Source: Polytrichum commune (Eukaryota > Streptophyta > Polytrichopsida > Polytrichales > Polytrichaceae). Taken from it: 64,000 bases of DNA. Shown here piece after piece: positions 1-64,000 of the stretch. A program made the translations under genes and the position numbers. The notes below the pieces were generated by a model. It was given only the letters and a program-made list of their open reading frames with translations, did no database searches and was not told the origin of the DNA. Position 1 is the stretch's first letter; the number at the start of each line of letters is the position of its first letter. Location: contig OX485806.1 of assembly GCA_950295325.1 (NCBI GenBank), positions 1,426,001 to 1,490,000 on the forward strand. The letters are read 5' to 3'.

Positions 1-39
1 CATTGAACAAAAAAAATTACATGTGATAATGAAATACAA

Positions 40-1502
40 TTAGGCAAGTGTGGCCCCTTTCAATTTCCATAAGTGCTCAATGAGGTCACCTCGTGGAGAG
101 AAATGTGTGTCAAAATTCTCTATGGCTATAGTACTTGACACCAGATTGTCAAATGTCAATCCCCGCTTTACCGGCATTGCACCATCCATCAAATCTGGAA
201 TCAAATCCTCTAACCCCTCCACATCCCTCTCATCATCCAGTATCATATTATGTAAAATGCAACATGCAAACATGATGTCATAAATAACATCCATGCTCCA
301 AAAATGGCAGGGATTTTTGATGATTGCAAATCGTGCCTGAAGGACTCCAAAGCAACGCTCAACATCTTTGCGCACTGCTTCCTGGCGGGATGCGATATGG
401 GCTCTCTTCTCATCCTCTGGCAAATGTATGCTTTGTACAAAACATGACCACTCGGGATATATGCCATCCGTGAGAAGGTAAAACCGGTCATACTCCTTCA
501 ACACCATATTCAAAAATTTGGGAGATTTCCAGTCTCCCAATTTGATGACAGTTTAGGTGGAGTCAACCTAAAATGTACCTAGTGGGTACATTTTAGGTCG
601 ACTCCACCTAAACTGTATTTTCCCAAAATCATGGAATTTTCCCAAAATTTCGAATATGGTGTTCTTCCCGTTGATCTCAAAGTGGTGGTCACGAGCCACA
701 CTAGTGAGCATATTGTGAATGAGAGGAGAACGATCTAGGACATTTAGATCATTGTTGGAACCAGGGAGACCAAAAAAAACATGCCAAATGTGCAAGTCTT
801 TATCAGCTATGGCCTCAAGAATAATGGACTTCTTCCCATTCCTATCCCCGTAATCCCCCTGCCACGCTACGGGACAGTTTTTCCACTCGTAGTGCATACA
901 ATCCAAGGAAGCAAACATTCCAGAAAAGCCACGATCACGATTAATAGCAAATTGCCTCTCAAAATCATCTTGATTAGGTTGCCGTAAGTGATGAGCCTCG
1001 TCCTCCTCCCTAATGGCAACACAAAATCTCTTCAATGACTCCATGGCTGTCGCTTCACTTGTGCGACAATACTCATCAGTGGCATCAGCACAAAGCCCGT
1101 ACCCTAGCATTCGAAGAGCAAAGGTGATTTTTTGGTGAGGAGATAGGCCCAAAACACCAGCGGCATCACACCTTTGAACAAAGTATGAATCCCTCCTACA
1201 AGCATCCTCCAAAATGCTCAAAAAAAGGAACGCCTCATTCGATATCGCCGTCAAAATGAGCGGGCCCCATAAACCGGGGTAGGAGAGAAATAGTTGCTCA
1301 TCATACGGAGGTGAATTGACAGCCTATCTCTATCAACGTTTGGAGTTTTCCCCAATCGAGAACCTCTAGATGTTGCACCAAACAACTCTTCATCCCTATC
1401 TTCATCCAAACCCAACACTACACTACCAATGAACTCACTCTCCTCTTCATCATCCATTATCGCGGCCCAACCAGCTTGCATCTGCTCCCTCCAGGCGTCC
1501 AT
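40..1502 (-). pseudogene. PIF/Harbinger transposase, broken copy
   Basis: The minus strand encodes a DDE_4-type Harbinger transposase closely related to the intact one at 30934-32229. Shared blocks include FASLDCMHYEWKNCPVAWQG (first catalytic Asp), LLTDGIYPEWSCF (second Asp) and RKDVERCFGVLQARFAI (Glu). The start MDAWREQ lies at 1502. The gene is dead in at least two ways. An in-frame TGA replaces an Arg codon after PVYGARSF near 1253, with a frame change just downstream, so N-terminal and central parts are in different frames. A foldback element at about 500-663 separates the part ending EINGK from the part starting EYDRFYLLTDG. No terminal repeats of the 30.5-kb type were found, and the left end may lie outside the window. 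Catalytic residues themselves are still readable. Confidence 0.9.
500..663. mobile_element. Foldback MITE-like insertion
   Basis: An almost complete inverted repeat. Outer arms start AACACCATATTC on the left and end GAATATGGTGTT on the right, about 65% alike. The inner part, 548-616, is a hairpin with 32-bp arms, one mismatch and a 5-base loop. It sits inside the Harbinger transposase frame and so arrived after it. I could not find a clean target-site duplication, so the superfamily is open. Confidence 0.7.
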
Positions 1503-2016
1503 TTCGCAAAACTGCCCACCGAACAACAAACGAAGAGCAAAAAAAAAAACAAAAAAAAACCCAAAAAACTTCAGCCACACTTCTGTGCTGAAGAACTGGC
1601 GAAGAGTCGTGATTGCGGATTTGAAGTGGTGGACACCAAGTTCAGCAAGTGATGGACACCGAGTTCAGAGTTCAACAAGTGATGGACACTTGGATTCACG
1701 TTGGATTCAGCATGGTCTTGAGTAATGTGGATACGACACGTGAAAACATTCTTCCAAAAAATAATCAACTTGTGTCAAACCAGAGAGCAGCCGACGGTAG
1801 TGGGATTCAGAGCTGCAACCTGACCCTGAAACCTCAGATTCTCAAAACTCTGTTCCCCGATTCGAGGTCTTGGTTTTCATTGTTCAACTCGGAAATGAGC
1901 AAAAAACGGAAATTTTTGAGTCTTCAGGTCTGAATTTGCTACAGAACCCCACATGCTGTAATTTGTGAAATTGAGTCATCTAACATGCTTCGCTAACTTC
2001 CTCAGCGAATTGATAG
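1503..2016. other. Non-coding stretch upstream of the Harbinger pseudogene
   Basis: No supportable gene. It contains A-rich runs near 1540-1560 and three degenerate copies of AGTGATGGACAC / CAAGTGATGGACAC between 1625 and 1690. It may include the remains of the element's 5' end. Confidence 0.5.
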
Positions 2017-2317
2017 GATGGCAGTGGATTGACATCGGTGAACACATCAACGGCTGGCACCCTACCAACAATGGCATCTGAGTTACCTATAGAGTCTGCG
2101 CCTGACGTCCAAGGGATGAGCTCTGAAGGTCGAAACAATGTTGTGCAAGTTGACAACATTGAAGATGCGGGAGGGGTGAAGGAATCTGAATCTAATCAAA
2201 CTCCTAAGGGATGTGTGTCACCTCAGTCTACTACGCCTGATATCGTCGAAAATAAGCCTAATATGGGCGATTTGCAAAATGAGAGCGGAAGTGAGCATAT
2301 GTGTGAACATAGATCTC
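2017..2317 (+). other. Possible exon cut by an hAT insertion
   Basis: An open frame with balanced amino-acid content (MASELPIESAPDVQG, GCVSPQSTTPDIVENKP) but no recognised domain. A possible acceptor (TTGATAG) precedes it at 2016. It runs into the hAT element at 2318. If the element and one copy of its 8-bp duplication are removed, the frame continues four codons to a donor-like CAAAG/GTAGAC at about 2979. There is no ATG that clearly starts it, so if real it is an internal exon. Nothing further ties it to a gene. Confidence 0.25.
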
Positions 2318-2967
2318 CAGGGTTGTCTATCCCGCCGTTATGACGGTGTCGTGCCATCATGATGTGTCGTGTCGTGACGGACCCCTCCGTCACGACACAA
2401 TAGGGTCCACGTAGGGTCAACATAGGGGGAACGGAGTAGGGTGGGTAAAATACTTACCTTCTTGCCAAAGTGGCGTCCTATGTGGTAGAAAACGCCGACG
2501 TGGACGTGGATATGCCTAACGCCAGGTAAACCATTTTGCCATTCTGTTTACCATTTTGTTAAAATCAAAGTAGTAAAAAACGACTAAGGAGGGTGTGGGG
2601 CGGACGGGGGAGGGGGGTGGGGCGGACGGGGGGGGGGGGGGAACGGGGCGGACGGGGGGGAATGGGGTGGGAACGGGGTGGAAACGCGGGGGCGGACGGG
2701 GGGGAACGGGGGCGGGAACGGGGGTTGGATCGGGGGCTAGTAATTTTTTCCCCACTTTACCTGTACTTTGTTGACATGTCATCACACATGGACATCTTAC
2801 ATCCTACGTGTCCGAAATGGGGTAATGTAATTACACACAAAATTCGGTAAAATTCAAGTCCGTCAGGATAAAGACAGCATCCGGCATAATGTCGTGACAG
2901 ATACGTGTTGTGACGGCACGACATTATGCCGAGATTAGCCTCCGTCATGACACAATAGACAACCCTG
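2318..2967. mobile_element. Non-autonomous hAT element
   Basis: The termini are CAGGGTTGTCTAT at 2318-2330 and its exact complement at 2955-2967. They are flanked by an 8-bp direct repeat TAGATCTC (2310-2317 and 2968-2975). CAGGG ends and an 8-bp duplication are the hallmarks of the hAT superfamily. Subterminal parts are rich in CGTGACGG / CCGTCACGAC inverted motifs (2340-2400 and 2890-2950). There is no transposase frame. The middle is a long G-rich tract listed separately. Confidence 0.9.
2590..2745 (+). repeat. G-rich tract inside the hAT element
   Basis: Repeated (G)4-12 runs with the recurring motif GGGGCGGACGGGG and a uninterrupted run of about 12 G. It has strong potential for G-quadruplex formation on the plus strand. 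Open frames across it on either strand are low-complexity (Gly/Arg or Pro) and are not called as genes. Confidence 0.8.
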
Positions 2968-2975
2968 TAGATCTC

Positions 2976-3991
2976 AAAGGTAGACCAGATACACGCTTAA
3001 GCACTTAACAAAGGGAATGGAACTCCCAAATCTTCGAAACTTGTAGACTCCAGAGGCAAAATGTTCCGAAGTGCTCCGAAGTGCTTCGAAGTGATCCGAA
3101 GTGGTGTCGACAGAGGCCACGTGGCCGCGGTGGAGGTCGGAGGCGTCAGGGTAGTGAGGACCGGTGGGGGCCCGGTACTGTAGGCCGGAATATCTCCGGT
3201 TTGGGGGCCTGTACACAGTTCACCGGGTCCCGGCTTGTTGAGGACCGGTGTGGATGCTTTAAGCCTAACAACTTAAAGGCTCACAAAATCAATTGAACTA
3301 ATCCTAGCAGATTCCCTCTAACCTAAAGTATTAACAAAATTCTTTAAATCAACTTCAATCAAAGCTCTAGAGTTTGCACATTTTTTATATATTTTTTGTT
3401 TTAATTCAATTAAATTTCTAAGTTTTAATAACTTCTAATGCAAAAGCACATGTGGGCACATTAACTTGGGCTCATACTGTGTTACAAGGAGTCTGCTGGA
3501 TTCATGTTGGCTTAACTTGCTGATGTCATATTTTTTCTAGTTAGATCTTGTTAATAGCTTTCCAATGGTGTAAGGAAAGCCCATATCCAAGTAGTAACGA
3601 ATTTACTATGAATTGTTGAAGTTGGATAGGTGGATTGGACAGATCGGGTGAATCGACCTCGCACTTCCAACTCTTATAACTTTTGTATTTCTTACCCGAT
3701 TAAAGTGATTTTTAGATCGTTGGAAAGATAATTACGTGCACTAAGTAAATGTGTTATGCTTAGGCCTAAATTACAGTACAAAAGAAACAATTGATATTTT
3801 AATTGTTAACTAATGTAAGCCTTACAATCAAACTAGTTACAAGAAAGGAGGCAAGGTCGACGTCCGGGATGTGAAGCAAAGAAGGTGGTAGCAACTCGGC
3901 CTACATCAAGCCCAATCAACCGAGGAGGATTCAGGTAAATTAACTAACCCTAGCCTTCCGTTTAGGGTTGGAGGGAGCGCGGCTAAGGTAT
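2976..3991. other. Non-coding spacer between hAT and CACTA
   Basis: No gene seen. Positions 3064-3103 hold four copies of a 10-bp unit (TCCGAAGTGC-like). The stretch 3540-3780 resembles untranslated retroelement sequence but has no diagnostic ends. Confidence 0.5.
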
Positions 3992-4619
3992 CACTAAAAC
4001 AAATTGGGTATTTTGTGACTAGGGAAATGTGACTGGGGATGACTAGTAACTACAGGGAGTCACATTTGGCCAGGCCTCGACCTTTGGGGGGGACGAAATT
4101 CAAAAATATGACTTGCAGTCATATTTTACTGTAGTATTCGGCAAATGTATTGTATACGGCGTATGGGAACGACATGTGCTTTCATAGGGAACGACGGGGA
4201 ACGTGTATGGTGGACGCCCAGTCATATGTGGGAGTCACATTTTTGTATGAGTCATATTCTTCAGTCACATTTTGACGAGGGCCATTTTTTTCTTTTTTTT
4301 GGGCAGCCCTTGAGAATGTAGGCTACCCTAGACGGGCTGCTTGTGTTTTTGCCCATGACTCATTATCTAGTATTATGGCTAGGGGTATTTATTTAATAAT
4401 GACAATTTTTGGTCAAAATTAAATACTTTTTGTTCTACAGTATGAACGGCAATAAAAATTGGGAATGGCCCATGTTTAGTTATTGAATAATTAATTGATT
4501 GATTTTTTAGAGGAATATAGGGGGGAAATTTGTCATAGGACCCCTCACAGAAGTCCACAGGACACGTGTAGCTCAACGAGGATGATTTCTTATAGGATGT
4601 GTACCTCAATGAGGATGAC

Positions 4620-4870
4620 TTCAACCCAAAATGGTTCATCCATTGACCAAATCCATACCTTCTCTTGTTAGCAACTTGCAATGAAATATTGTCATGGATG
4701 ATTGAAATTTGGATGAAAAGTCACTTGGTAAGTGACAGTATTTGCAACACTGTAAATCTATAATCCCCCAAAATATACAAGAAACAACAAATAATGTTGG
4801 GTTAACATTTTGTGTTGGTGACATTACACTGCGGTTTAAAATTAGTATTGAGCAAGACAATTAGAATTGG
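4620..4870 (-). repeat. Copy of the 24.95-kb repeat, inverted
   Basis: The minus strand here matches 24975-25220 on the plus strand. Translations used only as a guide read CYLPSDFSIQ versus CHLPSDFSSK and NPTLFVV versus HPTLFVI. It is probably a nested fragment of the same small element, inserted in or carried by the CACTA element. It is not a gene. Confidence 0.65.
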
Positions 4871-4973
4871 TGACACCAAATATCATTATTGGTCTAGCTC
4901 CCCGAACCTGGTGTGTAGTAAGGCCGACCGTCAGGGATCCGACCCTCGCCTAGGTTAGGAACCAGGTTCGGCA

Positions 4974-4982
4974 AAACCCTAA
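4974..4982 (+). promoter_or_regulatory. Telo-box upstream of RPS11
   Basis: AAACCCTAA lies about 107 bp before the RPS11 start codon. Telo-boxes of this form are typical of plant ribosomal protein promoters. A pyrimidine-rich stretch follows (TCTCTTCTTG, CTCTTTCCTC at 4994-5035), as expected around a plant ribosomal-protein transcription start. Its presence shows that the promoter travelled with the gene. Confidence 0.7.
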
Positions 4983-5088
4983 GAGATTGCGAGTCTCTTC
5001 TTGTGCATCGTTTGCCTAGGTGTCGCTCTTTCCTCGCGCGGGCTTAATTGCTGCTCAGTTGAGCTTGCAATAGCCAGCAGCGGTAGCC

Positions 5089-6943
5089 ATGGCTGAGCAG
5101 GCGCGTTTGCGCTTTGTATCTCAAATTCCTTATAATTGTAACATCCATATCTATGTGAGCGCTCACCAATTTATTGTGATTCTTGCAGACTGAGAGATCC
5201 TTCTTGAAGCAACCTAAGGTGTTTCTCAGGTATACCGAACATTCCTCCTCTTAAACCAGCAACATTTATCGATCTCCCTTCAAAATTTTGGAAGCATGAT
5301 GCTCAGAGGATCTCTAGTCACTTTGTTAAGATAGTCACTCTGAGAGGATTGTTCGCACTTTGGTGTTGTGATATGTGAATTGGTGTGTGTGTGCAGCACC
5401 AAGAGGTCAGCAAAGGGGAAAGCACCAGGGAAGGCTGGATCACGATTCTGGAAAAGTGTTGCTCTTGGCTTCAAGACCCCCCGTGAAGCAATTGAAGGTC
5501 GGGCTTGATATTGAGGCATAGACGCAACAGGTAGCATATTCGCAGCTGAGAAGCATCTCATCTGAGTGAATTATTTCCAGTTGTCGTGGTTTCTCGTGGA
5601 CAGAGCGAGTCTCCATAATGATCAATTTTTAGTTTCGCCATGTGTGATTAACTTGGCGAGTGGATGGCACATCTGAGCAGATTTTCAGTTTTTTTGACTG
5701 ATAGATTGTTCTCAGCTACTTGGTGGAATCGACATCATTTCCACGAATGCACACTCATTTACTAGGTCGCTGCGATTTGTGCAGGCACCTACATTGATAG
5801 GAAGTGCCCATTCACTAGCAATGTATGCATCCGAGGACGCATTCTGACTGGAACTGTGAACTGCGCAAAGATGACTCGCACCATCATTGTGCGCCGAGAT
5901 TACCTTCACTTCGTTAGGAAATACCACAGGTCAGTTTTTCCTCACAATCAACCTCTTGTCTGGAAGTTCTGATTGTCAAGGGATTCAGACGTGAGCAGCG
6001 TGAAACCTAGTTTCATTGGTAGATTCTGGAATTCGTTTGACGAAATTTGGCCTTTGTTACCCTGTGCAACCTCTGCAATCCCAGAGGTATTGCAATTTGC
6101 CCTGAGTTGCAAATACTTTTATTGATACTAAATCCAACTTTCAGTGATCTGACATCATTGTTGCAGGCGACGACATTCTAGGGTTAGTACATATTTGCAG
6201 ATTTGTTTTTAAGCATCCTGTATTTTCATGCTCAAAGTGACTTCTGGTCTGATACATCCGGAGGCTGGTCAATTATAATATACCGAGGACCATATTGTAG
6301 TATGTTTCTGTGAAGTTGTAATCAATAAGGATCATCTGTAATATGAATTCCTGATTTGTGTAGGTACGAGAAGAGGCATTCAAACCTGTCAGCTCATGTA
6401 TCACATGCTTTTCGAGTAAAGGAAGGTGATAAGGTCATCATTGGGCAATGCTGGTACTTCGTTTTGTTTCCTCTGGGCAGATTAACTGCTGAAGTCCTTT
6501 CACTATTGTTACTTGTATTTTCTTGAAGGCAGTATAAGAACACAACGACTTGAACATTATGGTTCTATTCCCTTTGCATTATTTGTAGTTACAGTGCTGG
6601 TGTAGGTATTGCTGCATGTGTTTGGATCTGTATTATTTCTGATAGTACTTTGTGTATTTAAAATTTAAGTTTGTCAAATGGTATGTGTAAAATAAGGTAA
6701 GGGGTTGTTGACACAATGTTTTGTGGGATTTTTTTCAGGCCATTGTCTAAAATTGTGAGATTCAACGTGTTGAAAGTGATCCCAATGGGAGCTTCTGATG
6801 GCCTATGGAAGCAATTGCGGCTATCTCGAATGATTGAAACTTGGCTTTTACAATTAGATAGTTTGGATATTGAATGTAAATGTGGCAGAGACTCCCCTAT
6901 TGATGGATATGTTTCGAGATATTTAATGATAAAATATTATTGA
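5089..6943 (+). CDS. RPS11: 40S ribosomal protein S11 (uS17), captured copy with altered C-terminus
   Basis: uS17 binds 18S rRNA in the small ribosomal subunit. I can assemble six exons: 5089-5100, 5189-5229, 5397-5497, 5785-5929, 6364-6453 and 6739-6943, with consistent phases and no internal stop (197 aa). Diagnostic blocks in order are [96 protein letters not shown] and [13 protein letters not shown]. Oddities: the first intron has a GC donor (CAG/GCGCGT). The conserved Arg in GQCRPLSK is now Trp at the exon 5-6 junction. After KVIPMGAS the usual short tail is replaced by about 55 unrelated residues, against a usual length near 160 aa. The whole gene lies between CACTA ends, so this is a transduplicated copy. 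It may be transcribed; whether its protein works is unclear. Confidence 0.88.
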
Positions 6944-7523
6944 ATATATTCTCTTTTTATTTGGTTCAATCATGTAACGCATGACTTGGATGCAAAAATA
7001 TGACTTAAATGCAAAAATATGATTTGAATGCGTCGCATGACTTGAATACAAAAATATGATTTGAATGCATCGAATGTATTTGAAATGTGACTGAGCCACA
7101 AAAACATGACTACAAGCAATGATAAACCTAGTAGTCACATTCCACGTGGTCTGTCACGTCGACCAAATTATGACTTGTCACAATCATATTACACGTCAGC
7201 AAAAAAACATGACTACACATAGTCACATACCACGTCGGATTGGTTTTTTTTTCTGCCCGGGCAAGTAAAAAAAAACACGAGCTCCAAGGCCAGTCAAAGC
7301 ATACCCCACGTGCTGTAGGGATCGTAGATCCTGTTATTTTATATGCCCAAACTACCATATATATTCATATGACTGATGTCCGAAGCGATTCGTCGGTAAT
7401 GACTAGACCCAATCACCGCGCGCATCATCCTCCTCCGGTACCTCATCAGTCATATTTTGGGATTTTATGACTTAAAGCAGTCATATATTGTAGTCATAAA
7501 ATATGCATTTTGTTCTAGTGTAT

Positions 7524-8644
7524 GTATCTCTAAACCCACTCACCTATCTCGTAAGGTCAAGTGACTTGATCACTTGACCGCCAAATAAATACCCAACTTC
7601 ATTGTTCTTGGGCCCCTTGGTATATTTTGTAGTAGTAGTTTTATTTATTAGCAAGTTTCGTATATGGTAAGTCAGATTAATCACTGACACGACCACTCTG
7701 AATGTTGTTGGTGGAAAAATGAAATTAATGACCTGCGAATTCATTATTATGTTGTTGGCCCATAGATTGGGAGTAATGGCCCCAATTTATGAAGATTGTG
7801 CAACATGTTGTCCGTCACCCTAGTCCCATTAAGTTGCATTTCGTAGTCTATCCAGTGTAAACACATTTAACAATTAAAACATACAAAACAAATCGTAAAC
7901 CCTTGTTGGCAAGAGACCCGAATCGGAAACTTAATTCGGTAGGTTGACACCACCCTTCAGACCAATAAAATCCGAAAGGTTTGAGATGTCACCTGACCTT
8001 CAAAGGATCCGCACGAGGCCTTAGAAGGTTCCGAGCTAAGGGGTGCACCAACCAGGTAAGGGGTAATACCTAATATATGAATATAATAAGGTAGGATGTA
8101 CAACCAAAATTAACTAAATAAGAAGAAACTTGTGTGAAAGGTGAGACTTAAGCCAAGTTCCCCCGGTTAGAAAATTAAATATAACTAAGTAAAGAAATAG
8201 AAAGAATTGAATGGTCCATCAAATCGTCGTTATTCCGTTCATTGAGCTAGGGTAGTATGAGTCACATCCGGTTGGTGTGTATCAAAACCACCATAATTCA
8301 CACATTTGGATTGCCTTGGTTTCAAGGCTGGTGCGTCTGCGCGTAGAATAGGTTGTAGGTTAAGGTTAGAACTAGATACGAAATTGGTTAGTGGAGTTTA
8401 GAGCCACACTAGTAAAAAACTAAGGTCCAACTTCCGGAGGTACTATAACGCATATTTAATTTCCCTAAAAAATCTAAGTATTCACGTTATACACCTATCA
8501 TCTGGGTTCGGTTTGGGCACCTGCAAGTGCAGGCCACCTTCACCGAAGGGCTTGTGTGATACTTTTAGGCTCCCTCGAAAGGGGGTGGCCCAAAAGTACC
8601 ACAAAGACAAATAACGTGAAGGATTAGCATATAAAAACCGGTAT
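7524..8644. other. Non-coding stretch
   Basis: No gene supported. AT-rich, with a short imperfect hairpin near 8530-8600 (CACCTTCACCGAAGG and CCCTCGAAAGGGGG motifs). Confidence 0.5.
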
Positions 8645-8868
8645 TTGGTTCCAGTTTTTCACAAAGGAATTGCCTCTTCAATAATATTTTCAAAGTTTTC
8701 ATCTGGTCCCTCTAAAGCAATTCTAAGCATAGCTTCCAAATTTTTACTTCCAAGTTTGTTTCTCACTCGTGTTTTTATTAAATTTTGGACACTAAACGTC
8801 ATTTCACAAGTGGATGTTGATATACATTGTACTCTAGCCAAATCAGCAAGGACAAGCAAATTAGGATA
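8645..8868 (-). pseudogene. hAT transposase C-terminal fragment
   Basis: The minus strand reads YPNLLVLADLARVQCIS, then STCEMTFSVQNLIKTRVRNK and LEAMLRIALEGPDENFENII. This is the hAT C-terminal dimerisation pattern (YPxLxxLA...CxSTxxERxFSxxNxIKTxxRxxL...LxxLLxIxxEGP), most like the ZNF862-type plant copies. The Arg of ERxFS is Met here. Only about 75 residues of the domain remain, with no upstream catalytic part, so it is a relic. The flanking 8870-9010 holds short repeats of ACCGAACTGGACCGAGC type. Confidence 0.75.
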
Positions 8869-11800
8869 TCGGGTTTGATCGCCGTACCGAACTGGACCGA
8901 GCACTGAATTGAACCGCACCGAGCGCCAAGCAGGTGGATCGCCGCACCGAATTGGACCTTCAAACTGGACCTGCAAAACAGATGTCTCCAACTAGATCGT
9001 AGGTGGATCGCCGCATGTGGATGCATAAACAAATAGAAGCGGAAGAGCAGTAGCGAAAGAGCACATAGAGAAATCCTAGTAGGGGAGTGAGAGGAGTGAG
9101 ATACTTTGCACAAGGGACTCAAACTCCTTATACTCGTGACAGAGGGTCCTTGGGTGCTTAGAGCCTCAAAACCCTAATCGGCCCAGTGAACGGAACCAAC
9201 CCTAAATTAATTAGCCTCCATGGTTCTTGACCTTATGAGTCATGACTCTAGTACTACCCTAATAGAAATTTCCGCCCTATCCCTAGTCCCTTCGGCTACT
9301 TGCCTAAAATTTAAAAATTGGCTCGGTAAATATCCTAAAATATGATGCTTCAACCGGCTATATTGCCGATCTTTTCTCATTTGAACCGGTCAATTTCCGA
9401 CCTTAATAATTTTAAGTTGGTACCTCGTCCAAATCATTGCGAACTCATTCGGAAATTTCCAAAAAAATTCGGCTAGCTCGTAACTAAAGTTCGGTACTCC
9501 ATGCTCCCACAATATGAATGTCAAACACACAACTTTTATTCAAAGAACACGAGGTTACAAGTATTTAGAAATACTCTCTTCCCTTGTGGTCGTGCCTAGC
9601 ACAGTCACTCAATAACCATCACATCCATGCTCAAAGCACTGATCTACAACAATGAGCTACTTAACTAATGCTAAACTAGTCACTCATGGCATTAAGGCAC
9701 CACCAATTAAACATTTGGCTTGCCAATGCCCATCAATTCAATTTAATTAAGCACTCAAAACCACATCCTCAATATGGTATTTGTCAACCTAATTTTATCA
9801 GTTTTTAAGGTCCTCTCACTAACCAACCTCCCGATTAGTTTCCTTCCCTCCTCAGTCACTAATCCCCTAACACTTACTTAGATGCATAGTGTAGTTAGGT
9901 TTTTGCTATGACTGAAAACAACAAAACCCAGGGAACAAAGTCTCCAGGAAGATTGAGCTAGTGTCTATAAGGGTTGGTGTCACATTGGATTAAGGTATCT
10001 AATGACAATACATGGTTATTTTCATTCCTTACTCTCATTCATAATAAGTTGCTTTCCTTTTAGGTGTTCATTTGTGAATCTTCCGTCGTGAGTGATTCCG
10101 TCCTATCTTTAGGGAATCCTCTATCACTCTAGCTATGTCTTGACCTATTTCAGTCATGAAGCTCAATAGCTTGGCGAGTAGTCGATGGCTCAGAATCAGG
10201 ACAAAGTCCGGGGTAATGTCTTTTTGTAACTGCATAGTCTTTGCTCATCATAAATCACAATTATGATAATTCCATAATTTAATTCTTTCTTTGATCAACT
10301 TACAACCATCATGCAAGTACCGCAGAGTTAATAGCCATCATCTCCACTTCTCCAGTAAACCTGACAACTCATCTCAAAAACATCCACATTGTCAATACAC
10401 AAAACAATGCATGACAAGCTAGGCAATATCCTGTGTTAAAGTTTTTAGTTTGTTGTTGTTTACTAAAAACTTGCACTGCTTATAGTCTTACTCTTTGGTA
10501 GTAACGCCTTCTTCTTCTCTGGTAATGTCCTGACAGCCTATGGCCTACCTGCTACTGACTTCTCACCTTCGTCTCTATCTTGGCTTAGGGCCCTACCCAG
10601 GCTATACCCTTACCTCGGTAACTGCCGGGTAACGTCTATCTCTGACACTCAGGCTTCAACCTTTGAATATGGCTATGGCCACTTAATCTCTCTCTTGGTA
10701 ATGGCCTTGCTTCTCTCAAGCCTCTCAGCCTTTACTATGTCCTCTCATACTACTTGCCTCTTTTACTTCCTCTCAACATCTATCCAACTTCAGTCTCTCG
10801 ATTGGGTAATCTCTTTATCTTACTGATGAACAGGAGATCGCCCCTCTCAAGCGACTCGTCTTCTCGCTCACTAACTCTCAGATCACGGCGAATAGGTTCT
10901 TGCTTATCGCCAAGACTTTTACTTTCCGTTCCAGATTTTACATGACTTTGAAATCCCTCAGGCGATCTCCCAAGGTTCACTCGCTGGTATAGACACGAGG
11001 CTCTCACAACCTCATTGAGTCTACTTGCCCTTCTGACTATTCCATACATTCTCGGCCACTGTCCTCCACAGCTTATTGCAAATATTCTCAGAACTATCAC
11101 TCTCCGGACACTACTCTTTTAGACTATCACTCAGAGTTTTCTCCTTTATCGGCCTATCGCCCGATATATCTTTCACTTCCTGCTTCGACAAAATAGACTT
11201 TGCTCTCTCTTAGACACTTCTCATCAGACTACTCGCATGACTTACATTCGACCGACAAATTCTTACGTCATCAAGACAAGGTTTCCACTTTTCGAATATT
11301 GCTCATACTCACACACAACACAATTCGATTCTTCCAAATGCATCAAGATTATAGCACTGAAATTACAACTTTACTTCAATGTCCAAGTTCAAACTCTACC
11401 GAAGTCCGCATCTCACGGCTTCAACATACTTGCCTACTCCGCTAAATTCTGATTTAGCTGCCTAGCTAATAGGCATTCAACCTCGATCACCGAGAGTTGC
11501 TGCTCTGCCTATTGCTAATGTGGGAGTCCAAATTCGACGGAAATACAGAAATACGGATTCATTTTCTGTATTTTACCCTGCTTGTATGAGGATAATAGGG
11601 TCTCTTGGGATAAATTAATTGTACTAGGAAATAGGGCATTCTAAATCCGCCTCGCGCGATAAAAAAGGATAAAAAGGAGTATTATTACCGGTCCGTCAAA
11701 TTGGATTAGGGGGACCATTTGATCATGGTCCAAACCGCTGGTCCGGACCAAATAACGGTTGCGCCAAGATTAACCAACGGTCCGAAAGTGGCGGTTACAA

Positions 11801-12429
11801 CGGATTTATGACGGTTGGGGGGGAAACCGTCGGAAAACGGTTGGCAACCGTTTTCCGTTAAACCCTAACGGTAACAGGGGAAGGAAGAGGGGGGAAGGAT
11901 ATTTAAGGGTCCCTTCCTTCTCCTCCCCACTTTTTGCAAGAAGAAAAATTATTGAGGGAACGAGTGGTGAGGCTGTGTTTTTTTTTCGAGCCGCCAGCAG
12001 TTGGATTGCTGGGACTCCGTAATTTCCAGTCACCGGTAGTTGGCTTGCCGGGTGTGAGCCCGAAATCGTACTCACATTAATCCTTAATCGCAAAAAAAAC
12101 ATGGCTAACACGTCGATTTCATGCTTGATGGAACTATTAGGTGATGGGAAAGGTAAGGTGTTAAATACCTCGGTGGAATTAGGATAAAAGGTGATTAGGA
12201 GCTTGAAGAGAAATTAACCTTAGGGAGATTAAAGGGGAATAAGGCATAAGTGTTTCATGGGGAGTCTAGTAAAAGCATGCTTAAAAGGACCAAGAAAAAC
12301 CAATAGAATAAAAGGAGGGGTCATAACGATGACCGTTATTTATTGAATGATATTTACACGGATAGCTCAGGAGGATGGGTAAGAGCCGGTTGGTTGGATA
12401 CTAATTTCCTGCCTAAAAATCACTAGCAT
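8869..12429. other. Repeat-derived non-coding DNA
   Basis: I see no gene. On the minus strand a polyadenylation-like AATAAAAG lies near 9535-9545 in a transcript-end-like context, and 10450-11450 is unusually rich in CTCT/TCTC. Either may be decayed LTR-retroelement sequence, but I found no matched LTR pair, primer-binding site or pol domain. Confidence 0.4.
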
Positions 12430-12545
12430 CACCAAGTCATGTGTAACACATGAAACGATCACACGAACTCAACGGGAGTCGAACCCAGACCGTTTAAGTG
12501 TTGTACAAATTCCTTCCCTCAACCAACCAAGGAGACATGACTTGG
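12430..12545 (-). mobile_element. tRNA-derived SINE-like sequence
   Basis: On the minus strand a perfect Pol III B box GGTTCGACTCC (12475-12485) lies about 40 bp downstream of an A-box-like TTGGTTGGTTGAGG (12522-12535). This is the arrangement of tRNA-derived plant SINEs. A cloverleaf is not convincing, so I prefer SINE to a functional tRNA gene. Ends and duplication were not resolved. Confidence 0.5.
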
Positions 12546-15500
12546 CGACCTCCAAGGCAACAAACCGCAATTTATACCATTAACCGAGCGTGAGGAGTTG
12601 CTAACGATTCCGGGGGGTTATTCTTAATTAACCTTGCTTCTTATCTATCTATCAATGAGTTTGAGTTATCTAGGAGTCTAGGGGAAGAAGAAGTCAAGAG
12701 GAGAAGAGGGAAAGTGGGTTGGAAAGGAAGAGAGGCCAAAAGAAAAGGTCTTGACCCGTTTTTTTGTCTCGGGCGGCCCGAAAGATGCCGGGCAACCCGG
12801 GAAAAAAGGTAGAGGTTGGAGGGGTCTCCGGAGGTAGGGGCAAGGAGCCTCATTATGCAAGTTTAGGAGGTAAAGGGAGAGAGAGAAGAAGCAAGAGGGC
12901 GAAGCCCTGCCAAAATGCATGTAGGTAGGGAAAGAGAAGAGAAGGAGGAGGGATCCTTGCTCCGAAGGTGAGGCATTGAGAGGATGAGGTTGCGGGAGCG
13001 TTGTCCCGACTCAAAAAGTAGCAAGGTCGAGCAAAGTGGGCTAGAAGGATCCTGGCCGGCGAGGGCACGAAGTGAATGCCCTGCTGAGGGAATTGGCACT
13101 GATGAAGAGGGACAGCAGGGCCGGCAGGAGAAGGAGTAGACAACTGAGAAAGGGGCACGGAGTTCAACCATCTGGTGCCGCGGAGGTTGCCTCACAGATC
13201 AGCCTGGCGGGAGGACGTTGCTGGGACTCGAACCGAAGGAATGCTGCACCACATCGGGGCTCTTCGGACTCCAGTCGTCTTGGATCCACAACTGCTATTC
13301 TCCCTCTGCAGCGTCCGAGATAGTGAGATCTCGGGGCAAGTGGAGGAATGCAATGTTGGCAGCGTTCTTTGATCACAACGGGCGGTGATTACAGGGAGAG
13401 ATCTCAACCTGTGGGCAGCGATGTTAGAACTTAACTGTTTAATTGTTCCCTTGCATAGAATGGAGGCTTAGTGTAGGATGTTGTCGCGATCTGGGTTGTT
13501 GAGTGGTGGCGGTGATATGGCCTGGGCGTGGACATCGGTTAGGTAGGGTTAAGTTATCAGCTTAAAATCATTAGGGGGAGGGCCTCCACATAAACCGGAG
13601 ACCAATTATGGAGGTGTAGTCGCATTGAGTAGTGGATGATCTGACGTTGTTGTCTCTATGGCGAGCTCATTCATCATGCGGGGGCATGCCCGTAATTCGG
13701 AACGTCCCTCCTAAGTTGCCACTAAGTCGTGTAGTTAAGGTAGGCAGAGTAATCAATACATGCTAACACTTCTTAAAGAGCTGTGATCGAGGCAACAAGT
13801 GGTCGCGCTACTGGTTACTAGAGGAGAAATGGGTGGGTTCACGTTGAGTTTTGCTGCAACATAGTGATGTCAGCACACTCCAACCCGTTAGTGGCAGCTT
13901 AGGCACGGCGTGCATGGGATAGAGGCGACTTCGGTAGTCTCCAGGGTTCGGTGCAGCCTGAGCTCCGGAAGGTTGACACCACTGCCAGTGAAAGAGGGGA
14001 AGGGGAAGTCATGTCGGTACCAGTGGTGATGCATGACAATTGCACAACGTTCAACGGAGAATCGGAAGCTGGTCGCGAGAGCTAGGCGATGATCGTGTTA
14101 GCAATCCGTTACAATGGAATTTTGTGGGTAACCTGCTAGTTGTATTGCAGATAATCGTAACCGGACAGGTAAGAAGAATTGTGGGACCGGGGCAGGGTGT
14201 CGGCCATAAGCAAAGGAGCTCAATTGCAGCTCATCCTCTTTCGAATTGGGACGTGTGGTAGGACGAAGTGCCAAAAGGGAGGTGTTCATGAGCAGTGGGG
14301 AGGAGCAGTGTAACTGGGCTCCTTCGAGGTGTGCGAGGGTGGTGGAAGTGACTCTGGGCAGGGCCGACGTTCCTAACTCAGTGAAGGACCCCCTGTTATA
14401 TCCGCAGCTGGTGATCAACGACAACACCAAGACCGAGTTGAGCCTGGGCTACTGCACTCCCACTCCCAGCTATGGTGAACGCTTGAGTGGAGGTCTTAAG
14501 GGCCGCTGGGAATGATGTTGGGGGCTATTAAATTGACCTGGATGGGGGAGATTGGCCGAAGATTGCACGGGGCTCATTCACCATGGTGTACCGAGCAGTA
14601 CTTGCTCTCTAGCAGTTGATGCAACACGGTTGTACTTGAAGCTTAGATGTAGTGCAATTAGACTTAGGGAAGGTGTGATGTGGCTAGATGTAGTGCTTAA
14701 GACATTGTTAGTAACTTGGTGTTTGTAAACACTTGGAATTTTAATGAAAAACAAGATAAAGAAAAAGGTGTTATATACACCACTTCTCCCAATATTCTTT
14801 CCTTGCTTGCACATGTGAATTGCAATTTGAAGTGTAACCCATGATTCCTCACCCGGGCTAGGACACAATCGAAGGGTGAGGAGGATTGAGGCTTACACCG
14901 GGACTCCGTAGCAGTTGAGCGGAAGAGAGGGTACCCGGAGCTCGGGGGGGCAGTGTGTTAAAAAGTTAAGGATATAGGTGCGAACAACCACTATTTTATA
15001 GGGGGGTATTACTTTCAATTTTTTTTTCACATGCTATCATTATGTAAATTTCTACTTTGGGTTAATAAAAAAATGGCTTGCATTACTTATAATTCCAAAT
15101 TACCTATTGTGGTACCATTTTTTGGTCTGAATGCTTAAGTTTTAGTTTTGAGATGTAAATGAATGTCAAATTTTACTCAAGACTAGTGAAATAGTGAAGT
15201 ATTAGACACTTAGTCACTCCGAAATGGAAACAGGCTAGGAAAGAGGAATTTCCTTTGCTGCCCAGAGTTTAGAAGGATATGAGGGGGCATGGAATTCACA
15301 TGTGACAATTAGAAGTAGCACTTGGAATCCTAGCTGCAGACAGTCACCACCTTTTGAGGATAGAAGGATAAGAAGAAGGAAGGAGAAGACAAGGGGGGCA
15401 TTGTAATTTTGATCTTCCTCTCGTGAAGAGAGTGAATTCCTCAACTCCCAGGGTGTGAAGCCCTTAATTTCATGTGTACAGTCTCTCTTCATATCAATAC

Positions 15501-17761
15501 AAAGTGCCATTATTAAATCCTTCTTTAAGTTGTGGATGTGAAGTTGTGATTCAGGAGTGTGAAACTCTTGAATTGAATAGCACATGTTTCATGATTGGAT
15601 CGTAAATAGTCTAGTCCAAAACTTCTTGGACAATGTCTTAAGATTCTAAAGACAAACTACAGTTGATGTGGGGATAGTGAATGTCCCTAATTCGGAGTAA
15701 GTCAAGAGGAAATTCATTTTATCCTACTCTTGTGAAGGGAGTAAGGATTAGTTGTGCAACTTCAAACTCCTGTAAAGGAACCAGTGACAGAGAAGAGAGT
15801 GAGAAACTCTCAGTCGCATGATAAGTCTCTAAGAAATTATACTCTCGCACCAATCCATGAAATCCCCATTCCTTGGGTGTGTCTTATTGCTTTAAATATG
15901 TGAGCAGAGTGGAGTTGAGTGGAACAGACAACGGATCTCAAATCCGATATTATTATAATTGTGATTATACCTCACGAGTGGAATGTGAAATTCCACCGTG
16001 AGTAATTGCATAATTAACTCTTGAGGATTCTGTAAGGGAAATTCTGGTGATTCCCTCGGGAACGAGAGGACTCCCAGGAGAAGTTGAGGAGGAGTTTGTA
16101 ATCTCATCCTTAAGAGAGGTAAGACAAATGTGTGAATTATTTACGAGTACTTCCAGTGGTGTCGTTGTAGCAGTACCACTAGGATGTGAATGATGTGAGT
16201 AACCGTGGTGACAAGAACAGTCAAGGATAGTTAATTCCATATCATCTATGGCGCATTGAATGTGAAGTTCTATTGCCTGCCAATTTAGAAAGTATTATAT
16301 GTGTGGAGAACACATTTAACTCATACAGTCTCCAGTCATGACTTTTATCTGTTGAACCAGAGAGGGATTTATCAATCAGCTCTGATTCCCACCAGTTCGA
16401 TCAAATTCTCGCATCTGGTAGCTTTCCTATACCAATTGAAGTGGCTGTGTAAGTTTCTCCTCCTACAGGTCACCGATTCATAATGAATCCTCGGTGATCT
16501 CAATATGGTGTCTTAGGGGGATGGTTGAAGCGATCCTGGTGAAGAAGTGTCAATCCCAAAATATCACCCATTTGATAATCCAGGGAAAGTCTATTCCCTC
16601 TCTCTAATTTGATGTCCTCTTTGGTGGAGAGAGAAACTGGGACCTAATAAATTATAGACTGAAGCAGGAGTGAAAAGTCAAATGTGAGATAGAAACTTGA
16701 TGATTGTGAGGAAGAAAGAGATTGCATTTGGGAAGATCTCACAGGTGGACAAAAAGTCAGAATGGGAATTATTTGCCGCATTTGGTTTGAAGAAGATGAA
16801 CGGAAGTCGAGCACCGCGTGTTTAGTTCGCTTCAATGTCTGTAAATGGATCCTGGTAGGAGCCACCAATTCCATGATCAATGAAGTATGATTGAGAGATG
16901 TGAACTGTGTTCAAGGTTGACAAGCTAGCGTCGCAGAAGCAAGCGTGAATGAAACTGGAGGAAGAACTGTAGGCGAGGAAGAAGCTGAGAGAGGGAGTCA
17001 AGCGCGCCTTTAACCCATATTGGTTGCGGTTCACTCCAAAGGCAGGTATAAAGCCTATTCCTCCTTGGTGGCTAATGTGTCTAGACGCTTCTCACGACAC
17101 AAGACTGTCTACTGGTTACTGGTTACTAGACTGTCTACTTGGCACTGGTGACTAGACTGTCTACTTGAGACTCTGGTTCTGGACTCTAGACTCTTGGCAC
17201 TAGACTCGTGACACTGACTCAGGCCGATTAAGACGCTTAGGACTCGTTCGCTTAGACTAGGTCCCGGTTACTCGTTACTAGACTTTTGGTGAGTAAAACA
17301 AGATGATAATTTATTTTATGAACACTTAGACTCTTTATAAGTTAAGTAACCCCTACAAGTGGTCACTAAGTATAAATGAGAAAGTGAAACCTAAGTTAAT
17401 TGACTGTCAAAAGCGTTTCATAATCCTTTCAACCTATCAATTAATCTTATTATGACACACTAAAGATACACCTGACACTTATTTGGTCTTCCCTGGGGTT
17501 TTTTGAGAGTATGAACCCAAACCTAAAAACCTAACTACACCTATTATTCCATACCCTATAGTACTTTAAAGATGTCCAGTGTCATTTTTGATACCCTATA
17601 TTACTCTTAAGTCCATTTATAAAATTTAGCCCCCATGTTTTTAAAATACCCTATCATTTGTTCGCACGTATATTGCTACTCCAACCAATGACTACTCCCC
17701 CCGAGACCCGGAGGGGGGAAAGTTTCCGTAATTGAGACGGAAGTTGAGAGGAGAGAGGAAG
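12546..17761. other. Long stretch without a supportable gene
   Basis: Only short, compositionally poor open frames occur. 17090-17230 is a degenerate repeat of CTAGACTGTCTACT and GGTTACT words. A purine run GGAGGGGGGAAAG at 17710-17722 looks like a retroelement polypurine tract and lies just before the next open frame. No conserved domain was recognised. Confidence 0.4.
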
Positions 17762-19813
17762 ATGCCGGAAGCACGGGAAGAGGATCAGAGGGAACCCATC
17801 CTGGTTCCGCTCAAAGCCCTCATCCCTGCAATTCCAAGGGAGGACATGGAGTTGCAGGAGCTAGCGGAGGATCTCCGGGTTATGGGCTGCACGGGGTTGC
17901 TCGCCAAACCCTGGAACCTCCGAGCGGAAGATACCCTCCGGGAGTTCAAGTTTGAGAGAGGTAATCAGTGGCTAGGGACCAAGAGGAGGGATCCGGATAA
18001 TTGGACTCCAGATGTTTGGAATAGGGTCTACGGGTTCCCGAGGGGAATTGCAGAGGGATGGGCCGGCCGCCGCGATGGCATGTTCGCCGGAAAATTTAGA
18101 GGGGACGCGGATCCGAAGGACGGCTTCCACCCCGGGAATTGCCGGAACCTTAGAGAGCGGAGGGTGTTAGAGTTCCTCCTGCCCATCCTTAACCCGGACA
18201 AGCCAAAGCGGATTAGCCTTACCATGGCTAACACCCTGTTCGGTGCTCTGTCCGGAGTCCGGCCCGTGAATTGGGGGCTGATCATTCAAGAAATAGTAGG
18301 GCGAGCCCTCCCCCATATAGGCCGGAAACCCTCCTTCCTCTCCCCCTTCATTCTGCACCTCTATCAGTACTTTGACTGTATCATGGCCGAGGAGGAGGAC
18401 TTGCTGACGATAGCGGCGGACGAGGTCACCTACAAGCTCAATCCGGAAGTTGGAGACCTCGAGACGGAGACTTCCAGCGACCCCATCATTCCGGAAGCGC
18501 CTCCCTCTTCACCCGGAAGCCCGCCGCCGACCCTCCAGAGGCCAAGCTCTCCTCCCCCTCATTATCATCCGGAAGCAGGACCCAGCCGGGAGACCACTTG
18601 GCGGAATGTGGATCTCTCCGCTTGGGACTTTCCGGAAAATCCCTTCAAGCGGGTCCAGGAGGGGATGGAGGATCTACAGAACCAATACTACCGGCTGGAA
18701 CACATCGTCCGAGGAGCGAACCAGGCCCTCGACAACTGCGGACCCGGAAACATTCTCCGGGAATTGGCAAAGAGGGCGGACAGGAAGGAGCTCGAGCAAG
18801 CCAAGACGGAGAATGCTCACCTCACCGTGCAGGTAGCGGCCATGACTCAGGAGCTGAGTCAGAAGAGCGAGGAGATCCGGAAGTACCACGCGGAGCAGGC
18901 AGTGGTCATCAGTCGGATCTGGGAGCTGGTAGGGCATCCGGCAGAGATCGTCAACAAGGCGCATCTCTACGACCGGATGATGGAGTCCGGAGAACCCGCT
19001 TCCGCTAGGCAGACCCTCCCCATCCTCGTGAAGTACTCACGGACGATGAAGGATCTCCTGGCGGAAATCCAGAAGGTGGTTCCGCCAAGCGGAACACCCC
19101 GGCGGGTACTCTATCCGGGTCCGCATGGGTCACCAACCGGAACCCTCTACAAGGTGGTTGGTGAAGTCGCCTTGGTCCAGAATCCGCCAACGTCTGCAGG
19201 ACCCAGCCAGCAGGGAGGCGGCTCTCAGCCTGCTAGTCCTGGAAGAGCTCCGGAAGGGATCCGCTCTCCCCAGGTGAGGCGGAAGAGCACCGGGTCTGTT
19301 AGATCCGGACGAGGTCAGTCCCTTATTCCGCGGACCTCGGATCGGTCCCGGACTCCGGACAGTGCTAGGACGCCGATCAGACACCAGACTTCGGATCGAG
19401 AGGCAACTCTGAGTAGGGGTAAGGCCCCTATGACCCAAGCCTCGCCGTCGTCTCCCCCGGACTGCCAAATGGTTAGCCCATTCTCTCCGCCACCCTCAAG
19501 GGTGGCCTCCAACAGGGATCCGCGGACTGCCTCGATCTCGGGCGGACAGAATCCAGAGCAGCGCACCAGAAGCGATCCTTCCCCGATCCGGAGCGTCCGG
19601 AAGGGAAGTACAGTTTCCGGAACACCAGGTTCCGGAACACCGCGGACCGAAGGAGCAGCGGACTCGGAGGATGAGATTGCCCCTTCTCCGAACATGAGGA
19701 GGATGCTTACGCGGCTACAGAAGGCATCGCCGGGAGGGGGCTCATCCGCCGTCAGTGGACTCGACAGCCATTCGAGGGAGGGAGCAGCTAAGAAGAAGCA
19801 CCGCTCTTCTTAG
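17762..19813 (+). CDS. Coiled-coil protein of unknown function, probably element-derived
   Basis: A single uninterrupted frame of 683 aa starting at MPEAREEDQ; an in-frame TTG start upstream is not needed. I do not recognise the family. Residues about 15-220 look globular and hydrophobic, with blocks such as NRVYGFPRGIAEGWAGRR, RRVLEFLLPILNPDKPKRI and VNWGLIIQEIVG. The last two loosely recall the putative plant transposon proteins called Transposase_32, a weak resemblance. Residues about 220-290 are Pro/Ser-rich. About 300-400 form a coiled coil (EDLQNQYYRLEHIV, ELEQAKTENAHLTVQVAAM, LSQKSEEIRKYHAEQ). The last 200 are Ser/Pro/Arg-rich and basic at the end (AAKKKHRSS). Codons and flanks share a striking excess of CCGGA. 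A gag-like or transposon accessory protein is the best guess. Confidence 0.6.
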   Translation: MPEAREEDQREPILVPLKALIPAIPREDMELQELAEDLRVMGCTGLLAKPWNLRAEDTLREFKFERGNQWLGTKRRDPDNWTPDVWNRVYGFPRGIAEGWAGRRDGMFAGKFRGDADPKDGFHPGNCRNLRERRVLEFLLPILNPDKPKRISLTMANTLFGALSGVRPVNWGLIIQEIVGRALPHIGRKPSFLSPFILHLYQYFDCIMAEEEDLLTIAADEVTYKLNPEVGDLETETSSDPIIPEAPPSSPGSPPPTLQRPSSPPPHYHPEAGPSRETTWRNVDLSAWDFPENPFKRVQEGMEDLQNQYYRLEHIVRGANQALDNCGPGNILRELAKRADRKELEQAKTENAHLTVQVAAMTQELSQKSEEIRKYHAEQAVVISRIWELVGHPAEIVNKAHLYDRMMESGEPASARQTLPILVKYSRTMKDLLAEIQKVVPPSGTPRRVLYPGPHGSPTGTLYKVVGEVALVQNPPTSAGPSQQGGGSQPASPGRAPEGIRSPQVRRKSTGSVRSGRGQSLIPRTSDRSRTPDSARTPIRHQTSDREATLSRGKAPMTQASPSSPPDCQMVSPFSPPPSRVASNRDPRTASISGGQNPEQRTRSDPSPIRSVRKGSTVSGTPGSGTPRTEGAADSEDEIAPSPNMRRMLTRLQKASPGGGSSAVSGLDSHSREGAAKKKHRSS

Positions 19814-21240
19814 CTTAGGATGGTAGTTAGATTAGTTAGGCAGAATAGAGGTAGGAAGACAGGACTTAGGAGTTTTTGAAGATGAGGAATAAAACTCTCC
19901 CTTGGGTTTTGTCAGCGGAAAATCCGGATCTTGATCCGGGAAATCCGGGAGAACGGGTGCAGTTAGGGTTTTTCTTAGGGGCGGCCGCCTGGGCCGCCGC
20001 CCTCAGATTAGGGATTTTGGGCCTCTACTTAAGGCTGAATAAGGAGTGGGGGAAGGGTTCATTCTCCATTGTTGTATTCTGGTTGCGCCTACTCCAATAA
20101 ATTCCTTGATTTCTTACTTCTTGACTTTCCTTGCTTGATTTTGTGTACGAATGATCCGGAGATCGTTAGCGGAGGAGAAAGAGAGCATGAGGGATAGGAG
20201 TTTCGGATAGGACATGGGAGAGGAGACCCGGATCAGATCTAGTTATTGCCTTGCGGATCCTCTCTGTGTGTAGTGGGAGGGAAACCTCACTGTTCCGGAT
20301 GGTTGAGTAACGTCTAGGTGGGATAGCCGCTGGGAGGATTGGGTGAGATCCGGAAGGGATCCGGACTTACGCCAATCTGATCTTCTGAAGAGGTCCCACC
20401 GCCCTTAGACGGACCAATCCAGAAAGTGGTACGGATCGCCCAATTAGCTCAGATTGAGTGGAGTCCAAGGTAGTGGTAGCCGGATTGATCCATCGGAAGG
20501 AGGAGGGAAGGACCGGAACAGTTAGGATTCCGGGTTGGAGGCCTTCTCCGGAGTGGAGTGGGAAGGGAACCTCATTGTTCCGGATGTCTGGGTAACGTCT
20601 AGGTGAGATAGCCGTGGGGAGGAATGGGCAAAGGTCCGGAAGGGATCCGGACTTGCGCCAATCTGATCTTCTGAAGAGGTCTCATCGCTGGTGGACGGGA
20701 CAATCCGGAAAGTGGTACGGGTCACCCACTTATCCCGTCGAGTTAGATCTCCGGTTGGAATCTGGAATACTCCGGTCGTTGTGGTCCTAAGAGATAATCC
20801 GGATCCCCCTGTGTGACCTGCCAAGACGGATTTGGCCAATCCGGATTGGTTGTGAGGGAATACCCGGATCCCAATCTTATAAGGGACGACTTCACCGGAA
20901 GAAACCACCCATTCTAGAGGGTAGAACGTAGAGGGGTAAATCTGGATCAGAGGGGTGAATAAGTATTATAATTAGGACCTAGAGATACAATCCGGAAAGG
21001 CAAACTCCGGAAGAAGAAGAGTGTCCAAGAGCCCGAAAGTCCGGAAACCGGGGTTTCCGGAAATTCGGCTAAGGAAAAGAAGATAAGCAGGTACGGAGAG
21101 TTCTAGACCTCCTACACTTCACAGAATCCTTGGACGATACTAGGGTCATCCGGACAAAACCGGATTAGGCACTTAAAAAAACGCCAATCCGGATATTTTG
21201 GTGTTCGTGTGGTCCCACAGCTAACACTACTTTGAGACTA
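19814..21240 (+). other. CCGGA-rich 3' region of the preceding gene
   Basis: Same TCCGGA/CCGGA bias as the upstream frame, which marks one unit of about 3.5 kb (17.7-21.2 kb). A polyadenylation-type AATAAA occurs at 20096-20101. No second gene is supported. Confidence 0.5.
20273..20745 (+). repeat. Two-copy direct repeat
   Basis: A block of about 180 bp at 20273-20450 recurs at about 20563-20740, offset about 290 bp. Shared words include GTAACGTCTAGGTG, CCGGAAGGGATCCGGACTT and CCAATCTGATCTTCTGAAG. Identity is roughly 85%. Confidence 0.8.
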
Positions 21241-24200
21241 TGTGAGATTCTACAATATGATAATAGCCTGCCTTCAACCTCGATTGTCCCCTCCTCATAG
21301 CGTCGAGGGTGAGGGGCAGTCGGTTAGTAGTCTAACCGCTTTTGCAACGGCAATAGCCCTTCCTTTTGACACTGGATGGCTTCCAGTGGCCAATAGCCGG
21401 ATGAATCTCATCAAAATTCGGAAATGGCCAACTTCGGCTAGGCGACAGCCATAAAAATGGTTTTACACATAGTAACGTTATGTCACCAGTGGGGCTTTGC
21501 CACTGCCTCAGCCCCTCACCAGTTGAGGCCAGGTGTGGTCTAATCACCATCCTCCTTCTCATGTGTTCTCCATCCATGGCTGCCACCCAGTCAATACAAC
21601 CCTTAGGCTGCTCCTTAATCCCAAAAGTTGCGATCGGGACCCTTTAGACCTCGGCAGCACCTAAGTAAGGATTATACAACTGGTTCCCCCTTAGCGGCAT
21701 TACATTCTGCTACTAGGAGCCCACTGATGCGGCATAGTCGGAGGTGTTTGTCGGCGGAGCTAGTTGCATTCTCCGGCACTGGTGCTCAAACACCAATGCC
21801 ACCCCCTGCTCCTTCAATTTCCGAATGCAACACTTGAACATGCCTCACCCCACAATCTTCTGTTGCTCTTGCGCCTTGAATGTGTTTCCATCTCTACCAG
21901 CCAAACCAAATGGAGACTTCCTAACTCGTTGCATGCTCGTGACTTAGAGAATCGGGGATTGACAGTTAGCAGGCAAGCTGCCTATAGTGATTTTGTGAGC
22001 TTGCTTGTTCTTTTTAGCTGAATCCTCAAGCGCAGATCATGCCCGCCGCAGTGCACCTGCTCGTGTGCATTTGACCGGCCAGAATGTGTGACTGAGAAGA
22101 GAATTTCCCTATGAGGATCGAGGAAGACCAGGAAACACTCCAGTTTCAACATTCGGATCTCACTCCCCGCACTCGCCTGGTCTCCTTCTGCATTGCCTCC
22201 GTTGAGGTAGAATCGCCAGGAATCACATTCGCTATCAATCCAGGCCCAGAGTGTTACCCTCATGCGCATAAATCTACCGGCCGCTACTGGCTCCTTAGGT
22301 GTCCCATCCCTCTTCCCAGCTTATGTGTGCTTGCTCCAACCACCGCCTGCTGCTATGTCATATCTCCCCTGACGAGGGTGTCGTGAGAGCGCAGCTCGGT
22401 GTGTTGGGTCCCGGTCCGCTGAGTGCTTCAGCCTCTCCCCTGGAGTGCATCCCCCTCTTCTTCGTGGCCACACCTCTCTGTTTTTCCACCGCAACTAGCC
22501 GCCATCCTGTTGAGCGGGAGAGAGCGCTCTTGGGGCTCTTTGGCCTCTCCTCACCTCCTAATCCACAAGCTATCCATATCAGGGCCCCTCTTAAAACGAG
22601 CAGGGCCTTGGCCTTCAACAACACCTTGGCCTTAGCCTTTCTTAACCCTTAGACAACACCCTTCTAATTCTTTTTGGCTTTCCCCTTAAATAATTCCAAG
22701 CTTTTGCTATCTTAACGCTACTCACTCTAAACTTTGTAATTTTAATAATTTTTGTCTCTTCGATTAACTCAAAACAAATACAAATTCTAAGATTTGACAT
22801 TCCTAAGGCTAAATTGAAATGTGGGCACATAATTGGGCTCACATCTTTGCTCAACCACTTCGAACCGTAGGGGTCTATCTTTCTGATCTTTGACAGATGT
22901 AAAGACGAAGCCGAAAGGTCAACCTACTGAGACAATGAAATGTGAAGAGCAAGGGAGAAATGGAGTAGACACTCAACCTTGAAGATCAAATCTTTGGTAA
23001 GTGATGTGCACATATCTAAATGCACTAGAAGAATAATATAGAATTAACACATATATGGCAAAGGAACATATTAACCAAATAAAATTAATATGATGAGTAT
23101 CTAAGTGGTTAATGAACATGAGTGTAAGAATTCTAAACTAATTCAAAGAGGATAAGTGAATGGACCATGCCAGGGCCTCCTAACCCGCATATGTGGTTTG
23201 GGTCTATTGCTACAAAATATGGATACATCAATTAACATGGCCAAGACCATGTAAAAGACCATTATTGGACTGCATAACTAAATAATTACTACATCAAGGA
23301 ATATTGAAAAATCATGCAAAGATACCTGAATTATCTTTTCAATTATATTAAAAGGCATTTAATTAACACGAGACAATTGTATACACCAAAGTGTCTTTGG
23401 CTTTGGTCAAAAGACTAAAATGGGATACTATATGCAAAATGATTGATTATGGATGTCCCTATGCTTGAGCACCGCACTTGGTCCAATTAAAATGAACTCA
23501 TTGCCAGAGTACTATTGCCTGGGTAAATAGAATGATATTGAGTGGTTGTCATAATTGCATGTATTGATATTGAGAGATTTTAAATACTTTATTCCCTAAG
23601 TCATCACCTAATTATTTGTTCAAATCTGAACTGATATGAAATATCCATGGGTTTTCCCTAACAAAATCTATCTGAGACACCTAGATTATATACAAATCAC
23701 CTTTTAAGTCTTCCTCAAGTGTTTCCATGGGTGTGGTTGTAACCAAAGTCTAAACTACAAAGTGTTCTACTTCTTACAACCATGTTCACTACCAATAAGT
23801 GAGTATTGAAGATGCACATGAGCTTTAACACCATATGGGTTTGCGTGCAATGGCCGGAGTCGGAGCCACAATGTTGAACGCCAACACAATTGAGAGTATG
23901 GGAAATACCCTATTGTTTGTAAGGATCTTATGAAGTTCAAGTGACAACTCAACTACAATTGCCATTGCCTCACAAAGCTATCAAGCCCGAACTTGCACAA
24001 ATGAGCAAGTGCTCGCAAGCTACATGCTGGTAGCTACAACGGATATTTGTTGTGCTTTGAGTTGGTAGAGCCCAGCTGGACCAAATTGCTATGGTTGCCA
24101 AGGTGCAAAATTTGTGTGAGTACATGCTCATAGTACATTTTCTAGGAAAAAACCCAAAATGCATTTTATGATGCCTTGGCTATCACATGTAAACAATTTG

Positions 24201-24950
24201 AGTAGACTTGGAAATTTACTTGCAAATATGAAGCAAGGTTGGAATCTTCGTATTCCTATTTAAAGCCAATTTAGTGCGGGTGGGCTTATCGGCCATGAAG
24301 TTGAATCCTTTGAAGTCATGACTCAACCTTGCAGATCTAGTCAAAAATTGGCTAGGAATCCAACCTCCTCAAAGAGATTCAAGCTGCTCTAATTCTAGGG
24401 TTGTGCTTAAGTATTGAAAGACTTCTACAACAAGTTGCATGTTATTGATATAAAAAGGACTAAACACATTTCAAGACTTGAACTTAGATTAGAAACAAAC
24501 AAAGAAACTTGACCAAGCATTAGACAACATTGTTAAGTAAGTTCCCTCTCTACTACAAGGTTGTAGTATCACACACAACATAATACCTAGGCAACACCTT
24601 ACCATACACTACTAGATACAAGCCATACATCACTACACACATTCCCGTGCACACACTGAGAATATGCTTCCCGGCGTACTTAAAGGGTACCAGGGAGAGA
24701 GAGGAAATCATAGGTAATAAGTTAAGAGAGGGAAGGCCACTTCCTCAATCCTTTCAAACGAGAGCCAGTAAGTACTTCGAACGAAGCAGGAAGATCGAGG
24801 GTGAGTTGACAAATTGATTACATGGACATCCTAGTTGGCAATTCCTAGTCAGCAAAGTGCTGATTTGGACAAAGGTGAAACAATATTAAGCAACTCCCCG
24901 TTGAGTTCTCTTCATGTACCTAATAACCCAAGGTTTTTTGTCGCACCATT
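21241..24950. other. Non-coding stretch
   Basis: No gene or recognisable element. Short open frames near 21.6-22.6 kb have no domain content. 22.7-24.9 kb is AT-rich. Confidence 0.4.
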
Positions 24951-25323
24951 ACTACACTAAATATGATATTAAGTGTCAACAATTCTAATTGTCTTGCCCA
25001 ACACTAATTGTAAACCATAGTACAGTGTCACCAACACTAAAAGTTCACCCAACATTATTTGTCATTCCTTGTAAATTTTTGGTGGGAATTATAGAATTAC
25101 AGTGTTGCAATTACTGTTACTTACCAAGTGATTTTTCCATCCAAATTTCAACCATCCATGACAATAAGTTGCTGACAAAGAGAAGGTTGGGTTTCGGCCA
25201 ATGGATGAACTCATCCATCATCCATGACAGTATTTGTTCACTTATTCATAAGAAGTGTAATCCGAAAAGTTACCATAGTGATACTAAATACCATATTACA
25301 CTAAACATCATATTTAGTGTAGT
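24951..25323. mobile_element. Small terminal-inverted-repeat element
   Basis: ACTACACTAAATATGAT at 24951-24967 is repeated inverted at 25307-25323 (17 of 17). The 373-bp unit has no coding capacity, and its interior is shared in inverse orientation with 4620-4870. The ends contain CACTA, but the flanking bases do not give a clear direct duplication, so the superfamily is not settled. Confidence 0.7.
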
Positions 25324-25625
25324 GGACGAGGGGTTGGGTGGAAATGAACCTGCTGGTTCAGACCATCATCCCTGGACATAAGATCTCGGCGCCGATTGTT
25401 TATGAGCATGCTCCGGATTCGATGCCGATTTTGCTTCTCAATACATACCAATGTGAAAGATTGCCCTGAACTGGATCACCTTCGCTTTCATCAGGGGCAG
25501 AAAACTCATACCTTGCCGCCGAGATCTCCGCACAATGCTGGATCCTCCCTCGAGCGACAACTATCAGAAGATTCTGAATAATCAGGTGTCTTCTCAGTGA
25601 GTTTAATGATCTTATACATAATCAG
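25324..25625. other. Spacer downstream of the immune-receptor gene
   Basis: About 300 bp after the receptor stop codon. Nothing is recognised; it presumably contains the receptor 3' UTR. Confidence 0.4.
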
Positions 25626-28600
25626 TCAGCGTTCTGTCTTGTCAATGCACATGAAGTCCTCGGCATTGCCACCAAACTTTGTGAAGCATGTGAGGCAAAG
25701 ATCGTAGTTGTATTCTGAACGGCCTCCCATGGACAGACGTATTGCCTCCTGGCATTTTCTCGTGTCACACCTCTTTGTGAAGCAAGTGGAGCAGTATTTA
25801 ATATGAAATGTTTTATTTTTGGCTTTGAAGCGAGGCCCTCTCAATGGTAACTGGCCACAGCCATCACACTGAATGCCCCCGTGAAATACCTCTGTTGAAT
25901 GGAGAGCAGATTCGGCAGGGCTGGTTTTGAAACCCCGCCTCCGTGATCTAAATTCTGAGAGCTTGGCCTCGAACTTCAAGTGGCTGCTGATGAGCTCTAT
26001 CGCTGCTGCAAATCCAAGCCCAAGTCGGGTCTCAGACTCATCTCCACGATGAAATTCTGGTGGAACCCTGGGAACTGCTTTCAAACTGGTACAGTACAAG
26101 AGAGATAGAAATTCCAGTTTTGATAAGCGGTCTAGGTCAGGTATCTTCTGCAACCGGAAACAATAGGTGAAATCGAGTGATACTATCTTTGTCAAGCGGT
26201 CAATACCGCGGACCTCCTTCACATTTGTCCCTGCAATATTGAGCTTCTGCAAATTCGAGAGTGTGCTGAAATTTACTAACTGGCTTAACAAACTCCCAGA
26301 CAGATTCAGGTTTTGTAAGTTCGAACCCCATGTCTCCAATCCCGCAGGTAGCTTCCCCATGGGTAGCTGCCGGAGGTAGAGGGTGTGCAGTTTTTCGAGG
26401 CTGCCTATCTCTTCCATTGCAGGTAGGTCTTCCGTTGCTTCGGGATATTGTTGAAGGAAGAGTTCTTCCGCGGACATAGCGTGCGGCCGCCGTTTGATCG
26501 AGTTTGGAGGTCCAGGGCCTATAATTTCCAGCTTTAACAGGGATGGCAGATGCTTGAACTTTGGTATGTCTCGACCAAACTTCCATGCTATTCGAGCCGA
26601 CTCCAGTTTTGGACAGTATTGAAGACTTTGAACATGACCACATTGCAGAGTCTCCAAAGCTGGGCAAGATGTAAGGTTCTCGGGTTCCACCAACGAGCTG
26701 TCCACCAGAAGAGTTTGTAAATTTATGCACTTGCTAAAATCTCGAATACTCCTCAGGCTCCGATTATAGAGAAGCTCAACAAAACACAGCTGTATCCAAT
26801 CCCTATTCGGCTCTTCAGGAACAAATTCTTTCCCATCGTTACTATCCCTGTGGTGCATCCAACTTATGACCTCCAGTTGGGAGCAGTATTGCAGCATTAA
26901 TAGGGATGGCAGATGCTTGAACTTTGGTATGTCTCGACCAAACTTCCATGCTATTCGAGGCGACTCCAGTTTTGGATAGTATTGAAGACTTTGAACATGA
27001 CCACATTGCAGAGTCTCCAAAGCTTGGCAAGATGTAAGGTACTCGGGTTCCACCAACGAGCTGTCCACCAGAAGAGTTTGTAAATTTATGCACGTGCTAA
27101 AATCTGGAATACTCCTCAGGCTCCGATTATAGAGAAGCTCAACAAAACGCAGCTGTATCCTATCCCTATTCGGCTCTTCAGGAACATTTTTTTCCCCATC
27201 GTTACTATCCCTGTGGTGCATCCAACTTATGACCTCCAGTTGGGGGCAATGTATTATTTTCAAGTGCTTTAGGTTTACCAAATCCCCAATTGGAAAAGAA
27301 GACAGACCCTCGCAGCAAACAAGATGCACCACAACAACATTGGTCCACGTCTCGAAGTTTTTTAGATACACAGACTGCAATGAAACTCTTGGTACTTTAG
27401 ACCAATCTCGGCATATTATGATGTCGGCACCCTCATGGTAAATACCAAACTCAAAGTGTTGATGCTCTTTGATGTATTGTTTTCCAAATTCCTTGTAAAG
27501 GTCGTGGATGTAGATGCGGTTATCCTTGAAACTCAAAAAGGACTTCCTGTCCAATATTGATAGCTGCAGCAATGAAAACCTAGAATCTTTAGCCAGTTGC
27601 AGAATTTCACCATTTCAGTCAAAAGCATGCTAAGATAACGTCACTGCAAGCTGTTGATACCGGTACATATAACTCCCTGTTGAACCACTGGTAGCTATGG
27701 TCAAACAACACAAGAATAAACTAGCTGGTTGCGATTCTCTAGTTGTGAATCTCTATGGCAACTATGAGCAATGCTACAAGCTGGACATATATGATGCAGA
27801 GTATGTTGGCGCTTTGGAAATGCTCATTTAAGAAATTCTACTAAGTTTCTTGGTTTGGGTGCATAGAGCTCAACATACCTCTACCATTACCACACCATTA
27901 TCAGACCCTCCATGTACAGCAAGCAACCAATCATATAGGTTGTCGGAACAGAGTGGTGATGCGTATAGAGCGACATCAATGAATAGCTGCTTTGCCTTGA
28001 GAGAAAGTGAATCAAACCCACGTGCTAAAGTGCTGAAAATGTCTTCGCGAGAATGAGGCAGCATTATACGTCCATCCCAGCTCAGCCTACTATTGTTCTC
28101 AAAGAAACGATCACGTAAGAAAGATGCAACTGCTAGGATTGCTAACGGGTGGTAATGTCCGTTCTTTCTGTGTCCAGATTTTATGACTGTCATTGGTCTG
28201 TCATCTTTGAAAACCAGTCCACCAATGCCAGAAGAAGCACCTTCCTGAACGGAAAAGAAGCAATAACGGGTACAGATTATATGCAGTTCCCGATCTTGCT
28301 CCTTATCAAATGACACTAGTTTCATCTTTGGTATAGCTTTTTGAAGGAAAAGTTCCATACTCTCCTCTTCCATCAAAGTTGGGACGGGCTTACAACATTT
28401 TGGATCAGAAAGGACATCTTCCAAAATAACTCGACTTCTTGATGTTATTAGGACTATGCTACCTTCACAACAAACACAATTTAGGTAGTCTCGTGCCTCC
28501 TGTCGAGATGCTTCATCATCTTGAACATTGTCCACAGCCAGAAAAACAGGTTTTTTCAAATGCTCTTTCAAAGTCTTCTCAGCCTGTCATGAACAAAGAG

Positions 28601-31600
28601 CCACTTCATTTGTAATCGTTGCTTAGGTAATCAAAGTTCATCAGTAAGAGAAATCAAGGCACTTGAACCTGAATACACTGTAAGCCTGCAGATTGAAGGT
28701 GAACAACATATCAGAAGATTTCAGTATCCTTTTCTAGCATATATCAAGTCAGAATTTACTGGAGACGTATGTTGTATTCAAGCATTCAAACATGACAGGT
28801 GCGATGCTGCTTGAACGATGTTGTTGTTATGGAAAGACCATGTCATTTTTTTGTGGCAACCAGCACAAACATACACCTAGTGTTAGGGTGGGGCACATTA
28901 TTGCAGAAAGCCTGCAGAGTATATTCGTTTTTGGGACTTCGATCGATTTTAAGCCTACGCTTTTCATTGTTCACAAGCTAATACATGAAACCAATTTCTT
29001 ATACAATCGCACCATTGGATGTACCTCATTTGGGCTTTGCATTAATTTAGCAGGGTACCTCGAAAAACATTTTTTGGAACAAAAATACAAGGAAAACCCT
29101 TTCGATTCTAGGTGAACAAATGAAACACATTCGTCATCACAGATCCTTCACAACAACTCCATAGACATTTTTGACCTCAAACATACTACTTATTTTTAAA
29201 TCGCGGTGATTGCACACAACTGCTTAGACATTCTTGACCTCCTCTAAGAACGGACAAATTCAACAATTCCACTCTACTGTCGAATACAAAGCCAATAGCA
29301 AAAAAACCATCTCCACAGGAATTCTAATCGGAGCCATGTCTCCACAATCTACTGTGTTATTTCAGCTAGCTCACTGAAGCAAGAAAAAACGAAAACAACA
29401 TAAAACGACGGCAGCCATAGCCAAAAATACCAGCAGGGTAACCTCACTCTGACACCCCTCTTCCACACTGCTCAACAGGAGAGTACAACACACCTAAAAT
29501 TCTAATGCTAAATGAGCTTTGACAGTTTATAGTTTTAAAATGAAGCTGAAGGCCAGATGCATCATCCCCAGGTACAACTTCCAGAGAAAAAGTACCCTAA
29601 GTCACACTTCGTTGTGTACATAGGCTTCATACACGAGCTAGATTTGTACTTGCAATTTGCACTGAGAATTGAGATCAAACACTACTTGAACCCTGGGTAG
29701 ATTAGCAACAAGCATTCTATGCGAGAGATTTGTCGAGAGGATTTCAACCTACGATGTGTTCATCATATGTCACAATTATACCAAGATATAATTTAGAATT
29801 TCATTCTTCCGGGATTCTTTCACAAACATGTTACGAGGAACCACATGCCTAGCATTTCAAATTGAATTTCAAGTCAAACTTTATCCATGCTTGAGATCAT
29901 TCAATTAATCAATCTGTCACCCTCGCTGCACAACTACAGTAAACTAGGAAAAACCAAACCCTAGAGAGACCATTTTAGCAATGCCGCTATCACAGAATCA
30001 CAGAGTAGGGGCCCGGAGCAAGCAAAAGTAAGTGATGTGTTCCCCACAGTCTGTAGGTCACCTACCTACAAACTGCTTTTCCTTTCTGTCAGCCCAACCT
30101 CTGCCAAATAAAAACCTTCTATTTAAAACTCCATGTCGCCACACAAGTGACACAACTTGTAGTGCACCTGATAAATGCATACAAAAAGCTTCCACCCCCC
30201 AGCGGGCCAATCCCGTGATTGCTTCACACAATTTTTATTTTTATATGCAAATCGGAATCCATTAAATCAATGGAGTTTTTCCAATGATTAGATTTTTACC
30301 ACTATCCCATGTTCCTTCAATGGATCATCATCAACTTTCAGGTTGAGATTTACAATGATTGGTGCATCTCAGAGTAGATCACCATTTCTACTCACAGTTC
30401 TAGGGGGTAGTTGGAGCAAGTGTAAGGAGATGATACGATGGTCAAAAGGTGTTAATAGAAATCAAAGAATCAATCGTGACGCATACTTGGTGATTTCCAG
30501 TTTATTGACGGGGTTAGAGCATCCACACCCTTGCTCTGAATCTACCACTCATCAAAGGGCCAGTAGAGGGCTCCACAAGGGTTGAGTGACTCGCCAAAAA
30601 TGAAGACCCCCACTCTCGCTCCATAAATCTGCAGTCTGACTCCCGAATATATGGGCCGGCTGAGTAGGTACTATGCGCTGGCTCAGCCTTGCTCACGGTG
30701 ACTATTTTCTGCCACGGAGTCACGGCCACGCATGCACTGAAGGGGTCCCATCCGCTGAGTTGGCTTGGGACGTGGCCGGGTGAACGGGGAGCTAGTTCAG
30801 TCTGCTAGCTCTTCCGCAGGCACTATATCAGCGTTCGAACTCTTGCAGACTGACTGCATGCTCTTCCAGCAAGGTTCAATTTTTTGCTTTCATAGGGAAT
30901 CACGGTTTCACATGTGTTTTGGTAGTTGCTAGTATGGATCAATGGCGGGAACGCCTTCTTGCCACTCGGGAGCTCTTTTTGGAGGACGATGAGGAAGATG
31001 ATTTCAATGTTAATTGGATTATTGGATTAGGGTTGAGTGCACCGCGTGGTCGAATACCGAGCATTGTCCGTGGATCACGTCCAGGGAAATCGCCCAACAT
31101 TGACAGGCATAGACACGAGATGCATGCACGCATGATGTCTGATTATTTTGCAGATGAACCGGTGTATGGCCCAAACTTTTTCCGCCGTCGATACCGTATG
31201 CGGAGGCCATTATTTTTTACCATATTGGATAGGGTTTGTGCTAGAGACGATTATTTTGTTCAGAAAATAGATGCATGTGGGTTTTTAGGGTTGTCCCCTC
31301 ATCAGAAGATCACATCCGCTTTGAGGATGTTATGTTACGGGTTGTGTGCCGATGCTACAGACGAATATTGCAGGACTAGTGAAACCACCGCGATGACATC
31401 TATGAAGCGATTTTGCATTGCAATTAGGGCTGAGTTTGAGGCTTATCATATGAGACAACCTACACGTGCCGATTTTGATAAACAGTTGGTAATTAATGCT
31501 GACCGTGGATTTCCAGGCATGTTTGCCTCACTTGACTGTATGCATTACGAGTGGAAGAATTGCCCGGTGGCTTGGCAAGGGGATTTCGGTGACAAAGATG

Positions 31601-34600
31601 GGAAGAAGTCCATCATATTGGAGGCCGTGGCGGATGGTGGTTTGCACATATGGCATGCGTTTTTTGGGTTGCCCGGTTCCAACAACGACTTGAACGTGTT
31701 GGATCGGTCACCACTCATCCACAACATGTTGACTAGCGAAGCTCGTGACATGCATTTCAAGGTTAACGGGTGTCAGTATGATCGGTATTACCTTCTCACG
31801 GATGGTATATATCCCGAGTGGTCTTGCTTCGTGCAAAGCATCCATCAGCCACAAGATGAGAAGCGCAGCTATTTTGCTGAAAGACAAGAAGCCGTGCGCA
31901 AGGATGTTGAGAGATGTTTTGGGGTGTTGCAGGCCCGTTTTGCGATAATTCGCAACCCTTGCCGGCATTGGAGCATGGATGTGATATCAAACATCATGTT
32001 CACATGTTGTATTTTGCACAATATGATAATTGATGACGAAGAAGGTGTTGAGGGACTAGATGATATCATTGGTGAGTTGCATGAGGGAAATGTCCCAATG
32101 CAAAGAGGATTGTCCTTTGATGAGTATATGGCAAGTACCATGGACATTGCCAATGCGGACACTCATTTTGATCTCCGTGATGATCTAATTGAGCACTTGT
32201 GGATGTTGAAAGGCGCCAATTTGGCATAATATATAAAGGGGTGACTAGTATCCATAAGTTTGGTCATATCGATTGCAATACATGTGTGTTTTTGACAAGA
32301 AATTGGTGCTGAAATTTTCAAATAATATGCAAATGTGTGACTAATATCACATTTATTGGTAAAAACTATGTCCATTCAATGCTAAATCAAGTCCCATGTC
32401 AAGTTCGGCGCACTTGTTTTGTGATATGTCATGATCTACCACGACATTCCATGTGGTGGGCATTCCCGGTCCAACATGCTCAATGTCATCCCATTGCACA
32501 CTATCGCCGCGGATATCTACATATGAATTCCATTGGCCTACAACATCACTAGTGAACCCACCGGGCGCAATCCTGCCCACTTGAAATCGCCGGCTACAAG
32601 GATCATGCTCTTCAGTCGCATGTTGGACCTGCGATCAAAAACAACATAATTTGCATCACCACTGTTTCGATCTTGACTTCAACACACGACAAGCATATGG
32701 GCAGGCTAGCACTCAGGGTGAGACAAATTCAAGCACGGGCTCGCAAGATCGCAATCCTGTAATGTCACATTTGAGCACAAAGGCAAGCCAACATTAAGGT
32801 AATGTCACATTCGGCCACAAAGTAAACCCAACAATCAAACAGGCTCACATTCGGCCACAAAGTGCATCCAGAATTCAAACAAAGTCACATTCGGCCACAA
32901 AGTAAACCCAACAATCAAACAGGCTCACATTCGGCCACAAAGTGCATCCAGAATTCAAACAAAGTCACATTCGGCCACAAAGTAAACCCAGCTATCAAAC
33001 AGGCTCACATTCGGCCTCAAAGTGCATGCAAGATTCAAACAAAGTCACATTCTGCCACAAAGTAAACCCAGCTATCAAACAGGCTCAAATTCGGCCTCAA
33101 AGTGCATGCAGAATTCAAACACGCTCACATTCTGCCACAAAGTAAACCCAACATTCAAACAAAGTCACATTCTCCCACAAAGTCAACCCATCAATCATAC
33201 AGGCTCACATACGGCTACAAAGTGAAGCCATAATTCACTTTGGCTCACATTCGGCCACAAAGTGCAACCAGAATTAAAATAGGCTCACAGTCTGCCACAG
33301 AGTGATTCCAGATTACAAAGCCGGCTCACAGTCTGCCACAAAGGCAATCCAGCAATCAAACAATGTCACATTCGAGCTGGAAGGGCAATCCAGCAATCAA
33401 AGCCGGCTCAGTCTGCCACAAAGTCAATCCAGCAATCTCAATTCACTCGCAATCAAGCAGGTAGGCAGGCTCACATACAAGCACAGTGGCAGGGGAAGTA
33501 CAAGAATTGGAGCTCACCTCAGTTCCGTGAGGGTCTTCCTCGTCGGATTCTTGCAATTCCACGATTTCTCTAACACCCGGATGCTCGCCAAACCCTCTAC
33601 CTTCATTATTGATGTCTGGGTCACAGTCTTCGGCGTCACGGACAATGTCAAATTCCATTCGTGCATCCCGCATTTGCCTGAGTGTTTCATCATCTTCCAG
33701 AGCTCTTTTTTCCGCTTCTTCTCGTTCTTGTGCCGCCTCGGCCATTTGAGCAACCTCTCGCTCTTGTTGTTCGCGCAACTCAAAGGCCGCGGATTCTGCC
33801 CTTCTACGTCGTAATTTGTGCAGCTCCTCCTCTCGAAGCAAACGAATATATTCTTGAGCCTCCGGCGTGGTAACTTGGTCCATCGGTGCGGTGAACAAGA
33901 GTAGCATGTTGTGATACTCCAGACTTGCCGCCTTCCGTAGTGTTGCTTCCGCCATCTTCTCGGCGGCCTTGGCTTGAGTCAAAGCCGCTATATCGTGGAC
34001 CTTGTCAGCACGTTGGCCATCTTTCGCTGCTTTTGTGCCTCCAGGCCTCAAGCTGAATGTCATGCTTGTAGTTGCCTCACCTGTAGTATCCACAGCACTC
34101 ACAGATTTTTGGGTGTCCACTTGGGAACCCGAGTGTGACTCGTGGTCAGAAGAACCAGACAGCCTCCTAGAGGGAGTTGTCTGACGTGATGGACTAAAAC
34201 CGTCAGCCCAACGCGGAAAATCTTTCACCAATTCCCAACAGTGTTCAAACATGAACTCGGTGTTCTTAGCAGTTTTAGTACGATACAAATCTTTAGCCAT
34301 GCGAACAATGTCGGATTCTTTACTACCACTTTTGTTTAATCTTTTGATTTGATTATAGGCTCCGATGAATTTTCCCACATCGTGTTTTATCGTGCCCCAT
34401 TTCGATTCCAATGATCGCGCGCCCCTATGCCCACCTGGTCTACATTGTTCATAATGCAAATATATTCGTTCCCAGAAAGCATTACCCTTTTGCTGATTCC
34501 CGCAAATTGGGTCCTGAGAGATTGCGAGGACACTTCTAGTCAACTGGCGCTCTTCCTCCGGAACAAAATTTTTACCTTTCGCCGGCCGCACAGACCCTAA

Positions 34601-37519
34601 ACCACGACCCCGGCCCCGGCCTCGACCAATATCAAGCGAATTCTGAGTAAACTGTAAATTTGAGTGGTCACTCACCTGGGATTGAGGGCCTGGTGGGGTG
34701 GTTGAATCCGGCCAAGTTGCAGCTCCACCCGCAGCTCCATGATCGCGAAGACCCCCTGCTGCCCGAATCGAAGTTGGCTGGCTGCGTCCTGTGGCTGCAT
34801 GCTGTACTCGCGGCGCCGGCCTCCCTCGCTGGAACCCTTCGAATTCGACTTCGTCGAATTCGTGTGAGCCAATGTGGAAATCACCCTGCGCAGGAGCTCT
34901 TCCCTGCACACCACCGCGCTCCACACCTCCCTCCACACCTCCCTGCTGCACACCACCGCGATGCACACCTCCCTGTTGCACACCTCGCTGCACCGACTGC
35001 CCACGGCCACGACCTGCCATCCCGCCAAAAAATCTTCGAACAGCGGGGAAAACTAAAAATTAGAACAAAATCTTCCTAAAATCACCCGGCTTTTGGGCGC
35101 GCCCAGAGAACTCAGAGACTCTGGAAAATGGCGCGACAGGGGAGTCTTTTGACGAGCCCGCTCTTCAAAGAGCCGTTGCCCGGGTTGCGGTGGGGGGGGT
35201 CCTTCATGCCCGGGCCCGCCAAAAGTCATTGAGGCCGGGTATACAGAGCAGGGGTGCGGATGCTCTTAGAACATTAAAACGGAGAACAAGGAGGAATCAC
35301 TACAATCTAAAGATGACATGTTACTATAAACGACCCAAGACAACTCTACAGTGCACATACATATGCCTAGATTGTCTGTATGCCAGAAAGTGATTAGGTC
35401 TATGAATTTTTTTTTTTTGTTTTTTTTTGTTTTTTTTTGTTTTTTTTTTTTGAGACAGAAGGCCAACCGGGCCAACGCCAAAATGGATACCACAAAAGAA
35501 AAAACACGCCCTCAAAGAGGGGAGGCGGGGCCCCTCGGACGTGAAAACACCGCCACGTAAGAGAAACCAAGACCCGACACCAACCAAGGACAACCCCCCG
35601 GACCCACCCAACCAAGGACAACCCCCACCCCACCCACCAAGGACAACCCCCAAACCGCCAAACCACGGGGCCCCGAAACGGCCAGGCCAAGCTACCTATG
35701 AAGTCTCCGCCAGTTCCAACTAACCTGCATATCCTGTCTACGGCAAAGAACACTCCTAGCCCCCCAAGTTTTGTCAAAACCCCGTAACATAGCCTCTTTA
35801 GAGACGTTGCTAATCTTAATCTTATCCACCACTCTCTTCCAGGCCGCCTTGGCGTAAAGAATCAATGCGTCCCAAATCTGCTGCTTAACCTTAGCCTCAT
35901 GCCATTGGGTTTGATTGAACACTTTGTCGTTACGTTCAATCCAAATGTGCCACAGGGTAATGCCCCTGAGAAGGTGCCAAATCCTAATCATTTTCCCATA
36001 TCTCTTAGGAATTCTCTCTCCAAAAATCACTTGCTTCCAATTGAAGGTGTCATAGTTGCCGGACCTAACCCCACACAATTCGTGCATAATATAAGTGGCC
36101 CAAGGTCTATGAATGCTTACCGCATCCGAGTCCTTGATGTTTCTTATAGCACGTTCTTTTAAAGTCGTAAATCTTGTCATGAGGTCCTTTTGGCGTTCAA
36201 GCTTCCTTGATGCTATTCCAAGGTCCACAATACAAGCTCTTTGGCTGAACTTAGACCAGAAATGGCTGTATAATGCCCTACACATTGTTGTCTTCCCTAA
36301 ACCTGCCATGCCGTACAACCCTAGATATTGTACTCCTTTGTTGTGCATAGCACTTTCTTGCAACATTTCTGATAACACCTGTATTCGATTGTCAAAACAC
36401 ATTAGATATATTGTTTCGGGGATGATAAGTATGGACCTTGACAATTCAGATGTCTTCCCGGGCATAAACCTTCGACTGTATCTCCTGGAAACATTTTCAT
36501 GCTTCCAAACAATTCGTCTCTAAGGACTGGTCAGTACTCAAAAATTATGCTACTATGAAATCAATTAAACGACCAGCGTTGCCTCTCACAACATTGGATT
36601 ACCAAGCAAATCTGTACTTACTTTACAGAGGCGGTCAACGCCCTGTATGTCCCCGATATCAATGTCTGGGGTCAGTGCCAGGAGTTTGAGAGTGTCTTTT
36701 ACGATGGCCTTTCGCAACTTCATCTCTGACCCTTGAAAGCTTTCAAACCTCAACCCTAATGTCGACCGGAGCTTGCGCACAGCCTCTTTACAGTTCTCCA
36801 CTGAAATCTTTGCAGTTTTGTGCTTTGTTGATTCCTCCAATGTCTCCCATGTCTTCTCCCGGCGACTAATTTCCTGTAAATCCTTGAAATTTAGGCCATC
36901 AAACAAGACTGGAAACAGCTTCAATCCTGGATTACCCTTTTTTTGGGCATCTATGCAGGTCAAGAGCTCCAGCATTGGCCACTTACTGGTCAAAAACTGC
37001 TCTGTCACTATGAAGATTGCCACTTGACATTCCTTGACAGCCTTCAGTATGAGAGATGCGAATTCCTCCCCACTTTTCAGGCTGTGAGATGCCAAATCAA
37101 AGAAAGGATATTGATTCTCATCCTTAAAATCAATGTACAATTGCTCCACAAATGCTTTTTGAGCACCGCTGTGGCTCAAAAAATTTGTATATTCCGAAGT
37201 CTGTGAGCACTGTTGTACGTCATGAGCCCTGGAAATTACACAATATTTTAAGTCAGAATGTGAAAAGGTTCCCAAACAATAATGCTAGGATGAGATGTTT
37301 CCAAAACGTCCACAATGCTAATATACTGAATGAAAACGGTTACCTGGCGTTGTGTTCCGAGGTTTGATCATTTGAGGATAATTCTGGAGCAGCGGTCACG
37401 GTCTCTGACTTGGGACTAGCTGAGAAACTAGAGACAGGAACTGTGGCTCCCCCTTCGAGCCGGTGGAAATTGAACCACGTTGATACCCCACGTCGGAGAC
37501 TACCATACCAAGCCATCAT
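25626..37519 (-). CDS. TIR-NB-ARC-LRR immune receptor with C-terminal ZZ-like zinc finger
   Basis: Intracellular immune receptor (TNL). Five exons join in frame, with no stops, to 1274 aa: 37344-37519, 36622-37228, 36121-36519, 27879-28583 and 25626-27563. Most junctions are canonical, for example AAA/GTAAGT. The TIR domain (about 70-210) has FLSHSGAQK and SKWPMLELL; Glu146 aligns with the catalytic Glu of TIR NADases. NB-ARC shows the P-loop GMAGLGKTT (about 331-339), kinase 2 VFLAVDN (407-413), RNBS-B ITSRSR, HPLAI in place of GLPLA, and IHD in place of MHD (about 648-650). LRRs follow, including a 363-bp tandem duplication. The tail (1190-1274) has HGGIQCDGC, KYCSTCF and YDLCLTCF, the Cys spacing of a ZZ finger, probably an integrated decoy. 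The N-terminal 58 aa come from a short first exon. Intron 3 (28584-36120) is swollen by mobile elements but both splice sites survive. Confidence 0.85.
26515..27245 (-). repeat. 363-bp tandem duplication in LRR exon
   Basis: Two in-frame copies of about 121 codons, for example GGATGGCAGATGCTTGAAC at 26541 and at 26904. Shared peptide words are SLVEPE, ALETLQCGHVQSLQY and GRDIPKFKHLPSL. Copies are about 95% identical, so the duplication is recent relative to the rest of the gene. Confidence 0.9.
28584..30513. other. Receptor intron 3, 3' part
   Basis: Unique-looking intron DNA between the Harbinger element and the acceptor CATGACAG/GCTGAG at 28584. No gene seen. Subtracting the Harbinger and LINE insertions leaves about 2.1 kb of original intron. 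Confidence 0.6.
30934..32229 (+). CDS. PIF/Harbinger transposase (DDE_4)
   Basis: Cut-and-paste DDE transposase that inserts at TTA/TAA. I start it at MDQWRERLL (30934), the position matching the second copy at 1502; a TTG-initiated extension to 30919 is not needed. The 431-aa frame is intact. A helix-turn-helix-like region (about 115-155, GLSPHQKITSALRMLCYG) precedes the catalytic core: Asp201 in SLDCMHYEW, Asp290 in LLTDGIYPEW and Glu326 in KDVERCFG. Family members normally need a Myb-like partner protein for nuclear import and end binding, and that partner is encoded convergently at 33443-35020. The start lies 417 bp inside the left terminal repeat. Confidence 0.95.
   Translation: MDQWRERLLATRELFLEDDEEDDFNVNWIIGLGLSAPRGRIPSIVRGSRPGKSPNIDRHRHEMHARMMSDYFADEPVYGPNFFRRRYRMRRPLFFTILDRVCARDDYFVQKIDACGFLGLSPHQKITSALRMLCYGLCADATDEYCRTSETTAMTSMKRFCIAIRAEFEAYHMRQPTRADFDKQLVINADRGFPGMFASLDCMHYEWKNCPVAWQGDFGDKDGKKSIILEAVADGGLHIWHAFFGLPGSNNDLNVLDRSPLIHNMLTSEARDMHFKVNGCQYDRYYLLTDGIYPEWSCFVQSIHQPQDEKRSYFAERQEAVRKDVERCFGVLQARFAIIRNPCRHWSMDVISNIMFTCCILHNMIIDDEEGVEGLDDIIGELHEGNVPMQRGLSFDEYMASTMDIANADTHFDLRDDLIEHLWMLKGANLA
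32765..33440 (+). repeat. Minisatellite, about 80-bp period (2 x 40)
   Basis: Alternating 40-bp units contain CACATTCGGCCACAAAGT followed by either AAACCCAAC-AATCAAACAGG or GCATCCAGAATTCAAACAAA. Copies are near-perfect at 32800-33130 and decay toward 33440. It lies between the 3' ends of the two Harbinger genes. Open frames through it (SHSATKC-like) are artefacts of the repeat. Confidence 0.9.
33443..35020 (-). CDS. Harbinger Myb/SANT-like accessory protein
   Basis: The second protein of PIF/Harbinger elements, which binds the element ends and escorts the transposase. The frame starts MAGRGRGQSVQRG at 35020. The first about 140 residues are low-complexity Gly/Arg/Gln. A Myb/SANT-like trihelix follows (about 150-260) with EEERQLTRSVLAISQDP, GNAFWERIYLHYEQ, RSLESKWGTIKHDVGKF and FMFEHCWELVKDFPRW, as in plant NAM-associated Harbinger proteins. 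A long helical charged region (LRREEELHKLRRRRAESAAF, AEAAQEREEAEKRALEDDE) ends it. A donor-like GAG/GTGAGC near 33516 suggests the last 24 codons may be intron and that a small last exon exists. Uncut, the frame gives 525 aa. Confidence 0.88.
   Translation of the reverse strand: MAGRGRGQSVQRGVQQGGVHRGGVQQGGVEGGVERGGVQGRAPAQGDFHIGSHEFDEVEFEGFQRGRPAPRVQHAATGRSQPTSIRAAGGLRDHGAAGGAATWPDSTTPPGPQSQVSDHSNLQFTQNSLDIGRGRGRGRGLGSVRPAKGKNFVPEEERQLTRSVLAISQDPICGNQQKGNAFWERIYLHYEQCRPGGHRGARSLESKWGTIKHDVGKFIGAYNQIKRLNKSGSKESDIVRMAKDLYRTKTAKNTEFMFEHCWELVKDFPRWADGFSPSRQTTPSRRLSGSSDHESHSGSQVDTQKSVSAVDTTGEATTSMTFSLRPGGTKAAKDGQRADKVHDIAALTQAKAAEKMAEATLRKAASLEYHNMLLLFTAPMDQVTTPEAQEYIRLLREEELHKLRRRRAESAAFELREQQEREVAQMAEAAQEREEAEKRALEDDETLRQMRDARMEFDIVRDAEDCDPDINNEGRGFGEHPGVREIVELQESDEEDPHGTEVSSNSCTSPATVLVCEPAYLLDCE
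35408..36102 (-). mobile_element. 5'-truncated LINE in receptor intron 3
   Basis: The minus strand encodes the end of a plant LINE reverse transcriptase ORF (IPKRYGKMIRIWHLLRG, LWHIWIERNDKVFNQTQWHE, AAWKRVV), stopping at 35692. A C-rich 3' UTR follows, then a long interrupted poly(A), seen as T runs at 35408-35450. A 12-bp duplication AGGTCTATGAAT flanks it (35396-35407 and 36103-36114). It starts only 18 nt past the 5' splice site of receptor intron 3. It is dead on arrival by truncation. Confidence 0.92.
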
Positions 37520-39160
37520 GCGTACCCTCTTTGCCTAGAATTACTACCAAAGCCACCGTTTCCAGACACTGAATATCCCCAGAAATTCACCATAATCATT
37601 GTATAATCTTGTCCCCATGCTTGCTTAAGTTTCAGATTGGCCAACTAGGTTTGAATCAAACCCCCCTTGCCTGGCCACTTCTAAGGGTGTTTGTCTGCAG
37701 GCTGCCAATAACCTTGACGCACAGGTCTCGTAGGGTTCGGACGAAACCTCGAAGAATGTTGCGGAGAAGGAAATATTGAAGGACTTCAGAGGCATGTGCA
37801 CACGCTTAATAAGTGAAGCCGGGACAAGCATGACCTTGCTAAAGAAGCCAACCATAGAATCACTAATTTCATCGCATCACTAATGTCCACATAGTTTTAG
37901 TTCCAAACCATGGCAAGCCCTTGTCAAAGACTGCATCAGGCACGAGGAGAGATTCTAACAATTTTCGGTAGGATACAAAAAGTCAAAGCCCTCGCACATC
38001 AATGCTCGACGTGTTAGCCATTCAGAAATTTATGCCCTCAGGTTAAGCAAGCAACATGACAGGATGGAAACTTTATTTCAAAGGCCTAATTTATTGTCAT
38101 CTTGCAGAATGGATCCTTGACCAGAACATGTCAATCGAAGAATAAAGTAGACATCCAAATTGTGGGTGCATTTAGGTATAACATAACTATTAGTGGCTAT
38201 TAATTTCAATTCTCTGTGTCATATAGACGGTGTGAAAAGAATAGTCTGCCCCATTTGAACAAGCATGACTTGTGTTTGAAACTCACCTGTTGGATATATG
38301 GAAGTGGTCCCTAAGTAGTTCTGTGCAGAAGCTGCGTAAACAAAAGCTTTCATTTGAGGCATGCTAAGTTGCCAGAGATTAGAGGCAACCTGAGTCTGCA
38401 TCTTTATTGTACTTACACACTGAAAGCAGCGTGGTCCTCCTTCCCAAAAAGTCAGTCGGGATAAGATATTGCCTTGCAGACAGCGTAAGTTAACGTACGT
38501 ATGACCCGGTCGAGTTTATTGGCATTCAACATACAATTTCCTTGTACGAGCCTTGTTTTCCTTGTACGTACCATGCTGCCGCCAAAGACCATTTCAACAG
38601 ATGAGCTCCCTAATTCGCGGAAAGAAGAGGTCATTCAAGTCCGCAAGTGTCTTGAATTCTGTGTGGGTCCGGGCTCATCCCGGTCCCAGGCCTTGGCGGA
38701 TAATCCCTTAAACGTAAGCTCCAAGAAAGGTGTTTACTATGTCGATGAAAAAGTACTATCAGAGAATTTATTAGAATAAAAAACGAAAGTAATTTTGGGG
38801 AAAACAGGTTTTGTATCCATTCAATTGAGTATATCTGCAAGTCCACCCTCTTCCCAAAATCTTACATCTAATGCAGCTGCCTCATTAAGTACTTATACAC
38901 AGCAAAATGATGTACACACGTACAGACTCACACAGACAACAAATATCTAACTATCTACCTAGAATCCTTCAACCTTCACTGCAGACTCCGACGAATCCTT
39001 AATGTACAATCATGGGTTTTGACATTTTGGATTCTAGTGAGATGAACGAAGATGTCATACCTAGTGCCGACACTGAACTTCTGAATGATGGTGGAGAGAT
39101 ACCAATTCTTAAGGAAGAGGTTGGCAGTTTGATTCCCGGCTGTGAAACCTTCTCTATCTA
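37520..39160. other. Region upstream of the immune-receptor start
   Basis: It should contain the receptor promoter and 5' UTR. No obvious second gene; short frames lack domains. I could not place a TATA box with confidence. Confidence 0.4.
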
Positions 39161-39176
39161 CTTGACGGAAAACTTG

Positions 39177-39765
39177 TTTTCTTTTTTCAGAGACAGAAGG
39201 CCAACAAGCCAACGCCAAAGTAAATTGAAACAGAAATAGAAAATGCGCCCACACCGAGGGGAGGTGGGCCCCTCGAGCGCAAAACACCGCCACGTAAAGA
39301 GAACCAAAACTAGACTACCACCAAGGACCACCCCCACCCACCTGCCAAGGACAACCCCCAAACCACCAACTTCACCCACACCGAGCCACCCACACCACTA
39401 CCTACGTTGCCTTTTCCAATTCCACTCAATGGTCAGGTTGTGTCTTCTACAAAGAACGTTCCTAGCTCCCAAGTTTTGTCGAAACCCTTGATGAGGGCTT
39501 CCGCCGAGAAACTACTAATTTTGATCAATTCCACCACCTGGTTCCAAGCCGTTTTGGCGTAGATAATGAGCTCGTCCCAAATATGGTGCTTAACCTTGGA
39601 CTCGTGCCATTGTTCATGGTTAAACACCTTATCATTGAGTTTTATCCAAATGTTCCAAAGAGAAATACCCCTAAGGAGGTGCCAAATTTTAATCATTTTG
39701 CCGTATTTTTTAGGAATTTTTTCTCCAAACAAAGCTTGCTTCCAGTAGAAGCTATCGTAATTGCC
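39177..39765 (-). mobile_element. Second 5'-truncated LINE, same family
   Basis: It shares the reverse-transcriptase tail with the 35.4-kb copy (IPKKYGKMIKIWHLLRGIS, NDKVFNHEQWHESKV, GFDKTWE). It ends in a short A-rich tail (TTTTCTTTTTTC on the plus strand). A perfect 16-bp duplication CTTGACGGAAAACTTG flanks it (39161-39176 and 39766-39781). Confidence 0.92.
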
Positions 39766-39973
39766 CTTGACGGAAAACTTGCCAAGTGTGCTTCATGTCC
39801 TTTGGCACTGGCATGTTGGCCTTCTATCCCCAAGGGAAAAAAAATGTAACCCTATAATGTCTTCCTTAAATATGTCTTCTCAAAGTTTGATTTTCCCCAT
39901 TTCATAGGATGCACTACATCACCAGCAGGGATACATATTGTTTCAAGAACATTAGAGTCTAGGAGTATGTTAA

Positions 39974-40330
39974 CACTATATTCGTTAATCGGAGACTTTG
40001 GAAAGTCTCAAAATCAAATTCACCCATAGTTTGGGATGCCAATATTGTGAGCATACATTATAATGGGAGCATTGGGAACATTGGGAAAATGATAGTTCAT
40101 AAGTTTGTACGCAAAGAATATTCACATTACTAAATATAGTAATTTTAAATATCGTGATCAAAACATGAACTTCACATGGAAAATAACAATCAAATCTCCC
40201 AAAAAATGGTTTTATGTCATTATAGAATCTAGGATGCGCATCCCATATGGAAAGGTCTTATTGAATTAGATGGCATATCCCAAACTTATTTAAAATAAGT
40301 TTGAATGTAGCCGCAATACAACCAAGTCTA
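39974..40330 (+). repeat. Outer inverted repeat, left
   Basis: Inverse complement of 60180-60538. Matching blocks are CACTATATTCGTTAATCGGA, CATAGTTTGGGATGCCAATA, TTCACATGGAAAATAACAA and GGGATGCGCATCCCAT-like words. Identity is about 75-80%. Confidence 0.8.
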
Positions 40331-40339
40331 TACAATGCC

Positions 40340-40700
40340 CCTATTTTCACACTAATTCCAACCTATGTTATGTCCACCGAAAGATGCATCCACAAACACA
40401 CCCACCACGATTGTCCCGTCAATATTGTCTGCTGATCGGGAAGAGAGTTCACATTCATTATCTAAAGACGATGCATATGTCGACAACACAAAGGCATTAT
40501 CTACTACATCCACTACCATCACACCTAAAAAACAACCATGGAATGGACAACCGCATAACCGATGCTATGCAAATAAGAGTGGACACACTATATGTGAGTA
40601 TATATGACCTGAAATACATACATTTTCCAACTAAAGAGACAATAATGACTAGCAAACCAAAGACACGCTCGCATTGTGGACATTAAAAAGTAGGTGTTGG
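40340..40700 (-). pseudogene. Deleted copy of the DUF7869-like gene
   Basis: On the minus strand 40380-40560 reads LSTYASSLDNECELSSRSAD and VGVFVDA, matching LSTYASSSDAECELSSPSAD and RGVFVDT of the intact gene near 57030-57140. It then joins almost directly to the 3' flank (40330 and below), so about 2.9 kb of coding sequence has been lost. Confidence 0.8.
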
Positions 40701-40899
40701 GATACCATTGGAGAACCTCATAAATAAACACGAACATGTGTTCCAAAACAATCCATGGTCAAGTGCAAATAATCCTTATTTTTCCATTCCAATAAACATG
40801 GGCATCACATGGTGTTATTTATTATCTTTAGAAGGCGTTGAAATGATTTGTTAAGTAACCATGGACATGGTTCTACATCAATACAAGACATGATTTTCA

Positions 40900-41945
40900 C
40901 ATATGTTCACGAACGCGCGGTCGTAAAGCACATCCCATTTCATGATCAAATGTGCATGGGACAAACAACACATGATGTTAAAGATCACACGATACATATA
41001 TTCACATTGGTGTCAAAGAACATTATACATGCATATGAAAAAAACTGAATGATATGGATTTAAAAAATATTAGTCGCATACACAGTCGACACGATGTATG
41101 TCGTCGATTATAGGCCCAAAATACAAAAAAATACGACTTGGGATATACGAATGGGCGTTCGTATACCTCCCTATACATATTCCAGGAGGGTATCTTTATG
41201 AACGGCCGCGCGTATGTCACATGTTGTATTTTTTATGGCAAATAAAATTTAGACTGTAATAATTGTGGTATTTTACGGATGTACTTTCGCAAAACGTATG
41301 CCATCATACGGGTATTTGGGGCAATTGGATTGGTATACTCCATACGAATGGCCTTTCGTAAAGCTTTGGTAGGTATCTTTATGAATGCCCATTCGTATAT
41401 CATCATGACAGACTTATATCATATATCATCATCATATTTGGGTCGATGCATAGATGTGTCTATGTATGGATGTTGTTTGGATACATAGACCATATTCACA
41501 GGTGGTATTTATAAACGACCGTTCATAAGGCTTTGGGTCATATCTTTACGAACGTGCGTTCGTATATCACCATGACATAATGTTTGGGTCTATGCATAGA
41601 TGTATGTCCATCTATGGATGTTCCTAGACACATAGACCATACTCATAGGTGGTATTTACGAACGCACGTTCGTATATCACTATGATATATTGTTTGGGTC
41701 TATGCATAGATGTATGTCTATCTATGGAAATTGCTAGATACATAGACCATACTCACATGTGATATTTACGAACGCACGTTCGTAAACTCTTAGCCATCAC
41801 ATGTGATCGAATCATTAATACAAATGCGTTCATTTGTGATTTACGAACGCGCGTTTGTAAACTCTCAATCACCATATATGTTTCAACCAATACTACAAAT
41901 GCGTTGATTTGTGATTTACGAACGTGCGTTTGTAAACTCTCAACC
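40900..41945. repeat. Palindrome cluster L1 (diverged)
   Basis: At least five copies of the 22-bp palindrome at roughly 41550, 41650, 41766, 41838 and 41916. They are spaced 72-115 bp, several have one arm mutated (CGTTTGTAAA), and decayed copies lie near 40907, 41143 and 41508. Spacer text between copies is shared (TCTATGCATAGATGTATGTC; ACCAATACTACAAATGCG). Confidence 0.85.
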
Positions 41946-42002
41946 ATCATCTATGTTTGAACCAATACTACAAATGCATTGATTTGTGATTTGTGATTTA
42001 TA

Positions 42003-42430
42003 TTTGTACCATAGGTTGGTTGAAGGCTTGAAGCTTAGAAACATTGGATCTGGATTCGGTTTGCGAAAACCACCTTTGACCAAAAACGTTAGCTAGTCAT
42101 AAGGACCCGAAAACTCCACTATAGGTTGAAGAAGGTTACAAATGCCAGCTCTAAGCTTATATTATGGAAACAACATCTAAAAGTTGGCCATTTAGACAAA
42201 AAACGTGAGCTCGTAGGTAGTGTCTAAGACATATTTTTAGCCTTAAACGGAAGTTTAAGGCGATCATACGTCAAAGGAGTTTTCTAGAGATGCACTAGGT
42301 TGGGAGGTGTTTTTGCAAGGCTTGGAAATGACTAGCAACAAAAGAGTTAATGTAGCAAGAAAGGACTGCAAACACCCATTAACAATGGGCTTTCATATAT
42401 ACGTACTATGCAGCATTTGGTTGCTGCGCA
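42003..42430 (-). repeat. Segment S, left copy
   Basis: Inverse complement of 63040-63464 at about 90% identity over 420 bp. It contains a short hairpin GCCTTAAAC-ggaa-GTTTAAGGC at about 42241-42262. No coding capacity. Confidence 0.9.
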
Positions 42431-42447
42431 GAAGTTTATGAAAATGT

Positions 42448-42850
42448 GGGCCGATGTTTACGAACGCCCGTTCGTAAATGTGCATCGAGGTTTACGAACG
42501 CCCGTTCGTAAATGTGGGCCGAGGTTTACGAACGCACGTTCGTAACTGTGCAACACTTGGTTGCTGCGCAGAAGCTTACGAAAATGTGGGCCGATGTTTA
42601 CGAACGTCCGTTCGTAAATGTGGGCCAAGGTAAATGTGCGCCGATGTTTACGAACGCACGTTCGTAACTGTGCAGCACTTGGTTGCTGCAAAGAAGTGTA
42701 CGAAAATGTGGGCCGAAGTTTACGAACGCCCGTTCGTAAATGTGCGCTGACGTTTACGAACGCACGTTCGTAACTATGCAGCACTTGGTTGCTGCGCAGA
42801 AGTGTACGAAAATGTGGGCCGAGGTTTACGAACGCGCGTTCGTAAAACTC
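42448..42850. repeat. Palindrome cluster L2
   Basis: Eight near-perfect palindromes embedded in a degenerate repeat of about 115 bp whose constant words are CAGCACTTGGTTGCTGCGCAG and AAAATGTGGGCCGAGG. It is the inverse counterpart of cluster R2. Frames through it give YERAFVN/LRTGVRK peptides that are artefacts. Confidence 0.95.
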
Positions 42851-44110
42851 CGGAATACGCGGCGGTATATGCGGTGGATATACGTTGTACGTACATGAAG
42901 TGTGTAGTGTGGACGCATAGAAATGTGATATGCGCGCACTCCTACAAGTCTCCAGAGCAGTCTCTAGAGCATGCCGCAAAAAAGAGCTATGGTGTGGGGG
43001 GGAAGACCTTTAAGTACTGCTCTAGGGCGATTCAAAATCCCTTGGATGCTCTTTAAAAAGCGGATTCCCGCCGCCTACCTTAACCTAACAATATGTCATT
43101 CTATCCATGCGAAACATGTATGACGCTATGTATGGAACATGTATGGCATGCATGCAACATATTGAAAATATTAATGTCGTTCGCACACCTTAGGTGTTAC
43201 CAAGGCCTCAGGATAAAAACATAAATACTATAATAGTCAAATGTTATTGAAATATGATGATGCTTAACATTAAATAAATAATTTGCGACCAAGTTATGAA
43301 ATCCAAGTTTTTGGGCAATTGATACCTATATGTTACCAAGGTCTAAGTGATATATATATATATACACATACATACAATGAGGTAGGAGTGGGTCAAAATT
43401 AGTTGTGGAGGCCCTTAAAATTGTATATATTATATTATTCACATCAAAACATGTCCAGAATATGCTCACTAAGTGTGTGGACACCAATAAAAAGTCGGAT
43501 TAATTTGGAATGGCTTGTAAGGTAGAGGAAGGATATGATATGAAACCATACCTAAATATAATGTAGGTCTTAATTTAAGTGCAAACCTAGATGTGGAAAG
43601 ATTGAATTAATCCGGAATGTGTGGCAAGATTGAAATTAATTTGGAATGGTACATAAGGTAGAGTAAGCATATGAATTCAAAACATACCTAGGTCGAGTCA
43701 CACTAATTGCATGTTTTTGCATCCTACGAGAAGTAGGTGCATAACTAAAAGTATTCATTTAAAGTTGAGTCTTAAGACATGCATGTTAGAATAAGATTAA
43801 GTATGGACTGTGTGATCAAAATGCACTCAACATTATTAAGGTGAAAGAGGAAGAATTCCAAACTTCACTTTTGACGTAAACCAAAGTTGTATCTCAAATC
43901 CAATTTTGAATCTTGAAATGACAATCGGCATGATTCTCAATAGTTGTTATTAACCGGATGAAGCAATATCCAATCCAACCAACATTGGTAGACCAGTTGG
44001 ACATGCCCACATACCACAACATGGCCACATATTTTGAATATTGGTAAGATTAAAAGATTTAGGGATCCAGGGTTTAGGGTTTGGGGTTAGGGTTTGTGAA
44101 AGTTGTGCAT
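42850..44110 (+). repeat. Inner inverted arm, left
   Basis: Inverse counterpart of 53930-55630. Landmarks in both are the ACTCCGGAATACGCGGCGGTA-like start, AATCCCTTGGATGC, the ACCTTAGGTGTTACCAAGG-like block, a microsatellite, TTTAGGG-like repeats and AAAGTTGTGCATGT. The arm is diverged (about 70%), with length differences caused mainly by the right-arm (TA)n tracts. Confidence 0.75.
44060..44100 (+). repeat. Interstitial telomere-like repeat, left arm
   Basis: GATTTAGGGATCCAGGGTTTAGGG-type sequence (written here in two parts: GATTTAGGG and CAGGGTTTAGGG), then GTTAGGG. These are degenerate plant telomere units. Its inverse partner is at 53935-54030. Confidence 0.7.
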
Positions 44111-44850
44111 GTCCGACAGTTAATACAATAGATTACACACACAAACGATATTGACTACTCAATAGCCCATATTGCACTCACTTAATTATGTAGAATGCAC
44201 ATTTTATACTTGCCAAACATCCGATCACATGGCTCAAATACACTTAGTTCAAGTTGAAGTTAAAGTTCAATGCACTATACAAATTTTAGTTCAAGTTGAC
44301 ACCTAATTATATGAATTGATGACATGTTCGAAATTGAATTTCCCTCCACCTCTATTAAAATTAAGTTCACCCCCTCCCCCCAATCTCAAATTGTGTATTT
44401 TATGAAGCTAATAATGATTAGAGGAACTAAACACTATATTCGGTATTTGGAGACTTTTTGTTGATTATGAGACTATATAAGGATGCACCTTTCAAAATTG
44501 GACCAGTAATGACGACTAAAAATTCCATATGTATAATGGTATGCTACTATTATTATACATAAAGGCATGGAAGTGAACAAAAATGTGAGGCATACATGAA
44601 AATAGTTGCGTATGAAATCACAACTCGTTATGAATGGAAGGGAAGGTGCGAAGAATGAATGGAAGTTGAATGAATTAATTGGGATTGAAATACAATTATA
44701 ATGGAAATACCATCAATGTCTTGAGTAACTTGGAATAGCATAGAAAGTAAGCACTTAAATATGTTCTACACCTAAGCCCATTTAGGGAGTCCGTCCCACT
44801 AGTACGCTTCTAGACGTCACACTAGTCCGACCCATTATTTTTTTTTGCGG
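44111..44850. other. Spacer downstream of the minus-strand genes
   Basis: AT-rich. AACACTATATTCGGTATTTG at about 44430 resembles the outer element end (CACTATATTCG), so it may be an internal relic of an element terminus. No gene. Confidence 0.5.
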
Positions 44851-45822
44851 CTAAGCCCTTTTTTTTGGCGGCCTCCATGGCTCTAAAAATCTCAGGCCCA
44901 CGACTGTATCCTTGTGTGTTGCCTGGACAGGAATATGTGTCGTTCTTGCATGTTTTAGGACGTGCTCCCGAATTGTAAGAGGTGGTATTATAAGTAGAAT
45001 GCGAGGGTGTTTGCGAAAGGGAACGTCTTGCGCTTCTCCGGAGGGCCAGACAACGATCGGACTCGGAAGATGCGGCCTTGAGGGCGTGCCTATCCAAGGA
45101 GGACGTGGAGGAGGGCCGGGCACCAAGCGAGCGGGTAACCACCTGCGAAACAACGTCATAGGAAGATAAGAATAGGAATGGAGTGGGGAAAATAATGAGG
45201 GCGGTTTGGGATGGGCGCTCGTAAAGAGAACGGCACGCAAACGGAAGACAAGGAAAGCAAAAGCGAGAAAGGGGTTCAGGGTTGAGGAGGGCACCTTGGC
45301 TTTGGGGACGTCCATGCGGGGAACGGTGGGAACGAGGGGGGCGTCGACGGGAGCATCCGGAGCCGATGGAACTATTGCAATTATGTTGGATGGCGGGGGG
45401 GAGTCGAGGCGTGGAGGGCCCACGATCGCGGAGGACGTTGCGGGGGGAGGAACGGAGTCGGCGGGGGAGGTGTGGCAACGGGGGCCTTCCATGCGGAGAC
45501 GCCGGCTCGGCCCGCGACGAGCGACGGCGTCGTCCCTCGAGGGCGAGAGGTGTCCCAAACGAACGAGCGTCCGTTTCTCCTTGGAGAGGGGGGAGGGCGA
45601 CGGGGCGTAGGCGCGGGCGACAAGTGGTGGGGGCGGGCTGTTGACGACGCCGTCGTCGATGCCGACGTCGCGGGAGTAATCCACGGCCGAGGCCGCGTCG
45701 ACCGCCGAGAACTGGTAGAGGGATGGCATTTGGAAGCCCGTGACGTCGCGGGAAGGGGAGGCAGGGGGCGAGAGGAGACGGGAAGGGCCGTCGACCACAG
45801 GGGCGTCGCATATGGGGGCAGA
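44851..45822 (-). CDS. Proline-rich open exon, function unknown
   Basis: A GC-rich open frame follows a good acceptor (CCCATAG/TCTGCC at 45823). It reads MPSLYQFSAVDAASAVDYSR, then Pro/Ser/Ala-rich text (SPPPPLVARAYAPSPSPLSK, VPTVPRMDVPKAKVPSS). No domain is recognised. A second frame is also long, but its Arg/Pro composition looks like a shadow. It lies 98 bp downstream of the four-exon gene on the same strand. It could be a separate small gene, an alternative last exon, or non-coding. The 3' end and any further splicing are unresolved. Confidence 0.3.
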   Translation of the reverse strand, partial: SAPICDAPVVDGPSRLLSPPASPSRDVTGFQMPSLYQFSAVDAASAVDYSRDVGIDDGVVNSPPPPLVARAYAPSPSPLSKEKRTLVRLGHLSPSRDDAVARRGPSRRLRMEGPRCHTSPADSVPPPATSSAIVGPPRLDSPPPSNIIAIVPSAPDAPVDAPLVPTVPRMDVPKAKVPSSTLNPFLAFAFLVFRLRAVLFTSAHPKPPSLFSPLHSYSYLPMTLFRRWLPARLVPGPPPRPPWIGTPSRPHLPSPIVVWPSGEAQDVPFRKHPRILLIIPPLTIREHVLKHARTTHIPVQATHKDTVVGLRFLEPWRPPKKRA

Positions 45823-45920
45823 CTATGGGCAAGAACAACAACAACAACAAAAGACATCCAAAAACGAAGCAAGCATTAGTAAATGTGACCACATGATACA
45901 AGCAAAGACATGGAGGCATT

Positions 45921-48900
45921 TCAAATCAATTTATTGAGTTTGGCGAGCCTCATGATGCTCTTGAATACATTATCGCGGGGGCTTAGCGCCGCATTGCCGA
46001 AGGGGTTGGACCTAACAAAAAATGGGATGCTACCGGCGTGGAGCACGAGCCTTCTAAGGTAGGGGGCTAGCCTATCGACCAAAAATGTGTCTTGCCTATC
46101 GCCGGTCCAAGTGTCCGGGAAGATGACGTTGCCCGGGGGGTTCAAGACGCTCTTGGTGGGGCTGTCGTCGATGAGGACAGTGTTCTCTGGAGTCGGCCAC
46201 CACCCGTGCGGCGTCCCTTGCAGACGGGGGACGCCTCGCCAGAGTCTCGAGCGGAGGACCTTGAGGAACTGTTGTCCTCCGCCCCGACCGCCAAACTTGG
46301 GCACCGGTTGACCTTTCTCGTCGCAGTCCTCTTGGCCGAGGACGAGGCAAGGGCTCGGGAGATCGCGGAACAAGAAGTGCACGATGGGCTCGGTGTTCTC
46401 CATGACCATGGAGCTCCACACAATGACGTGAGCGAACTCGACCACCTCGCGAAGGAAGTCACGCAAGCCGGGACGGGCGCGGACAGCCTTGCGGTTAATG
46501 AGGGTGTCGAGCTCGCCGTCGTAGTCCCTTTCGTCGGGGTGACGGAAGGGACGCGTGGGGACCCTTGGGATGTGTTGGGTGTGACACAACACCCCGTTGA
46601 GGTCAAAAACGATGAAAGGTTTGTTCCGGGTGGGAGGTCCACTGGTAGAGGGGTTGCGACCAATCTCCGGGGGGTCCTGTGATGAACAACGCGACTAGTT
46701 TAATTCTATGATCCAATAATGAAATTTTGCGTAGAAAATGAAGACGGTGCATTATGGGGAAAGACGAGGAAGTGAGGAGAGTGCAAGGAAAATGTGCTCA
46801 AGGGCACACTTGCGAACGAGCGTTCGTGAATGAAGGCTGCGGGGGCGGTGCGCATCATTTACGAGCGCTCGTTCGTGAGCGCGGCTACACGTACATTTAC
46901 GAGCGGTCGTTCGCGAATGAGGTGGACAGTGGGTCGCAGCCTTTCACGAACGAGCGTTCGCGAATGAGGTGGGTATGCAAGAATCAACATAATCTCATCA
47001 ACATATACAACATACGAGAAGGGGTCGAGGGCAGAGAATTTGAAGCAACGCGATGCAGATAACATAGGCTCATATATTAATCCGTTGAATATTTACATTT
47101 CTCACGTGATAGTCTATCACATTTTCCTAAGGCAAAATGATGCCGTGTCCTACAAAACTGTTCGGCCCTAAGGGGGACCGCTGAAGAGGGCTCTCGCAAG
47201 GCCACTGGATGTCGATGAAGATAAAAACATCGCGATGTTAGAGAGGTTACGAACGCGCGTTCGTTAAAAAATGGTATTCTCAGAGGAGAGTTACCTCGTC
47301 ATCGGGGGGAGGGGTAGCGGCGCTGGACCGAGCAGCAGGTCCCTCCTCAACGATTAACGAACGCGCGTTCGTAACCTCCACAGCTGCAGCCGCCTCTGTC
47401 TCCATGGCCTCTGCCTCACGCTCCGGTTGAGAGGCCTGTGTCGCTTGGATGCGCAGCGCGTCTTCTTCCTCGGCGCCCAGGTCGAGCGCGTCCATCCTGA
47501 CATCCTCCATCCACGCCGCATGGGTTTCTTCCACGTCCATCCCATGCACCCCTGGTGCGTCATTGGGGCTCCCCTGCGTGTCCTCCACAATGACCATGTC
47601 AGTGTGTCGCGCAGAGTCATCGCCATGTCTGTCTACTACCCTGGGGACGACGGTGAAAGACGATGCATCGGTGTATGAGGGCAGTCCTACCCTTGAAGGG
47701 GGAGGGGTGAGGACTGGAGGACCTGAAGATTCACGAACGCGCGTTCGTAAATCCTCGTCCTCCTGGATGGCCGCCGCCACAGCATCGTGGGAGGTGGTCG
47801 AGGGAACCTCTGGTGGCGGAGGAGTGCCAACAGGCGTGGGGTGGGGCGCCTGCTGGCGGGAAGGCCCTCCGGTGAACATGCCCGGTGGAGGGGATTGGGA
47901 GGGGTATCCTCCAGTGAAGGGGTAGGCCGGCTGGGGGGGCGCTGAGAAGCTCTGCATACGCTGGAGCATGGCGAGGATGGCGTCCGTCTTCTCGTTGGAC
48001 TGCCTCAGCTCCTCCTGAATTGCGAACATTTTCTTGGCATTCTCCTCTGCCGCCTTCGCCATGTCCTCCTTCATCTTTTGCTCGAGCTTGGCGTTAAGCT
48101 CGGCGACGGACAACGCCTCCTCCTTGACCCGCTTGTTCTTGTCGAAGTCTACCCCCAGCTCGACCATGATCTCCATGTCGCCCTCGTCCTCATCGGAGAC
48201 CTCGATGATTGCCCCCGGAGGCAGCTCCACGTAGGGGGTCTTCTTCATCCTCCGCCTCGTGTTGCGGTACTGGTCCAACGTCGGTCGGGACCGTTGGTCC
48301 AGAAGGTCGAGGTTCTCCATCTTGGGAACCACGATCGGCCTGGGCGACACGGATGTCGAGCATCCCCCGGGAGTGCCGAATGCCTCCGCTCCAGACGTTC
48401 TCGCGGGGAGGACATCTTGGGTTGTCCCCGCCGACGACCCCGTGTATCCACCCGGAGTCCCTTGCACGTCGGATGGATTTCCCGACGGCGCCAAAATGCG
48501 GAGAGGAGTGACGTCCAAGGATCGGAGGATCGCCTCGACGTTGTAGGAGGGCGCGGGCTCGTCGTCGTCCGTCTCCATGGCGGGCATGCCTTCGTCGACG
48601 GGCATGTTGATGTCCGTCCTCGGGAGGGACATGTCCTCCAGGTCCATCGTGGAGGCCTTCGCCCTGTGCACGTGGAAGTCCTCCTCGTCGATGGCTTCAA
48701 TGAAGCTGTTGACGACCAGCCCCAGCATCTGAGATTCAAGCAAATACGTTAGAAAATACGAACGTGCGTTCGTAAACATCAACGACGAGAAACAATGTCA
48801 TCAAACCCAAGACAAGTTGAGGTGAACTTTACGAACGAGCGTTCGTAAATATTAGTTGGAGAGCTTACCATCGCAGCGTACATGAACTTGCTGCCGCCAC

Positions 48901-51611
48901 AAACGTTGTACACGGTCTCTCCGCTTATTGCCACGCTCTGCAAAACGGAGACGTAGAACTCCAACCTGAGTTCCATCGCCGGGAAGACAGTGTACAAGGT
49001 CTCCTGCAGCAGATCCTTGGGAGGGGGATGGGGGATGCTGTAGATCTTCTTGAACGTAGTGTTCGCCTTGACAGGGGCTCGCCCATTCCGCAGCGCGTTG
49101 TACGTCAAGAAGACGAGGCTGACCGCCCCCACCTGTTTGTTCCCCCTGGCCTCGTTGATGGCCACGATCCCTTCCGTCTTGGCGGGCACGTAAGTGCTGT
49201 GGAAGATGCTGTACTCAAATTTGATCGACTTCTCGTACAGGTCGACTACAGCAGAGAGCTTCTCCTGCTCGACTATCCACAGCCAAACGTGAGGCTCCCT
49301 CATGTCCGGAGACTTGTGCTCCTTGAACTTGGCCATGAAGGGGTCGTAGAAAGGTATGTCCTTCCCCCCCTGCCTCGACGCACCGGGGATCCCCCTGAAA
49401 TCGATCAGGGCAAATGGGCACCCCCGTCGATCCTCCCTCACCTCGGCCCTGCTCATGGTCCGGTCCCACTTGGAAAATGTCACCCTCTCCACTCCTTTTG
49501 TCAACAGACAAAATCTGGCCACTCCTTCGAATGTGGCCAACCTCTTCCGCGTCAAAAAGCTTCTGTATTGCTCCACCTCTTGGGGATCCGTCTCGGTTTT
49601 CTTTGTCCTCTTGTTCCCCTTCTGCTTCAAAATGGAGGCGTGCTCCTTGACAAGACAACGCATTGAGGGTCCGGAGATGTTGTAGTCGACCTTGAACATC
49701 TTCCAGCTGGCCCAATTAATGTCCCCGTCGGCTAGGATGAGTGCGTACTCTGGTATTAGGGCGCTCAACTCCCTCATTGCAGCAGTCTTCAGCTTGCGGT
49801 GTTCGCACCATTCCTTGATGGAATACGTGCCGGGCTTGTGTCTTGGCCTCTTCAAAAATATCTTCGGGTATGGGATGGTTCTTCCCACAGTGTTCCCAAG
49901 AAGATGCACCGCGCACCTCTGCAACTCGGACTCTGTTAACCCTTGAAGGGACCTGAAGAACTCCCTCAGTAGTGGAGGGGCCTCCCCGGTCTTCTCCGCG
50001 CTGTACTTCTCCTCGGTGTCGGGGTTGACCAGATCGCCCGAGCTGTGCGCATCAAAAAATTGTGTCCACAACTCCCAAGTGTCCCTGTTGCAACAGATGA
50101 GGCGGAGCTCACCCTTGAGCTCCAGGACAGACTTGGTTGTTGTAGACTTCATGTCGATGGAGGAGAACTTGTCCACCATCGCGTCGCAGAATGCCTGCAG
50201 CAAGAAAAACATCAGTAACGCACAAAATACGAACGCACGTTCGTAAGTTTGAATGTCAAAGAACTTGAAAATTTGAATGTCAAAGATATTTACGAACGTT
50301 CGTTCGTAAACTCACCTTCCATTGTGGAGACGGCGTCTTCGCGTTCTCCCTTTCTTTAGGGGGGCACCCGTGGGCGACCCAGACGTCCCTTGCAGCCACT
50401 ATGTTGGCTGCCCACGACGCCTCGAAGGCCTTGATTTTGTTGCCGGAGTTGAGGAAGGTGGATATCTTCCGCAGCTTGTCCCAATCGTCCGACCACACCA
50501 AGAACGCCTTCCAGTAGCGCAAGTCCTCCTTCAGCTCATGCTGGAAGTTGTCGTCCTTGAGAATTATTTGGGACGCCTCCAAGCTGTGTTGGCCGTCTAT
50601 GATCCAGAACTCTCCATTCTGGATCCGTGGCCAGTCCTTCTCCGTCGGACGGGATGTCAGCCCCTTCGGCATGACGCAGACGGTCTGCCTGTCCCACTTG
50701 ACGTTGTTCATTAGATTATTTATCTGCCACTTCACACCACCGCTTTCGCGAGAGCGAACCACCCATTTGTTGGGGGACATCTCGCACTTGAAGCAGTCCA
50801 CGTTGAATGTGAAGTGGCGTCCCATGGGCCAGCAATCCTTCGAGTAGTTGTTGAAGTCTCGAAGGATCCTCGTGGCCTTCACAGCGTCAGGGTTCTCACC
50901 CTTTTTCAAGGGGGTGGGCATTACGACAGGCGAGGTCACCTCTGCGGTCTCCGTTACTCCCGATTTCTCCATCTCCTCCCTTGTCCTCTTCGATGGCGTG
51001 GAGTGTCTACTGGGGCCCTCCGTCGCCCTGCTAGCGGAAGGCACAGGCCTGGGTGCACTTCTAGATCCTCCTGCCCCTGATGTGGATGGTTTCCTGGGGC
51101 TCTTCTTCTTCTTGTTTGCCTCAGTGACCACACTGTTGTATTTGGAGATGTTCAATGCCAGGGCGTTCAATTTCCTTGCAGTCCAGTATGGGCTCAACGC
51201 ATATTTGGAGAAGAGGCCGTCCAGGTCGAAGTGCTTGGCATCTTCCGCTACGTTATTGGTGGCGTATTGGTAGGAGAAGGTATTTTTCTGAAAATGTAAC
51301 AAGAGGTTGATATGATCCTTCTTGTTCTTCATGTCCAGAATTACATACTCCCCCTGGGCCTCTATGGACTCTATCTCCCACGTCTTCATTTGAACCCACT
51401 GTTCGGGCTGGTCCGGTCTTGTCTCCAGCTCGTAGGTGAAGCGCATGCAGAAGAGGCCGTCCCCGATCTTCTCTGGCAGTGCCGTCCACTCCCCCATGAA
51501 GTCTTCCTTGGGGACATAGTTGTCGTTGCCGTTATCGTCTAACACCGACTCTGGGAGGCCATCGACCTTCACCGCGAACATCTCAATGGCGCTTCTGCTT
51601 GATCTTGCCAT
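45921..51611 (-). CDS. Four-exon fusion: ParB/DGQH-like, degenerate DNA methyltransferase-like, FCP1/HAD-like
   Basis: Exons 50316-51611, 48869-50194, 47295-48728 and 45921-46676 join through three phase-0 introns to 1603 aa without stops. Exon 1 begins at ATG directly after an acceptor (TTGCAG/ATGGCAAGATC), so an untranslated leader exon probably lies upstream. Around residue 339 IIDGQHSLEAS resembles the DGQHR motif of ParB/DndB-type domains. Exon 2 ends with IPHPPPKDLLQ, then CGGSKFMYAAM joined to LGLVVNSFIEAIDEEDF; this matches the closing pattern of beta-class DNA N-methyltransferases (HPTQKPxxLLE...FxGSGTTxxAAxxLGRxxIGIExDxxYF). A DPPY-type catalytic motif is missing. Exon 3 is acidic with a Lys/Glu coiled coil and Pro-rich parts. 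Exon 4 has FCP1/HAD motifs FIVFDLNGVL (second Asp is Asn), IVWSSMVM and VLIDDSP. Domain names are inference; the exon chain is well supported by phase. It may bind the surrounding palindromes, which is untested. Confidence 0.7.
46805..47270. repeat. Palindromes in intron 3 of the four-exon gene
   Basis: One good copy sits close to the donor (about 47247-47268). Four diverged copies at about 46811, 46858, 46893 and 46944 have arms such as TTTACGAGCG and CGTTCGCGAA. Confidence 0.85.
47354..47375. repeat. Palindrome inside coding exon 3 (first)
   Basis: TTAACGAACG-cg-CGTTCGTAAC, read in frame as VTNARSL on the minus strand. One change in each outer arm. Confidence 0.9.
47730..47751. repeat. Palindrome inside coding exon 3 (second)
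   Basis: TTCACGAACG-cg-CGTTCGTAAA, read in frame as DLRTRVRES on the minus strand. Confidence 0.9.
48756..48849. repeat. Palindrome pair in intron 2 of the four-exon gene
   Basis: The intron spans 48729-48868. One palindrome (48828-48849) begins about 20 bp after the donor ATG/GTAAGC. The other (about 48756-48777) lies about 27 bp before the acceptor. Confidence 0.9.
50229..50311. repeat. Palindrome pair in intron 1 of the four-exon gene
   Basis: The intron spans 50195-50315. One palindrome starts immediately after the donor (AAG/GTGAG, then TTTACGAACG). The other lies about 35 bp before the acceptor TTGCTGCAG. Confidence 0.9.
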
Positions 51612-51639
51612 CTGCAACAGAATATAAACAATTAGTGAC

Positions 51640-52270
51640 TTTACGAACGAACGTTCGTAAGTGACATGCATATCCCACAGACTACGCAGTGTTAATGCGT
51701 CTTTGCAATTGATGTAATTATATTTACGAACGTTCGCTCGTAAATGAGGGGTTGCAAGATCATATAAATTTTTAGTATTGAGTTTACGAACGAGCGTTCG
51801 TAAAAGATATGAAGATCAAAGAGACTACTCGTCATGAATGTGTTTGTAATATATTTGGTTATTTTTACGAACGATCGTTCGTAAAAGATATAGGTTTTAT
51901 AGGTTTGGATTCATTTACGAACGTGCGTTCGTAAGTATGTCCATTTGGTCTATCTTTTCGGATATTTGGTTGATTTATCTTTCGTAAGTACATGTGATTT
52001 GTCTTATTGGTGTTCGCAAAATTGTATTTGTTCTTTAGATATTCATAGAGGTTCATATTTAAGTTAAGGTTCTTTCTGAGTGATATTTTGAGTATATTTA
52101 CGAACGTGCGTTCGTAAATATAGATCATCTCAAAGAACGTGGAGTGCGTATTTACGAACGCACGTTCGTAAATGGAGGTTCGGTATGCAGTGTAGGTCCA
52201 TTTACGAACGAGCGTTCGTAAATGGAGGTGGGTATGCAGTGTATGTCCATTTACGAACGAGCGTTCGTAT
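51640..52270. repeat. Palindrome cluster upstream of the four-exon gene
   Basis: Nine copies at about 51640, 51722, 51783, 51865, 51914, 52097, 52151, 52200 and 52249. The sequence between the ATG-adjacent acceptor and the leader region is probably the first, untranslated-region intron. Confidence 0.9.
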
Positions 52271-52399
52271 ATGTGATGGTTTTGGGATCCCCTGTCCGTA
52301 CATATATGTATTCGTGTATATACGAATACCTATATATACGTATATGTATATAACTCACTTATTAGTTACTCTGCTTGCAGCCGTGCCTGCAAAATTTTG

Positions 52400-53400
52400 G
52401 TCAGAATGATGCAATTCTTCAATCATAAAGCAATTGAGATGCAGAATGAGATGCAGAATGAAACATGAAGAAAAGAGTGATAGTTCACATTGCATGTAAC
52501 AAAAGAAATTGAATTCAAGAAGCAACATTTTCAGAATGTGAGAGGAGTTGGAAAGGATAACAAATTACATTGAAATGCTGCACACTGCAATCCCTGCTTC
52601 TTCTCTTTCTGAAAATCCCAGAAATCCTCACAACTGCACACTCAATTGCCTTTCAAATGCACACTCAGATAACTCTCTAATGCAGACCTCAAGCCTTCAC
52701 AGCTTATATACAAACCCTAGTATACTCCTATGTACACAAAACTCACAACCTTGTAGCTCTCAAGCTTCTGAACTCTTAAGCAAACCCTAAACTCTCAAGC
52801 TTCCCTAAACTCTCAAGCTTCACTTCTGAAGCTTCCCTAAACTCTCAAGCTTCACTTCTGAAGCTTCCTTAAACTCTCAAGCTTCAACTCTGAAGCTTCC
52901 TTAAACTCTCAAGCTTCTATAGATCACCCTCAAGCTCTCAATCCGAAACTCTGAAGCTTTCCTACTCAAGCTCTCAAGCTTTTGAAACTCACAAACTCTC
53001 ACACTGAAAGCTTTCACAAACTCACAAGCTTTCACAATGAAAGCTTTCACAAACTCAAAAGCTTTCACACAAGCTCTCAATCTGAAATCTCTCAAAACTT
53101 GCAACAAAACTAATTTAAAACTTCAAGACTAAAAAAAGCAAGAGCTTCGCTCTCTAAACGCTCCGCTCCTCCTCTCCTCGAAATGACAAATGAGGAGAAG
53201 AGGAAGGGGCGCGGGGAGGTAGGTGCGCCGCTAGGGTTTCCCAGCACCTGCCACGTGGCACAACTCCACTGGCTAGGGTTGGGAGAGAGATGGGATGGGA
53301 TGGTATGGGAGGTGATGGGAAGGGATGGGATGGGATGGGATGCGATGGGAGATGGGAGATGGTTGTATATTGGAACCCTTCATGTTATTCTCATGCTTTG
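52400..53400 (-). repeat. Probable promoter/leader block, inverse copy of 61000-61750
   Basis: On the minus strand it runs from a GGGAT-rich tract (53280-53360), through the AGGGAAACCCTAGCGGCG-like block and a CTCAAGCTT-rich stretch (52740-53100), toward the gene. The same order occurs on the plus strand at 61000-61750. Position suggests promoter and 5' leader of the four-exon gene. No TATA box is assigned. Confidence 0.6.
52740..53100. repeat. Degenerate tandem repeat, CTCAAGCTT type
   Basis: Many copies of AAACTCTCAAGCTTC and ACTTCTGAAGCTTCC with unit lengths of about 15-35 bp, degrading to CAAACTCACAAGCTTTCACA units. Confidence 0.85.
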
Positions 53401-53934
53401 ACATATTTATATGTAATGGACGCGTTTAAGGCATTAACTTGACAAGCTTAGTTCAAATACATGAATTTTACTCGTTTTATTTCCTTAGTACCTCTACATT
53501 TGGATTCCTTGTAAACATATTTTAGGAAAATATGCTCAGTTAATTCGTAATAAACAATGCATGTCACTCCCTAGGTTGTCAATGTAGAATCCACCCCCAA
53601 AGATATATATATGGTGTTTTAAAATATAGTTTATGTAAGAGCTAGATATCTTTCAATTAATTCGATGGTTCCTCAAATAAATATTACATGCAAAAAAGAA
53701 TTCATAATAATATGAGATTGCGCAGAGTTGCTATACGATAGGATGTCAATTCAAGTTCTAATATTAGGTGTTAGCTTGAACTAATGCATTTCTGGAGTGG
53801 TCAACTATTTTGCTAGCATCAACTACGAGCTTGCGATGAATGAAGTTAATGCAATTACAAGGGTTTTTGAGGAGTCAATATTGTTTGTGTGTGTAATGTA
53901 TCCTAGTAACAATCTAAAACCTAAACCCAAATAC

Positions 53935-54030
53935 CACATACACAACTTTCACAAACCCTAAACCCCTAAACCCTACCCCCAAACCCTTACCCTAAACCCT
54001 AACCGCAAACCCTAAACCCTACATCCCTGC
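53935..54030 (+). repeat. Interstitial telomere-like repeat, right arm
   Basis: About ten degenerate CCCTAAA units (AAACCCTAAACCCCTAAACC and variants). Plant-type telomere sequence at an internal site, mirrored in the left arm. Confidence 0.85.
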
Positions 54031-55002
54031 ATCTTTTTATCTTACCAACCTTTCTTATATGTGGCCATGTTGTTTTCTGAGGGCAGGTCAAATTGGTCTA
54101 CCAATGTTGGTTGGATGGAGAATGCTTAATTCCGTTCATAACAACTATAATAATTGATAATGATGGCAATTGTCAATTTCACATTCCAAATTAATAGATT
54201 TGAGATAAAACTTTGGTTTAAGTGATAAGTGAAATTTCAAATATTCCCACTTTCACCTTAATAGTTCTGAGTGAAATTTCATCACACAATCCACGATCTT
54301 ATTATAATAACATGCATGTCTTAAGACTTCAATTTATATCAACACTTTAAGCTATGATGATGCACATCCTTCTCATAGGATGCAAAACATATATTAATTG
54401 TAAGTACATACTATTGTATGCACCATTCCAAATTAATAGTGCATTTCCCCAAACCCTAAAAGTCTATTTCCAATAGGACCTCAACTCATTTAATCATGTG
54501 TCAACTTAAACTAACAATCGAACAATGCATTCAACTATAAATATCACCAATGATCTAATAAACATTTAACCAATGTGTATCCGTACCCTTACAACAAGTG
54601 GACGAAAATTCAATTTCCAATAGGACGTCAAACACATAATAATTGTAAATATGATTCAACGTTACGGTAGCTAGTATGGTTTCAAGTCTCAATGATCATT
54701 ACGCTATCATACTATGCAGCATTACAAATTGATTAATCCTTCCTACTCATGCCATTTTAATTCCTTATTTTCACACCTAGATACCATTTGAAAGAAGACC
54801 TAACTTACATATATTATTAGGTATAATTAGTTCATAGTGTCCTCAATCTACCCTAGTGCAAGCCATTATGGATTAACCCGATTTTTTAGTTGTATTCATG
54901 CACTTGGTGACCATATTACGGTCATTTTTTGATGTGAAACATATGATACCTATAATTTTAGGGGCGTCCGCAACATGTTTCTTAGCCACTCTGACCTCAT
55001 TG

Positions 55003-55019
<17 letters not shown>

Positions 55020-55053
<34 letters not shown>

Positions 55054-55162
55054 CTTCGACATTCATAACTTTATTAGGCATCAATTGTCAATTAACTTGG
55101 ACTTCATACCTTAGTCGCAAATCATTAAATATTCAATGTTAACCATCTCCATATTTAGACAT

Positions 55163-55219
<57 letters not shown>

Positions 55220-55220
55220 G
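55020..55220. repeat. (TA)n microsatellites
   Basis: Two TA runs, about 55020-55051 after a (GT)n stretch and about 55168-55217. The left arm has only a short equivalent at 43350-43366. Confidence 0.95.
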
Positions 55221-55607
55221 TATATACATATATTTCGATGAGACCTTGGTCACAACTAAGGTGTGCAACCGATTTATATATTTTCAATATGTTGGCGTGC
55301 ATGCAAGGCATGTTCCATACATGACAATGCTATTTATATAATTCCGCATGGATGGAATGGGAGATTGTTAGGTCAAAGAAGGCGGCGGGAATCTGCTTTT
55401 TAAAAAGCATCCAAGGGATTTTGAACCAGCGGGGTGAAGTACTTAAAGCTCTTCCCCCCACAACAAAGCTCTTTTCAGCGGCACATGCAAGTGTGCGCTC
55501 TACAGACCTCACCGAACGCGCTCAAGCCATTTCGTGTGCGCCAACCCTACACCACCCAGGTACAGTACAGGCTGTACCTACCGCATATACCGCCGTAAAT
55601 ACCGGAA

Positions 55608-56420
55608 CTTTACGAACGCACGTTCGTAAAGATGAAGAGCTTCAGGTTTAGACAAACGATTCGGACCTGGACATGGCAAGGATTTACGAACGCGCGTTCG
55701 TAAATTCCACATGAGAGCATGTTCTGGATTGGGCTACTCATATGGATAGTCACATGCACGTAATCCATCTCAGTTATTTACGAACGTGCGTTCGTAAATA
55801 TGCCTTCGAGGACCATGCAGACATATTTGACCCTTATCTATTGGTACCTGATGGTCGGTAATTTACGAACGTGCGTTCGTAAATCCCACAGGAGATCATG
55901 TTTTGGATTGAGCTACTCATGGATAGTCACATGCACATCATCCATGGCATTTATTTACGAACGTGCGTTCGTAAATATGCCTTCGAGTTTCATACATACA
56001 TATTTGACCCTTGTCTATTGGTACCTGTTGGTCGGTAATTTACGAACGTGCGTTCGTAAATCCCACATGAGAGCATGTTCTGGATTGAGGTACTCATATG
56101 GTTAGTCACATGCACTTAATCCATGACAGTCATTTACGAACGTGCGTTCGTAAATATGCCTTCGAGGATCATACATACTTATTTGACCCGTATCTATTGT
56201 TACCTGATGGTCGGGAATTTACGAACGTTCGTTCGTAAATACATGTCATTATTGTCTACGCATCCAGCAACACATCTTCATTCATGCACATCAGTATGGC
56301 AGTAATTTACGAACACAGAATAGCAAGAAAAATATGCTCATCGCTCGTCCGTGAAGGATGTGAACACGGGGTCGCACCCATTTACGAACGTCCGTTCGTA
56401 AATGGGTAGGTACGCAAAAG
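55608..56420. repeat. Palindrome cluster R1
   Basis: Nine palindromes spaced about 75-165 bp in a repeat of about 175 bp with shared spacer words (GAGAGCATGTTCTGGATTG, ATTTGACCCTTATCTATTGG, GGTACCTGATGGTCGG). A further copy lies at about 56664. Confidence 0.95.
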
Positions 56421-56828
56421 TCAACATAATCAAATTCACAATATGGAGGTGCTCAGTGTTCAAAATATTGTTGGAGTTGATTCAGGCATCATCTGCAGAT
56501 TTGCTAATTTTGTGCGTATGGACAAGTGTTCTCTTGTGATAGTATATCGCGCAGGTTCCTAAGTCAACATGGTACTTTGACCTACAAAACCGATATTCCT
56601 CAGGGTGCTCTCATTTGAGGGATCTCGAAGGCCGCCGGATGTACATGGAGAAGTTACTGAGGTCACGAACGCGCGTTCGTAAATGCATGTGGCGTTCTCG
56701 GATTTCTGATTTCGTCGTCGGTTGTATGTGGACAGGCGCTGGTCCGAACAGCAGGGCCCTCCTGGACGACTAACGAGTGTTCTCCTCTTTGTCCATGTAT
56801 TGTTTACATTAGTGAACAACCTAGACGT

Positions 56829-59800
56829 ATGCTTAAAACGTTTTTTTGGGACGCGCGTTCGTCTTTGTGCGTGAGGTTCTCCAATGGTGCACCAAAATTT
56901 GTTTGTCAATTTTGGGCCATTTATCTCCACATATATTCTATCCTCTCTTGTATGCATTGCGGTGGTGGTTGGGTTGATCATGTCCTGGTGGTTGGTCTAG
57001 GCTGTATGGCGTTGCATGTGGGTGATAGTTCATTGGAGTTGTCGACGTATGCATCGTCATCCGATGCTGAATGTGAACTGTCTTCCCCGTCGGCAGATAG
57101 TAATGGTGTGCCAAACGTGAGGGGGGTGTTTGTGGATACATCCTCCCATGAATCTTTGGAAGTCCACGAACAATCTCTGCATTCCGGAGATGACCACGAT
57201 GACATTCCGTTGTGTGCCGGTTTCGGGAGGGAGCAATGGGTTGGCCTTGATGTCGTTCTACTCAACGAGGTTGGTGTCCCGGTGGCAGATGGTATATGTA
57301 GAAACTCCAATCCCCGTGATTGTGTCGATGCCAACGCCCTAGGTCTCGATGATGTTGGCGTGTGCATCTTGAACTCTTTGCTTCCGGTAGAATTCCCGGT
57401 GACATGGAGATTTTCCTTGCGTCGATGGCCGCTTCGTCGAGTTCTACATGAGGAAGTGAGTTTGTGGGATCATGAGCGGCAGCATAAGCAAACACAATTA
57501 GCTTTGTTGGCCACAACACGTCCTCGCAAAGGCCTCCGTAGATATGATTCAAACCGTGTGCCTCGCGGAGATAAGGAGCGTCGACGGGATCGGCTTTTGG
57601 GGGACGAATCTATCCGTCTAGTGTCCGGCAAGGATTGTTGCGCGAGGAAATGTTGCCAATTTTTCCCGCGGGAGAAAATTAGATCTCTGCGTCAAGAGAT
57701 GTGGCTTGCGGATTTTCGTATGAGGTCGGCTAAGAAACTCGAGGTCCACAGAAATTTGCACCTTGATACCCATGGGCATAAGGTGGTGACACTTGAGAAT
57801 GTTGATGTGTGTTGTACAGCGTGGTATACCATCCACGCCGTCTCCAAGGCTGACTTTTATAGGTTTCGAAAATATTCATCGTTGGGTCGCCGCTCTCGAT
57901 TTCATGGCAACTCGGGCACAAAGAAACCTAGGGAGGCTACACTGCAAGCGTCCGCGACACTATCCACCATCATAGTGCCATTGGCCGATGCAATGCCCCA
58001 CAAGACGAGGACATTGTCGTCAGGGGAGAAGGTTGTTCAAATGGTGTTGCCCACGGGCACAAAATGGAAGAACATCTTAACGGACATCAATGAAGTGGGT
58101 CGCATAGCGGGATGTGGGCCCATTTCTTTGTCCAAGTTGAGTGTGATTAAAAACCAGCAGTTTGCGGAATACATTCTGAAAAGACCCGGGGACAAGTTCG
58201 CTAGATGTACGACGTGTGAAAAATACAAAGGTCTTCGAGACGCCCACCCCATAGGCACTGAATCTCATTCCAGACACCAGAAAAAATATATTGAACATGT
58301 CAACAATCAAGAGGCACACCGTCAAGATTACTATAAGAATCGTGCTCTATCCATAATGAGGCCCACAGAGGTTCTAACAGTCATCCATGATAAAATGGAC
58401 CACGCCAAGACCGCATGCCCTTGTTATGCACGCAAAATAAAGGCCACGGATGGTCTCTTCAAGTTGCCCGTAGCTGTCACAGGTTTGTATGAAATCACAA
58501 CTACGTGTTTAAAGTCTATCCAATTTTCTTGGGTGTGTTTGGCAAATGTCCAACTCCATACATCCGTTTAGTGGTTATTTGATTATTTTGGTCACGCATC
58601 GTTTGTTTTTTCCAGGTATGATTGCCCACGGCCATGGGGACGTAAAGTATGCCCATTATGGTTTGGATTTTTACCCTGGGGATGCTAACCACACGGTGGG
58701 TTCATTTGCAAAACTGTTGCGCGATCTTGAGAAGCCACCGGTACATTCTTCCCGTGCACTTTTTGATGGTTGTGGAACCACATCCCTTTATGAGGCAGTG
58801 CTTTTGGGGAAGGAGGTTTGTATGTCGTCATTGCCAGAACCACCCGGAGAGCCCATTTGTGCAAAACCATTGCCTCCAACTCTCCACGTTCAATTTGATA
58901 ATTGTGCGAAGGACAACAAATGTCGATACGTATTTTGTTTTTGGTCATTGCTCGTGGCGAAAGGAATCTTCAAGGAGGTGTTTGTGTCTTTCTTGATGGT
59001 GGGACATACACACGACGACATTGATGCATCATTCGGACGGTGGAGCATGAAGTTGCATGAAGAAGATTTTCCAACCATACCTCTTCTTATGAAATCGTAT
59101 ATGGATTTGGACCATATGCCAGTAATTCCGCACTTGATTGAGGAAGTACCAAATTTCAAGGCCTTCATCAAGCCATACATGTTGAAGGGAGGGGACCGTT
59201 TGGTGGGGCATACCAAAGCACAACAATTCCGATTTTATATGAGGGACGATGGTCTCCCGGCCATGCAATTCAAGCTTTTGTGCACATCTCCTAATTGGGG
59301 CCCGGATGATGGTATACTCGTATGGCGTCAAGACAATGATGGGAAATGTTTGGTCCCGGATGGGGAACCAAAGCCTTGCAAACCCGAACCCATGAGGAAT
59401 GGGCCGGAAATCATCAAAGGCATATCCGGATTCATTGAATATTGGAAAGAGTTGTGCGAGGAGGACATCACAAGACGTGTTAGAGATACCCATGAACCGT
59501 TGATCGCGTATTGGGATCGCATTCGCTCAGCCTTGATGACACTTGGTGGCGACACCCGTACGACTTTGACACAAGGATTTTGGCCACAAAGTCGTTTGAC
59601 GGTTGTCGAGTCCGATACTATGTTTTTCAGCAATGGAGACGTTCGTGAAGAGTTCGCAATGGACGAGCATTACGTTGGCCCTGCCCGCAATCGACCGGCA
59701 CCGTCGTTTCGTGTAGGTGTTGATTGCCATGAAGGGTATTTGGTCCTCGTACGAGCTGGGGATGAGGAGCATCCCAAGCCAATTTGGTTGGTAAAAGCAT

Positions 59801-60135
59801 TGTCTTCACCCAATTTTGTTCGAACTAGCCCCAACTTTCGTCAAATTGAGGTGGAATATTGTCGTCCAAGCACTAAAGACCACAACGTGCTCCGCACTTA
59901 TTTAGGTTGGGACACCAAAAAGAATTTTAAGTGGACAGTGGACTCAGCGTACACACCGGTTTGGATAAACACGGATACTATACTTTGTGCTTGGAAGCCG
60001 CGCAAAGGTTCCAACACAGAAGCAATGACCATCCCCCAAAAACATATAGATTTTGCCAAAGACAACTTGGCACGTATTGCAGTTGCGGAAAATGACGCCG
60101 AGAATGGATATGAAGCGGAAGATGGAGATGGGTAA
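56829..60135 (+). CDS. DUF7869-like transposase-type protein
   Basis: Exons 56829-58482 and 58616-60135 join (ACAG/GTTTGT ... TTCCAG/GTATGA) to 1057 aa. The first ATG is used; MALHVGDSS at 57006 is an alternative, and upstream exons are possible. The N-terminal half has Cys clusters (CCARKCCQF; RCTTCEKYKG), which may form a zinc-binding region. The second half carries the pattern I associate with DUF7869 proteins: VIHDKMDHAKTACP, then LHVQFDNCAKDNKCRYVF and VSFLMVGHTHDDIDASFGRW. The Asp-rich motifs suggest an RNase H-like, DDE-type core, an inference from the motif pattern. A deleted copy lies inverted at 40340-40700 with the same flank. Position beside an inverted end, and duplication with it, favour a role as the element's transposase. 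Confidence 0.7.
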
Positions 60136-60179
60136 ACATAACATAGGTGAAAGTTAACGGCGGGAAAAAACATTAGTAC

Positions 60180-60538
60180 TTAGTAGTCTTGGTTTTTAAT
60201 AGACTTAGTAGACTTGTCACACTCCATTGTGGTATACGTTTGGGATGTGCCATCCAAAACCATAAGAACCTTACTTATGGGATGCGCACCCCAAACTCTA
60301 TAATGACATAAACCATTTGTTTTTTATATTCGCTTGTTATTTTCCACATGGAGTTCACGTTTTCATTATAATTGCAATTTTCTATTTTTAGTATTAGGAA
60401 TATTCTTTATGTGCGAATTTTTAAATTGTCATGTTCTTGATGTTCCCAACATTCCATATGCCCACAATATTGGCATCCCAAACTATGGGCATATTTTATT
60501 TTGAGACTTTCAAAAGTCTCCGATTAACGAATATAGTG
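60180..60538 (-). repeat. Outer inverted repeat, right
   Basis: Begins just after the transposase-type gene. Inverse counterpart of 39974-40330, ending CGAATATAGTG. Confidence 0.8.
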
Positions 60539-60999
60539 TTACTAATGAACAACTTGAAAGATATTTCATTTTTGAAAACATTATATTTCAAAACACCATA
60601 TGAGCATCCTTGGGGTTGGATTCTTCATCAAATTTCTACTAAATGATGTGCATTGTTCACTACAAATTTATACTCCCTATGTACCTAATGTTTACAAAAG
60701 AACCAAATGTATAGGGACTAATAGAATGGGGAGAAAAAATTCATTTGTATTTATACTAAGCTATTCAAATCAATATGATAAACACCTATACTACATATAC
60801 ATAATACAAAACATGAATTAAGCATGCCTTCATTACTTACAAATTCTACTTTTATTTTCATGCAAGAGAGTCATCGAACGTTTTTCCATCCTAACTAGTA
60901 TCGACAAGGTAGTCATATGACTGCCTCCATAATTTGACAACAATTCATGTATCGTAACTTGGATGAAACTAACACATTTCAATGGTAACAAATTCCCTC
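60539..60999. other. AT-rich spacer
   Basis: No gene; nothing diagnostic beyond the loss of similarity to the left side at 60539. Confidence 0.5.
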
Positions 61000-61750
61000 C
61001 CCACCCCTATCCCATCCCATCCCAACCCATCCCATCCCATCCCATCCCCTCCCCACACCCCATCCCACCCCATCCCAACCCTTCTCACGTGGAGGAGGCC
61101 ACGTAGCAACGATAGGGAAACCCTAGCGGCGTTGGCTACCTCCCCGCACCCCTTCTTCTCCTTTCATTGTCATTTGGAGCATAGAAAGGAGAAGCGGAAC
61201 ACTGAGCACATGCGGAGCGGAGCTCTTGTCATTTCTTACTCATATCTTTTCTTTGTTTTGTTGGCGCGCGTGTTTGAGAGTCGCAGATTTCTTTTGAGAG
61301 TTGCAAGTTTGCTAGTAGAGAGCTTGAGGGCTACAAACTTGAAAGTTGCATACACATAGGAGTTGTTACAAGGGTTTGTATGTAATGTGCGAGGGCTTAA
61401 GAGTGTGAGGGAGGAATGACTAATGTGAGGGTGCAGTAGATTGAATTTACAATTCTGAGGTTTTTGAAGTTTTTCACTAAATGAGGAAGCACAAGTTTTG
61501 GATGTATACCAATTCAACGTGCATAGTGTAATCCTCCTGAACTCACTTCCTTCACATTTTGAAATTTTTTTCATTGTTGAATTCCATGTGTTTTTTTCCA
61601 TGTATGTTGAGCTTTGGCATGTTTTGTTTGCAAGCTTCCCCATGTTTTTCGATTTACTGTTCTCTCACAACCTGAAACTCAATTATGTTTTCATTCGGTT
61701 GTTTCAATTTTTATCGTTCTGAAGTTTTATCTTCACTTGCAGTATGTAAG
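61000..61750 (+). repeat. Second copy of the promoter/leader block
   Basis: CCCATCCCATCCC tract, then GGGAAACCCTAGCGGCG, then a leader-like region, in the same order as 53400-52400 on the minus strand. It leads into palindrome cluster R2 without the four-exon gene, so it looks like a deleted derivative. Confidence 0.7.
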
Positions 61751-61916
61751 GCACCAATTCAAGGTTGATAGGTATCAATCACAAACCAAAAGTGGCAACA
61801 CGCAATGGACAAATCACTAATACATATCAACCACTCCATTATAGACCAATGCATATTTGTATTTGTTTATATATGAATATAAAAAACATATGTACATGCG
61901 TAAATACCGGAGCATG

Positions 61917-62995
61917 TTTACAAACGGGCGTTCGTAAACTTCAGCGCAACAACCAAGTGCTGCACAGTTACGAACGTGCGTTCGTAAACGTCGGCTCACG
62001 TTTACGAACGGGCGTTCGTAAATCTCGGCCCACATTTACGAACGTGCGTTCGTAAACCTCGGCCCACATTTACGAACGGGCGTTCGTAAATCTCCGCCAC
62101 ATTTACGAACGTGCGTTCGTAAACCTCGGCCCACATTTTCGTAAAATTCTGCGCAGCAACAAAGTGCTGCATAGTTCGTAAATGTGCGCTGACTTTTGCG
62201 AACGGTCGTTCGTAAACCTCGGCCCACATTTACGAACGGGCGTTCGTAAATCTCCGCCCCATTTACGAACGTGCGTTCGTAAACCTCGGCCCACATTTAC
62301 AAACGGGCGTTCGTAAATCTCCGCCCCATTTACGAACGTGCGTTCGTAAACCCCGGCCCATTTACGAACGTGCGTTCGTAAACCTTAGCCCACATTTTCG
62401 TAAAATTCTACGCAGCAACAAAGTGCTGCATAGTTCGTAAATGTGGGCCGACTTTTACGAACGGGCGTTCGTAAACCTCGGCCCACATTTACGAACGGGC
62501 GTTCGTAAATTTCCGCCCCATTTACGAACGTGCGTTCGTAAACCTCGGCCCACATTTTTGTAAAATTCTGCGCAGCAACAAAGTGCTGCATAGTTCGTAA
62601 ATGTGTGCCGACTTTTACGAACAGGCGTTCGTAAACCTCGGCCCACATTTACGAACGGGCGTTCGTAAATCTCCGCCACATTTACGAACGTGCGTTCGTA
62701 AACCTCGGCCCACATTTTCGTAAAATTCTGCGCAGCAACAAAGTGCTGCATAGTTCGTAAATGTGCGCCGACTTTTACAAACGGGCGTTCGTAAACCTCG
62801 GCCCACATTTTCGTAAACTTGTGCTCATCAACCAAGTGTTGCACTGTTACGAACGTGCGTTCGTAAACCTCGACGAGTATTTACAAATGCGCGTTTGTAA
62901 ACCTTGGCCAACAACAAAGGTTGCATATTTAGGAACATGCATTTGTGAACTTCGGCGTAATAACCAAGGGCTGCATGTTTACGAATGCACGCTCA
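61917..62995. repeat. Palindrome cluster R2 (densest)
   Basis: About 22 palindromes, many only 33-34 bp apart, in a higher-order repeat of about 160-185 bp. Constant words are AAACCTCGGCCCACATTT and AAATTCTGCGCAGCAACAAAG. Copies toward 62900-62995 are decayed. Confidence 0.95.
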
Positions 62996-63039
62996 TAAAC
63001 CTTGGCTACATACAATGAAAATGTGCACCACCCCCTTGC

Positions 63040-63464
63040 TACAATAATCAATAGCGAATAGGAGTACGTATATATGAAAGCCCATTGTTAATGGGTGTTT
63101 GCAGTCCTTCCTTGCTACATTAACTCTTTTGTTGCTAGTCATTTCCAAGCCTTGCAAAAACACCTCCCAACCTAGTGCATCTCTAGAAAAGTCCTTTGAC
63201 GTATGATCGCCTTAAACTTACGTTTAAGGCTAAAAAATATGTCTTGGACACTACCTACGAGCTCACGTTTTTGGTCTGAATGGCCAACTTTTAGATGTTG
63301 TTTCCATAATATAAGCTTAGAGCTGGCATCTCTAACCTTCTACAACCTATAGTGGAGTTTTCAGGTCCTTATGACTAGCTGACGTTTTTGGTCAAAGGTG
63401 GTTTTCGCAAACCGAATCCAGATCCAACGTTTCTAAGCTTCAACCAACCTATGGTACATTTTTC
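63040..63464 (+). repeat. Segment S, right copy
   Basis: Inverse complement of 42003-42430, ending at ATGGTACA, after which similarity stops. Its hairpin has the same arms GCCTTAAAC and GTTTAAGGC but loop TTAC instead of GGAA. Confidence 0.9.
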
Positions 63465-64000
63465 AAGTCATTCTAACTACTTGCTCTAGACGTCTCCTAT
63501 GAGTGTCACGTTCGCGCATACCTATCCTTTCTACTTTCTAATGCATTCTTTGTTCCTACATGACAAGTTGTCCAATGCACATTTTCAATAACACCTTCAA
63601 CACCTTTGTCTTGACAACACTAAGGACTATGTTATCTTAGAAGGAGAGCAGTAATAGGAGAATGCCAACAATGAATCTACTCTTCAAATCCCTCTTTCAG
63701 CACTTTGTTGTTTGTTTTCCAAGACTGTTGTCCGTCTGGACTGCCTCACATTTCTAGGTCTAAACTTACAAGCATACACACCTTCTCTAAGAGTCTAAGC
63801 TATCTTCACATATGTGTTCTAAGAGAGCCAAAAGGTTCTAGGACAATCTTTATATACCTCAAAACAACTACCTACTAGGTGGGTCAACTTGGTAGGTTAC
63901 CAGCCTGTCAAAACACTGCAACTAGCTGTCCTCACACGTTTTTGCCCTTTGTCCAATACATGACCAACTGGCACACTGAGGTCATAAAAAATGATCAACT
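63465..64000. other. Flank, no palindromes
   Basis: No palindromes and no gene recognised; apparently outside the giant repeat structure. Confidence 0.5.

Follow-up and report, generated by a model that had tools for sequence, protein, structure and literature searches.

Nested DUF7869 transposons of the moss Polytrichum commune carry a 22-bp palindrome that may act as a family-specific recognition site

Why does one short palindrome recur dozens of times in a single stretch of moss DNA, and what, if anything, reads it? In a 64,000-bp stretch of Polytrichum commune (hereafter the window), the 22-bp palindrome TTTACGAACG-NN-CGTTCGTAAA occurs at 67 sites at ≤3 mismatches, 35 of them perfect, and 100 dinucleotide shuffles of the window yielded no match. 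An initial annotation had estimated about 60 copies, near-absence from the other 40 kb and a variable 2-bp core, all of which the counts bear out: every site falls within 40906-62999, leaving 0 of 67 in 1-40905, and the tabulated core dinucleotides comprise 12 of the 16 possible pairs. The viral contigs searched held no palindrome, and the genome contigs searched held two lone single sites, one from an Omnitrophota MAG and the other from a Dyadobacter genome, which we take as chance.

The structure that carries these sites consists of two copies, one nested in the other, of a single TIR transposon family (Table 1). A single 20-23 kb element, as initially annotated, is ruled out by the empty site and TSDs and by other copies of the two elements: the inner element lies in the opposite orientation inside the outer one, and a second copy of the outer element (C1:639070-648560; 9,491 bp with TSD CATA, its main aligned blocks being 95-98% identical) holds the empty site for the inner element, which reads AGAGGAACTAATGAAC. 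Without its insert the outer element measures 9,542 bp, with TSD TGTT; its longest ATG-stop ORF is 157 aa, and tblastn finds in it only short remnants of the T and NIF genes. Inverted repeats do exist, as annotated, with arms near 40.0/60.5, 42.0/63.4 and 43/55 kb, but those at 40.0/60.5 kb represent one type of end seen twice, in two separate elements of opposite orientation, rather than the two ends of one, and those at 42.0/63.4 kb form an inverted repeat within the outer element, not its termini. The TSD is 4 bp in all five elements having both ends (ACTA, TGTT, CATA, CTTT, AAGT), a tally that leaves out four further copy loci without a matched end pair. Taken with the TIRs and the empty site for the inner element, this fits a TIR cut-and-paste DNA transposon. 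The initial annotation was right to suspect a mobile system of plants in which a transposase gene travels with other genes: further loci share the boundaries, and instead of an even spread, 85 of the 86 listed palindrome places (contig C1 only, as far as 2.54 Mb) fall inside element-copy spans. Assignment to CACTA (En/Spm) was rejected. CACTA elements have CACTA ends, a 3-bp TSD and subterminal motifs, whereas here the ends read AACACTATATTCG, the TSD is 4 bp, the CACTA-end pattern is no commoner than in shuffles (8 against 6.6), and in gene-bearing elements the sites keep 2.4-5.3 kb away from the ends, bar one weak site in each element of the sister family described below.

Table 1. Features of the two nested elements, in window positions.
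Feature	Position	Strand	Basis
Outer element, gene-less	39972-65628, right end past window (C4:1465972-1491628)	+	alpha end 39972; TIR scan and flanks
TIR of outer element, alpha type AACACTATATTCGTTAATCGGAGACTTT	39972-39999	+	TIR scan
T-gene remnant, internally deleted, in outer element	39972-40622	-	inverted match to 60541-60131 and 57142-56900; tblastn
15 palindromes, outer element left arm	40906-42846	.	
Inverted repeat of outer element, left arm	42005-42846	+	also in copy C1:639070-648560
TSD ACTA, left copy, inner element	44426-44429	.	empty-site comparison
Inner autonomous element, 16,111 bp	44430-60540	-	beta end 44430, alpha end 60540; borders recur in other copies
TIR of inner element, beta type AACACTATATTCGGTATTTGGAGACTTT	44430-44457	+	TIR scan
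NIF-phosphatase-like gene (PF03031), main exon	45921-46694	-	Pfam 1.5e-16
6 palindromes: 4 upstream of NIF (46809-46964), 1 past PM stop (47246), 1 in PM exon 3 (47354)	46809-47375	.	
PM exon 3, 482 aa, variable C-terminal part	47280-48728	-	comparison of copies
Palindrome within PM exon 3	47730-47751	.	identical in copy C1b
PM intron 2, 140 bp, 2 palindromes (48755, 48828)	48729-48868	-	splice sites
PM exon 2, 442 aa, predicted methylase-like fold, DFRxxP replaces DPPY	48869-50194	-	splice sites, model
PM intron 1, 121 bp, 2 palindromes (50226, 50289)	50195-50315	-	relative P0023 has a single ORF across exons 1 and 2
PM exon 1, 432 aa, predicted ParB-like domain with DGQH motif	50316-51611	-	ORF, splice sites, 31 homologues, fold of relative P0023
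9 palindromes upstream of PM	51640-52271	.	
10 palindromes upstream of T, partly tandem repeat	55609-56683	.	
Transposase gene T, exon 1	57006-58482	+	ORF, copy comparison
Transposase gene T, exon 2 with DUF7869 (PF25273)	58616-60135	+	Pfam 5.8e-40
TIR of inner element, alpha type	60513-60540	-	TIR scan
TSD ACTA, right copy, inner element	60541-60544	.	empty-site comparison
22 palindromes in right arm of outer element; a further site at 64409, past the window	61917-62999	.	
Inverted repeat of outer element, right arm	62521-63458	-	self-comparison; copy C1:639070-648560

The three genes of the inner element, T, PM and NIF, are all under purifying selection, with NIF at dN/dS 0.12-0.23 against three copies; NIF had no match in the PDB at 1e-3. 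T belongs to DUF7869 (137.4 bits against a cut-off of 26), the only Pfam family matched by its second exon at E≤1, and its named relatives are DUF7869 proteins of Physcomitrium and Ceratodon (e.g. P0079, P0086). An RNase H fold modelled in the relative P0060, together with acidic HDKMD, QFDNC and GHTHDDID motifs in the window protein, leads us to predict a DDE/D-type RNase H fold for T. Because the literature searched contained no mention of DUF7869, the structure and TSD of such elements may be undescribed under that name.

For PM we predict a fusion of a ParB-like domain with a DNA-methylase fold that lacks the usual catalytic motif. In Pfam, exon 1 had no match, to ParB or otherwise, exon 2 had a single one at E 0.19, and exon 3 matched HAUS-augmin3 at E 0.0013, under that family's cut-off, which is taken as coiled-coil noise. 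NCBIfam gave one match at 0.098 and nothing else, a PHROG scan of the window's own PM exons none, and a PM profile against PDB sequences nothing useful (one match, E 1.4); in viral and genome contigs no PM relative was confirmed. With the model of a PM relative, Foldseek reached at best E 0.017, and the top named matches in BFVD include phage ParB/Sulfiredoxin proteins, neither search giving a match at E≤0.001. What we take to be the GERR-type motif of ParB reads DGQHS in PM, and no HTH is reliably modelled after the ParB-like N-domain (pLDDT <50 at 377-455). The methylase motif (D/N/S)PP(Y/F/W) is present in 0 of 22 PM sequences, in contrast to beta-class N6-adenine and N4-cytosine DNA methyltransferases (M.BceJIV, CcrM, MTA1, bdelloid N4CMT); DF stands at the matching place in all 22 and DFR in 21, and in 21 sequences the corresponding strand closes with DFRxxP, a placement read from strand order in the model. 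PM is probably not an ordinary methylase.

The palindromes of the inner element (30 sites) lie upstream of NIF, PM and T and in both PM introns, the outermost 2,379 and 3,857 bp from its ends, while the outer element has 38, which come no closer to its ends than 934 and 1,198 bp. Some sites were gained or lost between copies: 5 of the 30 inner sites are without counterpart in the alignment with copy C1b, made with MAFFT, which may anchor on palindromes and so inflate arm identity in arrays. Such turnover, and the tandem repeats that make up several clusters (upstream of T, and 17 sites spaced ~78 bp in a sister element), could reflect a functionless satellite amplified by unequal crossing-over and gene conversion. 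We regard this as improbable, since spacers and ends hold no site, since the four intron sites and the two in the PM coding exon are kept in C1b amid changed flanks, and since the sister family has the same placement with a different sequence. Against recognition by PM, on the other hand, C1b keeps this palindrome although its PM has diverged to a synonymous distance of 0.64-2.5.

The sister family, in the same genome, has the same gene trio (PM 34-37%, NIF 43% and T 57-66%) and carries another 10+2+10-bp palindrome, GTTTGGGTCG-NN-CGACCCAAAC, at matching places, with none of the first type; the genome holds 2,909 and 9,231 exact sites of the two codes. In every one of the 21 typed proteins, the palindrome type (code AACG, GACG or GGGTCG) agrees with the PM clade. 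With untyped rows given their own labels, the label count on the PM tree was lower than in shuffles for AACG and when all labels were pooled, though not for GACG or GGGTCG alone. The presence of a different palindrome at the same places suggests that the DNA of each family bears a mark meant for one of that family's own proteins.

Which protein this might be is less direct, as T and NIF also differ between the families and the sites could be read by one of these two or by a host factor. T might bind the palindromes for end recognition or synapsis, much as with CACTA/Ac subterminal repeats. In many plant transposons, short motifs bound by the element's own proteins are arranged in arrays, and the outer element, which is gene-less and must be moved in trans, has kept its 38 sites. 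We nevertheless consider binding by T unlikely: T is the least diverged protein between the families although the palindrome differs, both PM introns hold sites, and in gene-bearing elements the sites are not subterminal, with outermost distances in the sister family of 2,867/3,790 and 5,332/2,731 bp (one 3-mismatch site in each, ~0.5 kb from the end, was set aside). Alternatively, a host protein could read the sites, or they could act as RNA hairpins or cruciforms in splicing, dsRNA formation or replication, as perfect inverted repeats in introns adjoining splice sites might suggest. Of the changes that affect both arms, 14 are complementary and 3 are not, but 142 changes are one-sided, the majority of sites lie upstream of genes, and a host reader would not be expected to produce a palindrome switch that tracks the clade of an element-encoded protein; the chance of this explanation appears small. 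The initial annotation had offered a recombinase crossover or a dimeric protein-binding site. The latter fits, whereas the former, despite fixed arms around a 2-bp core, is highly improbable given a core that is free to vary, the absence of a Pfam match to any recombinase family among the element's genes and the predicted RNase H fold of T.

We therefore favor, at a probability of roughly 0.55, the proposal that each family's palindromes are recognized by a DNA-binding protein encoded in the element itself, in all likelihood PM or else a partner of it, that would control or un-silence the element. PM, as a dimer, would bind the clusters that precede the three genes and the sites in the PM introns, and would thereby cover or tag copies of its own element; this marking would control transcription, most likely by blocking silencing. 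We infer PM as the binder, dimeric binding on double-stranded DNA, and activation or anti-silencing over repression. CpG o/e, with coding DNA included, is 0.80 at 0-30 bp from a site, 0.79 at 30-60, 0.91 at 60-120 and 0.66 beyond 3 kb; depletion is thus just slightly weaker near palindromes, a weak gradient that counts against the proposal more than for it. Masked values are 0.82-1.21 in palindrome-bearing stretches (1.79 in one array) and 0.53-0.62 in element spacers; genes are also CpG-high (0.82-0.99).

VANDALs are Mutator-like, whereas the present elements have TIRs, a 4-bp TSD and a DUF7869 transposase that is not Mutator-like in Pfam, and PM, unlike VANC, is predicted to be ParB/methylase-like. 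As described in two Arabidopsis studies (PMC5735166, PMC10398659), VANDAL/VANC nonetheless comprises an element-encoded factor and short motifs in introns, upstream and in intergenic DNA, often in tandem, with related families using different motifs and the motif reader evolving with its targets. Motif placement and turnover are similar in the moss elements, the element-encoded reader here being our proposal, and the anti-silencing that was shown in Arabidopsis is here a proposal. The VANC21 motif is YAGTATTAY, and that account makes no mention of palindromes (PMC5735166), whereas ours is a 22-bp palindrome. A second likeness is to the bacterial systems ParB-parS, Noc and KorB-OB, in which palindromic sites are strewn over a replicon and KorB, itself related to ParB, binds operators to repress genes of its plasmid (PMC11790492); PM shares a predicted ParB-like N-domain, in this case in a nuclear plant transposon with a longer site and a free core. 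It is conceivable, though we hold it only tentatively, that PM is a counterpart of ParB-parS in the plant nucleus, a ParB-methylase-like fusion that would load at its own sites, spread and insulate the element from host silencing, with the private codes AACG, GACG and GGGTCG separating families.

The literature searched yielded nothing relevant on a link between ParB, methyltransferases and transposons in eukaryotes or moss. To our knowledge, self-recognition by private motif codes is known only from Arabidopsis VANDAL. If the proposal is true, two codes with matched proteins would make specificity testable by swapping sites or proteins, and sequence-specific tools for the plant epigenome could follow. 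Private-code self-recognition would then have had an independent origin in moss transposons, from unrelated parts that include a ParB-like protein.

The structure initially annotated as a single giant 20-23 kb inverted-repeat element is instead two nested transposons, as revealed by an empty site and a 4-bp target-site duplication (TSD). A gene-less copy of the outer element on contig C1 aligns to window 39972-44430 and then straight to 60541-64000, so that 44430-60540 is an insertion. The empty site at this junction reads AGAGGAACTAATGAAC, and the filled site in the window reads GGAACTA-[AACAC...GTGTT]-ACTAATG, placing the ACTA duplication around the inner element. Element ends are terminal inverted repeats (TIRs), AACACTATATTCGnTAnTyGGAGACTTT. 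Inverted ends and inner arms are present as first described, but the ends at 40.0 and 60.5 kb seem one inverted pair because two oppositely oriented elements each contribute an end of the same type, and the 42.0/63.4 kb arms are a repeat of the outer element. The prediction of further loci with shared boundaries held for both, in that the inner boundaries recur in other copies and the outer element has its C1 copy. The outer element is colinear with the alpha half of the inner element with T, the DUF7869 transposase, deleted; it retains short remnants of T and of the NIF-phosphatase-like protein (NIF), and its longest ATG-stop ORF is 157 aa.

Coordinates and TSDs of the elements and neighboring features
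Feature	Coordinates	TSD	Remarks
Inner element	window 44430-60540 (-)	ACTA	4 bp
Outer element	39972-65628 (right end past window)	TGTT	from TIRs and flanks
Gene-less copy	C1:639070-648560	CATA	
Sister element	C4:1498670-1515227	CTTT	nearby; most distant (RPK-type) PM clade
Sister element	C1:610757-628840	AAGT	nearby; most distant (RPK-type) PM clade
Inverted repeat	window 42005-42846 / 62521-63458		in outer element and its C1 copy; outer 380 bp ~97%
Self-complementary stretch	window ~54990-55243		spacer of inner element
Related stretches with ORFs	window 40-1323 (-), 30796-32229 (+)		67-72% DNA identity; presumably resemble PIF/Harbinger-type transposases
ORF pieces	window 25626-28586, 35692-37284 (-)		presumably resemble TIR-NBS-LRR resistance-type genes
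Tandem duplication, 367 bp	window 26526-27255		95% identical; within 25626-28586 stretch

The palindrome TTTACGAACG-NN-CGTTCGTAAA occurs 67 times in the window at up to three mismatches (35 exact), spanning 40906-62999, in line with the roughly 60 copies first counted; its reported scarcity in the other 40 kb is borne out by zero sites in the first 40.9 kb at that threshold and zero matches across 100 shuffles of the window. Fixed 10-bp arms around a variable 2-bp core were likewise recovered, with each arm position conserved at 89-100% and 12 of 16 dinucleotides present in the tabulated cores, leaving the two central bases free. Across the inner element, the most frequent palindromes are TATATATA. 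Exact matches to TTTACGAACG-NN-CGTTCGTAAA number 2,909 in the 407.8-Mb assembly, of which the window is C4:1426001-1490000, and its backwards-read control is absent there. The matches listed mark 86 distinct places, every one of them on C1 and none beyond 2.54 Mb, and 85 fall inside the spans of five copies (the exception is C1:2485595), which ties the palindromes to element copies as had been proposed.

Within the inner element, five palindromes lie between NIF and PM (a three-exon protein with a predicted ParB-like domain and methylase-like fold), two in PM exon 3, two apiece in the 121-bp and 140-bp PM introns, nine upstream of PM, and nine in an array upstream of T plus one in the T leader, while PM exons 1-2, the NIF CDS, both the CDS and the intron of T, the 3.3-kb spacer and the two ends contain none. 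Between the inner element's ends and its outermost palindromes lie 2,379 and 3,857 bp; for the outer element these distances are 934 and 1,198 bp. Identity to C1b, a divergent copy, is 92% for non-coding palindrome arms (484 of 560 bases aligned), 69% for cores, 61% for flanks within 60 bp and 82% for other non-coding DNA, in a MAFFT alignment that may anchor on palindromes within arrays; the four PM-intron sites, at unique positions, are all retained. Over the 40 arm bases that fall in PM exon 3, identity is 97.5%, compared with 79% for the PM CDS. C1b carries 27 sites versus 30, and inner sites 46896, 51723, 52201, 56218 and 56662 are without counterpart in its alignment. Changes within sites (241 sites, 100 distinct) were one-sided in 142 cases, complementary in 14 and otherwise two-sided in 3, a predominance expected of half-sites read on double-stranded DNA.

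A sister family in the same genome encodes the same trio at 57-66% (T), 43% (NIF) and 34-37% (PM exons 1-2) identity, with PM exon 3 at ~30% over a part; the C4 copy has one stop within its PM exon-1 stretch. Its palindrome, GTTTGGGTCG-NN-CGACCCAAAC, shares the 10+2+10 geometry and likewise occupies PM intron 1, intron 2 and upstream regions, with 38 sites in the C4 element and 41 in the C1 element (up to three mismatches, outermost G and C unscored) and 9,231 exact matches genome-wide (control, 0). Neither sister element contains a first-type site, and neither the inner nor the outer element of the window contains a sister-type site. Both sister elements have the TIR variant AACACTATATTCGTTAAATTGAGACTTTCTC at their second end (C4:1515227, C1:610757), and C1:2556357 (-) has the variant AACACTATATTTGTTAAAATGAGACTTTCTC; these variants suggest additional end types or families.

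Because many database PM proteins read into introns, they encode the palindrome as a peptide. Such signatures occur in 21 of 31 PM exon-1 matches and 27 of 50 further exon-2 matches in a large protein database, and in none of the 120 proteins listed of 255 T matches. The types are AACG, GACG, ACCG (two proteins) and, in the most distant clade, an RPK-type peptide recorded before that clade's DNA was seen, the DNA motif being formulated only later. In a PM exon-1 tree of 30 proteins (27 from the database, three from this genome; four short signature-less matches omitted), the 12 AACG, 5 GACG and 4 GGGTCG rows form three separate clades (99/99, 100/99, 100/100), none misplaced. Three rows have an ambiguous signature and six have none, although two of these six (P0028, P0029), both inside the GGGTCG clade, carry a looser RPK-type peptide. 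With untyped rows counted as their own labels, the tree requires 10 changes for five labels, whereas 200 shuffles averaged 16.2 and none was as low. Taken alone, AACG changed fewer times than in all 500 shuffles; GACG and GGGTCG did not fall below them (as low in 117 and 69 of 500).

What the analysis establishes is the nesting of the transposons, the conservation of the T/PM/NIF trio and of palindromes at regulatory positions, and the change of site code from one family to the other. At C1:2231389-2246924 (loci L023, L024), synonymous distance from the window copy is 0.64-2.5 for PM, where alignment gaps may inflate it, 0.19-0.35 for T and 0.34 for NIF; this copy is possibly mosaic, as if PM had been swapped between lineages. 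NIF-like proteins at window 45921-46694, C4:1500250-1500948 (L027) and C1:626675-627379 (L022) read DLNG in both families where a catalytic DxD would be expected, so NIF may be an inactive phosphatase.

As a TIR transposon with a DUF7869 transposase and 4-bp TSDs, the element fits the initial suggestion of a plant mobile system. Our literature search uncovered neither a paper that uses the term DUF7869 nor one on ParB-like proteins of moss transposons. A CACTA identity was rejected, and VANDAL was ruled out for want of a Mutator-type transposase. VANC binds family-specific motifs in VANDAL introns and upstream regions, lifts silencing and coevolves with its motifs (PMC5735166; PMC10398659). 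The moss element would work most like this closest precedent without belonging to it. A second precedent is provided by plasmid RK2, whose palindromic operators are the sites of action of KorB, a ParB relative (PMC11790492).

We infer that PM would read its family's palindrome code, a role favored by its predicted ParB-like domain, its divergence, the fastest of the three proteins, and the sites in its own introns, but T and NIF differ between families too. The catalytic motif typical of DNA methylases is missing from PM, and it is probably not a methylase of the usual kind. CpG depletion is slightly weaker near palindromes than far off, a difference too slight to discriminate among roles, and PM may instead act as a repressor or in copy control. 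On the reading modeled on VANC, recognition of the palindromes by PM would keep the element's genes on; a bolder and less certain reading is that PM may form part of a ParB-parS-like system in the plant nucleus.
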